Shown: positions 1-64,000 of the stretch, one piece after another
Position numbering within the stretch: position 1 is the stretch's first letter
Layout of the letters: each line of letters opens with the position of its first letter
Assembly (NCBI GenBank): GCA_947561395.2
Contig: OX387191.1
Location: forward strand, 38,023,439-38,087,438
Direction of reading: 5' to 3'
Length of the DNA stretch: 64,000 bases
From: Buxus sempervirens
Lineage: Eukaryota > Streptophyta > Magnoliopsida > Buxales > Buxaceae
The notes under the pieces: generated by a model
Databases searched by the model: none
The model's input: the letters and a program-made list of their open reading frames with translations, nothing else
What the model was told of the DNA's origin: nothing
Made by a program: the position numbers and the translations under genes

Positions 1-986
1 CTAGGCCTGTTTGCATCCTTATACTATAAATGTTCAAAGCCAAAGAGAGTCATAAATTACTTTATAAAAATTGAATGCATCTCCCCATATGAAGGCAAAG
101 AAACGAATTATCAAACAAAGTTTATGCTAAACCCACATTTTGTATGAATATTAATAATTTAAAAATAATTTCTGTTTTTTCAGAAATTGTCATTTGAGGA
201 ATGCTTTAATTTCTGACAGAAATATGACAAATTTAAGTGAAAAATGTATTATATAGGGGATGTTCAAATTATAACTTGCCACTTGAGTTCTATGCAAATA
301 CCCATTTAGTTAAAACAAAGTTTTCTAACTGAAATATGACAAAGTTATTCTTTTGCTATGAGCAATTAAGTAAAACCACTCTGTTTTGATGATACAACTA
401 TAAACCATACTCATCATTGCATAGCATAAGTACATCTTTAATGAGTTATATAAGCTTTATATCATATTCCTAGAGCTCAGAATAAGAATGGTTTCTTTTT
501 TCTTTTTTGTTAAATTTGAAACTTTATATCATATTTATAGAGTTCAAAATCAGAAAGGTTTTTTTTTCCATTTAACAAAATAAGAAAGGTTTTTTTTTTC
601 CACTAAAGTTTCCCTTGTATCAATTTATGATCTTTTGTAGTATAATTGCTTGCAAGAAACATCATAAAGAAGCAAAATTTACATATCGCAAAATGAGAAC
701 CAAAAATATTTTCAGTTCTAATATGCATATTTATCAAGTGTGCTGTTGCTTAGTTCCTTTAAAGCCATTAAAAATAAGAAGCAAGAAAATTTTTGTCCAT
801 TAAGCATTTAAAAAGAGAAGGGAAAAGAAAAACATGATTCAAAGGCTTCATTTAATTCCAATTTCAATCCCTTGACTGCAAAATCTGGGAGACATCTTGG
901 ATCTATGCAACAAATTAATGTATATATTTGGATGTCTTATATATAACAGTACAAATATAATTAACTACTCTAAATAGACCTATTTG

Positions 987-1019
<33 letters not shown>

Positions 1020-1508
1020 TATACAACACCATCATAGTTCTCCCATTCACTTTCTATTGCTGTCTATCACATTTTCAACATGCCCATGACAACCTTCAGA
1101 TCCATCTTTAGTAGTCTCTCAACTTGCCCATCTAAGGCTCGTTATCTTTGGAAAACCCATACCACGTTTGTTGCTTCTTAGTATTTCTCCAACTCTTTCC
1201 TCATCGTCCTCAAGTCATAAAAAATCAGATGTTCCAATGGTCCAAAATTTTTTGTTGGTAAAACTATCCAATGCTACAGCTCTTCGTATACAGAATTTTT
1301 CAAAACAAAATGAGTTATAATAGTCACAATAAATGAAATATAATAGTTACCTAATCCAGCCTAGATCTTTTGGGAATCACTCCAATTTCAAATAGCTCAA
1401 ATCAGGTCCCATTAAGCAAGCCAGCCATTTAGAAAGCAAAGTAACATACAAACCATGACAAAGTCATTTTAAAATATTTGTACATGGGAATAGACCTGAA
1501 TATAAAGT

Positions 1509-1547
<39 letters not shown>

Positions 1548-2415
1548 TTATGGATTGAGCTTTATATGCAGTGATGAATTAGTATTGTGGTAGTGTAGTA
1601 GAAATTGATATGGGGCTGCCACTATAGCTATTTCTAATAATTGTTTCTGAAAGCATCGTAGTCATGTTATCCTTAACCACAATTTCTTTCTCACATGGCA
1701 CCTCAAAGATAAACATACTTTAATATCATAATTACCACAACATGAGTCTTCAAAAATTTGATAGACGTTCCATCTCACACTCTAAATTGAGTAGCTCATT
1801 CAAAAGCTCGATAAATATTAATGATTGTTGCCCAAAGGCTTGCTAATAGTTGATTCTCAATTGGCTGTATTTTGAAAATGGTAAAACTATCCAATGCTAC
1901 AGCTCTTCATCATATATTACACCTATGTGGGTATGTCCTTTATGAAAAGTTCAATTACTAGTTTTATATATTTTTTTTCTTTTTGATGGAAGTTACTATT
2001 ATATAAATAAATTTGAAGAAATGAAATTCAGCAGATCAAGTATCAAAGCAGTAGTAGCATAACAAAACACCCCACAACCACACAAGAAAGAGGGTGCATC
2101 ACTACTCAATAACTTCCAAGAATAAAGCTTGTATATTGCTGCTTTTCTAATCGATCTGCTAATTTTTTAGCTGATCTAGGCATGTGTTGGAATAAGATAT
2201 TCAGCATATCAACTCTTTCACGAAAGATATTTCATCATGTTCCCCATTGTCAAAAATGATATCTGGAGAAGTTAGAATTCATATTGGATTTCTGATTCAT
2301 TACATCACTGTCATTGATTTGTAAATATCTGCAGGGACATTAACATTGATATTCACAAAATCTTCTTATTTTGGAATTTCTGGGTTGACTTTGCTCACAT
2401 GATTTTCACATTTAG
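1..2415. other. AT-rich importin-5 intron or upstream sequence, no other gene seen
   Basis: No convincing coding region is visible; the only ORF-like stretch (615-803) is AT-rich and resembles nothing I know. The stretch ends at a clear splice acceptor (TTTAG) before an importin-5 exon, so at least its right part is intron. It holds TA/CA microsatellites at about 988-1018 and an AT run at about 1512-1543. A short phrase about a TCCAATGCTACAGCTCTTC motif occurs twice (near 1268 and 1890), a dispersed direct repeat of unknown meaning. Confidence 0.6.
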
Positions 2416-2594
2416 GGTAAGGATAAAACAGCTGAAGAGAGAAGGATTGCTATTTGTATTTTTGATGATGTTGCAGAGCAATGCCGAGAAGCAGCTCTTA
2501 AGTAAACATCTCAGACTGAAACATACTGTTTAAAGTTGAATATATTCTTTTAATTCATTTATTTTACGTATTGTTGGAACAGATATTATGATAC

Positions 2595-4770
2595 TGTTTA
2601 CACCCTATATAACCGACGAATAAGAGAAAGACACGTGGTGCCTAGGTGGCTTAATTAGGCCACGACATCAAGGCACGTAGGCTTTGAATAGTTGGTTAGG
2701 CCACGTCAGCATGAACACAGAACCAAGAATACAGTTCGAAATGTTTACACCTACCGTAGCCCGGTGGTAGTGTTTTAAGGTCACATACATATTTTGACCG
2801 ATTTGTGTCCTACCACATACGGGTCAAGTGAAACCAATGTTTACACCCGCCGTAACCCGGTGAAATCGGAGTAAACAAGGCTCTAAGTATAATATATATA
2901 TATATATATGTTTATTGGGTAAATGATGGTGACTGATTTTGCCATTAAAGCCATTAAAGGAGTTATCATGGCATGTGCTACTTTATTGGGTTTGAGGAAA
3001 TTTGCTGGACGCTTGATCAACCCCATGATACTTTTATTTGATAAAAGGTATGTTTAGTTGCCTTTTATTTATGAAAATGTGCATTTAACCAATTATGCCT
3101 TTTGGCCGATTACGGCTCATTGAACGTGGAGTGGTTATTCTCTAAAGATGTGGAGAGTGGGGTCCCCCACTTTCTAAAAACGTGGAGTGGTTATATAAGG
3201 TGGGTTCAACTTCCTAAAAGTGGGTTGTTGAGAGACTTTATGGCAAAGTAAATCGGACCTGCAGACATGGGAAAGAGGTTCCTCAAAGATCGTGCAAGAA
3301 TGGGACGTTGAGCAACCGTCAAGGATCGGCTATAAAAGGCCCCAAGTCGAAGAGCTCCAGGACACAATCCACACAACCGCAACCGGTTATTATATTATTT
3401 TGATCATCCGTGATCCTTTATCCCCTCTAACACAGACGGATAAACTAGGACTTCTCTCACTGCTTCCAGTCGCAGTGACATCTTCGACCCCTCTTTACTC
3501 CGACTAACACTAGAATCCTGCCACCGGAGAGTAAGTTGAGGCCGCCCCTGACTCGCAGTTCTGTCTTTACAGAATCCCGAGCAGCCGGTCCCGAGACTCG
3601 CTCTGTTCACACCAGGTGACTTGTGTATTTTCGGGTAAGCAGCAATCCAAGGTGAACCCCCTGAATCGACTTTGTAAGCAGCCGCCCCCTTCCTCCTGCG
3701 CTTATACCCGATTACGGCTATAAGACCAGGACAGGCCGGTCCTGCGAGCCCTGTCGGTTTTCTTTTGTACTTTTTGTTTCCATTTTGAGCTCTTCGACTT
3801 GGGAAGTTGAGCAATCGGGTATAAGCGGTTATAAAAGGTATCACGGATGATCAAAATAATCCGTGAACAACCGCCATGAAGTTGAACATATAAATATACC
3901 CGGTTTTATTTTGCTCATCTTCATGGCGGAAGTTGAACAACCGCCATGAAGATCGTGCGAGAGTAGGAAGTTGAGCAACCGTTAAGGAGCGGCTATAAAA
4001 GGCCTCAATTCGAAGAGCTCGAGGACACAATCCACACAACCGCAACCGGTTATTATATTATTTTGATCATCCGTGATCCTTTATCCCCTCTAACACAGAT
4101 GGATAAACTAGGACTTCTCTCACTGCTTCCAGTCGCAGTGACATCTTCGACCCCTCTTTACTCCGATTAACACCAGAATCCTGCCACCGGAGAGTAAGTT
4201 GAGGCCGCCCCTGACTCGCAGTTCTGTCTTTACAGAATCCCGAGCAGCCGGTCCCGAGACTCGCTCTGTTCACGCCAGGTGACTTGTGTATTTTCGGGTA
4301 AGCAGCAATCCAAGGTGAACCCCCTGAATCGACTTTGTAAGCAGCCGCCCCCTTCCTCCTGCGCTTATACCCGATTACGGCTATAAGACCAGGACAGGCC
4401 GGTCCTGCGAGCCCTGTCGGTTTTCTTTTGTACTTTTTGTTTCCATTTTGAGGATTATCTGTTGTCGCTTTCGGCTATTTGGCCGATTTTATAATAAAGG
4501 GATTTGTGTGCCGTTAGTTGCTTTTGCTTTCAAACACTTACAAGAACCCGAAACGAAGACCGAACCCCTAGTCTTCATACCATCGCCTGACCGATTTTAT
4601 TACAGGTGACTTGCAGTACGACTGAACCGATCCCGGTTCAGATTCGGAACAGGTGCCCGGGGTCAGGAATCGACTCGAAAATCATTGTATCAAACGATAC
4701 TGGCACGCCCGCGTAGAGACACATCATCACCACAGACACGTGTCCACACCGGCCCATTTTTGGAGCAACA
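2595..4770 (+). repeat. 5' LTR, enlarged by an internal duplication
   Basis: The 5' LTR is 2176 bp against 1506 bp for the 3' LTR. The extra 670 bp comes from a second copy of the promoter/leader part (about 3357-3789 repeated at 4019-4452), separated by a linker (3790-4011) that contains inverted scraps of the same LTR. TATA-like boxes occur at about 3331 (TATAAAAGG), 3831 and 3994, so this LTR carries duplicated promoter cores. Confidence 0.85.
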
Positions 4771-4800
4771 TCCCTTTTTGGCACGCCCGGTGGGACCATT
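4771..4800 (+). other. primer-binding-site-like stretch
   Basis: Directly after the LTR, TGGCACGCCCGGTGGGAC begins with the TGG expected opposite a tRNA 3' CCA end. I cannot assign the tRNA with confidence. Confidence 0.5.
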
Positions 4801-4818
4801 AGTCTTTGAAAGAGCACT

Positions 4819-5104
4819 AATGGCGGCAAGAAGAAGTACTCGGCATGCTGAAAATACAGCGCCAGAGGAACTTGCCGAATCTCAGATAAACCCTCTCTAT
4901 GTTTCAGAAGTTCCTGAAGAAGGACCTTCAAGTTCTCAGCCGGATCTAAATGAACGGCTGATTCAGGCCATACAAGGTCTTAGCCACCATTCGGGGCTAA
5001 GACCCTATATTGGCAGAATATTTCATATTATCTTGTTTGCCATAACATTCGGGGGGCAAGACAAGGTAAACTGTGGCCATTCGGCCAGTTTACAAGTCAC
5101 GTAA
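4819..5104 (+). pseudogene. gag-N-terminus-like reading frame
   Basis: A short open frame beginning MAARRSTRHAEN lies where gag should start in a gypsy element, a few dozen bases after the primer-binding site. It is acidic and serine/glutamate rich, with no nucleocapsid zinc knuckle or capsid block. It is best read as the remnant N-terminus of gag in a non-autonomous element. Confidence 0.4.
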
Positions 5105-5205
5105 CGTCTAGATGTTACGTAAATCGGTTGTAAACAAACGACCGATTTACGTAATGCAAGCGGCCATGATTACTTAAAAAATTTAAAAATAGTCATTGGC
5201 TGCAT

Positions 5206-5710
5206 GTATTATTAAAGAAAAAGGTATTTTCGACCGATTACGGGTCGTTAAAGTTACTTCATTTGATAAAAGGAATTTCAAAGGACTTTTATTTAAGAAA
5301 AAATACCTTTGGCCGTAATGATTACGACCCATTAAAGCTATTTTATTTGTTAAGAGGTGTGTCTGGTACCTTTTATTTAAGAAAAAGGCCATTTGATAAA
5401 AGTTATTTCAACGGCCTTTTAAAAAAATATATATATAGACCTTTTTTGCCGTAATGATTACGGGCCATTAAAGCTATTTTATTTGTTAAGAGGTGTGTGT
5501 GATGCCTTTTATTTAAGAAAAAGGTACTTTCAGCCGATTACGGTCGTTAAAGCTCCTTTATTTGATAAAAGGTATTTTAATTGCCTTTTATTTAAGAAAA
5601 AATACTTTTGGCCGTAATGATTACGAGCCATTAAAGTTATTTTATTTGACAAAAGGTGTTTTAGCTGCCTTTTATTTAAGAAAAAGATTTTTGGGCCGAT
5701 TTCTAAGTTA
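5206..5710 (+). repeat. tandem ~110-bp repeats inside the LTR element
   Basis: About five diverged units share the elements GGCCGATTACGG, CATTAAAGCTATTTTATTTG, TAAAAGGTATTT and CTTTTATTTAAGAAAAA. Similar scraps recur at 2920-3120 and 7300-7760. They encode nothing recognisable. Confidence 0.7.
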
Positions 5711-5756
5711 TTAAAAGAAACTTACGGCCAATTCCATGGGTTTTGTGTGTCGGCTA

Positions 5757-6370
5757 CCCTTTAAAATTTTGACCGACTCTCATCTTATCACCTATGGCTA
5801 TGGGTTAAGTGAGACCCCTCATAGGGTTGGTCTCATGACAAATATATACTTTCTCATCACGTCTCACTGCAGCAACGTAATACACCCGCCGTAGCCCGGC
5901 GATTGAATTGAAATATTATGTAGCTACAGGTGTTCCTCAATTTTTGGAATTGGGGTTTGTTAAGAAACCCACCACTACGTGGGAGGTTAGCCACAAGGAA
6001 GAACTCACTAAAAGAACCTGGGAAGTGGGGTCTCCCACTTTCTAAAAACATGGGGGGTTTATGTAAGGTGGGGTTCAACTTCCTAAGAGTGGATCGTCAA
6101 TTTCTACAGATTCTACATCAAATAGCCACCACTAAAGTGGCTGTCATCCATATCGACATAGAATTGGGGGAAGGACCTCGGAGGACAAGCCCCAATCCTC
6201 TTAGCAATCACCGAATTAGAAGTCTTCACATCCACAGGTGGCCGACTCATATCTGAACCGCAACCCGTCTGGTTTTGCATACGAACGGCGCCGAGGTCAA
6301 AAGTTTCCGCCTTCTTTGTATCAGCACCGATGTTAGCACGCCCGCGCACTCACACATCCCGGTGCCGAGC
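5757..6370 (+). repeat. diverged internal relic of the element's own 3' end and LTR
   Basis: The 5795-5880 stretch resembles the sequence just before the 3' LTR (GAGACCC-TCATAGGG, TCATCACGTC, ACTGCAGC-ACGTAAT at 7965-8040). It is followed by LTR-like blocks: CACCCGCCGTAGCCCGGCG, GTGGGGTCTCCCACTTTCT and TTCAACTTCCTAAGAGTG, matching LTR positions around 2848, 3160 and 3210. Near 6335 a GCACGCCCGCG block matches the LTR end. It looks like an older LTR fused into the internal region. Confidence 0.6.
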
Positions 6371-8040
6371 AGGAAATTATGGCAACAGACCCATAGCATT
6401 GAAGAGGATGAGGTGTATAAGGATGATCAGACCGATTTCAAAAAAGTCAAAAGTCCACAGCATGCATTAATTGCTGTGTCGGCATTTACTTTTTCATTTG
6501 CGCCATGAATTCGTTGTTCTCATGATTACATCTCTTGATGACACGTAGCCATCACTTTATATCAAGTGGCCATGATTTGATAAGATCAAGATAAAAGCAT
6601 GCCTTTTTTGCCGTAATACTGAAGTAATTAAAAAATGGTCATCTGGCCATTTATTACTTAGAAAAGAAGGAACTGAAAAGGTCCTTAAACTACCATTGGA
6701 TCGGTCAACACCTAATTGACCGGGACTTTATTACTGGTATAAGGTTTGCTACTTGGATTATGATCTTCATTTGCTCAATCATGATATCACTAGACGAAGT
6801 GCCGATTATTACGGCCAATTGTGTGCTCTTACAAGTCCCATGATGAAAATTTCCATTCGTGGACCAAAGGCAGAATTCCATGATGGCAGCAGCTTCAACC
6901 GGCATACCGATGGAAATAACCACTTGGAGTAAAACCAGAAGGACGCTTGGTGACACATGAGCATTTGAACCTAAGTATCCCGATTGCCTCCATAATCTTG
7001 AGTACTCCAGACTTATTCACGAATCGATTTTGTAGGACAGGAAGATCGTAGGTCCTATTTGGAGTGCCGAACCACTCGGAGTCCCAATTTTGCAAGACAA
7101 GAACCTTCCTGGTCCTACTGGGAAGCGACTCAGTACTTGGTGTTGAGATGTTCTTGGTAATCTTCATGCAATGATTTCCAGGATTCGGGAATTCAGGCAA
7201 AGGGTTGCATCATGGTCAAATGACCATCAAAAGGATTCATGGCCTCTCACGGCCATGATTTGTTACGAAAGTTTCATGGCCAAGTGGCCATGATCCATCA
7301 AAACAATTCATGATTGGGGGGCAAAACGGTCATCTTATTTGCAAATCGGCTGCATATTTTGTTTAAAAACGCTCCTTTTCGGCCGTAATCACTCAAACAG
7401 TAAAATCGGCCGCATGATTTCTTTAAAAAAAAAAAAAAAAAAAAGATACGCTTTTTCGGCCGTCATTATATAAATAATGAAAGAATGGTCATGGCCGCGT
7501 GTTTTCATTTTCGGCTTAAAAAGCACCATGATTATGCAAATAATTACAAAATGGTCATTTGACCATAATTGTTTAAAGTAAAAGCGGCCGACTTCACGTA
7601 CAATACAAAAAGTCAATCGGCCACGAAAAAAGAAGAGACCGAAATGTGTTCTTTTTACAAAAAGGTCACCTGGCCACTTCTATTTAAAGAAGAGTGATTT
7701 AGTCACTTTTTATGAGAAAGAGAAAAAAAAAAGTGTTCAGGCCACTTTCAGCCTCTTTTTCCAGAAAATCATGGCCATTCATCTTTATTGGGTAAATCAA
7801 ACTTTTACCCATTTTAGCCAAATTCATGGCCATTCACGATTAACGAAATCATGGCCATTGGAATCGCTATTTTGGCACAAAGCTTAGGACCGATTCCATA
7901 TGGTCACATTTTTTCAAAAAACAAGAAATTTTTGGCCGAATCTTGTCTTATCTACGGGCCAAATGAGACCCATCATAGGGCTGGTCTCATGACAACTGTA
8001 TTTTTACTTCCTCATCACGTCTTACTGCAGCGACGTAATG

Positions 8041-8057
8041 AGAAAGTAGGGGGGCAA
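8041..8057 (+). other. polypurine tract
   Basis: AGAAAGTAGGGGGGCAA abuts the start of the 3' LTR, the expected place of the plus-strand priming site. Confidence 0.7.
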
Positions 8058-9563
8058 TGTTTACACCCTATATAACCGACGAATAAGAGAAAGACACGTG
8101 GTGCCTAGGTGGCTTAATTAGGCCACGACATCAAGGCACGTAGGCTTTGAATAGTTGGTTAGGCCACGTCAGCATGAACACAGAACCAAGAATACAGTTC
8201 GAAATGTTTACACCTACCGTAGCCCGGTGGTAGTGTTTTAAGGTCACATACATATTTTGACCGATTTGTGTCCTACCACATACAGGTCAAGTGAAACCAA
8301 TGTTTACACCCGCCGTAACCCGGTGAAATCGGAGTAAACAAGGCTCTAAGTATAATATATATATATATATGTTTATTGGGTAAATGATGGTGACTGATTT
8401 TGCCATTAAAGCCATTAAAGGAGTTATCATGGCATGTGCTACTTTATTGGGTTTGAGGAAATTTGCTGGACGCTTGATCAACCCCATGATACTTTTATTT
8501 GATAAAAGGTATGTTTAGTTGCCTTTTATTTATGAAAATGTGCATTTAACCAATTATGCCTTTTGGCCGATTACGGCTCATTGAACGTGGAGTGGTTATT
8601 CTCTAAAGATGTGGAGAGTGGGGTCCCCCACTTTCTAAAAACGTGGAGTGGTTATATAAGGTGGGTTCAACTTCCTAAAAGTGGGTTGTTGAGAGACTTT
8701 ATGGCAAAGTAAATCGGACCTGCAGACATGGGAAAGAGGTTCCTCAAAGATCGTGCAAGAATGGGACGTTGAGCAACCGTCAAGGATCGGCTATAAAAGG
8801 CCCCAAGTCGAAGAGCTCCAGGACACAATCCACACAACCGAAACCGGTTATTATATTATTTTGATCATCCGTGATCCTTTATCCCCTCTAACACAGACGG
8901 ATAAACTAGGACTTCTCTCACTGCTTCCAGTTGCAGTGACATCTTCGACCCCTCTTTACTCCGACTAACACTAGAATCCTGCCACCGGAGAGTAAGTTGA
9001 GGCCGCCCCTGACTCGCAGTTCTGTCTTTACAGAATCCCGAGCAGCCGGTCCCGAGACTCGCTCTGTTCACACCAGGTGACTTGTGTATTTTCGGGTAAG
9101 CAGCAATCCAAGGTGAACCCCCTGAATCGACTTTGTAAGCAGCCGCCCCCTTCCTCCTGCGCTTATACCCGATTACGGCTATAAGACCAGGACAGGCCGG
9201 TCCGCCCTGTCGGTTTTCTTTTGTACTTTTTGTTTCCATTTTGAGGATTATCTGTTGTCGCTTTCGGCTATTTGGCCGATTTTATAATAAAGGGATTTGT
9301 GTGCCGTTAGTTGCTTTTGCTTTCAAACACTTACAAGAACCCGAAACGAAGACCGAACCCCTAGTCTTCATACCATCGCCTGACCGATTTTATTACAGGT
9401 GACTTGCAGTACGACTGAACCGATCCCGGTTCAGATTCGGAACAGGTGCCCGGGGTCAGGAATCGACTCGAAAATCATTGTATCAAACGATACTGGCACG
9501 CCCGCGTAGAGACACATCATCACCACAGACACGTGTCCACACCGGCCCATTTTTGGAGCAACA
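8058..9563 (+). repeat. 3' LTR of the importin-5 insertion
   Basis: This LTR is 1506 bp, from TGTTTACACC to GGAGCAACA, with one TATA-like box (CTATAAAAGG, 8791-8800). It lacks the internal duplication of the 5' LTR and otherwise is almost identical to it. Confidence 0.9.
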
Positions 9564-9994
9564 GATACATATCTTCCTTTCCTACTTGAAGCCTGCAATG
9601 ATGAGAACCCAGATGTTCGACAGGTTTGCACCCTAAACAAGTCCTCGGTGATGCTTCTAGCTCATTTTTTTTTGCATCTCAATTAGGCCAGTTGTTTTTT
9701 TTACCTTCAGGCAGCAGTTTATGGAGTTGGTGTCTGTGCAGATTTTGGTGGATCTGTGTTCAAACCTGTTGTTGGAGGTTTGTTCTGCTTGCACATGTTC
9801 AAAAGCAATTTTTTTTTCTACTGTTTCTGAATGACACCTTTGTTTGGCTTCCTACAGAGGCTCTTTCCAGGATAAATCTTGTGATTTGGCATCCTAACGC
9901 TCTCCATTCAGATAATGTAATGGCATATGACAATGCTGTTTCAGCCCTTGGGAAAATATGTCAGTTCCATCGTGACAGTATAGATGCAACTCAG

Positions 9995-11776
9995 GTACTT
10001 AAATTGCTCTCTCTGTTATATTTACGCTGAAAAATGGAAAAAGAAGAATGAATTTAAAAAGGAGAAAGAAATTAATTGTCATTGTTTTATTACTGATGCA
10101 ATAATCGTATGGAAATTCTTCCATTAAGTCGCTGCATTATCATTGTTGTTGGTTTCTTGTCTTCTAATTGTAGAACTTCCAATTTCTTGAACTTCTTAGA
10201 CTCCCAGCTTCTAGGTACAACCCCCAAAACTCCTTATTTGTCACCTATTTGTTCCTTTGCCTTCTGATCTCTAATTAGGTGGATTCATGTTAATCCCTCG
10301 ATAATTTCCATCTCTCATATCTTTTCTGAAGTTCAATGAAAAGCAGTGGTTTCAAGAAAATGGCCTAAATTCTTCAATACAGCTCTCTTCCACCATCCCC
10401 CCAAACCAAAATAAAACAATACTAAACCCACTCCCACCACCTCCTCTCCCGGGGATTCTTTGCATTTCTTTGGATTCTTCTAGGATCCATTTAAGGTAGC
10501 TAAAATTAATATGCTCTGATATGAAGTCACGGTCAAATTTTTGTATTGTTTTTTAGCTTATAAATGGTTGGGGCCATTTAAGATCACTGAAATATCACAT
10601 TTATACCTGTTCATTAGCAGATTTTGAGCTTATGATTGCTTTTTTTTACAGTTGTTTCTATAGCTTGATTGATGTAAAGTTGTGCTATAATCTTTCTAAC
10701 AAGTGATGTATCAGTCACCCTTTATTGTCAAGTCTCTATATCCTAACTGTGTGCACCCAATTTTTCTTGGAACAGCTGGCCCAGATCAGTGCAATTCGAT
10801 GTCAATTTAGGCATGTCTGACGACCACTTTTCTCAAAGACGGGGCCTCTGTTCTCACCTTGGTTTGCATGCCCATATATGTCAGTTTGGGGTCTGCATTT
10901 TGCCAAATTTATGATGCGAAATTAGGAAGCTTATGCTACCAATATGGGGAGTAGCCAAATCTAAAAATTAATGATTATACTCACACCCAACACCTGCATT
11001 CGAGTCTGTAATATTGATTGTTCCTTGTCCAGGTGGAGAAAAATTTATTGAATTCATCCGAGTCACAATCTTAGAGTTCACAGATGATTAATGTGCTATT
11101 ATTTCTGAGCCTGCTTGGAGACTTGTTGCTACTTCTTTGTTAGAGATAATTGTTTTCATGTTGGAGGGTGAGTCACACTTTTATCTGAGTCTAAATGTGG
11201 TACCGTAAGAGCATATTAGTAATCTTCTCCAATATTGCAGGGCTAGGGTTATAACTGGAGTCTGGGCATACAACATAAGTTGTATCTATACTTTTTTTTT
11301 TTTTGTAATGAACAATCCTGCAGAATATTATAATTAAGAAATTAAAGCTAACTTTGTAATTGTGATGTGAGATGTCCCTATCCCATTTCAAGCTTTCAAC
11401 TTACATAAGACTTACATAGGGTCCTGTGGAAGAGAGATACTAGTGGCTGCATAAGTTGTAATCCTATTGTTGTTATCCTCTTCTTTCTGAATAGTGGATT
11501 CTTCTCTCCCCACGGATGTAGGCACAACAACGCTGAACCATGTAAATCTGTCTGCATGGTTTTCTCGATCTTTCTTTGTCATAACAATGGTTTAAATATT
11601 TACTCTTAAAAAAACCAATGGTTTAAATATCTTCAACAGTTCATTTACCACGTCTTTCACTACCGTGCTGTCTGTCTATATTGTTGCAGATTTTATGTTC
11701 AGCAGCTCAAAAGATGTTTGAAAGTTACTGCAGTTTTTGTGTCCCTTTGCGACTTAATTCTTATGTTGTTTGACAG
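9995..11776 (+). other. long importin-5 intron
   Basis: This intron lies between two importin-5 exons, with donor GTACTT and acceptor TTTGACAG. I see no nested gene or clear transposon in it. Confidence 0.75.
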
Positions 11777-12560
11777 GTTGTTCCAGCATGGTTAAGCTGT
11801 TGGCCAATAAAAAGTGATTTGATAGAGGCTAAAGTTGTGCATGAACAGCTTTGTTCAATGGTGGAATGGTAGGGCCTTCAACTCTTACTATCTTGAGCAT
11901 GTGTGAGAATCTTCTTGTTTTAATCATGATCCGGTCTATCCCCATCATTTTGTCTTCTTTATTATGCTTTATACTGTTTTCCTGTACACTGAAATGAAGT
12001 CATAGTATTATGTATATTTACAGGTCAGACAGGGATCTTTTAGGCCTCAATAATCAATATCTTTCCAAAAATTGTTACTGTCTTTGCTGAGGTAAATTCT
12101 CAATCTGAATCTATGGACAGTATTGACTTCTCTTTCGAAGTGTTACTGGTGGGGCCATATGATATTGTGTTGGAAAATGATTTAGTCAAACGTAGCTTAA
12201 TCACCTGTTCAATTAAGCCTTTGTTTGGGATATAACCTCTTGTTTTGATGAAGTATTCCCTCCACAATAGGGAGTCTGAATACGAATGGATTAATTCCCC
12301 ACTGATCTTTAATTCATGTGTGTTCTCTTATTTTTTTATGATTGTATATAGCATCATTGTGGTCTTAACATGTTTCAATACTCTGTGAAATGTAGATTCT
12401 ATTGGCAGGGAAGGATCTGGCAACAGAGCGAACTGCCAGCAGAATAATTAATCTGTTAAGGCAGCTTCAACAGACATTGCCACCATCAACCTTAGCATCA
12501 ACCTGGTCATCATTGCAGCCCCAGCAGCAGCTTGCATTGCAGTCGATCCTATTGTCATAG

Positions 12561-13289
12561 TTCCTTGGTGTTTTTGTGGGGTTGTGGTTGTTATTGGAGA
12601 AGCCAGTGTGTCTAGTCAGTTTGTGCCTGTTACATGTTAGTTGACCATTCTTTACATAATGTATCCTCTTCATTGGGTGGTGTGAGGATTTTTGCAACAA
12701 CATGATGGGGGCGTTGTCCAGTTAGTTGAGCGTGAGTCTGCAAGCAATGGAAGTTTTTGCTGTAGAATGTGTATAATATAATTTCATTCATATTTAAGCC
12801 CCGTGTCCTGGAGGTAGCACACTGGGTTTAAGGATTGTCTGGGGAGGCAATTCTTGTAGCAGTTTTGGAGCTTGTATGTCCGTTATTTCATTTATTTTCT
12901 AAATATGATAAACCATTCAAATGAATTGTACAAGACTGGCCCTCCATCCCCCACTTCTTTGTTTCGACATTCTGCTCTCCGCAGGGGAAGGCAGCTTCAT
13001 GCAATTTGTGAATTGTTCTGTTGGCCGCTAGAAAAATGGCTTTTTCACTTCCCACAAGATAAACTGGGGAGGCAATTCTCTCTTTTTTTTTTATCTGAAG
13101 AAATGGATTTTCTGCATTTGTGGGTTCTCATTTTTGCTTCTTAATATGTTTTTCAATGAGTAGCTTGAATTATTATTCGACTTTCGTCTCTCTCTTATTT
13201 TCCTGGAGATTATTCCAAATTTTTTTGCTCACAGGTTATATAGGTGAATGAATGGGAGAACTAACAAAAATTTGCTTTGGTTGCAGGTG
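12561..13289 (+). other. importin-5 3' UTR and downstream sequence
   Basis: This follows the TAG stop. It is T-rich with no recognisable gene; the ORF-like stretch at 12872-13144 shows no family features. Confidence 0.5.
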
Positions 13290-13821
13290 TTACCTTCAGC
13301 GGCGGTAATAGCTACCGCCGCTAAAAGGTGCATAAACAATACCCTTTTTACCAGCGGACAACCTTACCACCGGTAAAGGCACGATTTTAATGTACATTAT
13401 GATATTTACCGACGGTAAATTCTACCGCCAGTCTTAGTTTAGCATCTGTACCGGCAATAAACGTTACCGTCGGTATTAGTTCAGCATATATACTGGCGGT
13501 AAACGTTACCATCGGTATTAGTTCAGTATCTATACCGGCGGTACTTTCTACCGCCGGTATTCATGTTATCATGACCGGCAGCATTAGTTACCGCCAGAAA
13601 AGGTCGTATACCGGCGGCAACTATTACCGCCGGTATTAGTTCATCTTTACCCGCGGTAATATTTACCGCCGATCAAGGTCACATTTACCGGCGGGATACA
13701 TGTCGTCGTGGTTTTGCACGAAATTCCGGCGGTAATATTTTACCACCGCTAATTCTATCACCGACTGCATCACCAGCGGCAGTAAGTCTTACCGCCGGTA
13801 AAAGTTATCTATTTTGTAGTG
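13290..13821. mobile_element. CACTA (En/Spm) transposon fragment, one terminus
   Basis: The right edge is TTTTGTAGTG (13812-13821), the inverse of the CACTACAAAA terminus of CACTA elements. Inside are about twenty copies of an ACCGGCGGTAA / TTACCGCCGGT motif in both orientations, the subterminal transposase-binding-repeat style of this superfamily. No matching left CACTA end or transposase is visible, so this is a truncated or non-autonomous piece. Confidence 0.7.
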
Positions 13822-13982
13822 AACTTTCTTGTAGAAAAAAAAACCACAAAAAGGATCAATATATATGCTTCCATCACCTATCTGATGGCTAGAATGATTG
13901 TGTGTTGAACAAATGCTTTTGGAACCTCCTTTAATTTCCTTTTGTTTTTTTTTTTCCTTCAATCCCCCTCCCTCTATCTCTT

Positions 13983-13986
<4 letters not shown>

Positions 13987-14043
<57 letters not shown>
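13987..14043. repeat. (GA)n microsatellite
   Basis: An uninterrupted run of about 28 GA units. It lies about 330 bp beyond the MYB stop codon. ORFs through it on either strand are artefacts. Confidence 0.95.
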
Positions 14044-14044
<1 letters not shown>

Positions 14045-14374
14045 ATCAGTTGACTGATTCCCATTTGACCTACAGTTGTGCTTGTAAGAAGAAACAAGAA
14101 AAGAGGACTAACAAACCTTTAATAGGTACAATAAAGACAAGGGTGTCCTCACTAGTGCTGCCATTCCGGTTTAGAAAAACCTAATAGATACCATCCATTC
14201 TTGTACATCTTAATAATTGAAAAAAGAGTCCTTGTCTCTCTTTCTCGATGACAATCGGTAAATTTTTTCCCTGGTTCAAAGTTGATATGAGGCTCCATAA
14301 AACAAAAAGATATGTATTCATTCAAGAAAGGTACTAAAAAGTTTGATATTACAAACAGCAAATAAGTGTCTTTT

Positions 14375-15840
14375 TCATTCACTCAGTATACCCCATGTTT
14401 CTATTTCTTTAAGTAGGTCTTCAAATCCTAAAAATATAATGTCATCATCAATCACACTTCCTTCATATTCAACATTCCTGTTTGTTTCCATCTTCTCCCC
14501 TTCCAACAAAAGACTCCTCCAAAATGATGATGTCTCTTCCCTTTCTCGCACTATACCTGTATCGCCTTCTACTACTTCTTCTTGTCTCTCTTCTTCTTGT
14601 TGTCTTTGATTTGGAGAATTTAACTCGGAAAATTCCCTTGAAGACTTGGAATTCATAGTTATAGTGCCACAGTGGTCAATGTTATGAGTGTTTGATAAGC
14701 TTGATATGTTCTTGTTCTCTGATACAAGCTTCTTGCACAAGTGGCAATTCCAATAGTTTTTAATGTCATTGGCTGTTCTTCCAGGAATTCTACCTGCAAT
14801 CAGAGTCCATCTGCACAACCCAATTTGTTCCACATTTAGATACAATCATAGTTCCTAAAAGTGTTCTATAACAACATTAATGTATAAGCTTACATTGCTA
14901 AAAAAACGTAGGAATGCATCATTAATTAGTAATGGTGCTTCTTGAGGACACCATAATTGACTAAATGATCTCAGTCAAGCTATAATGCTCTTTAGCATTT
15001 CATAGCTCTAACTAATGCAAAAAATACTCTAATCAATAAAAAGCCTTTTGAGATTTTAGGTCACTAGATATATATACATATGGGTAAGGGTTGAGATCAT
15101 GCTTGATTGAATTTAGGTTTCTCAGGTGTATAATATTTATTATATACAATTATGCAGCAATGACTTTTTTTTTGGTGAAAATTATGCAGCAATGACAACC
15201 TATATTATCTTGAGCATGGTCATTGTATCACAAATCCCTTCCATGACTACGTGAACTATAAAATCAAATTAACTATCCAGAAAGAAAAACAGAAAAGAAA
15301 AACGAGAAAGAACTCTCCCTAGACTTGCCTGTTGCCCAAGAGCTTATGGAGTCTGATAATAAGATCAACTTCGTCGTCGGAAAAATTGCCTCGCTTGATG
15401 TTTGGCCGGAGATAATTTAACCATCTTAACCGGCAGCTCTTACGGCACCGATTAAGACCTGGAAAGCAAGGCAAAAGAAATCATTAACTGCCTCCTTTTT
15501 TATTTTTTATCTTTTTATTTAACTTGCCTTAATTGGGCATCCACAAGTATTGATTTTCTGACAAAGATGATCCCAACGAATCCCAAAAATGTGCAAAGTT
15601 TTTATTGATAGCTTCTCAAAAAAATTTCATTTTTGCTAAAGAAATTCCGAGGATTTGAAAGTATCTAAAGTTCCCAGAATCAAAATCAAAAACATGGATG
15701 GAAAAAGAGATTAATGGCTTGCCTGCTCTTTCAGGGATGTGCTTCCACTTTCCCTCTCCATACTTGTCAATGCATTTCTTCAGCAGTTTGTCTTCTTCTT
15801 TTGTCCAACTGCCTTTTCTCAGATAGGGGGAACGACCCAT
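14375..15840 (-). CDS. R2R3-MYB transcription factor, anthocyanin-activator type
   Basis: I read three exons on the - strand: 15840-15723, 15458-15329 and 14810-14375, giving about 227 residues. The start is the ATG at 15840 ([17 protein letters not shown]). R2 holds its three regularly spaced tryptophans; R3 has the usual first-position replacement and ends [13 protein letters not shown]. The R3 stretch [20 protein letters not shown] fits the bHLH-binding signature [DE]Lx2[RK]x3Lx6Lx3R, and ANDI resembles the ANDV signature of subgroup-6 MYBs. Such proteins join bHLH and WD40 partners in the nucleus to activate flavonoid/anthocyanin genes. The C-terminus is acidic, with [12 protein letters not shown] and FEDLLKEIE as possible activation motifs; I do not see the KPRPR motif of dicot subgroup 6. 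Intron positions are the two conserved R2R3 sites, but both donors are GC (CAG|GCAAG) rather than GT. The frame is open throughout, so the gene looks functional. Subgroup assignment is an inference. Confidence 0.88.
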
Positions 15841-16661
15841 ATCACTCGTCTAAATGTTCTTGCTCTAACTCAATTGCTTATCTCATTTCACATGCAGTGA
15901 TATATGGATCCACACTTTCCCATATCCAGATCTCTCTTTAACCTGCTTGTTATAAATCATCTCGACTACTGGAGCACGTGAATATATATATATATATATA
16001 TATGTTTTCTATATCTGCAACAGCTAGGCTTTTTTATATTATCGTACACTACTGGACCCCACTGGAACAACTATTCCTGGGTTAATTATTTTGCTACCCA
16101 CCAGTCCTACTAGTCTTTTGATCTTTTCCCCATTTTCTACTGGCTACAGCTAGCTAGTCTTTTACTATCTCTTTCTGATTTGTTTAGGACCCGAACCACT
16201 CACAGGATACATGTAAGAATCTGTTAGAGTAAATACATTTTTCTGACACCATGATGTAGTAAAATATGCAGGCTTTTCTATATCGGTCATTTAAGATGTT
16301 TGTAGATGAATGTTAAGTCGGTTCTAACTATGTGCGTCGACGGTCTAAGTTCAGTTTGTAATGTCTATAAAGGCATGAAGGGAATCATTTGTATCATGGC
16401 AAACATATGCATACAAACTCTCACTCTATCTAAGAGAGATATGGGCTCTCACCCGTATTGTTAGAGAGACATGAACTCTCAATTTTATCATTTATTTTTC
16501 TATATGAGAGAAACATGAGTTCTCAAACTTACAAATGTTATCAGAGCCTTTTGTAATAAAATTCTTACAGAATCAAAAAAAAAAAAAAAAAAGACTTTTT
16601 TTTTGTTTTAAACTTAATTTGGATATGTAAATTTTTCCAGGAAAACCTGCCCGTCCGAGCA
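15841..16661. promoter_or_regulatory. upstream region of the MYB gene
   Basis: Sequence 5' of the - strand MYB start. It holds an (AT)n run at about 15981-16003, no coding signal, and an A/T homopolymer cluster near 16577-16605. I cannot identify a specific TATA box or operator. Confidence 0.4.
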
Positions 16662-17296
16662 TGTAACGCCTCGAATCCGGTAGTTTTTTTTTTTCCTCAA
16701 CGGATCAGGGCATTACTTGAATTATAATAAAATAATTAAGAAACACAAGCATATGGGAAAAAAGTAATTCAGCATAAGTTATGAAACTTCTCTTTATTTC
16801 ATTATAATCCTTAAAATTCAATTACATCAAATTGAGCAAATATAAAAAGCAACTATAACTCACTATTTCTCAAAACACTCTGTTAGAATTCCAACTACTA
16901 CTCTTAGAAAAGAAATAAACTCCTACATCAATAACCTTTAAGATCTCTAAGTCCTCAAACCCGCTAGCCTTCTATTCCGCAGCTTCCTCTCCATTGATAC
17001 CTAAAACAAAACATTTGAAAACAAGGGTAAGATATAAAATCTCAGCAACTAGCAACAAGCATGCTAGAAACCACAATAATAACTTCCTTTAAAAGCACAA
17101 GTATGAGTTTACGAAAACCACTTTGATAAACCAACCAATTCAAGCATGATAACACCAAGCATGTAAGAATCATTCATATAAGGCATCCAAACAAATGTCT
17201 ATATCATAATAATATCACAAACAAATCCATACTTTACCTGTGCCAATACTTAACTAAAATTTACCATTACCTTTGCCATTTCTTGGCTAGAAACAC

Positions 17297-17635
17297 CAGC
17301 CATTAATTGGCTGAAGGTGCATGGCTATTAATTGGCTCAAGTGTAAAGAATCCTGGCCAATAATTGACCCAAAAGAACAAAAATACCGACCATTAATTGG
17401 CTCAAGGTTCACGGCCATTAATTGGCTCAAAGGAACAAGAATACCAGCCATTAATTGGCTCAAGGTGCATGGCCATTAATTGGCTCTAAAATGCAAAGAA
17501 TATTGGCCATTAATTTGCTTAAAGTGCATGGCCATTAATTGGCTCAAGTGCAAGGAATCCCAGCCATTAATTGGCTCAAAGGAATAATAATACCGGTCAT
17601 TAATTGGCTCAAAAAGTACGGCCATTAATTGGCTT
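17297..17635. repeat. 12-copy minisatellite of GGCCATTAATTGGCTCAA
   Basis: Twelve diverged copies with alternating spacers give an average period of about 28 bp. The core GCCATTAATTGGC is a near-palindrome with 4-bp arms GCCA/TGGC. It lies within the minus-oriented LTR. Confidence 0.85.
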
Positions 17636-18984
17636 AAAAACACGATCGATAACGGCTCACGTGCCATCCATTGGTTAAGGATACCTGTATAAGAAATAAT
17701 TTCCACAAGGTGCAATGCATACAATCATTTATACCTAACTATGAATACCATGTAATACATGAAGAATTGTATAATTAAATTCTAAACCATAATCTCATGC
17801 CAATATTAAATCAAATATAAGCTCAGCATTTCAAACATATCCAATCACCCCAAACATATATAGGAAACACAAGGAAACCAAACTAATATTCATAAGAGCA
17901 CGAAACCATATATTTGAGTACAAGAGCAAGACCAAACCCATGCTAAAATATGCCAAACAAAGAAATATATGCATAACAGATATATAGAGGTTGTAAACAA
18001 GCTAGAATACAACTATTTAACATGTCTAAATCAAAAGTGACATCCATTCAAACCTCTAAATCCACCAAAGAACCAAAATCTCCTTTTCACCAAAACGTAC
18101 CCAAATTCTTTATGAAAATCCAAATAATGTTTAGGCCAATGCAAACACTCTCAAAATACCCTAATTTAGTTGTTACATGAGTTGGAATCCCTCAAAAATC
18201 ATTTTAGAATCAAATTCTAGGTTAAATACTCAATTCTTGTAAATCTGGTATAGGGTGCTCAAGTGTTGATGGGCGGTATGTTAGGCGCTCGAGAAATCTT
18301 CAATTTCAAGTTTGGTCGCTCGAGATGGCACTCAAGCCACATCTCGGGCACTCGGTCTAATCACAATTTATGGGTTTCGGGTTCTAATTTTTCTAAAAAA
18401 ACACAGGCGAGACGCCTTTGATGGCACTCGAGCGTCAAAGGGCATTGATTTTTCTAATACGGCGCCTGGCCTGGCGCTTGAGCGCTGTGGCGGGCGTCCG
18501 TATAAATTTGGAAAATTCTGGGTTTTTCCTATATTTTGCGAATTTTCATTCTAAATCCAAATCACACTAAACCAACTCCCCAAATAACTTCTAAATCATG
18601 TAATATCATCTTTAAAACATGCTAGATCATTCCAAACAGATCAAAACAGGGATTCACAATTATTTTTAATCAAAACCTAAGAAAAATCCATTGTTTTTAA
18701 AACATGATTAACAATTTTCATAAATTTCTAATCTAACAAACATTTTACCATCAAGCATATCTAAATTCATCCAATCAATTCACTCAAAACCCTAATTTGA
18801 TGATTAATCTAGAAAACATATAATATCTTTAAAAGGGTTACTACTTTTACTACTTGCCTCAAAAACATGAAATCCTTCTTTTTCAGTGAACTTCAAAGTG
18901 CAGCCATCCCATGTTTCTGCTGTTATTGCACCACCCTAGGGATCTTTAAATCAAATCTCCACCGTTCAGATTTAAGAACTACCA

Positions 18985-19060
18985 GTCAGGAACAACAGGA
19001 ATTGAACCTACGAATTTGCCAATTATGAGTTGTGCGCTTAACCATTCAGCCATGGATGAT
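18985..19060 (-). pseudogene. trnI-CAU: plastid trnI-CAU relic
   Basis: On the - strand, ATGGCTGAATGGTTAAGCGC, then an anticodon arm with CTCATAA and the T arm GTAGGTTCAATTCC match plastid tRNA-Ile(CAU) as I remember it. One base of the D-loop A run is missing, and the 3' side of the acceptor stem does not pair with the 5' side. It is therefore a dead nuclear copy. Confidence 0.7.
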
Positions 19061-19184
19061 TAGCGGGGATCCTCGTACATTACATCGTGAATAAACAAAT
19101 TCCAATTGAAATTTTTAATTGATAATATTGATCCCCCCAAAAATGGATCTAATTGTACTTCACGCTCTAAATTATTGAACCGTT

Positions 19185-19523
19185 ATGGCAAGAAAAAGTT
19201 TGATTCAGAGGAAAAAGAAGAGGACAAAATTGGAACAAAAATATCATTTGATTCGTCAATCCTCAAAAAAAGAAATAAGCAAAGTTCCGTTGTTGAGTGA
19301 CAAATGGGAAATTCATGGAAAATTACAATCTCCACCATGTAATAGTGCACCTACACGTCTTCATCGATGTTGTTTTTCGACAGGAAGACCGAGAGCTAAC
19401 TATCAATACTTTGGGTTATCCGGACACATACTTCGTGAAATGGTTCATGGAAGTTTGTTGCCTTCAAATTTGGAGCCGATCCAACGGTTGGTTTGCTCTA
19501 GATCTCAGTTTGATGGTTGCTAG
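19185..19523 (+). pseudogene. rps14: plastid rps14 copy in the nucleus (NUPT)
   Basis: The frame starts [13 protein letters not shown] and continues with plastid S14 blocks [58 protein letters not shown] and MVHGSLLP. Plastid S14 is a 100-residue protein of the plastid 30S ribosome. Here the last few residues are replaced by unrelated sequence after about position 19460, and conserved Arg/Asp residues are altered, so it is a decayed transfer rather than a working gene. No transit-peptide sequence precedes it. It sits near a trnI-CAU relic although the two genes are not neighbours in typical plastid genomes. Confidence 0.88.
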
Positions 19524-20290
19524 TTGGAATTTTCTGCAACATGTATTTTCTCTAAAAGTGCCTTTATTTATCTCCTTTCTCTCTCTATATTTTCCTCCAA
19601 CCATGAGCACCTTTTTCTCCTCTTTTCTCCACACGTTTAAATTAGTAGGAAACCCAAAATCTTCTCTAAAGCCTTCCTTTTATAATCTCACCCAAATAGA
19701 AGTCCTAATTGGATTTGGAAGCTTTCTAAGTAACCCCACTTGCCCATCTTGTCTTAACTCCTTTCTAGCTCCTCTTTTAAGAATCCCATACAAAAGAAAC
19801 TCCTAATTTAGTTAATTTTCGTTAATTATTTCCCCTATTTTAAATATTACTAAAACACCAAAAAACTCATCGTTTTCCTCAACTCAAGGCTCGTTATTAA
19901 CCATAATTACCAATATGCTCTTCTCCCACTGATTGTGCTATAAATCTCACTATCTATATTCAAATCAAACCTAACTTAGGTCTAACTTAATTTATCAAGT
20001 CTAATAATCATTTCATTAATCTATTTAATAATTTAGCTAATTAGGGATTGAACAAATTAGCCTTTTCTTTAATTTAGTCATATTTAACTATTAACTTTTT
20101 TTCCAAAATTTCCAGATTTAATCTCCTTATTATTTTTTATCAATTATGCATCCCAAATTGATGAGAAATTTCCTAAATTATTATACTATATATTCAATCC
20201 CCAATTTACTTCAAATAAAATCATTAATCCTCTAAATATCCATATTTAATTCTTTTTATTTATTTTTTTCTGAAAATTTGGGATTTCACA

Positions 20291-21755
20291 GAGTTCACTC
20301 AATTAAAACCATGTTTAGGTGCCATTTGGCATTCTTTATGGCAATAGAATAATTTCTAGTTGGTAAAATATGTATTTGGTTAGGTGCATGAGTTTAAATT
20401 CCCAAAAGCTGCATCTTATCTGTGGAGCATAGCATCAAATTTTTTTTTTTAAATTTTATTTTCCACGACTAAAAATTGAATGGCTCCATACTATTTTTCA
20501 CAATCCAGATGACCTTGAGATGCAAGAAATTAACATATTGTTTCCAACATATATTTTCTGGCAGTTTCTCAATCTCTGAATGTAGTCAAAATGAAATTGA
20601 GAAAAATCCTATATTCCTTTAGAATAACCCTCAACCCCAATTTATGAATTTAAGGACAAAGTTTTGATTTTTTTTTTTTAACTAGTGACAAACTTTTAAA
20701 TAAGGATCTTTCATTTCTGCGATGGCAAACTTGTAATCATAAAAATCTAATAGTTTTTCGGGGCTTAAATATGGCCATAGCCAACCATTTTTTCAAAGTG
20801 GTTGGTATTATTCCAGGCTCAAATTTATAGTTTTACCACCATCTTAATTTGTTTTCCCTGTATCTTCTTCATTTTAGGTATTTTTGCATGTATTTTTTTC
20901 ACACTGTTTTCACCTCTTTATAATAAAAATCATTGATTTTCTGGGAAAATCGTCACTACAAAATTAATGATCATTTTACCCTCCAGTTCATTTCCTTCCT
21001 TTTTTTTGGGCCCGTTCTCATTTTCATTGTTTCTGCACACCTTTCTTTCAATTTCTTATGCATAATTTTGGTGTTTACACTATATGTGTTCACTAATGCC
21101 TTTTTGGATATTGGAATGAATTCTTGATCCAAAATAAATAAGAAATGAAGCATTAATTAGGAAGGTGTTTGGTAATGTTTTCAAAACGGATTTCACCATT
21201 TTTGAAAACAAAAACATGTTTGATATGCAGAGTTTTCAAATTGTATCGTATTTGAAAAAAAAAACGATTGAAAAACAAGGCTATTTTTAAAAAAAGAAAA
21301 TTTCAGTTTTTAAAACCCGCAAATCATGTTTTAGTGGCATTTTTGTAATTTGTTTTATTTTTTCTCCCCGATGTTTGTTTCTCTTCCTTGGCATGCTTGC
21401 AACTCTGTCATTTGTCTTCCTTTCAAACACAATAAACGAAGGTGAAATTCAGAAAATGAAGAAGAAATTCAATAAAAAAAAAGCAAAAATCCAATTTGAG
21501 GGCAATAGGTAGATCTGTTTTGATGGATGTGTGATAAGGTTGAAATGCAAAATGATCAAGAATTGGCAATATGTTCGATCTTGAAGTCCTAGATCCAGCA
21601 AAGGTGGAATCTCTACCCTAAATTCAGAAACTGCAGGTCAGTTTGCTTGATTAGATCAAAATTCACCATAAACGTCTTCTTGGATTTTGTTTCAACTTTC
21701 AACTGCAGAAATTTTTTATTTTGGAAACTGCAAGTCAATTTGCTTTATTATGTAT
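20291..21755. other. AT-rich intergenic stretch, nothing recognised
   Basis: T/A-rich sequence without a coding signal, terminal repeats or RNA gene that I can support. The ORF-like frames near 20933-21153 overlap on opposite strands and look random. Confidence 0.5.
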
Positions 21756-24700
21756 TGTAAGACCCCGGATTTTTTATTAGCCTAATATAAGGAATTTGTT
21801 AATATTATTAAAAATAAATAATGAGGGATAATTCAAGTAGTTGTGTCGCAAGGACAAGTTATGAATTTCAGAAAAGTCAGCTTAGGTGAATTAAAGTGAA
21901 TGATTCTTATATTATAATTGTAATATTTAAATAGATAATGTAAGATGAATTAAATAGATTTAAGTAAGTAAAGTTAGGATATAATTTCAGTATTTAATAA
22001 GTTTTAATTAATAATTTTTTTTAGCTATTTAGATGGTGTTGATATTGCATTTAAGTGGCTAAATAAATTATTAAGGGATGATAGGCTGTTGGTGTAGGTG
22101 ATATAGTGGTAGGGCACTACACTTGATCAAAATAGAAAGCAAATAGTCTTTTGTAACGTAAGGAAGTTGCTGATCAACAGCTCTCTCTCCAGGCGTTTCC
22201 AAACGTTACAATTTCAGAGAAGGCAAAACAGAGGTAACTTAGATCTAAGAGTTGGGAAGAGAGGAAAGAATTGCTTGAAAAAAAAAACAGAAGAAGAAAC
22301 ATTGGTGCTGTTAGAGAGTAGGCGTCCTATTCAGTTATAGTGGAGGTCGTTCAAAAGAAAACAAAAACACAGATTTAAAGCACTTCGTGAGGGATTGCTG
22401 GTAGTGGAAAACATCGGGTTTCACTGCTGTTTTTGCAGAAGTCGAACTCCAGCAAACAAGAGGTAAGTAGCCTTTCAAAATATCATGTTTTTCGTTGTGT
22501 TTGTGACAATGTAGAAATTAGATTTGACTGTAACAAATGCCCAGGTTCTGTTCATGTTTGGACGTCCAATCTTTGAGTGTTATTATTCTTCATTAGATTA
22601 AATTCTAGTTAGTTTAGAGATGTTATTTATAGGGTGTTAATCATGTTAGACATGTTTAGAATGGAAGCATTTGGTACAGAAATGAAGAACTAGAACCTAC
22701 CGCAAATTTGGAGAATGCAACAGCAAGTAGCATCTTCCATATTAGCATGATTTTCGTGTGGTTTGTGATCATCTAAAGATTTAGATTGTATTATTATTTT
22801 CTGTTAAATCAGTGAGTCATTCTCTTTGATGTTGAGCTTCAACATCAAAGAGGAAATGATTAGATTAAGCGTGAGTCATTCTTTTTCTCAATTTGATCCA
22901 TGAGTCATTTTCTGTTCATAGTGGATGTTTGAATCCATGAGTCATTTTGACATTGAAAATTCTGAACTGTCGCAAGTTGGCAGCATGTTGAGTGAGAAAA
23001 GTATGAAATGGACGTTTGAATCTGTGAGTCATTCAGACATTGAGAATTCTGAACTATCGCAAGTTAGCACCTTGATTACAGCATGATTCTTGTGGTTTTT
23101 AAGATCATATAAAGGGTAGATTTGTGTTTAAAGAAATTTCCAAGTTTCATTTACATTTTCGAGCGTTTGATGCTTAATAGTTGTATCATCTGGTTGGTTT
23201 ATTTTCTAAGGCGAATTATTGAGTTATTAAGATCATATGTGCTGGGTTGAAAGGTTTCATAAGGTTTGTTTTGGTTCATAATGGTAGAATGAGCTTTGGC
23301 CGCAAGTTTGGAGAATTACCAAGTTGAAACAAGAACTGGTGCCAACCTAATGGACCTGGCGCTAACCTCTTGAGAGGTTAGCACCAAACTCAAAAATAAA
23401 GGGGCGCTAAGGGAGTTGACCTGGCGTCAACCCTATCAGGTTAGCACCAAATCGAAATATTAACAGAAGTGCGGTTGTTGTAATTTTTCTTGTATGAACT
23501 TATTTTTAACATCTAAAACAAGTTTAAATGATTGGATTAAAGATGTTTAGCATTCCAATAAACATAGGTAGATTTTTGGTGAAGTAAATTATGAATTTGC
23601 CTTAGAGAATAATTCAGAAATTGGAAATAAATTGAGTGTAACAGTGGTAAATGCCAGAATAGAGGCTGAGAAAATCTGTTAGTGCTTTGAGGTGGTGTTT
23701 CTAATTTTTATATCAAACTATTGGTCTCTGTTATGACTTCTATTATTTTTTAAGACCTGGTTATCAAATGTGGATTTGAAAATAAGTGTGGTAAATCAAA
23801 GGGGATTATCGACTTGTCCATGGATATGAACTTAAGGCTCTTGTTGACTCATATAAATTTTGTTTATCATATTTTTGAAATAACCTAAATTCTGTTTTGA
23901 CCCGAAAAGTAAGAGAAATGGTTTCTTGACATATCATTGAATTCTTTTGAGGAAAGATATAGACTTTTACCGATTGTGCCAATTTTTATACACTTTTACT
24001 GTTGGATGCTTTTAGTGTGTATTTGAAATTGGATTTGGTATTCTTAACTATATATGTTGGTTTTTTTTTTTACTAAAGGTATGTTTTATGATAATCTTAC
24101 ACGGCATACGATATCTTTTGCCAAAGTACTAGGGCGAGACTTAGTGTGGATCCACAGTCGAGTTGTAGTGAATTTTGTATATTTTGTTTGGATTTAAGTC
24201 TAGGGTTCCTTCATGCGTTTCCTCCATGATGGAGAGGCCTTCCATGAGGGAAGTGCTGCAGCAACTCCATTTCCACCATGAGGGTGAGGTCACTTGAGTA
24301 TTTTCCGCCATGAAGGCGATGATATTGGATGTTTGAGCTATTGCAGTATTTCAACTGGATTGTTTGGAACACTAGTGCTTAGCCACATAAAATAGACAAA
24401 CTTCACGAGTCCCAATACATAAGATTTTCCAAATGTAATTGACGATGTATTTCCGAGATTAGACGGATTACCGTGGTTAATTGTCGTGTATTTTTAATCG
24501 TGCATGTTTTAGTACTGTTATAACTATATTATGTGCATGCATTGCTACTTGCTGAGATAGTCGTATCTCACTGTTTTGTTTTATTTTCAGATCTCAGAGA
24601 GGACGATACAGGGGGTATATGCTTGTTTTCAGGTGAGTTGGGGAAACCTTTTTAGTTGACTCTGATTAGATTATTGTTTACTTTCATGTTGTCTTTCACT

Positions 24701-24783
24701 CTGATAGTGATCTTGTGTGAAAATCTAACTCCTTGGGAACAAGTTACGGTTTATTTCACGTAACCCGGTTTTGGGGCGTTACA
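21756..24783 (+). repeat. 3.0-kb solo LTR, copy A
   Basis: It runs from TGTAAGACCCCGG to GGGGCGTTACA with a perfect 5-bp target duplication TGTAT at 21751-21755 and 24784-24788 and no internal retrotransposon domain. This is the product expected from LTR-LTR recombination. It is closely similar to 33703-36706, except in a middle zone (about 22100-23300). The family is probably Ty3/gypsy, judged by edge style. Confidence 0.85.
23358..23385. repeat. hairpin in solo LTR copy A
   Basis: Arms GCTAACCTC and GAGGTTAGC pair perfectly around a 4-base loop TTGA. The homologous site in copy B keeps the arms but has a different loop. Related half-sites (GGTTAGCACC) follow about 60 bp downstream. Confidence 0.8.
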
Positions 24784-24946
24784 TGTATCATTCTAAATCA
24801 GTGTCGCTTGACCCCATTAAAACTTGAGAGAGGTGACCTGCCTATTCTCAAAACAATCTAGAGTTGAAGCTCAAACAGAGAACCTCTATATTGATTATCA
24901 ACAAGATGAGGCTTATACATATCCTATGCATCCCTTTGAAAAGAAA

Positions 24947-24948
<2 letters not shown>

Positions 24949-24993
<45 letters not shown>
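24949..24993. repeat. (AG)n microsatellite
   Basis: A run of about 22 AG units. Confidence 0.95.
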
Positions 24994-24996
<3 letters not shown>

Positions 24997-25704
24997 GGAG
25001 GGCATGGCGTGCCTGTTGCCTCCTGTTTTTTCTTCATAGTTGCCTTCCTTCGTGCTAGAGAGTTGAGAGAGAGAATAATAGCCTTTGTCGCTCTCTGTAC
25101 CCAGTTGAAGTCTAAAATCCAGAAAAATAAAGAGAATAAAGAAAAAGGGAGAGGGTTAGGAGGAGGAGGAACGAACTATGAGGTTGATCATGACTCTAAT
25201 GTTGTCGGTGGGATTGTGGAAGTTTTGGCCTGTTAGGTTTCTTTGAGTTTTCTAAGGCGATTTATCAGGCGACTTGGTAAGTGCTAGGTTAAAATTCTCC
25301 AGCCTTCCTCCCTTCTCTGATTTGGAGTTTTTCTGGGTGCGCTGCCTCTTTTATTCTTGTTCGTCTTGATCTCGCCGTTATGATTGATTGCATGAGTCGT
25401 CAACTTCCCTCCTCGTTCTGGTTTTCTTTTTCCTGCTCTTCTGTGTCCCTTCCGCCTTGTCAGAGTCTTCCCCCTTCTTGAAAGTGTTTGTCTCAGGAAC
25501 CCCAGCTTGCGTAGCTTCCCCTTTTGTTCTCCATGGAAGATCTCTCAAATACACTGAAAAACTTAGTCATCCCGCCTAGAACAAACATCACCTTCAAACC
25601 CTCACTGCAGACAAAGCTAGGATCGTGTAGAAATGAGGTGTGCTTTTAGTTTGCGAAATACTAGGAACTCAACTGCATATCAACACTACTAGAAATATCA
25701 CTCA
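24994..25704. other. no recognisable gene
   Basis: A 25388-25579 frame reads like a signal peptide (SLLVLVFFFLLFCVPSALS) but has no ATG start in frame, and I cannot match it to a family. Nothing else is supported. Confidence 0.4.
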
Positions 25705-25860
25705 GAGGTTGTGGAAACCTGTTGAAACGTCCACTATTACGTAAATCTCTGAGTATCGTTTCCTCTTTGGTTTCAAGAGCAACCAGGACAGAGCAAAAGT
25801 GGTGGCCACACAACCTTGGACCATCAATGGTCAACTAATTGATGCGCTACGCGCTTCAGT
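25705..25860 (+). pseudogene. LINE ORF1-like DUF4283 fragment
   Basis: One frame reads EYRFLFGFKSNQDRAKVV and then PWTINGQLI, the pattern of the DUF4283 domain (a phenylalanine-rich strand, DRxxVL, then PWxxxGxLI) found in ORF1 of plant L1-like LINEs. A stop codon lies just upstream in the same frame. It could be the distant 5' part of the LINE seen from 33605 on, or a separate fragment. CACTACTAGAAAT at 25685-25697 also resembles a CACTA end, so the immediate context is unclear. Confidence 0.45.
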
Positions 25861-26094
25861 GGCTGTCTACCCATTTATGATGAAAAGACCCTTTGAAACT
25901 GTATGTACTATATGGTCATAACCTAACCGTATGAAATATACAGTTTTGAAGAAACCGTATAATGTATACTGTTTTTTACCTGTGCACTATAAAATGAAAA
26001 TCCGAGCACAGAAGGTTGGTTGGTCACTTTCAGCAGTTTATTCTCCACTTCTCTGTAACCGAAACCTCTGAAAAGCACCCTTCTTAATCCTCAA

Positions 26095-28236
26095 TGTAAA
26101 ACCCCAAATTTTTGAATAATAATTAAGGCGTAAATAAATAAAAGAAAATAGGGTTATGACTAAAGTGGAAATTTAGAGGATTAATAATTTAAATAAATAA
26201 TAATTTTAAAAATAAAAGAGAAATTTGAAAAGAAATCAATCTAGGAGGATAAAATGGTATTTCAGTAAATTCCGAAAGGGCAAATTAATAAATTAAATCA
26301 TTCGGTAATTAAAAGAATTGGAAAAGAAAAGATTAAATTTGATTGGGTTAGGTTAGAAGTCAAATAGTAATAATTATAGCATAAAAGAAGGAAAAAAGGC
26401 AATTTGATAATTATAATTAATTAGTGGCTTTAATTTGGAGAAAAAGTGACTTAATGGGTGAATAAATAATATTTAGAAGTAAATATAAAATATGGACAAA
26501 AATTTATTAAAAATATGAGTTTATTTTATTGGAGAATTTAGAAGTAAGGTACTAAAAGGAGAATTAGAAGAAGGAGAGAGAGATGGAATTAATTAGAAAG
26601 TTTCCAAATCCTAATTGAACTCCTATTAGATTAGTCTATTTAAGCAAGACATTAGAGAAGGATTAGGGTTTCTTTTAATCAAATTATATACAAGAAAAGG
26701 AGGAGAAAAAGGGAGCTCACACGTTTGGGAAGTATAGAGAGAGAGAGAAAGAGGAAATAAAAAGATTACAAGAGAAATGAGTTGTTGCAGAAACCTTCGA
26801 CCAACACCCATGAAAGTTAGATCGGAAGAAATTCACTCATTGGATTGACCTCAAATTTGGAGGTTTTGTTCATGACTGATAGAACTACAATCTAAACGGT
26901 GCAAATCTTGTTTCGAGAACCCTAGGAAGGTTTGATAAACAACAAAAATTTGGAATCAATTCCGGATTCAATGAGAAGATGGATTTTTGTGTGTTAAGGC
27001 AAGTAGCAATCACTTGAAAACTGGAGGAACTGCATGTTTTCTGTATTTTGACTGGTTTCTGATTGATTTGATAAGACAAAAACATGTTTCATGGATACTT
27101 TTGTTTTTCCTCGATGAGTTTTCATGTTATTAAAGAATAGTAGGACAGTATTGTTGAACATAGGTGTGATCTTTGTAGATGACCATAAACTTGCTATTAA
27201 TTGATACAAATAGGTTCAGAGGGTTGTAGATGTGATTTAGGTTAATAAGAAATAAATTTAGAACAATTAAAATCAAAGAAATAATCCAAAAATCAGAAAA
27301 TCGTAAAATCTGGGAAATCTGTCAGAATTGTATGGGCGCTTAACAGGTTGCTCGAGTGACCATGTCAAGCGACCTAAGCCAGATTTAATAATTTGGGAAT
27401 TTTAGGTCTAAATTAATATTTAATAATTTTTCCTAGAAATTTAATTATTGTAACACCTATATAGGAGTTAAGTTGAGGTGTAGGAATTGACAGAATTTAA
27501 TTTAAAATTAAGACTAATAATTTGGAATGATGAATGTAAATAGATGTTTAAAAGAACAAGGTTGTGGAAATAGTAGATTAGACTTAGTTAAACATAAATT
27601 TGGTGAGTAAAGCCAATTCTTAAATTACAATATGGGTCTGTGTGAATTGCTGGAATTGAAAGATAACAGAAATTACAAAATGTAATACCTTAAGTTTAAA
27701 CATAGATGTTGAGCATTAATAGGTAATTTAATTCGGGAAGTTTCAGTCAAGACTTAGGAACCTTATTATTACTTATGAATATGAAATACAACTTGTCTAA
27801 AACTTACTAACCATGATTCACGTACGATAACATTTATGAAAACTGATTTAGAGATTTTTATCGTGGTTTTGGATGTATTTTCTCAAAAGTGTTTTAATCT
27901 CGGGTTAATAAATGAATTTCTGTCCTTTCTATTACAGTTGAGTGATACTACTTATGGTTGAGTTGAATGTATTCCTCCTGCAGTAGAAGTGTGTATTCTC
28001 CCATGTTAGAGATGAATTTACTATGTGTTGCTTTAATGAGATTGAGACATGTATATCACCTGAGAATGAGATATGATAATTGACTTTGAAATTATTATAA
28101 TTGAGATTATGGATTATGGAATTGTGCATATGGATCGGCAAACTAATTGTAAATAGAATAAATTGTAATACGTGTGAGTTGTGTCTAGTGGGCATAACTA
28201 TATATGGATCCATAAGCTAAGCTAGGTAGTGAACGG
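26095..28236 (+). repeat. LTR of the TGTAAAACCCC family, right end not fixed
   Basis: It begins TGTAAAACCCCAAATTTTTG and shares this start with the minus-oriented LTR ending at 20290. A TATTTAAG box near 26637 and a purine-rich leader with GA runs follow. A palindromic GCGCTTAACAGG / GCTCGAGTGACC zone lies at 27335-27375. It is interrupted at 28237 by another LTR. A piece ending CGGGGCACTACA at 33604 may be its distal part, but the target duplications do not match. Confidence 0.5.
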
Positions 28237-28733
28237 TGTAAGCACCTCATTTTTTGCATCTCCCGAAAGTGCCAAAAATGAAAACCCTAACTGAAAAGTC
28301 AAACCCGAAGGGGACAAAAGTTGACTTTTTGATCAAGTGCTAGTTGGATACCTTGCCCTATCCCGATGAATAGAGATTTCTGACATGGTTCAGATGCAAC
28401 TAAGTTTGCCAGAATCGGAGCTCAAATGAGAGAGATATGAGTAGTTCAAGCTCTCAGGCAGAATTGCAGAAAGCTGCCCACGTGGCAAATGTGCAGAAAT
28501 CTGCCACGTGGCGAAGAAAGGACGGAAAGGACAGCAAATAAAAATATCTTGAATATAATAATGTTATTTCTAAAAAAAATCTTGAATATAATAATAATAA
28601 TAAAAAGGTAATGATGGGGAGAGAGAAGAAACCCCCACCACATGTTGCCAAAATAATAACAAAAAGGGCATTACCTAGTAGCCAAGGAAGACAAGTAATT
28701 AAAGAAAGGTGCTCACTCTCTCTCCCCCCATGT

Positions 28734-28768
<35 letters not shown>
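28734..28768. repeat. (CT)n microsatellite
   Basis: About 17 CT units inside the LTR-derived region. Confidence 0.9.
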
Positions 28769-28770
<2 letters not shown>

Positions 28771-28845
28771 CACCACATGTTTGCTCTCCCTTTTTCCCCA
28801 TTTGCCTAAATCCCCATGTGGGACCCCCCTCCAAACACACCTCAT

Positions 28846-28999
28846 CATCACCCCCATGCATGTGTGTGTCTCTCCCTCTCTTTTTATCCCATGCATGCAT
28901 CATCACCCCCATGCATGTGTGTGTGTGTCTCTCTCTCTTTGTCCCATGCATGCATCATCACCCCCATGCATGTGTGTGTGTGTCTCTCTCTTTCCACCA
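28846..28999 (+). repeat. three-copy ~55-bp tandem repeat
   Basis: Each unit reads CATCATCACCCCCATGCATG, then a TG run, a CT run and CCCATGCATG. ORFs with His/Cys/Val runs here are repeat artefacts. Confidence 0.85.
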
Positions 29000-31183
29000 T
29001 GCATGCATCTCCCATGCATCATCCCCACATAAAACCCCCCATTGAACCCCATATGTAGGGGACCCCCAACACTTTTGCTCATTCTCATTTTTTTCTCCAA
29101 TCTCTCTCACAAGCTCTCTCCATCTCCCCAAAGACGTTTCTTCTCCATCTCTCTAAGAACTCTCTCCAACCCTCTCTTACACCCAAAATCCCTCTCTCAA
29201 GTCGCTTCTTCTCCCCTCTTCTCTACTTGGAGACCAAGGAGGATACTTGAAGAACTTGGTAAAGCAATAAGGTGAGCTCAAGGTGCTGTCCACAACCACA
29301 AGGGACCACCACACTCACCTAAGGGAGCTTCACATGCCAAGGTAAGCATCCCCACCATATTTAGTTAAACATATATGAGAATGGAATGTTTTCAAGCCTG
29401 TGAGATTCTTGGATGCCTTATCTACTGTCCCCCCATCTCCAAGCATGTTTCCTCCCCATTTTAATGCTCATTTTCTCCTCTTTGTCAAGTAGTTACACTC
29501 CCATGGTGAGGGGAGGGGTTTCGGTCAACAAAAAGAGAGGATGAGTGTTTCCTTTTTTTAGCATGTTTAAAGTGGTCTTCTAATGCATGTGTTTTTCTGG
29601 CATTCCTTAATTTCTTCTTCATTTGAATGGGGGAGCATGTCCCCCTCCTTTCTCAATCTCATGTACCCTTCCTAAACCCCCCAAGTCCCTTCTTTAAGGG
29701 CCTCTTGTGCTATATTTTTATTTATTGTCTTTGCTTACTTGTTTGCCATAAAGAGTGTTAGCATGATGTCATTGGTTAGCATTAGCTTGAGTAGCATGTC
29801 CCTCCTCCCACATATCATGATCCCCATGTTTAGCTACTGTTTTGGGTCACTTGGCATGTTCCCATTCCCCCCTTATGCCCACCATACACCCACATGGGCA
29901 TGACACTTCTAAAAGCATGTCTAGGGTCTCCCCCTTTTTTAGTTCATCTCTCTTGCACACATAAAAGCATGAGTAAGTGCACTTCCCCACCACTGATTTT
30001 TTAAGCATGTCCTAATAGTTGTTTGAACTTGTCTTCATAATGCTTGAGTGGTTAGCATGTGTGTAGATAGATGGTTTGGCCGTAGACCAAATCCAAGGCC
30101 TCTCTGGCCATTCCCTCTCTTCCCCCCTGTGCGCGCGTAGGAAACGCAGCACGGGGTAAATTAGGAGTCGCCGCCGCCTGATGGGGTGCAGGCGAACACC
30201 TGGGTGCCTAATCTTGTCTAATTAGGGCTCTTGGGTCTGCGGCTTGAGATTCTAAGGTCGGTTCTCGGTTGCGGGCTGGGGAAGTCCGTAGACACCCCAA
30301 TCCGCCCCGTCGGATGACGGGTCTCGTGGGTTCCCTAACTTTGAGTCAGCTTTTCTCACTTTTGGTTCTCACCCGATTCCTAATCCAGCATGCATTTTTG
30401 TTAGGTCTTGGTGGGACCACCTGAGTGGTGTGGGTCCTTTTAATGGATTTTATCTTTGCTTTATCCTTAAGCGATCTGGGCCTGTTTGGGTGGGCCCCGT
30501 TGGAAGGCCCATGGTATCCTTGGTGGGCTTGGTAAGCCCGTGTGCCCTTGGTGGGCCTCTGTCTAACCCTAAGAAGCCCTGTGGGCTTTGGCTAATGAGT
30601 TAATTTTTATTAGGGTTTAAGTTGAAGCTTAGGTGTCTTTCATGCAAGTGGTGGGCCGGATCGGTTGGTGGGCCCCTTAGGTGGGCCCACATGGTGACCA
30701 AGCAAGTTTAATTTATCTTTATTCAATTTTTACCAAAGTGGGCTTGGTCATTGGGCTTGGGGCCCATGATCCAGGCCTCGGGCTTTGAAAGCCCAGTTCC
30801 TCGGGGTTTAGGGCTTGCACCCTAACTCGGTTCGGTTGGTGGGCTTTAGCGGGCCCGACAGGCCCTAGCCCATGGTCTCGGCCAAACCACGCAGTTCATG
30901 CATTCATATATATGGCAAGGCTCGGGTGGGCCGCATTGGGTTTGGCCCGCCCGATTTAAATTGGTTCACTTTTGCTTGGATTAGTTAATTAGCATGTCTT
31001 GGTGCTTATTGGGCTTTGTGGGCCCCGTTGGAAGGCCCACCATCGTACCAAGTTAGACCGGTTGGTTCAAGTCCCATCTTGGGTTTCCGGGTGGCCCGGA
31101 AACCTTGCTGGTTCAATGATTTTGATGCAACACATACCAAAATTCGGCAACAGATCACAAAGGTGCAAAAAACACATTTCTGT

Positions 31184-31290
31184 GTGTATCCGGTAACTCA
31201 GGCCGGATACACTTGGTCTGCAGGTGATCCGGCCTGAGTGACCGGATACACTGGGTTTGCAGGTGATCCGGCCTGAGTTACCGAATCACC
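31184..31290. repeat. hairpin array, GTATCCGG type
   Basis: Three inverted repeats lie in series with arms of the GTATCCGG / CCGGATAC or TGATCCGG / CCGGATAC type around loops of 5-8 bases, separated by about 15 bp. The same motif family recurs at 32290-32535. Confidence 0.8.
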
Positions 31291-31500
31291 CCGGAATGGC
31301 CTTTTTTGGGTTTTGGCCTCTCGGGATTGGTTCCAGGGGGTTCTTGGGACATTTTAAGAGTCTTGTGGGCCCCTGGATGGGCCCACGTATGCTCAGGTTT
31401 GGGAGAAGCCACACTTGGCTTCTCCTTTTGGGGTTTTTCCATCAATGAAAAAGGGGTATACAGCCATGGGGAAGGGGTTCATGCTTGCATTTCTACTAAC

Positions 31501-33240
31501 AACTGAACACAAAACAAACACTAAATAGCAGCATAACAGAGAAGCATGAGAATAGGCAGTAAATGATCAAGCATGCTTCCTACGAAACCTAGCAAGATTT
31601 GAAATTAACTACTTCATGCTTAAGCAGCAAAAAAACTTAGAGAAAGGAAGGAGAAGGGGGATTAAAGGGGTACAGCAGATCATATGATAAGGAGGAACAT
31701 GATCCTCAAAAAAAATGCCTAGAACTAAGCCTAAAACAGCAACTACAATGCCTTAGGAAGCGTGTGAAAATCGGATTCCTATACTCCCCAAACGATCCTA
31801 CGTGGGTTTCTTACATGTGATAACCCCCCATGCCATGCAAAACCCCATGACACAAAATGAAAGCTAATGCATGCATATACTAACATGAAAGTGCACTCAT
31901 GCAAAGAAGGAAGCAAAATGTAGAAAAATCACAAGAAAAATCTTGATTTAATATATGATGAGCATAACATGACCAGGAACCTTACCTAGGGGTCCTTAGA
32001 CTTTTACACGAGATGGAACCTCCTCCTTGAGACCAAGAGGTTGCTGGAAAGTCCACCGGTGCTCAAACTCCACTCCACCAGTAGCTAGCCTCCTTGGGTT
32101 TGCTTTAGAAAGTGAAGAAGAAAGAGAGGGAGGCAAGGATGGGCTAGTCTCGGGGTGGTAGGGAGGCAAAAGGGGGTTGAAGAGGTGAGGATTCGTGTGG
32201 AAAAAAAATGGAGGAAGGGAGCCAAGAACAACCAAAGAAAAGCCAACAACGAAAATGAGCTGCTGTTTTGGTATTTATAGAAAAACTAATGTATCCGGCA
32301 ACTCAGGCCGGATACACTAAGCCCTCCTCGTATCCGGACTTCAAGTCCGGATACACTAGCTTCCCTTTGTATCCGGCAACTCAGGCCGGATACATGACTT
32401 AATCATTTTGAAATTTAATGCCGCCGCGAATCTGTCGGCCAAGTGGCGCGGATTTCGCGCGAACACCTTTATGTATCCGGCTTTCAAGTCCGGCCATGAA
32501 GAATAGGCAGTGTATCCGATATATGCGACCAGATACAAATCAAAAAATTACGGATTTGCCCTTCGACTTGACTGATTGGACCGATTTGACCCTTTTTGAT
32601 ATCTACGGATCGCCCGTACGAATTTTTTATATTTAAGATTTAGTCCCTGAGATATCTTGTTCTTGGTGTTTTCGGGCTTGAAATCACTCCTAGCATGTGT
32701 GGAAATTTACTACCAACAAAACCCCTCAAAGAAATCCCTCCCATTTGGCCTAGGACTCGTTTTCACATCTCAACCCTAACATTTATCTAACATGCAATTT
32801 TTGGCTGAAAATGGGAAAACAAGGTTGGGGGGGTGTTGCTTACCTCTTGCAAACTCTTAAGCAAGCTTCCTAGCTTCTATTGCAACTCACGGACAACTCC
32901 TTAAGCTCCTCTTGGATGATTCCTCCGAAAATCTCCACCAAAAACCCACACGAAAATGGTTTCCTTTGTGTTTTCTCCTTCTTTTCTTGCAACCAAGCTC
33001 CTCCAATAGGTTGGAAATAGATGGGGGATGAAATGGGATGGAGATGATGAGAAGGAGATGAAGAGAATGAGAGTGGGAGAAGAGAGTGAAGAAGGAAAAG
33101 GTTCGGTCGTGAATGGCTTTTCCTTGGGTTTTCTCTCCACTTAAGTGAATTCCACAAGACACTAAAATTTGCAAGTTTGCCACTCCTATATTGCATAACA
33201 CTAACCACACTTATCCATTTTATCTCACATTAGGGAACCT
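31501..33240 (-). mobile_element. minus-oriented LTR promoter and leader fragments
   Basis: On the - strand a clear TATA box (CTATAAATAC, 32280-32271) is followed by a CT-rich leader and a donor-like GGTAAG near 31985, the layout of the other LTR leaders here. A second leader-like stretch (33100-32820, ending AGAGGTAAGC) suggests another LTR piece in the same orientation. No coding domain is visible. Borders are uncertain. Confidence 0.45.
32290..32535. repeat. hairpin array just upstream of a minus-strand TATA box
   Basis: Three near-perfect inverted repeats (arms GTATCCGGC/GCCGGATAC, GTATCCGGAC/GTCCGGATAC, GTATCCGGC/GCCGGATAC; loops of 5-7 bases) fill 32290-32394. Two looser ones lie at 32473-32495 and 32512-32535. 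The array begins about 10 bp upstream of the CTATAAATAC box on the - strand. Confidence 0.8.
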
Positions 33241-33604
33241 CATTTAACCAAATAGAAGTTGCTCACCTTCATAGGCTACTGACAGCCCGAGGCTTAGCCA
33301 CTTGACTGGCTTTAGGCTTGAGCTGCTCCAACTACACCTACACATCAGGCTCACTGATTAGGATGTGCTAGGGATATTGGAACAGGGTTTCACATATCAA
33401 GTCCTTGTGGTTATCTATACAGGTGATGTTTTTGGATTGGATGATCTATATCAATGCACACAACCACTCTTCCTTGTGTACTGTAATCTGAGAAATTGTC
33501 ATATATTATCATGATTATGTTAATCAGATTATTATGGCCCCAAAAGTAGGACTCGGGGATGGGTTTGTGCCCCGTATGGGCAGACCCAGTTCCGGGGCAC
33601 TACA
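33241..33604 (+). repeat. LTR distal fragment ending in CA
   Basis: The stretch ends CAGTTCCGGGGCACTACA and is followed at once by LINE reverse-transcriptase sequence, so 33604 is the right edge of an LTR inserted in the LINE. The left end is not identified. Confidence 0.5.
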
Positions 33605-33702
33605 GATACAATCTCCCCCTACTTGTTCATTTGACTCAACAAGTCCTCTCCGAAGCTCTGCACAATGTTGAAAACAATGGCTCTATAAAAGGGGTGCATA
33701 TC
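33605..33702 (+). mobile_element. LINE fragment 1 (reverse transcriptase)
   Basis: This encodes ISPYLFI and then QVLSEALHNVE, the block between the QGDPISPYLF motif and the catalytic FADD of L1-type plant LINE reverse transcriptase. The two parts are in different frames because one T is missing near 33637. It is bounded by an LTR on the left and solo LTR copy B on the right. Confidence 0.8.
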
Positions 33703-36700
33703 TGTAAGACCCCGGATTTTTGATTAGACTAATATAAGGAATTTGTTAATATTATTAAAAATAAATAATGAGGGATAATTCAAGTAGTTGTGTCGCAAGG
33801 ACAAGTTAGGAATTTCAGAAAAGTCAGCTTAGGTGAATTAAAGTGATTGATTCTTATATTATAATTGTAATATTTAAATAGATAATGTAAGATGAATTAA
33901 ATAGATTTAAGTAAGTAAAATTAGGATATAATTTCAGTACTTAAGAAGTTTTAATTAATAATTTTTGTTAGCTATTTAGATGGTGTTGATATTGCAATTA
34001 AGTGGCTAAATAAATTATTAAGGGATGATAGGCTGTTGGTGTAGGTGATATAGTGGTAGGGCATTACACTTGATAAAAAAATTAGAAGACAAACAGTTTT
34101 TTTTTTAACGTATGGGTTTTTGCTGGTCATAACCTTTGCAAATTAGAGAAGGCAAAACGGATGCAATAAACTCCACCGTTAGAGAAGGAAAAAGGGATGC
34201 AAATTATATCTGGGAGTTGAGGTGAGTGGAGAGGATTGCTGTTGGAGAAGAAAGAAGAAACATTGGTGCTGTTGGAGAGTGGGTGTCCTATTCAGTTAGA
34301 GAGTGGAATTCGTTCAAAAGAAAAACCCAGATTTGTAAACCAGTTTGTGAGGATTTCTGGGCGTGGAAAGCATTGGGTTTCATTGCTGGTTTATGCAAAA
34401 GTCGAACTCCAGAAATCAAGAGGCAAGTAGTTCTTCCAAAACCTTGCATTGTGTTGTTAAATTTCGGATTTTCCAGATTTGATGAAAACAGAGATTTACA
34501 GAAATTTGTTAGTAGGATATTGTTGATCTGAGTTTTATCCTTTGTATAGTTAGATAAAATTTGTATGGGATATTTGAGTTGTTTGGTTGGTTTCCTCAAC
34601 ATGTGATAATGCTTTGGTTAAAGTAGTGTGGTTTAGTTCTGAAGAAAACATGTTTTACCAACAGTTTTAAGTTAACAGCCAATGCAGAATTGTGATGAAA
34701 ACATGCGGCTGTTTGGTGTTTGGAGTTAAACCTGGTTCCAGCATATTCATCTTGTTCTAGTGAATTTATAGAAGATCAAAATGTCAATAAAAGAAAGATG
34801 TATCTGGTGCCAACCTCAGATGTTTCAAGTTAACATTCAAACCATTTCTTTTAGGAAACCATACGACTGTTGGTGGGTTGAGTCTTTTTCTGTTCATTGT
34901 GGACGTTTGGAATCCATGGGTCATTTCAGTCAAGGAGAATTCTGAACTATGCAAGTAGCACTCCTTTTTCCTTTGACTTGCGAACGGGATTTCGATTAGA
35001 ATGTGGCTTTCTTTGTTGCATCTGAGATTAAACGACTGTGAGCAATTTTATGAATGATTTATCTGGTTTGTGGTCGATTAGGATCAGATTAAATTCAAAT
35101 CAGTATTTCTGTATTGTTTGAATGATTTTCATGTGATTACAAGTTGTTTGGTTGGAAAAATATAGATCAGTCTTTGAGTTGTTGCATTGGTCGAAAGTTT
35201 GAAAAATTCCCGAAGTGAAAACAGACCTGGGGCTAACCTGCAAAGTTGGTGCCTATCTTGTAAATTTGGTGCTAACCTCCAAGAGGTTAGCACCAGACCC
35301 AAAATAACACTGCCGCCTAGTGCTTGGACCTGGTGCCAACCTAATGGACCTGGTGCCCAGCTCAAATAGGTTAGCACCAGATCAAAATATTAACAGAAGT
35401 GGGGTTGCTGTAATTTTTCTTGTATAAACTTATTTTTAAACATCTAAAACAGGTTTAAATGATTGTATTAAAGATGTTTAGCATTCCAGTAAACATAGGT
35501 AGATTTTTGGTGAAGTAAATTATGAATTTGCCTGAGAGAATAATTCAAACATTGGAAACAAATTGAGTGTAACAGTGGTAAATGCCAGAATAGAGGCTGA
35601 GGAAATCTGTTAGTGCTTTGAGGTGGTGTTTTTGATTTTTGTATCAAACTATTGGTCTCTGTTATAATTTCTTTTTTTTTTTAAGACCTGGTTATCAAAT
35701 GTGGATTTGGAAATAAGTGTGGTAAATCAAAGGGGATTATCGAATTGTCCATGGATATGAACTTAAGGCTCTTGTTGACTCATATAAATTTTGTTTATCA
35801 TATTTTTGAAATAACCTAAATTCTGTTTTGACCCGAAAAGTAAGAGAAATGGTTTCTTGACATATCGTTGAATTCTTTTGAGGAAAGATATAGACTTTTA
35901 CCGATTGTGGCAATTTTTATACACTTTTACTGTTGGATGATTTTAGTGTGTATTTGAAATTGAATTTGGTATTCTTAACTATATATGTTGGTTTCTTTTA
36001 ATAAAGGCATGTTTTATGATAATCTTACACGGCATACGATATCTTTTGTCAAAGTACTAGGGCGAGACTTAGTGTGGATCCACAGTCGAGTTGTAGTGAA
36101 TTTTGTATATTTTGTTTGGATTTAAGTATAGGGTTCCTTCATGCGTTTCCTCCATGATGGAGAGGCCTTCCATGAGGGAAGCGCTGCAGCAACTCCATTT
36201 CCACCATGATGGTGAGGTCACTTGAGTTTTTCCGCCATGAGGGCGACGATATTGGATGTTCGAGCTGTTGCAGTGTTAGACTGGATTGTCTGGAACTCTA
36301 GTGCTTAGCCACACAAAATAGATAGACTTCACGAGTCCCAATACATAAGATTTTCCGAATGTGATTGACGATGTATTTCCGAGATTAGACGGATTACCGT
36401 GGTTAATCGTCGTGTATTTTTAATTGTACATGTTTTAGTATTGTTACAACTATATTTTAGGCATGCATTGCTACTTGCTGAGATAGTCGTATCTCACTGT
36501 TTTGTTTTGTTTTCAGATCTCAGAGAGGACGATTCAGGCGGGTATATGCTTGGTTTAGGTGAGTTGGGGAAAATTTTAGTTGACTTTGATTATGTTGTTG
36601 CCATTTCATGTTTTCCTTACTCTGATATAGCGATCCTGTGTGAAAAGCTAACTCCTTGGGAACGAGTTACGATTTATTTCACGTAACCCGGTTCCGGGGT

Positions 36701-36706
36701 GTTACA
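33703..36706 (+). repeat. 3.0-kb solo LTR, copy B
   Basis: It runs from TGTAAGACCCCGG to CCGGGGTGTTACA with a perfect target duplication ATATC at 33698-33702 and 36707-36711. It lies within the LINE. The outer parts match copy A closely, while about 34080-35180 differs strongly. No internal domain is visible. Confidence 0.87.
35268..35294. repeat. hairpin in solo LTR copy B
   Basis: Arms GGTGCTAACCT and AGGTTAGCACC pair perfectly around a short CCAAG loop. A further GGTTAGCACC half-site lies near 35368. The arms match copy A apart from one T/C difference, while the loop differs. Confidence 0.8.
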
Positions 36707-36711
36707 ATATC

Positions 36712-37186
36712 AGTAGAAGAAGCCCCAGTATAACTCACCTGATGTTTGCAGATGACTTGATTCTACTCAAGAAGGCCACTCGAAGAGAAGGTATCCTATT
36801 TCTTAAGATTATCAATGATTTTTGCTCTCTTGCTGGTCATGAAATGAACTTGGGGAAAATTGAACTCATTGTTATTCCTTGCATCAAAGGTAGAGCTAGA
36901 GGGAATATTAGTAGGATTTTTGGAATTAAGGCTAGGATTTGTGGAATTAAGGCTATGCTGAAATTTTAAAAATACCTTGGTATTTCCTTGGCTGGTGGAA
37001 GAATCACCAAATTCCTTATTCTCTGAAATTAATGTGAAAATTAGCAAAAGGCTTGCAGCTTGGAAATCAAAAATTCTAACCCAATTTGGTAGAGTGACAC
37101 TGATCAACTCAGTGGTCATGGGAATGCCAATTCACTTGATGTCCTGCATCAAACTCCCAGGAAAACAATTGACTACATGGAAAAGG
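36712..37186 (+). mobile_element. LINE fragment 2 (reverse transcriptase, FADD)
   Basis: This continues the reverse transcriptase with MFADDLILL (the catalytic pair DD), then GHEMNLGK, KYLGISL and INSVVMGMPIHLMSCIKLPG, typical of the thumb region of plant L1 elements. One stop interrupts the frame just before KYLGI (near 36968). The fragment ends at the AAGCT target site of the Tat retrotransposon. Confidence 0.9.
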
Positions 37187-37191
37187 AAGCT

Positions 37192-38999
37192 TGTGAGACA
37201 TGGGAAAAAATAAAAAATCCAATGACTTCCTCTATCATCACGCGGGATTAAATTAAACAAAGAGTCGCCACCATTCAATTTAGGTGTGAATGGACACCAA
37301 GATATTAAATAAGCACAAAAGGCAATTTTAGGGTAAAAATAACCCTCCTAAAAAGACAACCAGAGATGGGTAGGGGGATTAGGTTATGAACAGGGGAAGG
37401 TGTTAGGCACCCCTATTCATCCATACAAGGTGGTTGCCAGGTATTGTTCATGTTAAAATAAAGGAAAAAACTTGCTATAAAAATCACAAAAATCATAAAA
37501 AGGACAAAATTGTATGGTTTTTTCATACGAATAGTCTGATTGATCCAAAACTCTCAAATATGATCATACCATTCCTAGGGTTTCATGATCAAAACAAAAT
37601 TGAGATAAAATCAAATAAAATCAATTTAAAGTGAAAAATCCAGAAATCTGGCTTCAAGTCAAATTCTAGAAATCTATAAAAATATGATTTTTATAAAATA
37701 TTTCAAAATTGAACTTGAACAGTCCAGGACATAGGTATAGCCCATATTTCACATTAAATCAAAAAATAAAAACAAAAAAATACCCACGTTGATGAAAAAC
37801 ATCAAAAGGGGAGAACTTAGACCGTAGGGTCTTCTCTCAATAATGAAAAATGATTTAAAAACAACATTATGAAACCCTAGAGGTTATTTTCAGGCTTCTG
37901 GATCCAGATCTACCATATTGATCATGATAAATCCAAGATCTTAGCCTAAAATCACAAAAATCACAAAAACAGTGCTGTAGGTGCAAATATGTGGAAAATC
38001 CAAATTTTATCAAAAAGTGGGGATCTCATGCTATAAGCATCATAGATTCATGTTATTCATTCAGATTCAACATAAAAACCATTAAAACATGATCAAGATA
38101 TTTAAAGCAGCCACATCTCACATATTAGAGCACATGGGGGTCTGCCCTACGGATCCACCTATTCTCTTTTCCCCTAGCTCTCTCTTCACGTTTTACGGCT
38201 AGAGAGACTCTTGAGGTACTTGTGGTAGGTTTGGTTACACAAGCACAATCAGAGGCTTTATTCTAAAAAAAAAGAGAAAAACAGATATGGGGTTCTATTC
38301 TAGGGATCCACCTGTTTTCTTTTCCCCTAGCTCTCTCTTCACGTTTTACGGCTAGAGAGACTCTTGAGGTACTTAGAGACAAGTTTAGGAATACAAGTAC
38401 AAAAGATATGGCCTTATTCTACAGCAATAGAGAAGATCCTGTTACTTCTAGAATTGAAGACAGAAAATAAAAGGGAAAAGGGACTTACCTGGATTGAGCA
38501 AGCAAGGCAGCAGGGGTTCTTCTCTTCTCTTGGAGCTTCTTAGACTTCAAATTTTCGTGGCCTTTTGCTTGAGGAAAGACCCTCTATTTATAGGCAAACA
38601 TAGGGGTATGGTTGGTCCAAGGTTTGGCAAGATAGAGTTTCAATTTGAGTTAAACACAAGATCATGCCCATCCTTTATCCACAAAGATATTTCGCACGAA
38701 TAAAATATATAATTCGCTCATTTAAAGGGATATTGGACTAAAGATAAGGCTCAGAAATCGAGAGAAGAACAGAACTCACACGAGTCTAGAATGCCCGTAA
38801 ATGATTTACGGTCCAACGGTGCCCGTATTTCCAATATGGGCGCGCCTGAACGTAGAGACATTTTGGGCGCGACCGGCCCGTGAATAAAATACGGGCAAAG
38901 CATGCCTTGTCAGTTTTTATGCATTTTTGACCTGTTTTAAGCTCTAATTACATGTTTTTACTATTTTCTCATTCTGTAGTGCAATTTGGGGCGTCTACA
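37192..38999 (-). repeat. 3' LTR of the Tat element
   Basis: 1808 bp, TGTGAGACATGG to GCGTCTACA on the + strand. On the - strand a TATA box CTATAAATAG lies at 38593-38584, about 200 bp downstream of a hairpin array. GAGTCGCCACC near the left edge is a phrase common in this group. Confidence 0.92.
38793..38897. repeat. hairpin array in the 3' LTR U3
   Basis: Three inverted repeats: CCCGTAAAT/ATTTACGG, GCCCGTATT/AATATGGGC and CCCGT/ACGGG across GAATAAAAT. They lie in U3, upstream of the LTR TATA box. Confidence 0.8.
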
Positions 39000-39017
39000 G
39001 CTGCCCCCTCTTTGCTG
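39000..39017 (-). other. polypurine tract of the Tat element
   Basis: On the - strand AGCAAAGAGGGGGCAGC abuts the 3' LTR. Confidence 0.75.
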
Positions 39018-39332
39018 GTAATTGGAACCAATTACAAGCAGAGAGTGCAAAGACTCACCAATTGCACTTGTTGAGATCTTTGTCTAACTAATTGCATTTT
39101 TCAAGGATTGAATGAATGAAAAAGGATTTATTGTGGAAGATTTGCTAAAAGTCCCTTAGCTTAAGGGCCAAATCCTCCTCTCACTGAGCTTTCGTGGCTA
39201 TGAAGTGAGATTTGAGACAAAATTTTTAAACAAAAGTGGGTAAGATGGCAATCCTTGCAACTTACAACTAATATAAACATTAATCTCCTGAAAAGTGTGG
39301 AGAAAATAATAAAATATACAATTTTATGCTTC

Positions 39333-39434
39333 GCCCGTATTTTCCTTACGGACAGATGCTGCCCGTAATTGTTCTACGGACGAAAGGGACCGAATTACCT
39401 CCACGGGCGTCTGCTGCCTGTACTGATTTTACGG
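39333..39434. repeat. hairpin array upstream of the antisense mobile-domain gene
   Basis: Four inverted repeats with CCGTA/TACGG-type arms (GCCCGTA-TTTTCC-TTACGG, GCCCGTA-ATTGTTC-TACGG, then two weaker units), about 30 bp apart. A CT-rich, 5'-UTR-like stretch follows (39450-39800), with a donor-like TGTAAGTGG at about 39816. Confidence 0.7.
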
Positions 39435-40854
39435 ATTTTGGGGTTCTTTTTAACCGCGGCCGCGAACTTCTTTTCTTCTCTGCTCGCACTTCTGCCCTAA
39501 TTCTCTCGCGCCCGTATCTTTTTCTCCGGTCTTCTTCTCCTTCGACAGTGCACGTCCACTCCGGTACTTCCCATCTTCTCTGGCAACTATTCCTCCGGCA
39601 ATTCTCACATTTTCTGGCGATGACCTGCTTCTCCTCCTTTTCGAGTTACTGTTCCTTCGGCGACCTTCTTGCTTCCTTGGGCGACTGTTCCCATTTCTTC
39701 TTCCATTGCCGCAACTGTCTTCTTAACTTCTGGTGTGCTCAATCGTGGATATTCCTTGTTGACAATCCAGTAAAGGTTCCATTTTTACTTGCAAATTCTC
39801 ATTTCGACTATCACATGTAAGTGGCCGTTCTTTCTTTGGAACAATACCTCCATGGCTGAGTGAAATTTTGAACCTTAAATTCCCTATTTGCATTGGACTG
39901 ATTTGATTTTTGTTGTACAATTCCTATGCTCTTGAATTCTGGAATAATTAAAACTCCCAAGCATTGGTTTGTTCATCCTTGTGACATGCTGCTTCTTCTT
40001 GTGAATCATGCACCCGAAATAACACTTGCCATTTTGCATTCTTGAATGGTGGAAAACTCCAAACGCTGGCTCGTCGATTACTGTGACCTGCTAATGCTTG
40101 CAATTTTTCTGACCCATACTTGATTTCTGTTTTGAATTTCTGCTTTAATCTTGTATACTTTCTATTGAAATTCTGACTTCCTTTTCCATTGATCATCATG
40201 GAGCAATTTGCCGTTGCCATTGGCTCATCCTCATATAACATGTTGCTTGCATCTGTTTATGCTTTCATTTCAATGTTCTGATTGTAGCAAATGCAAACCA
40301 ATGCCTGATTTTTGCTTTGAAAACCTTAGCTTGAGTTGTACACTCGTGGGTTTGAATTAATTGATTCTTTGACTGGATTTGATGTTGAACATCTTGTCCA
40401 ACTGTCTTGGCATGAACACAATAGATTTTTGGCTTTGCCTTTCTTCTGTTACCTAGTCTCAATACAAGTATGCTTGAACTTTTATCCTGAAACCAAGTAA
40501 ACTCAAATGATCAGGTATCTTTAGAAAATACAAAGGAAAAAACTAAAACCAATTTTTAGCACACATTTTTTCTTTCTCTTTTTTTTTCTATTTATATAAA
40601 GAGAATATACAAGAAGCCTGTGCTTCTTATAAATTTTATATACTTTCTTGATTAAAGCAAAGGCAACTAAAATATCTCAAGACAGAAAAGTAAACTCCTT
40701 CGATTATCTTCTGATTTGGTCGGGAGCTTCTGAATCATTCTCTTCCATTTTCCATTTTCCATTTCCTGCAAATCAATTAAACTTGGTTAAAATGAAAATC
40801 AAGCAATAAAATTTTTAACAAGAATAATGAACATCTCCCTGATTTGAACCATAG

Positions 40855-43746
40855 ATGGCCCGCCTTAGATCAGCTTCCAGAGATCCTGCAGATGAGCCTT
40901 CCTCCTCGAGGGTTAGGCGAGATCATGCGGATGTGGCCTCGTCTTCGAGGGCCGAGAGGGATTCTAATTCAGATATCCCAGATCTTCCTTCTGGGGATTC
41001 GCGTGAGGCGACCCCAGAGGTATACTCTAACTCTTTTGAATTCAATATTCTTTCACAAAATACATCCTAATTCCCTCTTCTTTCCAATTATTTCCTTAGC
41101 CGGCAGTTGAGGCTTTAGGCCGAGACAGGAGCCGTAGCAGGCGCCGAGGTGGAGGCAGAGATGGAGGCCATGATGAGGGCCGTAGAGGAGGCCGTGGCAG
41201 AGATGAGGCCAGGACCAGAGTAGAGTTTTCTGATGAGGTGGCTACCCAGATTAGGGATACCGACCTCTTGCATGGCTTGAGGACTCATCCCTCAGCGTGT
41301 ATTAGGGCGGATATCCCTCTGGAGTATCCCATGTCCCATTACAGAGGGAGCTGGGCCAGCTTTATTAGATTCTTGGGAGCCTGCAGTTCAGCCTATCGCT
41401 GGGAGCTAGGCTTATATGGCTTTGGCCTATTTATTACCATTCCGGATGTGCGCTTGGATCGGGCCCTTATTGCTGCACTGCTCGAGAGATTCTTCCCAGA
41501 GACTTTGAGCTTCCACTTCCCAGATGTTGAGATCGGGATCTGGCCTTCTGACTTCACCCTTATCACCGGGATTAGGATGACTGGTGATATTATTCCTGAG
41601 ATGGTGATGCCGGATGCCGAGGAGGTCGCCTCCTATCTTGGATACATTGTGCTGCCTCCTGAGGCATGGGATAGAGGGAGAGTGAGATTGTCTCTGACTT
41701 GGTTGAGAGAGACTTTCCGGGTGAGGCAGTTTGGCCAGCTTGCCGCCGGTGATCCCGTTTTCCCGTATGCCTTTCGATTTCTTTTTCTGTACATGATGGG
41801 CTCCTGCTTCTTCCCAGAGGACACAACTTCAGTTAGTCCTCATTTTCTGAGCTTACTTGGAGATCTGCATCGAGCGAGGAGGTATGCATGGGGCCCGCTC
41901 ATTTTTGGTACTATTTTGGCTGGCCTTCGCCGATCAGTGAGCGGCCTCTCTACTTCCAGAGGGGCTGGAGTTGGGTGCAGATTCTTCTAGCCTTTTTTGC
42001 AGGTGAATCTTATTTCTCTCTATTTTTTTCTTTCTTTCTTTCTTTCTATCTCTCTTTTTCTATTCCTCTGACTCTTTTTTTTTCTTTCTGCAGTTCTTTG
42101 CTAGGGTTTATATACCCTATTTCCGCCCTACCTCTACGATGTCTGAGGAGACGTATCCCATGGCACGTAGATGGTGTCATGTAGAGCACGACTCTGAAAA
42201 GAGTCATCCTAGGTCCGCCCGGGCCCACCTGGACAAGCTGTACCGGTCTGAGGTAATCTACTTTAATTCCTCTTCTTTTTTCTTTCTTTTTCTTCCTGAG
42301 TCTAATATTCTTGTTTGGTTTTTCAACTGTTTGTCCCCAGGATGGAGGACATTCATGAGGTGCTGGCCCTGCATGCAGCCAGAGATGATGCTTTCGTCCC
42401 TGACCAGAGACGTTAGAGATATCAGTTTTTCATTGGTTAGATGGGCAGCATCTGGTACTGCGGCGAGCGCTTCTTCTATCAGCATGTGGGGGAGCCGCGG
42501 ATTCCTGCCATTCCTCCAGATACTACCCCCTCCTTTCCTCCTACGCCTGTTGATCCTGCCCAGTTCCTAGATTGGAATGAGGCAGAGACATTATTAGAGG
42601 AGGGTGACTATGATGCCTGGTTCAAGCGAGCTTCAGTCGGGTGCCTCATGCCACCCATGCCTGTCTGTGGTGGAGTCACGGAGATAGGAGGTGTAGTGTT
42701 CAGGGCTTATGATACGACGGTATTTTTTTCCCTTTTTTGATCTTCAATTCTTATTCTTTATTTGAACTTGCATTTTCTGACACCTTCTTTTCTATTTCAG
42801 GAGGCTCAGTTGGCAGAGATCCGGTCTCGTTACTCTGATATAGAGCGCCAGCGAGATGCTGCTATAGCCGAGCAGGACGCCCTCTACATTACCATTTCAG
42901 ACCTCCGGGGGCAGCTAGCCAGAGCACAGGGCCAGGCGGGCCCTTCTGATGCACAGGACCAAGCGGGTCCTTCTCATACTCAGGTTAAATCTTTCATTTA
43001 TTTCTATTTCTGCTTTTATCTCTGTTTATCCTATTCTGATTAAAATTTCCTTTCTTATTTTTATGATGACACAGCCGGCCCTTCTTCACCTGCTTCACCT
43101 GTGCCTATGCATCTTCGTGGTGAGGTTTTTTCTATGGCACGGGTGGAGTTCGTGACTTCTCCCAGTCCGGTAGAGGCACCTGCGGCAGAGCCCGAGGTCG
43201 AGGCTGAGGTTGCACGTGCCGTGGTGGATGTGCCAGAGTCTGCCCCAGCACCTGAGACTGCTCCTGATGCATCTGCTGATGTGGATATGGAGTCAGCCAT
43301 GGATGCCACTGTGGTAGAGCCTACCGTGGAGGCCATGGTGATAGTGGAGGCTTCAGCTGATCCTGTAGAGCCTGAGGTAGAGATTGCTGCTCCTGATGCT
43401 GTGATAGACCCTCCATCTGTGATTGATGTTCCAGAGATGTCGACTCCAGCTTCTGAGCCTGCTGTTAGTATCGACCTTGCAATTGAGCCTGTTCCTGTAG
43501 AGCCTGATCTTGAGTCTGCTAGGGACGTAGATCTCCCTGGGTCTGCCCCTGCTTCTTCAGCTGACTCTAGGTATGTTTCTTCTATGCACTTGACTTCTAT
43601 TCTTGTATTTGTATGACATTCAATCCATTTTGGGCTGCAGGAGGGAGCGTATCTCTGCTCGCGATAAAGTGCCGATAGTCTTTGGGCGTCAACGATCTCG
43701 AGGTAGAGGCCATGGCAGAGGAGATGGACCTGCAGAGGCACAGTAG
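40855..43746 (+). CDS. antisense plant-mobile-domain (PMD)-like gene carried by the Tat element
   Basis: This gene runs opposite to gag-pol, between integrase and 3' LTR. A basic/serine-rich N-terminus (MARLRSASRDP...) is followed by an RG-rich stretch (41102-41220) and then a PMD-like core in 41238-41990: LIAALLERFFPETLSFHFPD, then GIWPSDFTLITGIRMTGD, then FRFLFLYMMGSCFFPEDT and LLGDLHRARRYAWG. Later segments carry a YIPYFRP/WYCGERFFYQ region (42090-42720), a short coiled coil (EAQLAEIRSRYSDIERQRDA, about 42800-42980), a long acidic Pro/Val/Glu region (43101-43570) and a basic RG tail ending at 43746. Coding-like segments are separated by short T-rich stretches with GT..AG edges, so it is multi-exon; I did not model it end to end. 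PMD proteins such as Arabidopsis MAIN and MAIL1 act in nuclear gene and transposon silencing. What the TE copy does is unknown. Confidence 0.7.
43101..43616 (+). other. acidic low-complexity segment of the antisense PMD-like gene
   Basis: About 155 residues dominated by Val, Glu, Ala, Pro and Asp with repeated VEP/EPE pairs, almost no basic residues and no predicted fold. The reverse strand is also open here because of the codon pattern; that frame is a shadow. Confidence 0.6.
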
Positions 43747-43953
43747 ATTAGGATTCCTTTATGTATTTTGTATTCTTGACAAAAGTGATGTACACATTCA
43801 TATATATATAAAAGAAGTTTGATTTTTATTCATTTCTGCTCTTTTCTTCTTTGTTTTCAGCTTTTATTGCATGATGAATGTTAAAGCAGGGACAGGTGAA
43901 GCTTAGGGAAAAAAGGAAATTAAAATTTCCCACTTTTTTGCATTTTCTGAAGG

Positions 43954-44084
43954 AACCGTACTTATACTACGAGCAATATATGCCCGTAATGTTAATATGA
44001 GCGCACTCCGCTCGTGAATTGTTCACGGTCACGTGTGTCCGTATTCTTTATACGGGCGCTCTATGCCCGTATTATAGTTACGGA
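43954..44084. repeat. five-unit hairpin array before the antisense DUF7745-like gene
   Basis: Five units in series, arms of the GCCCGTA/TACGGGC kind with variants (CCGTA/TACGAGC, GCCCGTA/TATGAGC, GCTCGTG/CACGGTC, GTCCGTA/TACGGGC, GCCCGTA/TACGGAT). Loops are mostly 5-8 bases and spacers about 5-10, giving a period near 28 bp. The array ends 25 bp before a TATA box. Confidence 0.82.
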
Positions 44085-44108
44085 TTTTACTGCCTTAACG
44101 ATTTTTTC

Positions 44109-44116
44109 TATATAAA
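44109..44116 (+). promoter_or_regulatory. TATA box of the antisense DUF7745-like gene
   Basis: CTATATAAAC lies 92 bp upstream of the ATG at 44208 and 25 bp downstream of the hairpin array, a normal distance for a plant core promoter with a short 5' UTR. Confidence 0.65.
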
Positions 44117-44207
44117 CTCATGGGGAACGTCATTGTGACACTTTTAATAGTTTGAAAACTCCCTGAGCACGTCGTTTCTCGCTTTCCTTGGCTTCTTTGG
44201 CGCTTCC

Positions 44208-45850
44208 ATGGCTTCCCTTGCCCCGCTCTCTTCTGTCGTTGAATCTCCTCCTGTAAGACAACATGTTAGATCCAAACCTCCTAATCTCACCAGGTATAAC
44301 ATGGTAGATTCTTTCTATGACAGATGGGTTAACTCCATGACCCTTGATGAGGAGATTCGTTGGGATTCCATCCACTTAGGCCACATCCTACACATCCCTA
44401 AAATTCCCTTTAAGTGGGAAATCATTGAAGCTTTGATTGGACACTGGGTTCCTGAGCTGAATCTCTTCCGTTTTGATGATAAAGAGCTGACTCCCACCCT
44501 AGAAGAAATTGAAACCATCATTGGCCTAAGCTTTTCTGAAAAAGTTGTGAACCCACCCCTAAAGCCTAGCTACAAAAAGGAGGCCTCCACTTTCCTGGGT
44601 ATAGGGAAGAAAGACTTAGGAAATTCTGATGCACTATTGACCTTGTCCAAGACCTTTTTGACTGAAAAACTTCTAAGGAGTGAAGACAAGGATGCCAGGT
44701 TTAATGCATTGACTCTAGTAGTGGTCAACCAGTTGCTTTTTCCACGGGGTGACGACCAGGTTGACTTGGCTCTCATCTCAGTCATCTGCCAAGTTAGGGA
44801 ACGTGAGAGGTTGGCCCCTATGATCTTAGGGGAGATATACCAGGCCCTTACTGATTGCTATTTCAGAAAGAAGAAACGCTTCTTTGCCTGCGCCCCTATC
44901 CTACAGGTAAATAAATATTATTATTATTATTTTTTTTTTTTGAAAATAAATTGAAATACTCCCCTTTTCTGTAGCTTTGGTTGCTTGACCACCTGAGCCA
45001 AGTTGAAGAGATAACTCGCCGCTTCTTTCCAAGATTGAAAGTTCCTGTTTTGATGAGCAATAGGGGGTGTCCTAATATCCAAGGCGGCAAGCAGGGCTGG
45101 TTCACTTTCTTGGGTACTCTCCAAGATGATCAGGTGAGATGGCCTGGCACTTATCAGCCTACTCCAGAGACAGTGATCAGCTTCAGAGATAAGAACTTTC
45201 TGGTTCTAGCAGGCTTGAAATCTGCTGTTCTTTATCTTCCTTTGAGGGTTCTTCGGCAGTTTAGAGCGACCCAGGGGATTATGATCCCCACTGGATATGA
45301 GAAGCTCTTAGGGCCACTTACACTAGCCACCATGGGGCTAAATGCTCAGTTAATGAATGAGTGGTCCTATGTTCGTTTTCTGCGGGGTCCAGTCTTTTCT
45401 GAGTCCCATGTGAAGGACTATCATTTCTGGATCAAAGAGCAGGTGCAGAGTCATGCCCCAGTACCAGAGGATCCTCCTGCAGTTCTTCCCCCTACTTATG
45501 AGGACATCCTGGAGTCTGAAAGGGCAACCCACAAGCGGCTTCAACAAATATGGGTACGAGAAGCTCAAGAACTTAGGATAAAAGTCATTGATATGGAGAG
45601 GAAACTTGAAGAGCAGAAGTCTGGCCGCATTGCCATAGAGAAGAAACTTGAAGAACAAAGGCAGGCTCGTCGCTTTGAAGTACGAGCTATGCGGAAGAAA
45701 TATCAAGATTCCCTGGCTGACCTTAGGGCATTGAAGATCAAGCATTCTCTTTCAGATGAGATCATCTCCTTTTTGAGCGATCCTGATGCAGAAGGAGCTT
45801 CTGGAATCATTGCAACTCAGGCAGCTAGGATTAGGGAGCTTGAGGAGTAG
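44208..45850 (+). CDS. antisense DUF7745-like gene carried by the Tat element
   Basis: Two segments, 44208-44906 and 44975-45850, are separated by a 68-bp T-rich stretch with GT..AG edges; both are open and in phase, about 524 residues together. The N-terminal half holds FYDRWVNSMTLDEE, HLGHILHIPKIPFKWEIIEA, NLFRFDDKELTPTLEEIET and IIGLSF, matching my memory of the plant DUF7745 family, often annotated near transposons. The middle has LYLPLRVLRQFRATQG. The C-terminal 110 residues form a charged coiled coil (KVIDMERKLEEQKSGRIAIE and following). The molecular function is unknown. It lies head-to-tail downstream of the PMD-like gene, 460 bp away, and converges on integrase (stop at 46799). An intact long frame in an element whose gag-pol is decayed is notable. 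Confidence 0.75.
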
Positions 45851-46798
45851 TTAGGGAGTAGGGATTAGATTCTTTTATCTTTTTTTTTTCTTTTCTTTCT
45901 TTTTTTTCATACTTTTATACAAAAGCAAACTCCATTAGTGGAAAGACAATAGATTTAATTCAAAAATAGGTTTTATATTATTGGCCTCAGAATTCTCAGA
46001 TGCTTGTAAAAACAGAAGTTTTATGAAAAAGTATTTGATTTCTCATCACTGGCCAAAGTATAGTTTTTTTTTTTGAAAGCTGATCCAAAACACTTAATCA
46101 TATATAATCAAAGGAATTAAAATCAGGTTGAATAATGAAAAGGGTAGTCCAAGCAATAGGGAGAGACCAAATCTGTCTACCCCGCGACCTTTAGAGTCAT
46201 CCCCCAAATGGCTTTTCCTTCATAACTGACCCTGCTAATCTACTCAGTTTCCAGTGCTTATGCTGATTAAAAACTTAGACCACATGATCAACTCACCCCT
46301 TGATTCTTTTTTTTTTCTTTCTTCTCTTTTTTGCCCCTATTGCCCCTAGCGCCAATTACGGTTTTCACTAGGGCCGGCTTCTGCATTCCGTCATCACCAA
46401 TCCTACTCTGACAGTTGAACGAATATACTAAAATCACCGAGGGCTTTAGAATAGGACGAAACAAAGGCTAAGCTCGGTTTATGAAAGAAAAGGTATTAAA
46501 GGCTCAAAATTCTCTAAGTGTGAGAATAGGTCAACCGGACTTACAATCATGATGTATTTAATCCCATTTCCCTTTTTTTTGTATTTGGCTTTCATTTGCC
46601 CCTATTTTTTTCTTTTCTCTCTTTTTTTTCTTTTTGCCCCTATTGGCCTTGCCCTTATTGGCTTTGCCCCAGTATAAGACCGTAAGTCCAGTTTAGGTTT
46701 ATCAAAGAAGACGAACAGGCTCAAATTGGCTTGACTAGGGATGAAAATTTTGGGATATAAGGAAAAATGGTCTCAGATCATTTCCTAGTAATATTCAT
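45851..46798. other. T-rich spacer between the antisense gene and integrase
   Basis: Polypyrimidine-rich DNA with several T runs and repeated TTGCCCCTATT phrases; no coding signal. It separates the converging ends of the DUF7745-like gene and pol. Confidence 0.6.
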
Positions 46799-47880
46799 TC
46801 AAGGGAAATATTTCTTTACTGCATCAGAGTTAATTGGCTCAGGAAAATCTTTCACATCCATTTCTATTAAGGTGATAGCACCCCCTGATAGGACCTTCTT
46901 GACAACGTAAGGTCCTTCCCAATTTGGTTTGAATTTTCCACGAGGGTCTTCCAAAAAGGGTAAAATTTTCTTCAATACTAAATTTCCTTCTTGGAAAGTT
47001 CTTGGCTTCACGTTCTTATTGTAAGCCCTGGCCATTCTCTTCTGATACAATTGGCCATGACAAAGTGCCTTTAAACGCTTTTCCTCTATTAGATTGAGTT
47101 GATCATGTCTTAACTGTATCCATTCAGCTTCTTCTAGTTCAGCTTCCATCAGCACTCTTAGTGAAGGTATTTCCACTTCCACTGGTAAAACTGCTTCCAT
47201 TCCATATACTAAGGAATACGGGGTTGCCCCTGTAGAAGTTCGAATCAAGGTTCTGTAAGCATGTAGAGCAAGTGGCAGCATTTCATGCCAATCTTTGAAA
47301 CTCACTACCATCTTCTGGATGATCTTCTTTATATTCTTATTTGCTGCTTCCACTGCCCCATTCATCTTTGGTCTATACGGAGTTGACTTGTGGTGGGTGA
47401 TGTGAAATTGTTCACACATCTTTCTCATGTCCTTGTTCTTTAGGTTTGAAGCATTGTCTGATACTATGGCACTTGGCAGACCGTAGCAACAAATGATATT
47501 GTGCTTCAAGAATTTCAGAACGTCGCTACTTGTAATGTTTGCATATGAAGCTACCTCTACTCACTTGGTGAAGTAATCAATTGCTACAAGTATAAACCTA
47601 TGTCCATTTGATGCCTTTGGAGAGATCATTCCAATGATGTCTATACCCCACATGGAGAAGGGCCACGGGGATGTCATGTTGTGTAATTCACTTGGGGGTG
47701 CATTCGTGTTATCCGCGTACACTTGGCATAAATGACACCTTTTGACATGTTTATAGCAATCGTGCTCCATAGTCAACCAGTAATATCCCAATCGCAGAAT
47801 CTTCTTGGCAAGCATATGCCCGTTCATATGGGGTCCACACACTCCTCCTTGTACAGTTTCAACTAACCTTTCTTACTCGG
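46799..47880 (-). pseudogene. pol: Tat element integrase
   Basis: Visible parts are the zinc-binding HHCC end (CYKHVKRCHLCQ), the DDE core (MWGIDIIGMISP, then IVSDNASNL, then YRPKMNGAVEAANK with the Glu) and the C-terminal GPYVVKKVL region. Order and spacing fit a Ty3/gypsy integrase without a chromodomain, as in Tat elements. It is the last pol domain; the antisense genes lie beyond it. Confidence 0.92.
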
Positions 47881-48470
47881 TCTTGGCAACACATCTAAGT
47901 AGTATATCATTGTGTGATCTTTTGTACAACTGCCCACCACTTAATAAGAACTGTCCTGCCAACCTCTGTATTGTTCTTTTCTCTGTAGAGGTGACATTTT
48001 CTGGCAAACTCCGATCATTTAGGAAGTTCCTAATATCTTGAAACCACGGTACTTCTTCTTCTGGGGTTTCTTCTAGAACAAAGCAATAAGCTGGTTCATC
48101 TCTGACTTCAATTTCCAATTGTCTAATATCAACACCTTCTGGAATACTGACCATTGAAGCCAATGTTGCTAGAGCATCCGCAAACTGGTTTTTGGCCCTT
48201 GGCATATAATTGAAGGAAATTCGAGTAAATTTATTGCTTATTTCTTCCAAATACTGGTGATAGGGGATCAATTTGTGATCCTTGGTTTTCCATTCACCAG
48301 TTGTTTGGAAGATGATAAGACTCGAATCCCCATATACGTCAAGTTCCTCTACTTCATGGTTTAAGGCAGCTTGCAACCCAATTATGCATGCTTCATACTC
48401 TGCAATATTATTTGTGCATTGGAACCTTAGCTTGCAATATTATTTGTGCATTCGAACCTTAGCTTCACTG
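47873..48470 (-). pseudogene. pol: second (archaeal-type) RNase H of the Tat element
   Basis: This follows the first RNase H, with MFFDGAANMNGNGIGAILI (starting near 48560) and VYGDSSLIIFQ, then KNQFADALATLASMV. A duplicate RNase H after the usual one is a hallmark of the Tat clade. Confidence 0.85.
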
Positions 48471-49980
48471 CGATCGGGATATGTGCCCCATCTGGCTTGA
48501 TCAAAATAGCCCCTATTCCATTTCCATTCATATTGGCGGCCCCATCAAAAAACATTTGCCAAGAGCTTTCACCTTCTTCTTCTTCTGTAAATCGGATTGC
48601 CTCATTAGGGAAATTAGTCTTCAAAGGTTGGTATTCTGGTAAAGGGTGTGCAGCTAAGTGATCAGCTATGGCTTGACCTTTAATGGCTTTCTGTGTGATA
48701 TAGGTGAGGTCAAATTCAGAGAGTAACAACTGCCACTTTGCTGTTCTGCCAGTTAAAGCTGGTTTCTCAAATAGATACTTCAAAGGGTCCATTCGGGATA
48801 TCAATAAGGTGGAATGACTAAGGAAATAATATCTCAGTCTCTGAGTTGCCCACACTAAGGCACAACAAGTCTTTTCCAAAGGGGAATACTTTGCTTCATA
48901 TTCTGTAAATTTCTTGCTTAGGTAGTAAATCGCCCTTTCCTTTCTGCCTGTATTGTCATGCTGCCCCAAGACACACCCCATTGACGTCTCCATAACTGAC
49001 AAGTATAAAATCAATGGTCTTCCTGGAGTTGGTGGTACTAGCACAGGTGGGTTCAATAAATACTCCTTTATTGTGTCAAAGGCTTCTTGGCAATCGTCAT
49101 TCCAGACTGTCGGGTTATTCTTTCTTAGAAGCTTGAAAATTGGTTCACAGATAGCGGTGAGCTGTGCTATGAACCGGCTTATGTACTGAATCCTTCCAAG
49201 AAAACCACGAACTTCCTTCTCTGTTCTAGGTGATGGCATTTCAATTATTGCCTTGGCTTTGGCTAGGTCAATCTCAATTCCCTTCCTGCTTACTATAAAG
49301 CCCAATAATTTTCCTGATGTAGCTCCAAAAACACATTTTGCAGGGTTAAGCCTTAGACTGTATTTCTTAAGTCGGTCAAACACCTTCTTCAAGTTGATCA
49401 AATGGTCTTCTTCTTTACATGATTTGGCTATCATATCATCCACATAGACCTCCATCTCTTTATGGATCATATCATGGAATAATGCTGTCATGGCCCGCTG
49501 GTAGGTTGCCCCTGCATTCTTAAGCCCAAATGGCATGACAGTGTAGTGGAAGGTACCCCAAGGTGTAATGAAGGCTGTCTTCTCTTGGTCTTCCTTAGCC
49601 ATCTTAATTTGATTTTACCCAGAAAACCCGTCTATGAATGAGAACAGGCTATGTACAACAGTGTTGTCCACTAAGATGTCTATGTGTGGAAGTGGAAAAT
49701 CATCCTTTGGGCTTGCCTTATTCAAGTCTCTGTAGTCTACACACATTCTGACCTTTCCATCCTTCTTTGGCACTGGTACTATATTTGCAAGCCATTCAGG
49801 GTATGTGGAGACCGCCAAGAATCTGGCTTGGAATTGCTTAACCACTTCATCTTTGACCTTCAATGTCCACTCAGGTTTTAACCTTCTCAGTTTTTGCTTA
49901 ACTGGCTTGGCATCTGGTAGAATGGGTAGCCTGTGCACAACCATGTCCGTGTCTAACCCTGGATATCCCGATACGACCAT
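48471..49980 (-). pseudogene. pol: Tat element reverse transcriptase and first RNase H
   Basis: Reverse transcriptase motifs are clear: VPVPKKDGKVRMCVDYRDLN, FSFIDGFSG, FHYTVMPFGLKNAGATYQRA and VYVDDMIAKS (catalytic DD), then KEVRGFLGRIQYISRFIA in the connection. RNase H-1 follows with LYLSVMETSMGCVLGQ and YEAKYSPLEKTCCALVWA. The domain order fits Ty3/gypsy. Confidence 0.93.
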
Positions 49981-51022
49981 GCAAATACATCTTCATAATT
50001 AGCCAAGAACCGTATCATTTCATCCCGTTGTACCTCAGAAAAGCATACCCCAATCTTTACTATCTTTGGGTCATCTTTGGTCCCTAGGTTTATTGATATG
50101 GTATCTTCAATATTGGGTTGGACCCCCTTTTCATGACGCTCCAATTGATATGTGATTTCTTTTGGAAGGTCGTCTTCTTCGTCCTCGGTCTCTTCTTCAA
50201 CCCCCATTAGATCAAAGTCGAGCTCGAGGTCGAAGTCATACTCACCCCGGTCTAATTCCGTTTGCTTATATGGTTCATAAATGGTTTGGACCTTTTTGAA
50301 AAATTTATCTTTTCTATAAAAAAATTGAAAATCTTTTTGTGTTTTTTGAGAGCCTTCTACAAAATCTTTCCCTGAAGACGAAGGCTCATTAAAACCTTCA
50401 GGAAAAGGGCATTCCGCTAATGGAGTTTTTTTTTGGAAGCCATGTCTGTTTGCCAAACAAACGCGGCTTCAAAAGTAAGGGGAGTTTCCTCCCAATTGTT
50501 CAAAATAAAAGAATCTGGGGCAGGGGTACAAGCCTGCTCCTCAAGCTCAGGGTCTGCATCCAAAATCACCAATACTGGGTGAGTTGCATCGCCTGCTTCT
50601 TCTGTAGGGCTAGTTCCAGACGGAACTTCTACTGCAGCCCAATCAATGAAAGGTAGCTCCTCTGCTCCTTCTTCTTTGTTGCCTTCTGTCATGGCAAAAA
50701 AGGCTCCAATGTCCTCAGAGAAATCACGCTCCTGTTTTGTCTGTGGTCTAGGCCCACCCAATGCTTGTGGGGGTAGAGGTGGAACATATGGTTGCACGGT
50801 TGAGGACTTGGGTTTCTGGAATGGGCTGACATTGTAGTATGGGGGTTTGGATTGATCCTCAGGAGGAGACAGCTGAATCATATGAGAAAGCCTTGGAAAA
50901 GTTTCCCTGATGTGAGGGAATCTCATGTCTTCCATTTCTTTCTGACTTCTCCACTTCCTTGGCTTGGATCCCAATCCTGCTCTGTGGACCATCTTCTTAA
51001 CCTTTACTGGTTCTATGCTTCC
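49953..51022 (-). pseudogene. pol: Tat element protease-RT linker region
   Basis: An acidic, proline-rich region includes GLGSKPRKW, then DLELDFDLMGVEEE and FANYEDVFAWSYRDI, the last leading into reverse transcriptase. Ogre elements are known to splice an intron between protease and reverse transcriptase; I do not identify its borders here. Confidence 0.7.
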
Positions 51023-52126
51023 TTACAGGTTAATCCCCAGACCTTTTCCCGGGTGAAAATTGTACTTTTCTAGCACATTCTTGACCATCTTCTCAGCACA
51101 GGTCAATTTCCCTTCCTTTTCCTGATACCCCCCAGGCATGAAATTAACAGTTTCAAACTGGAAAGAGTGAAATGCAATCTTGTCAGCAGTCAGTTCCATG
51201 TTTATGTAGGGTACATCAGGGGACCACATGGGAGGAACCAAGTTTTCAGCTAAGACAGTAATCACCTTTTGCCCTCTAATATATTTGACTCTTTGGTGGA
51301 GGGTAGATGGTATAGCCCTAGTTGTATGAATCCACGGCCTTCCTAGGAGTAGGTTGAAGGCTGTAGGTATATCCATCACCTCAAATGTGATGTTAAAAAT
51401 ATACGGTCCAATTGTGACCGGCAGTTCAACCTCCCCTAGGGAGTGTGTTTTAGAGCTATCAAAGGCTCTTATGATTCTTCCATTCTGTTTGATTTTATTT
51501 TGCTCCAGACCGAGCTTAACAAAGGTTATTAACGGGCAGACATTCAGAGCCGACCCATTATCAATTAGGACTCGGGCTATCATGCAACCCTTACTAAGTA
51601 CAGCTATGTGCAAAGGGTCAACATGATGGTACCCTGATGGGCTGATTTCAGTCTCAGAAAAGGTTATAACATTATGGGATAAAATTTGCCCAACCATCCA
51701 GCCTAGTTGGTCTGATTCAATATTTTTAGGCACATGGGCCCCCTGAAGTACCTTTAACAGAGATTCCCTATGTTTTTCAGAATTTAACAATAATCCCAGA
51801 ATTGAGATCTGGGCAGGGACTTTGTTCAACTGCTTGACAACATTGAATTCACTCTTTTTTATGATCTTAATGAGTTCAGCAGCCTCACTGTCAACTACCT
51901 GAGGGGCATCTTCCCCTACCTTGGCCTTTCCTTTATTTCTCTCTTCTTCCTTCTTTTCTTTTGCCATTTCTTTCTGTTTTTCTTCCTCCCCCATACCTTT
52001 TCCTGACCTTGTCATGAGGTTTACTTCTTTCTTGCTTTCAGCTGCAGGGAATGTAGTGGTAAATGCTTCACTGTAGCTCCATGGTACAGCCGATTCAGAG
52101 TAAGTAGGCCTAGGGACATTTACCAC
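51023..52126 (-). pseudogene. pol: Tat element aspartic protease
   Basis: The retropepsin-like block ARVLIDNGSALNVCPL (active-site D-x-G-S/A) is followed by the hydrophobic FNLLLGRPWIH block. It is preceded by a Lys/Glu-rich linker and followed by a G-patch-like YNFHPGKGLGINL stretch, as in other Tat/Ogre elements. Confidence 0.88.
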
Positions 52127-52232
52127 TAATGGGGGTAGTTTGGACTTGGCTGTGGAAGTCTGAGCCAGGGGAACATTAACAACTAATGGTGGAAGTTGTT
52201 TTGGTTGGGGGGTTGCAGAAATGACTGATGCA

Positions 52233-54056
52233 CTAAGAGGGCCACAGTTTTATGACCAATGGTGGTTTGGAGTGAATCGGTGAAGTAAAGGTGGATGGAC
52301 TGCAATTGATGACCAACGGTAGTTTTGCAATGTTCATTTGGGCCATGAGGGATGAGACTCGGTCCAGAGATGAGCTAATGTTCTTTGCAGCACTATCATT
52401 CCCTTTTGAAATTACATTTATTTCTTTGTCCTCATTTCTTCTGTCAAAATACACTCTGACCGTTGTCCCTATAGGAGCAATCAATTGAGATGGGTCAAAG
52501 GTTATTTTGTCAGAGGAGATGACCCCTATGATATTAGATGGGCCTGCCCCATGATGTTGGGGCAGCGGGTTTTGTCCAATATCAGTTCTTGGAGGATTGG
52601 GAGCCCCTGTATTGAAAGACAGGGTATTCTGGTCTAATAAATCCTGAATGGCATGTTTCAAAGGCCAACACTTGTCAGTAGGATGCCCAGGTGCACCCAT
52701 ATTGAAATCACAAGTGGTGGAGGGGTCATAATTTCTCCCCTTAGATGCATTCGGATTGGGCTCTCTTAAGGTGATATATCCTGCCTGCAATAAAGTGGGC
52801 AGCAGCTGAGAAGGAGTCATTGGAATAGGGGTGAAAACCCTATTTCTCTTTGCTGCAAAATAGGCATCCTTTTCCTCCTTAGTAAAAACCCTTTTTTGGT
52901 CTGAAGGTGCTGCTGGAACATTAACCCTCATATGGGCCTGGGTAGATGGAACAGATGGAGTAGGAAAATGAGCAGGTATGTTGATTTGTATGGGCTTGTT
53001 AGGGCCAGATGGTGGCTGTACCATGTTCACCTCCCCTTCTTTCTTGTTCCCATTCTTCTTAATCCCACTTCTTTTCTTCAGATTAGGGTCCTGTTGACTA
53101 ACCATGGTAGAGTGGTCAACTATCTTACCTGATCTTATCCCGTCTTCAATTCGGTCAGCCACTTGGACTAAGGCAGCAAAATTAGTGGTGGTCTGACCCA
53201 CCAAATGGCTGTAGAATGGTTGACCCAATGTGCTGATGAAAGTGGAAATCATCTCCTACTCTAGCATAGGTGGCCTAACTTGAGAGGCTGTCTCCCTCCA
53301 TCTCTTGGCATACTGCCTTACAGTCTCATCCCTTCCTTTGCTCATTCTCATTACGTCGTACCTGTCTGGCACGATCTCTGAATTGAACTGGTATTGAGCT
53401 AGGAAGGCATCTGCTAGGTCCTTCCATCTTCTAATCTTTCCATGGTCTAGAGTAGCGAACCACCTCAATGCGGTTCCAGTCAGGCTCCTTTGGAAGAGCT
53501 GAATCAGAACACCTTCATCCCGCCCAAACTGGCATAGGGCACCACAGTATAACTTCAGATGGCTCATGGGGCAGCCCGTGCCATCATACTTGTCTAGGTC
53601 TGGGCACTTGAACTTAGCCGGCTGGTTAACATTGGGTTATAGGCAAAAATCCTCAAAGTTGGTGCCCCCGAAGTTGCTCACCCCTTTTACTTCTCTAAGT
53701 TCATCTTGGATCATTTCCAGTTTGTGCAGGAACTTTCTTTCAACCTCTTCCCTTATCCTTTCCTTTTCCTTAGCTTTGTCTGACTCAACTGTCTCATCCC
53801 TGATCAGTATAGGTTCAGGGGTGGGTTCATAGACGGGTTCAGGAATTGGTTGCACTGGAGGTGGAATATTGATTTGGGGTGGAGGTGCAGGGTTGGAAGT
53901 GGATGCTTGATTTTGGGCTTGGATTTGTTGGGCCTGCACTTGTTGGGCCTGCACGGACAATATGTTCTCTATCATTCGGGCTAGTCCTGCTACTTGTTCT
54001 TGGAGCAGGGTAACATCTGGATGAGGAGCATCAGCTTCATTCTCAATGGGATTCAT
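52233..54056 (-). pseudogene. gag: Tat element gag
   Basis: The region starts MNPIENEADAPHPDV, followed by a Gln/Pro-rich stretch and a coiled coil. The capsid block has FQRSLTGTALRWFATLD, DAFLAQYQFN and RDETVRQYAKRWRE (Retrotrans_gag family). A CDFNMGAPGHPTDKCW zinc-knuckle-like stretch follows near 52700. It is broken in more than one place. Confidence 0.88.
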
Positions 54057-54284
54057 GGCGCGAGCTCTTGATCTGGTTACAGGAGCTATGATTGCAAGTG
54101 TATTGGTACCTGGGGGAAAATAAAAAATATATCAATGCCCATTTAATCTCCTTCACCTACCTAGGAATGCCTATGTGCTAGCTGGGTGAACACGAGTTTG
54201 GATTTGTTTTTTATTTGCTTCTCTTTTTTTTATTTTTTTATTATAGAATTGTTGGAATATTCTAGGGCTTCCAACAGGTCCCAT

Positions 54285-54910
54285 AAGAGAAAAAGATCTG
54301 AAATTCAAAGGCTTTCAGAGGCCCTGGAGTTTTTTGGAAAAAGTCTGAAATTCAAAGGCTTTCAGAGGCCCAGGAGTATTTTTAGAAAAAGCCTGAAATT
54401 CAAAGGCTTTCAGAGGCCCCGGGGTATTTTTGCAAAAGGTCTAAAATTCAAAGGCTTTCAGAGGCCCAAGGATATTTTAGAGAAAGATCTGAAATTCAAA
54501 GGCTTTCAGAGGCCCAAAAGGTTAAAGTGTGAAATTCAAAGGCTTTCAGAGGCCCAAAAGGTTAAAGTCTGAAATTCAGAGGCTTTCAGAGGCCCAAAAG
54601 GATAAAGTCTAAAATTCAAAGGCTTTCAGAGGCCCCAAAAGGTTAAAGTCTGAAATTCAAAGGCTTTCAAAGGCCCAAAAGGTTAGAGTCTGAAATTCAA
54701 AGGCTTTCAGAGGCCCAAAAGGTTAAAGTCTGAAATTCAAAGGCTTTCAAAGGCCCAGGGTTTTTTTTTTTGGAAAAAGTCTGAAATTCAAAGGCTTTTA
54801 GAGGCCCAAGGATGTTTTGAGAAGAAGTCTGAAATTCAAAGGCTTTCAGAGGCCCAAGAGCATTTTTGAAAAAGATCTGAAATTCAAAGGCTTTCAGAGG
54901 CCCAAAGATA
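54285..54910. repeat. ~14-copy tandem repeat in the Tat leader
   Basis: The core GAAATTCAAAGGCTTTCAGA plus GGCCC recurs about 14 times with linkers of 12-25 bases (AAAAGGTTAAAGTCT and variants). Tandem arrays in untranslated parts are usual for the Tat clade. AAAGGCTTT is itself palindromic. Confidence 0.9.
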
Positions 54911-55041
54911 TATTTTTTTTTTTATTCATTCATTTTTTTTTTTGAAGCATTTTATTCAAACTCGTCTCCCTTTCATCATTTGAGGGTTAAAGGAACAGGA
55001 TTTAAGTGAGAAAAACTGATTATAATTGAATTCTCCGCTAA

Positions 55042-55180
55042 GACCGTATAAACAGTACAATCCGATTGTGCCCGTATTTAAATTACGAGCAAGTCGCGAC
55101 CGTATGATTAATACGGGCAAGCCCAGACCGTATAATCACTACGGGCGAGCCCAGCCCGTATTAAAACTACGGTTTTACGG
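55042..55180. repeat. five-unit hairpin array in the Tat leader
   Basis: Very regular units: [GCCCGTA or GACCGTA], 6-8 bases, TACGGGC or TACGAGC, then 7-10 base spacers containing AGCCCA. The period is about 29 bp. Same motif as the arrays at 39333 and 43954 and in both LTRs. Confidence 0.85.
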
Positions 55181-55199
55181 AGCTGCTTTATGTTTCTTC

Positions 55200-56378
55200 A
55201 GTTTTTTTTCATGGTTTGATCACTTTGATTGCTCATCCTAACATATGGTTCACCCATGCTGGGCCTCTAAATTATCCCAAAGTGGACTTTGAACTATTTG
55301 CAAAAATACATGCTTAGGAGGGAACATGTTCCTTCCAAATTGACACCATACTCATACTTTGGTACCATTTTGTTGCCTCTTGTACAAACATTGGGTAGTA
55401 TTGATTCTAAACAGAGTTAGAGACTCTTCCAATGGGCTACACCATGCTTAAGAACCATGCATATTTGGGACCAATTTTGTCCCCAAACCAATGGGCACCC
55501 TGACACCCCTATGACATGAATACCTTGCAGAAAAATAGGATTACCTTGTTACCTTGTTTACCTTCAATATGGCATCCGCATTATGCCCTGGTTTGTAAGC
55601 CATGCAAACGGCCTTCTCACAATTACAAACCCATATTCCCACGTAATTGTGTATTTTAGCCAAAAACGTGTATCTCCACCTTCAAGCGTAGGGGTTTTGG
55701 GTTTTGGCTTAATGGCAACTTAGCACTCAAGCCTAGTGATGACCAGAATCCCAGATCCACGTTATCATCACATCATTGGCCCAAAGTTCTAAGGTAAATT
55801 TTTTCACTTTCGCTTTCCGAAGTATCGACCTCGTTGCGCCAAGCTACACACATTCGGTTTCAACTTCCTATAGGTTAAGGGTAGGCTGTGTAAAAAAATA
55901 AAATGTGCACAGTGCATTGTAAAAATAGGGTGCATTCACAATGTCCCAAACCCTTGCCACTCTTTTCGCAGCCATGCATAAACAAACCAAGGCATAATAG
56001 GAAAGCATATTTAAAGTAAATAAATACACAAACAATCCTATAGCACCTAAAACATGCTCATAAAAAAAATCATCTAATCATGCAAACATATGATCATGTT
56101 ATACACCCAAAAACGCATCATGGAGATCATGCTGAAAATTAAAACATGCTATCATAAAAATATAGCAAGAAATAAACATGGTTCAGCAAAACGAACCTCC
56201 CCTACGCATGTTTGTAGAAACAATCCTATAAATCAAAATTAAGCATGTTTCTACCCCCATGAATTCTTAAGCAATGATTCAGATTTAAAACATACCCAAC
56301 ATGCTTAAGAACACAAAATAGCAAGCAAATCAAAAAATCAAAACATGAACAAACACCAAAAGGCTCAAATCCTCAAGT
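55200..56378 (-). other. Tat element 5' leader, non-coding
   Basis: AT-rich leader between the primer-binding site and the repeats; no ORF of note. Some Tat elements carry an ORF1 here; I see none. Confidence 0.6.
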
Positions 56379-56396
56379 CCCCAGCAGAGTCGCCAG
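56379..56396 (-). other. primer-binding site, tRNA-Arg type
   Basis: On the - strand TGGCGACTCTGCTGGGGA lies 2 bases inside the 5' LTR. It matches the 3' end of plant tRNA-Arg as known for Ogre/Tat elements. Confidence 0.85.
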
Positions 56397-56398
56397 TT

Positions 56399-58196
56399 GT
56401 GAGACATGGGGAAAAATCAAAAATCCAATGACTTCCTCTATCATCATGCGGGATTAAATTAAATAAAGAGTCGCCACCATTCAATTTAGGTGTGAATGGA
56501 CACCAAGATATTAAATAAGCACAAAAGGCAATTTTAAGGTAAAAATAACCCTCCTTAAAAAAACCAGAGATGGGTAGGGGGATTAGGTTATGAATAGGGG
56601 AAGGTGTTAGGCACCCCTATTCATCCACACAAGGTGGTTTCCAGGTATTGTTCATGTTAAAATAAAGGAAAAAAAGGCTTGCTATAAAAATCATAAAAAT
56701 GACAAAATTGTATGGTTTTTTCATACGAATAGTCTGATTGATCCAGAACTCTCAAATATGATCATACCATTCCTAGGGTTTCATGATCAAAACAAAATTG
56801 AGATAAAATCAAATAAAATTAATTTAAAGTGAAAAATCCAAAAATTTGGCTTTAAGTCAAATTCTAGAAATCTAGAAAAATATGATTTTTATAAAATATT
56901 TCAAATTTGAACTTGAACAGTCCAGGACATAGGTATAGCCCATATTTCACATTAAATCAAAAAATAAAAACAAAAAATACCCACGTTGATGAAAAACATC
57001 AAAAGGGGAGAACTTAGACCGTAGGGTCTTCTCTCAATAATGAAAAACGATTTAAAAACAACATTATGAAACCCTAGAGGTTATTTTCAGGCTTCTGGAT
57101 CCAGATCTACCATATTGATCATGATAAATCCAAGATCTTAGCCTAAAATCACAAAAATCACAAAAACAGTGCTGTATGTGCAAATATGTGGAAAATCCAA
57201 ATTTTATCAAAAAGTGGGGATCTCATGCTATAAGCATCATAGATTCATGTTATTCATTCAGATTCAACATAAAAACCATTAAAACATGATCAAGATATTT
57301 AAAGCAGCCACATCTCACATATTAGAGCACATGGGGGTCTGCCCTACGGATCCACCTGTTCTCTTTTCCCCTAGATCTCTCTTCACGTTTTACGGCTAGA
57401 AAGACTCTTGAGGTACTTGAAGGTAGGTTTGGTTACACAAGCACAATCAGAGGCTTTATTCTAAAAAAAAGAGAAAAACAGATATGGGGTTCTATTCTAG
57501 GGATCCACCTGTTCTCTTTTCCCCTAGCTCTCTCTTTACGTTTTACGGCTAGAGAGACTCTTGAGGTACTTAGAGACAAGTTTAGGAATACAAGTACAAA
57601 AGATATGGCCTTATTCTACAGCAATAGAGAAGATCCTGTTACTTCTAGAATTGAAGACAGAAAATAAAAGGGAAAAGGGACTTACCTGGATTGAGCAAGC
57701 AAGGCAACAGGGGTTCTTCTCTTCTCATGGAGCTTCTTAGACTTCAAATTTTCGTGGCCTTTTGCTTGAGGAAAGGCCCTCTATTTATAGGCAAACATAG
57801 GGGTATGGTTGGTCCAAGGTTTGGCAAGATAGAGTTTCAGTTTGAGTTCAACACAAGATCATGCCCATCCTTTATCCACAAAGATATTTCGCACGAATAA
57901 AATATATAATTCGCTCATTTAAAGGGATTTTGGACTAAAGAGAAGGCTCAGAAATCGAGAGAAGAATAGAACTCGCATGAGTCTAGAATGCCCATAAATG
58001 ATTTACGGTCCAACGGTGCCCGTATTTCCAATACGGGCGCGCCTGACCGTAGAGACATTTCGGGCGCGACCGGCCCGTGAATAAAATACTGGCAAAGCAT
58101 GCCTTGTCAGTTTTTATGCATTTTTGACCTGTTTTAAGCTCTAATTACATGTTTTTACTCTTTTCTCATTCTGTAGTGCAATTTGGGGTGTCTACA
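56399..58196 (-). repeat. 5' LTR of the Tat element
   Basis: 1798 bp, homologous to the 3' LTR with a few percent differences. The TATA box CTATAAATAG is at 57790-57781 on the - strand. Confidence 0.92.
57991..58095. repeat. hairpin array in the 5' LTR U3
   Basis: Same site as 38793-38897. Here the middle hairpin is perfect (GCCCGTATT/AATACGGGC), while the first and last are weakened. Confidence 0.8.
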
Positions 58197-58201
58197 AAGC
58201 T

Positions 58202-59636
58202 AGAACCTTCTTTTGGTCACAACCTAAAAAGGAAAGGCCTATGCACATGATTGCCTATGAAAAAATTTGTAAGCCAAAGGAAGCCGGAGGTTTAAATGTG
58301 AGAAACCTCAAGGACTTCAATGAAGCCCTCTTGGCTAAGGATGGGAGTTAATGGTGAACAATGGTAGTTTTTGGATTGTTTTCTTTAAGTCTAAATATTT
58401 TCATGATAAATCCTTTCTGGAAAGTACAATCAAGGGATGGTTTGGAGGATCAGGAATGGGTCTGACATTCCAATACATGACCTTAGCTGGATTCGTGGAT
58501 CTCCAACCATGAATAAGCAGCCGAATATGAATGAGATGGGACACATCCTCAGTTGCTGACCTTCTCATACCCCACACCAATCAGTGGAATTTCAGCACCC
58601 TTCACAAACTTTGGCATCATGATGTCGTTAATTATATCAGAAGTGTCCATCCAAATCATCGTAGAACAAGGGATGTCCCCATATGTAAGGCAGGTAAAAA
58701 TGGTTCATTCTCAGTAGTTTCTGTTTACAATGTTCTGATTAGCAGAGATGAAATGGAGACAAACAAGCATTGGAGAGAAATATGTAAGCTTCAGTGTCCC
58801 CAGAAAATCCAACTTTTTATTTGGAAGATGGCCCAGAATGGGATCACAACAAATGATTTATTGCACAACAGGCTTGGGACTCAACTGCAAGAGTGTGTCT
58901 TACGCAATAATGAACCTGAATCATGCCTTCACATTCTTTCGGACATTCACTAGAGCTCTATGCTTTGCCTCAGCTGGTCTACTCTTGGACAGAGTGGATA
59001 ATCAAAACAATATCAAAGACTGGTGGTTCCAAAGAATGAAGGAAAACAATTCTGACTCTCTTCGAGTTGCTGCCTGGGCAAATATGAGTTGGATCACATG
59101 GCTATCTCGTAACCAGGTAATTTTCGAAGGCAAAAATCCAAACATCTTTCCAGCACTAGGCCATCTCAATACATTGCAGGTAGAATCAGAGAAGTTGATA
59201 AGGAAAAATGAGAAGATAAGGCAAAAGGAGGACGTTGCAGTGCAATGGACACGATCAAAGGGAAGCAATGTCAAAATCAACGTCAACGGAGCATCTCGAG
59301 GAGGGAACGGCAGAGCAGCCCGTGGGATTATTTGCAGAGGCTCGGATGGAAAATTCAAGACGGCCATTGCTCACTACTTGGGTACTGCTTCTGCGTTGAT
59401 AGCTGAGGCTCATGGACTACAATAGGGCATCAAACTGGCCTTGGCGCTCAAATTCAAAAGAGTGGAGATCGAGAGTGATTCAGTTAGCATCGTTAAGTTC
59501 ATCAAAGGGGAAATTTCTGACATTCCTTGGACTGTTTCTAACGTCATTGAAGAAGCGAAACATTTGTGCAGCCACTTTGACTTCATCTCAGTCGCTCACA
59601 TCTATAGAAAAGCAAATAGTATAGCAGACGCCTTAG
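58202..59636 (+). mobile_element. LINE fragment 3 (RT end, zinc-binding RT domain, RNase H)
   Basis: This continues the LINE after the Tat insertion: ARTFFWSQPKKERPMHMIAY and GGLNVRNLKDFNEALLAK, then a zf-RVT-like block (WREICKLQCPQKIQLFIWKM), then RNase H (KINVNGASRGGNGRAARGII, LIAEAHGLQ, VEIESDSVSIVKFI, RKANSIADAL). The first RNase H aspartate is replaced: NVNGAS instead of the usual NVDGA. Several frame changes and stops occur (for example a stop after AEAHGLQ near 59422), so it is dead. The L1-like clade with a C-terminal RNase H is typical of plants. Confidence 0.9.
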
Positions 59637-60860
59637 TAGGGGTGCTCATCGGGCCGGCACGGCCCAGCACGCCAACGGGCCGGCCCGGCACGGCTCGCCC
59701 ACTGTATCATGCCGTGCCAAGCTGGGGGGATGTGCCATCAGCCCGTATAGGCACGGCCCAGCACACCAACGGGCCGGCCCGGCCCGGCACGGCACGCCCA
59801 CTATAGCGTGCCGTGCCAGGCCGAGGGGACGAGCTATCGGCCCGTATAGGCACGGCCAGCCAGGGCACATGGCCTGCGGGCGGCACGGGCCCATTTTGAC
59901 ATGGGACGGCACGCTATGGGGCACACCCAACTAAGTTAAAGAAAATCGAAAACGTCAACAGCAGGGTTCGAACCTAGTCTAACAGATTTCAAGTCTGTCT
60001 CCTTAACCACACGGATATATCAACTTCTTGCATCAATAGTATCATAAAATTATGTTAAGTGAAAATTAAGGATACCCCCACGATTGTTGGAAAATATAAT
60101 TACAAAAGCCCTTATATAATCATTAAAAGCTAAGAAAATAATTAGGTATAAATAAGCCCAAAAAGATGTTATAAAATCTCCAATTAAATATATTTGTTAA
60201 ATCTATGATTTTTAATTAGACTACTTCAAGTCTTTAATGGGTGTAATTCTTCGTTTCATTCTCCTGCAGTACAATGTACGTTTCTATTGAGCATCTCTCC
60301 TCCATGCTAAATTACTGTCCAAATCCTAAACTATCTTAAAGCAAAACCTTAAATAATCAATTTGTAACTTAATACACAAATACTATTCCTGAAAAGACAA
60401 CAACGCATCTTCTTAAGGCCACTAGCAAACATTTTGTAAGAAAAAGATAGATGAGTGGGTGCCAACCTAGTTGTAATGTGCTCATACTATAGTGATGCAG
60501 TATTATTTGTAAAGTTGTATTATTTGCAAAGTTGTTCTTGTACTTGCAAGAATTAATTTATTTACATTTTTTGAGCAAAATCTATCATATTATGTGTAAG
60601 ATAATTTTGTGAATTTTTCAGAATTTTTAATCATTTTTTTCCTATTTTATGGATTTTTTTGAATTTTTTTTAAAAAATAGAGCCTGGCCCGTTTGACCTA
60701 GCGGCGGCCCACCGGCCTAGCACGGCACGGCCCAGCCCCGCGCATGCCGCGAGCTGGGCCGTGCCAGGGTATTCGGCCAACGGGCCAAGCGTGCCGTGGC
60801 CTGCCCGGCACACCCCAGTCGTGCCCAAGCCGTGGCGGACCGGCCCGTTGAGCACCCTTA
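59637..60860. mobile_element. non-autonomous hAT transposon with GC-rich ends
   Basis: It starts TAGGGGTGCTCA and ends TGAGCACCCTTA, near-inverse termini. Flanks are an 8-bp target duplication with one mismatch (CGCCTTAG 59629-59636; CGCATTAG 60861-60868), the hAT signature, and it splits the LINE RNase H end (ADAL...AKF). Both ends carry dense GGGCCGGCACGGCCC-type motifs (59650-59900 and 60685-60850) around an AT-rich, non-coding core. No transposase is present. Confidence 0.88.
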
Positions 60861-60868
60861 CGCATTAG

Positions 60869-61009
60869 CAAAGTTTACTGTTGAGGATTTCCCGTGTTTT
60901 TGGATTAATCATCCTCCGGTATTCGTAACCCCTCTTACGGGGTTCATATGTAAGAACTATCAATCGGATTTATTAATTGAACGGTTATTTCACTACCCAA
61001 AAAAAAAAG
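60869..61009 (+). mobile_element. LINE fragment 4 and 3' end
   Basis: The frame resumes at AKFTVEDFPCFW, finishing the RNase H region. The LINE tail ends in a run of ten A at about 61000-61009, a plausible poly(A) tail. Confidence 0.7.
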
Positions 61010-61241
61010 ATATTGACTCTAGTAGTGCGTGGGGTCCATCTCCTTAAATGTTTTGCCAGGCTGAAGAGGTTATTCAATGTTACGATGGGTTATGAGGAGA
61101 TATGTGATTACCTCCTGCGGGAAAGATATGTTACCTTCTGTGGGGGAGATATAGTTCCGATGAGACTACATCCTACAGGGGAGATACCTCATGTGGGGGA
61201 GATGTGATTACTACGTGATTGCATCCTACATGGGAGATAAG
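61010..61241. other. short spacer with GGGGGAGAT repeats
   Basis: Repeated GGGGGAGATATAG / GGGGGAGATGTGATTAC-like phrases. No gene is seen. Confidence 0.5.
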
Positions 61242-63067
61242 TGTAAGCACCCAAATTTTGATCAAACCAAAATATGCTAAAATGAAAGCCCCAGCGGGAA
61301 GGTCAAACCCTAGGGAGAAAAAAGTGACTTTCTGCCTGAGCTCAAATTGTTTGCTATACCCTATCCCAATGGGTAGAGAATCCCGACACGGTTCCAACGC
61401 AATTAAGTTTACGTGAATCGGAGCCCGGATGGAAAAGATATGAGCAAAGCAGTCCTAGGGGCAAATCAGTCAAACTTTAAAATGTCTTAGTTAAACTAAT
61501 TAAAATAAAGGAGGAATAATAAAAAATCAGAGGAGTTTGATTCATCCGTGTAGGTGGCTGAGTCACCTCAGCCATCAACTCAAGCCAAAAAGGGGAGAGA
61601 AAAGGGATTTTTTCGGCCACCGTTTGCACGAGCCAATCACAGCGTGCGGTGGATGAAAAGCAATCGCACTGTAAGTGCAGTTCACTTTTTGTCAACCTGC
61701 GCCCGCGGCAATTTGTCCCCTAACGATTGCTGAAAAGACGCGGTCGAACCGCACATACCCTGCAGTTTTGACCAAACCGCACGTACTGTGGGGTTTCGAC
61801 CAAACCGCATTACTTGTGCGGTTTTGTCTCTGTGTTAGATAAATAGAAAATCCAAACAGTAAGCAGGGGTTGGATGGTTTTGGTTTTGCTTCCCCTTCGC
61901 CCCTTGAATGAAACCTACCATTGACCACCTCTCCAAGACTTGGATCTCCTTCAACTTTTCCTCTCAAGAACCCCCTAAAACATCACCTCAAGGCTTCCAC
62001 ACATTCTTCTACCCTCTTCTCCCTCATCCCAAAGACTTGAAGGAGAACAAGGTGTTGCCGGGTGGTGGAGGAGAGGCTCTTCTAGCTGCTGCTCTTGCCT
62101 CAAGAAAGCTCAAAAACACTTCAAGAAGGTATGTAGACCCCCAATGTGAGCTTCCCTTTACCTTTTGTTCAACATATATGGAAACAAGCTTGATCCAAGT
62201 GCTTTGAATAAATTGTGTTCTTCGTATGGTGTTTCTTTTTTTGTACTAACATACTTCCTTCCCTTCTTTCATATTTTACATCTTCTCCTTGGGAAATAGA
62301 ACTCTCATGGTAAGGAGAGAATGAGGACTCTAAGGAAGGGAGGATGAGAGGGGATTGTCTACATGGTTTAAAGATTTTTAAGCTATTATTTGTTTCTTTA
62401 ATCAATGGAGCTTGTTCCCTTCCTTTTCGTTCTCATGTACCCCATTTATAAGCCCCATTATCCTTCTCTTGTGTGTTTCTTTTATGTTCATGATGGTTGG
62501 TTTTTGGCACCCTTTAAAAGCTTGGTTTCACCATCATTCAATGTTCATGAAATGTACATATGCATGCATAGGAAACCCTACATCATGCTCCCCTTTTTCC
62601 CCCATTTTCTAGTCACCATTTTGTATGTTTAGTAGCATCTTTCCCTCTTGGATAGTTGCTGCTCCAGCGTGTCCCCTCATGGCTCTGGTGATAAAAAAAA
62701 CACCTTCATGGGCTTTCTGGTGGGCCCACACAAAGAAAATCCAAAAGACAGCAACCCATTGTTTTGACTTCATGCTATTAGCCTAGACTTTTGTTTTACT
62801 GTCTTGGAAGCCTACACACAAGTTAATCGAGCCAATTCACCTAAATTCCGACTCATGGAAACCTGCTATCTAGCGGTGTAACTCAAGGTGTCCATGGACT
62901 TCCCTGGGTTACAACCGAACCACTTATCCAAAATCTCTGGTACACCAGCCAAACTTAAATCCACAAATCAAAAATTGGGTGGCTATTCTCACCCTCAACG
63001 ATGAACAGTGGTGACTCCCCAAAACCAACCAAAAACCCACGGAAAGCCGGGCACGACATCGTGCGCA
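61242..63067 (+). repeat. 5' LTR of the right-hand Tat-like element
   Basis: 1826 bp. A hairpin array at 61743-61828 is followed by GATAAATAGA (61838) and a CT-rich leader (61900-62040), then AGAAGGTATG with a possible splice donor. The LTR ends CGTGCGCA, six bases before the primer-binding site. The partner LTR is outside the window. Confidence 0.7.
61743..61828. repeat. hairpin array, AACCGCA type, before a TATA-like box
   Basis: Three units in series: GAACCGCA/TGCAGTTTT, AAACCGCAC/GTGGGGTTT and AAACCGCA/TGCGGTTTT, loops 5-7 bases, spacers about 6 (GACCA). The period is about 28 bp. It ends about 10 bp upstream of GATAAATAG. Confidence 0.78.
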
Positions 63068-63072
63068 TAGCT

Positions 63073-63090
63073 TGGCGACTCCACTGGGGA
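63073..63090 (+). other. primer-binding site, tRNA-Arg type
   Basis: TGGCGACTCCACTGGGGA differs at two positions from the Tat primer-binding site at 56379-56396. Confidence 0.75.
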
Positions 63091-63169
63091 CTGGTTCAAC
63101 CTAATTGGAGTTTAGACTTTGTTGACTCATTAGGATGCACATGTCCAAACACGCACATTGACCTGCACC

Positions 63170-63315
63170 TACACTCTTACATGTGCACACACGCACATAC
63201 TTGTACACATGTGCACACACGCACACACTTGTACACATGTGCACACATGCACACACTTTTGCACATGTGCACACATGCACATACACTCCCATGTACACAT
63301 GCACTTGTATATACA
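63170..63315. repeat. CA-rich tandem repeats
   Basis: Repeated ACACATGTGCACACACGCAC units of about 30 bp. ORFs through it on both strands are artefacts. Confidence 0.8.
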
Positions 63316-64000
63316 CATGTGACATGTCTTGTTCTTTAGTTATCTATCTGCTCATTCTATTTGCTTTCATTATATATGCGTGGGTGATCCGATTGAATGG
63401 CACATATGATATATCTGCTTATAATCCTACAGCCCTAGATCCCTCTAGCATCCACCCTTCTTAACCGTATAAACTACTTTTTGGATGGTATTAGCCTCAC
63501 GCACCTCTGGCTTGCCGGGGAAAAGCGAAGGTAAAACATCCCCCCAGGTTTCTGGATCCCTATAGCGCCGCTGGTTTCTTGCCGTGGTAAGCGAGGGATC
63601 TTGGACTTGGCATAGACCCTTGTAGGCATTTGTCTCGGGCTATGTACCCTTTTTCCCACCCAACGTTCTGATGCACCTTTGTGATGAATGTGATTGTGAA
63701 TGATGATACAAGAGGAATAAAATCAATTTAAAACTTAAGAGCTAGTTCATCAGAGGCAGCAACCCCTGTCTTCTTGCATCAAATTGAGTAAACCCTAGAT
63801 CATGGGCTATCTCAGTCCTAATTTAGGAAGCCAACCAAACTTTGATTAAGGGAACCACCCCAGATCCATGCATTGAGTCCTGTGAGCCGTGGGCCTGAAT
63901 CCATTGAGTTCGCTGGAAGCACACTAAGTCCGGGTCAATCTTAAAGCAGACGAAGGCTAGCCAGATCAGAAAACGTAGACGAAAGAAAACCAGATCAGAG

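Follow-up and report, generated by a model that had tools for sequence, protein, structure and literature searches.

Introduction

Palindromic repeated motifs are known from the Sireviruses, plant retrotransposons of the Ty1/copia type. According to the excerpted account (PMC2829016), the LTRs there hold many copies of family-specific palindromes ahead of the TATA box, and 9 of 13 elements have further copies before the extra gene ENV; a CGG-CCG core is present in 12 of the 13 elements, clusters of the motif are linked to CpG islands, and the motifs are described as Sirevirus-specific. Motif arrays in noncoding regions, differing between related elements, are also found as VANC targets in VANDAL elements, whose motif is bound by an element-encoded DUF1985 protein that removes methylation (PMC5735166, PMC10398659). 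In Retand elements of the Tat lineage, antisense genes occupy the region from pol to the 3′ LTR, and family-specific tandem arrays accompany them (PMC11963269).

We have analyzed a window of 64,000 nucleotides of Buxus sempervirens, for which an initial annotation had described recurring hairpin arrays and knew of no named feature matching them. Such a feature does exist, namely the family-specific palindromic repeated motifs that precede the TATA box in Sirevirus LTRs (PMC2829016).

Results and Discussion

Perfect dyads with 7-bp arms and gaps of 3-12 bp number 89 in the window compared with 31 ± 5 in 50 shuffles (largest value 49), and 37 dyads lie at most 100 bp from another one compared with 2.9 in the shuffles (largest value 9). 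Searching for three dyads with a constant pitch (fixed-pitch scan) gave 14 loci, compared with 0-2 in 10 shuffles; several of the 14 are simple repeats or ordinary tandem repeats. The four motifs named in the initial annotation are present at their positions, and their arrays are more regular than had been claimed. The window also has 39 TRF rows, some overlapping, and Rfam names only a tRNA in it.

The main array carrier is not a Ty1/copia element as in the Sireviruses but a Ty3/gypsy element of the Tat lineage, with its primer binding site at 56394 and the following parts:

37191-58196, minus strand: Ogre-type (Tat) Ty3/gypsy element, 21 kb, LTRs 37191-38999 and 56397-58196
48427-49614, minus strand: RT-RNaseH (Pfam)
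47873-48439, minus strand: RVT_3 (Pfam)
46799-47560, minus strand: rve (Pfam, score under Pfam's cutoff)
40855-43746, plus strand: antisense gene A (plant mobile domain), first ATG at 40855
44208-45850, plus strand: antisense gene B (DUF7745/plant mobile domain)

A second RNase H between RH and integrase is common to Ogre and Retand elements, and 57% of Ogre elements have an extra ORF with a plant mobile domain (PMC6317226, excerpted); both are found here, the former by Pfam. For gene A the first intron was inferred from GT-AG and the later exons and the end were placed by reading alone, while the two exons of gene B were inferred from GT-AG and open frames. The antisense genes of Retand elements usually encode TRP28 (PMC11963269, in the part seen), whereas here they belong to PMD/DUF7745. 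DUF1985 was not found in five antisense ORF pieces at E values up to 10, a range in which the HMMER filters drop most very weak matches. Among the 20 ORFs searched, Pfam, the only method applied to ENV-like genes, named no ENV, and no relatives of the RT piece or of the gene B piece were present among the viral contigs searched.

Arrays of the Ogre-type element

The dyads of the element are arranged as follows:

57991-58092, minus strand: U3 array of the 5′ LTR, four dyads NCCGTA-N7, pitch 28/27/28
38794-38895, minus strand: 3′ LTR copy of the U3 array, four dyads NCCGTA-N7
55043-55173, minus strand: leader array, five dyads in 28-bp steps
39334-39435, plus strand: gene A array, four dyads, ~1.4 kb before the first ATG of gene A
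43955-44084, plus strand: gene B array, five dyads, upstream of antisense gene B

Counting the LTR once, there are 18 dyads in four clusters of 4-5. The assignment of the arrays to LTRs thus holds for U3 and is too narrow for the Ogre motif, which occupies three further regions, namely the leader and the regions upstream of both antisense genes; in the Sireviruses further copies are placed before ENV. The ORF spans, which include introns and the gaps between ORFs and cover 61% of 39000-58196, contain 0 of the 18 dyads, and with the test made by cluster the placement of 4/4 clusters outside these spans has p ~0.02.

The half-sites CCCGTA/ACCGTA are exactly 7 bp apart, and all 14 steps across the four clusters measure 27 or 28 bp. 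Since three clusters mix both step lengths, only the leader cluster passes the fixed-pitch scan. The profile scan that located the arrays had gap-7 units as its training set, which biases it toward this gap; two less biased tests are given here. At gap 7 the exact pentamers CCGTA (n=21) and TACGG (n=18) of 39000-58196 form eight inward pairs. The remaining gaps between 0 and 25 yielded a single pair, at gap 15, and in 20,000 trials of random placement no gap had more than two pairs. Half-site profiles built from a single cluster, with gaps of 0-20 allowed, place 11-12 of the top 20 other dyads of the window at gap 7, both LTR copies being among the dyads counted; any of the clusters gave the same outcome.

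The pairwise identity among 15 units (the weaker later units 39389, 43983 and 44011 were left out) is 0.84/0.77 in the half-sites, 0.34 in the spacer and 0.34/0.32 in the flanks. As there is one copy of the element, the replicates are clusters and not copies. Observed/expected CpG is 1.29-1.98 in the four arrays compared with 0.41 in the whole element, the motif itself containing CG. Between the 5′ and 3′ LTR arrays 5 of 114 positions differ, and by reading all five fall within half-sites. The sites are thus not protected once inserted, and the half-site conservation should therefore stem from the transposing lineage.

This regularity could be inherited and unselected if neutral palindromic tandem repeats had spread by slippage, as tandem duplication could passively carry along a fixed gap and pitch; tandem repeats are common in the window, as the TRF rows indicate, and Retand elements often have family-specific arrays (PMC11963269, excerpted). 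We consider this origin unlikely, however, because half-sites, gap and pitch are kept in four separate clusters while spacers and linkers are near chance identity, the spacers having diverged without a change of gap, and because the two LTR copies, once inserted, readily came to differ in their half-sites.

Pairing and folding

A further explanation is that read-through transcripts fold and the hairpins yield small RNAs that feed silencing, as has been proposed for the palindromes of maize Sireviruses, over whose clusters small RNAs are in excess (PMC10760457, PMC5311732, both in excerpt). All ten arrays that were folded are more stable than the shuffle mean (z -1.9 to -10), so that the part of the initial annotation that saw possible hairpin RNA stands as far as the ability to fold is concerned. 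However, arms of the 18 Ogre units pair in 81.7% of cells compared with 83.4% in shuffles, and 460 of 500 shuffles are as high or higher. This is the refuting condition that the initial annotation had set for its own proposal. Pairing is hence not constrained in these units, and arm changes without pairing beyond that of shuffled columns speak against selection for hairpin RNA. The base that borders the hexamers on the outside does pair in 17 of 18 units (14 GC, 3 GU) and the first hexamer position is unpaired in 12 of 18; extension of the stem into the spacer does not exceed that in shuffled columns. Furthermore, hairpins do not require an exact gap and a 28-bp pitch, and the gene A array has a weak fold (z -1.9). 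The eight GTATCCGG units of the window lean toward covariation (43 and 30 of 500 shuffles), and there are some paired changes in the 25.9- and 61.8-kb units; these are also what silencing hairpins would predict. Overall we regard such hairpins as an improbable explanation of the arrays.

Other arrays in the window

Besides the Ogre-type element the following dyads were found:

32292-32392, minus strand: three dyads TATCCGG-N9-CCGGATA, pitch 39 bp, two weaker dyads at 32474 and 32513
31184-31290, minus strand (borrowed from the preceding array): second TATCCGG-N9 array, three dyads, pitch 39 bp
25898-25972, plus strand: three dyads ACYGTA-N7, pitch 28 bp, TATA box at 25988
61747-61823, plus strand: three dyads AACCGCA-N7-TGCGGTT with mismatches, 28 bp, one more at 61662 (61.7- or 61.8-kb array)
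23358-23385, no strand: GGTGCTAACC dyad, gap 8, in solo LTR 21756-24783
35268-35294, no strand: GGTGCTAACC dyad, gap 7, in the related LTR 33703-36706
13.3-13.8 kb: row of dyads GGCGGTA-N5-TACCGCC, ending at TTGTAGTG

The arms had been thought to be unrelated between families. The GGTGCTAACC family does stand apart, with two clear dyads of gaps 8 and 7 and without CG, but the arms are not all unrelated: the Ogre, 25.9-kb and 61.7-kb arrays share NCCGYA-N7 and the 28-bp pitch, the pattern behind this match having been picked after the sites had been seen. The N7/28-bp geometry with ACCGTA or ACCGCA is common to the 25.9- and 61.8-kb promoters, which are regarded as homologous; with the sequence upstream of the arrays alone this homology was not found (best E 0.32). 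In the eight TATCCGG-N9 (GTATCCGG) units of the two arrays the identity is 0.90/0.82 in the half-sites, 0.37 in the spacer and 0.34/0.35 in the flanks. Observed/expected CpG is 1.18-1.98 in seven of eight arrays and 0.69 in 31184-31290, compared with 0.52 in the window; these are ratios and not formal island calls. No coding region was identified for the carriers of the GTATCCGG, 25.9-kb and 61.8-kb arrays.

The start of the 28.2-kb LTR is homologous to the 61.2-kb LTR (71%); we rejected it as an array carrier, its array region having instead two CACGTG boxes 26 bp apart. The row at 13.3-13.8 kb resembles CACTA subterminal repeats, a feature of DNA transposons and not of LTRs. In the identity analysis 3 of 10 CACTA-like units were out of register, and their averages are left aside. 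An exact two-unit pattern had no match among the viral contigs searched. In betaproteobacterial MAGs it matched three stretches, of which one MAG contributed two; this number is somewhat above the ~0.2-0.5 expected by simple arithmetic.

TATA boxes beside the arrays

The following boxes were located:

32272-32279, minus strand: TATAAATA, 11 bp from the 32292-32392 array
44109-44116, plus strand: TATATAAA of antisense gene B, 24 bp past its array
57782-57789, minus strand: TATAAATA of the Ogre 5′ LTR, 201 bp from the U3 array

Together with the box at 25988, 15 bp beyond its array, the first two are the cases of a canonical box close to an array. The claim that three arrays end 10-25 bp before a TATA box needs correction: in the Ogre LTR a TATATATT is located 82 bp from the array, and the 61.8-kb array has only GATAAATAG at 61838, by reading ~15 bp off. 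No canonical TATA box lies within 260 bp of the gene A, leader, second GTATCCGG and 61.8-kb arrays; the second GTATCCGG array is ~1 kb downstream of the box at 32272-32279. One GGTGCTAACC interval has a canonical box at 42 bp, the other none within 260 bp. In 3 of 13 hand-chosen intervals a canonical box occurs within 30 bp, compared with 3.2% of random positions on one strand, and TATA proximity is modest evidence. One antisense gene of the Tat lineage, that of Grande, reportedly has its own promoter.

The three cases of dyads close to TATA boxes would also suit cruciforms that are extruded by the dyads and open the promoter DNA. This we hold to be very improbable, as many Ogre dyads have mismatched arms, with the unpaired first hexamer positions mentioned above, and neither a shared half-site sequence nor a fixed pitch would be needed.

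Comparison with known systems

As in the Sireviruses, the unit is a palindrome with dyad symmetry. Sirevirus motifs are present in at least eight copies per element; the Ogre-type element has 18, with the LTR counted once, and GTATCCGG has eight over two arrays. Copies upstream of the TATA box in the LTR are found at 201 bp in the Ogre-type element and at 11 bp at 32.3 kb, the LTR status of the latter being taken from the initial annotation. The CGG..CCG core is present in TATCCGG-N9-CCGGATA, whereas the Ogre and 61.8-kb motifs run CCG..CGG; the Citrus Sirevirus motif AATCCGGCTWRCCGGATT has ATCCGG..CCGGAT in common with the 32-kb array (PMC2829016). The table in the excerpted source gives a fixed short gap for each motif, and that source mentions no pitch between units (PMC2829016). 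In a check of the 32-kb LTR for Sirevirus features, the tRNA-Met primer binding site pattern was absent from the window, and a Sirevirus-like purine tract occurs in it only at 29936-29937 on the minus strand.

Like the VANC targets, the Ogre arrays consist of short motifs in noncoding regions across one element; VANDALs, however, are DNA transposons, and the excerpts do not describe the VANC21 motif YAGTATTAY as a palindrome (PMC5735166, PMC10398659). For Retand arrays the excerpted source likewise describes no palindromic array (PMC11963269), whereas the Ogre arrays are palindromic. Among the literature matches listed, none reports palindrome arrays in Ogre elements, which is a weak indication.

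Probable arrays of dimer sites

We think it probable that the arrays are cis-regulatory promoter modules, composed of double-stranded dyad sites for a candidate dimeric protein. The fixed spacing suggests a paired DNA-binding protein rather than a folded RNA, and the suggestion in the initial annotation that the arrays are sites for dimeric factors agrees well with the fixed gap and pitch, the conserved half-sites and the chance-level spacers. The location of the Ogre dyads outside the ORF spans and the retained CpG of their arrays also speak for this reading. Each dyad would be the site of one dimer, and the fixed pitch would allow several dimers to sit side by side on an array. Binding, its possible cooperativity, the control of transcription and the nature of the binder, which may be a host factor or element-encoded, are what we infer from this architecture. 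The palindromic NAC site CGT-N7/8-ACG (PMC4081100, excerpted) was considered and rejected, the Ogre dyads being CGT-N9-ACG and hence of the wrong spacing; ARF/B3 inverted repeats and further factor motifs were among the candidates considered.

With a single site type at the LTR U3, the leader and both antisense genes, one factor could act throughout the element. Going further, we propose, as a speculation with the odds clearly against it, an element-wide operator in Ogre: one rigid dyad in 28-bp phase, present in the leader and at both the sense (LTR) and the antisense promoters, might be read by the PMD/DUF7745 protein of an antisense gene. Such an operator would set the activity of the element or act against silencing, and its evolution would proceed through concerted shifts of the half-sites, e.g., from ACCGTA to ACCGCA.

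Our findings suggest that LTR promoters with palindrome arrays occur outside the Sireviruses as well and that the Ogre arrays extend the palindromic repeated motifs known from this other plant retrotransposon group. Gap and pitch, set against pairing, provide a simple test separating protein sites from silencing hairpins. The function of the antisense genes of the Tat lineage (Retand) and of the nearby tandem arrays is described as unknown (PMC11963269, in the part seen). A rigid site common to sense and antisense promoters is a concrete candidate operator, by which the role of the antisense genes becomes approachable.

Regularly Spaced Dyads in the Window

The stretch, from which all the sequence evidence given here is drawn, is packed with plant-type transposable elements (plant mobile domain, Tat-type pol) and contains 89 perfect dyads, i.e., inverted half-sites around a spacer, with 7-bp arms, compared with a mean of 31 and a maximum of 49 in 50 shuffles. 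Dyads of this type lying close to another dyad number 37 (mean 2.9, maximum 9 in 50 shuffles). The arrays listed in the initial annotation are real and non-random, though in part misdescribed there. A sequence-blind scan of the window for three dyads at a single fixed pitch (the distance between consecutive unit starts) returned 14 loci as against zero to two in ten shuffles. Since these loci take in plain tandem and simple repeats (e.g., at 1477, 28840, 54345-54781, and 63210) and shuffling also wipes out tandem repetition, the scan demonstrates regularity and not function. The leader alone passes among the four clusters of the Ogre element; the other three fail because 27- and 28-bp steps are mixed.

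Several further repeats were observed. A row of GGCGGTA-N5-TACCGCC dyads at 13298-13821, which presumably resembles the subterminal region of a CACTA transposon, terminates at TTGTAGTG. As this octamer recurs at 24163 and at 36091 and no CACTACAA start is found near the row, this end is weak evidence. Thirteen copies of GCCATTAATTGGC (up to two mismatches), CCAAT-like on the minus strand, are spaced mostly by about 25 or 33 bp at 17275-17633; the GCGCTCGAG palindromes annotated initially lie further along the same element. GC-rich GGCACGGC repeats stand close to both ends of 59650-60860, ends which look inverted by eye, and this stretch includes a tRNA match (59953-60024, minus strand).

One Geometry in the Ogre Element

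The CCCGTA/ACCGTA dyads are carried by a 21-kb Ty3/gypsy element of the Tat lineage.

37191-38999 and 56397-58196, minus strand: Ogre LTRs, 96.7% identical
directly after the 5' LTR: primer binding site GGCGACTCTGCTGGGG
40855 (first ATG) to about 43746, plus strand, opposite to the element: gene A, plant mobile domain
44208 (ATG) to 45850, plus strand, opposite to the element: gene B, DUF7745/PMD
57991, 58019, 58046, 58074: dyad starts in the LTR, the other LTR being alike
39334, 39362, 39389, 39417: dyad starts 5' of gene A
43955, 43983, 44011, 44038, 44066: dyad starts 5' of gene B
55043, 55071, 55099, 55127, 55155: dyad starts in the leader

We take the primer binding site to be of the tRNA-Arg type. 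The pol domain order is RT-RH-RVT_3-INT (Pfam), the integrase being a fragment that scores below Pfam's cutoff. According to PMC6317226, Ogre and Retand are marked by an additional RNase H domain placed between RH and INT, and 57% of Ogre elements have an ORF with the plant mobile domain. Introns of genes A and B (in gene A the first alone) are inferred from GT-AG borders and open frames. The sense gag-pol (46799-54131) is split across several ORFs; the antisense exons examined are open. A 40/48-bp tandem repeat is present in the leader as well (54289-54909), in about 14 units, seven of them with TCTGAAA-N9-TTTCAGA intact; its spacer is conserved, so that this repeat looks recently amplified.

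Within the four clusters the pitch is 27 or 28 bp in 14 of 14 steps, with 7 bp between the hexamer half-sites. The element, 3' LTR excluded, has 21 exact CCGTA and 18 exact TACGG. Of the inward pairs that these form at gaps from 0 to 25, eight have gap 7 and the only other one has gap 15; random placement gave at most two pairs at any gap in 20,000 trials. When profiles of single clusters were searched in the whole window at gaps 0-20, both LTR copies counted, 11, 11, 12, and 11 of the top 20 other dyads had gap 7. Mean pairwise agreement among 15 units, leaving out three weak ones found later, is 0.84 and 0.77 in the half-sites, 0.34 in the spacer, and 0.34 and 0.32 in the flanks. None of the 18 dyads lies inside an ORF span, though these spans, introns and inter-ORF gaps included, cover 61% of 39000-58196 (p about 0.02 with clusters as replicates). 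Comparing the array between the two LTRs shows 5 differences in 114 positions, all five in half-sites and none compensated according to the unit table. The sites are thus not kept constant after insertion, so selection on them, if any, must act in the transposing lineage.

Arrays Outside the Ogre Element

A second geometry belongs to the TATCCGG-N9 family (GTATCCGG):

32292, 32331, 32370: TATCCGG-N9-CCGGATA, first set, 39-bp pitch
31187, 31226, 31265: variants, second set, 39-bp pitch
32474, 32513: weaker copies

Its eight units give 0.90 and 0.82 for the half-sites, 0.37 for the spacer, and 0.34 and 0.35 for the flanks, the same contrast as in Ogre. The GGTGCTAACC dyads in two related LTRs have gaps of 8 and 7, and the fixed-pitch scan of the window returned no array of them.

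The arms had been called unrelated between families, which does not hold for the Ogre, 25.9-kb, and 61.8-kb arrays, as these have the half-site and N7 in common. With up to two mismatches allowed, the pattern ACCGYA-N7-TRCGGT, picked after the sites had been seen, matches the window 22 times (1.8 expected, maximum 8 in 100 shuffles). All but two (23078 and 48456) fall within arrays described here, and seven of these 20 are outside the Ogre element:

25898, 25926, 25954: 25.9-kb dyads, 28-bp pitch, TATA box 15 bp on, absent from the initial list
61663, 61748, 61776, 61804: matches in the 61.8-kb region

These two promoters share homology (64% over 151 bp, E 2e-12); in the part downstream of the array identity is 69% over 49 bp (E 0.001), and in the upstream part alone no homology was found (best E 0.32). 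At the fifth base of the half-site one promoter has T throughout its three units and the other has C throughout its three, matched by the corresponding change on the opposite half-site; six half-sites have thus shifted in concert with the geometry retained. The Ogre LTR has no similarity to either promoter at E 1e-3. That different families have a half-site in common speaks for either a host factor or an ancient shared origin of the arrays.

The LTR at 28240-28510, whose start is homologous to the 61.2-kb LTR, lacks ACCGYA dyads and carries a pair of CACGTG boxes at a distance of 26 bp, possibly a turnover of site type. In the 2595-9563 element, an 84-bp tandem repeat (5448-5688) includes two near copies of CCGTA-N5-TACGG (5448, 5611), identical to Ogre in half-site but different in gap.

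Promoter Position and CpG

Three arrays were initially placed 10-25 bp before a TATA box. A canonical box lies within 30 bp of three of 13 intervals chosen by us (11, 24, and 15 bp), compared with 3.2% of random positions on a given strand, and this proximity lends modest support to a promoter role. In the Ogre LTR the box is 201 bp from the array (TATATATT at 82 bp), and none was found within 260 bp of the gene A, leader, second GTATCCGG, and 61.8-kb arrays. The first TATCCGG-N9 set is 11 bp upstream of a minus-strand TATA box, the second about 1 kb downstream of that same box. CpG observed/expected is 1.29-1.98 in the four Ogre arrays versus 0.41 in the element and 0.52 in the window, and is low in one of eight arrays (31184-31290, 0.69); as the motif itself contains CG, CpG retention is not independent of motif conservation.

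Protein Sites or Hairpins

The arrays had also been proposed as sources of hairpin RNA. Selection for pairing should show itself in compensating changes between the arms. The 18 Ogre units give no sign of this: 81.7% of cells pair compared with 83.4% with partners shuffled, 460 of 500 shuffles being at least as high. Twelve of the 18 units lack pairing at the first hexamer position, and the base immediately outside the hexamer pairs in 17 of 18 (14 GC, 3 GU); lengthening the stem into the spacer did not change the outcome (72.8% vs. 74.1%). The eight GTATCCGG units lean to covariation (43/500 for cells paired, 30/500 for the score) through three outer pairs, and the six units in the arrays at 25.9 and 61.8 kb gave 112/500 and 26/500 owing to one position. 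Ten arrays, one of them trimmed to 150 bases, can fold as RNA strands (z -1.9 to -10), and this is a consequence of palindromes whatever their origin. Dimers sitting next to one another on double-stranded DNA need just such a constant gap, a constant pitch, and spacers free to vary.

Comparison with Known Systems

Bousios and colleagues described palindromic repeated motifs in 13 Sireviruses, mostly with a CGG-CCG core. According to that study (PMC2829016) these precede the TATA box within the LTR and, in nine of 13, also stand upstream of ENV; they are linked to CpG islands, are absent from the other Ty1/copia elements compared there, and in PLACE match mainly stress-related sites with no common binder. 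The paper adds that repeat arrays, sometimes palindromic, often make up the cis-regulatory regions of various elements, so this kind of array is already known. The Ogre array works alike, but it sits in an element other than a Sirevirus and is therefore not classed with those motifs. A second working model is given by VANC targets (PMC5735166, PMC10398659), motif arrays spread over the noncoding regions of an element whose own anti-silencing protein reads them. DUF1985 (VANC-type) was not found in the five Ogre antisense ORF pieces searched. The account of Retand (PMC11963269) gives the function of its tandem arrays as unknown and its antisense proteins as predicted to bind DNA, which makes it plausible that a candidate element-encoded protein reads the Ogre dyads. 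Among the literature matches listed, the Ogre-wide use of rigidly phased dyads would be new, and the arrays, judged from one copy of one element, are most likely promoter modules of phased, putative dimer sites.
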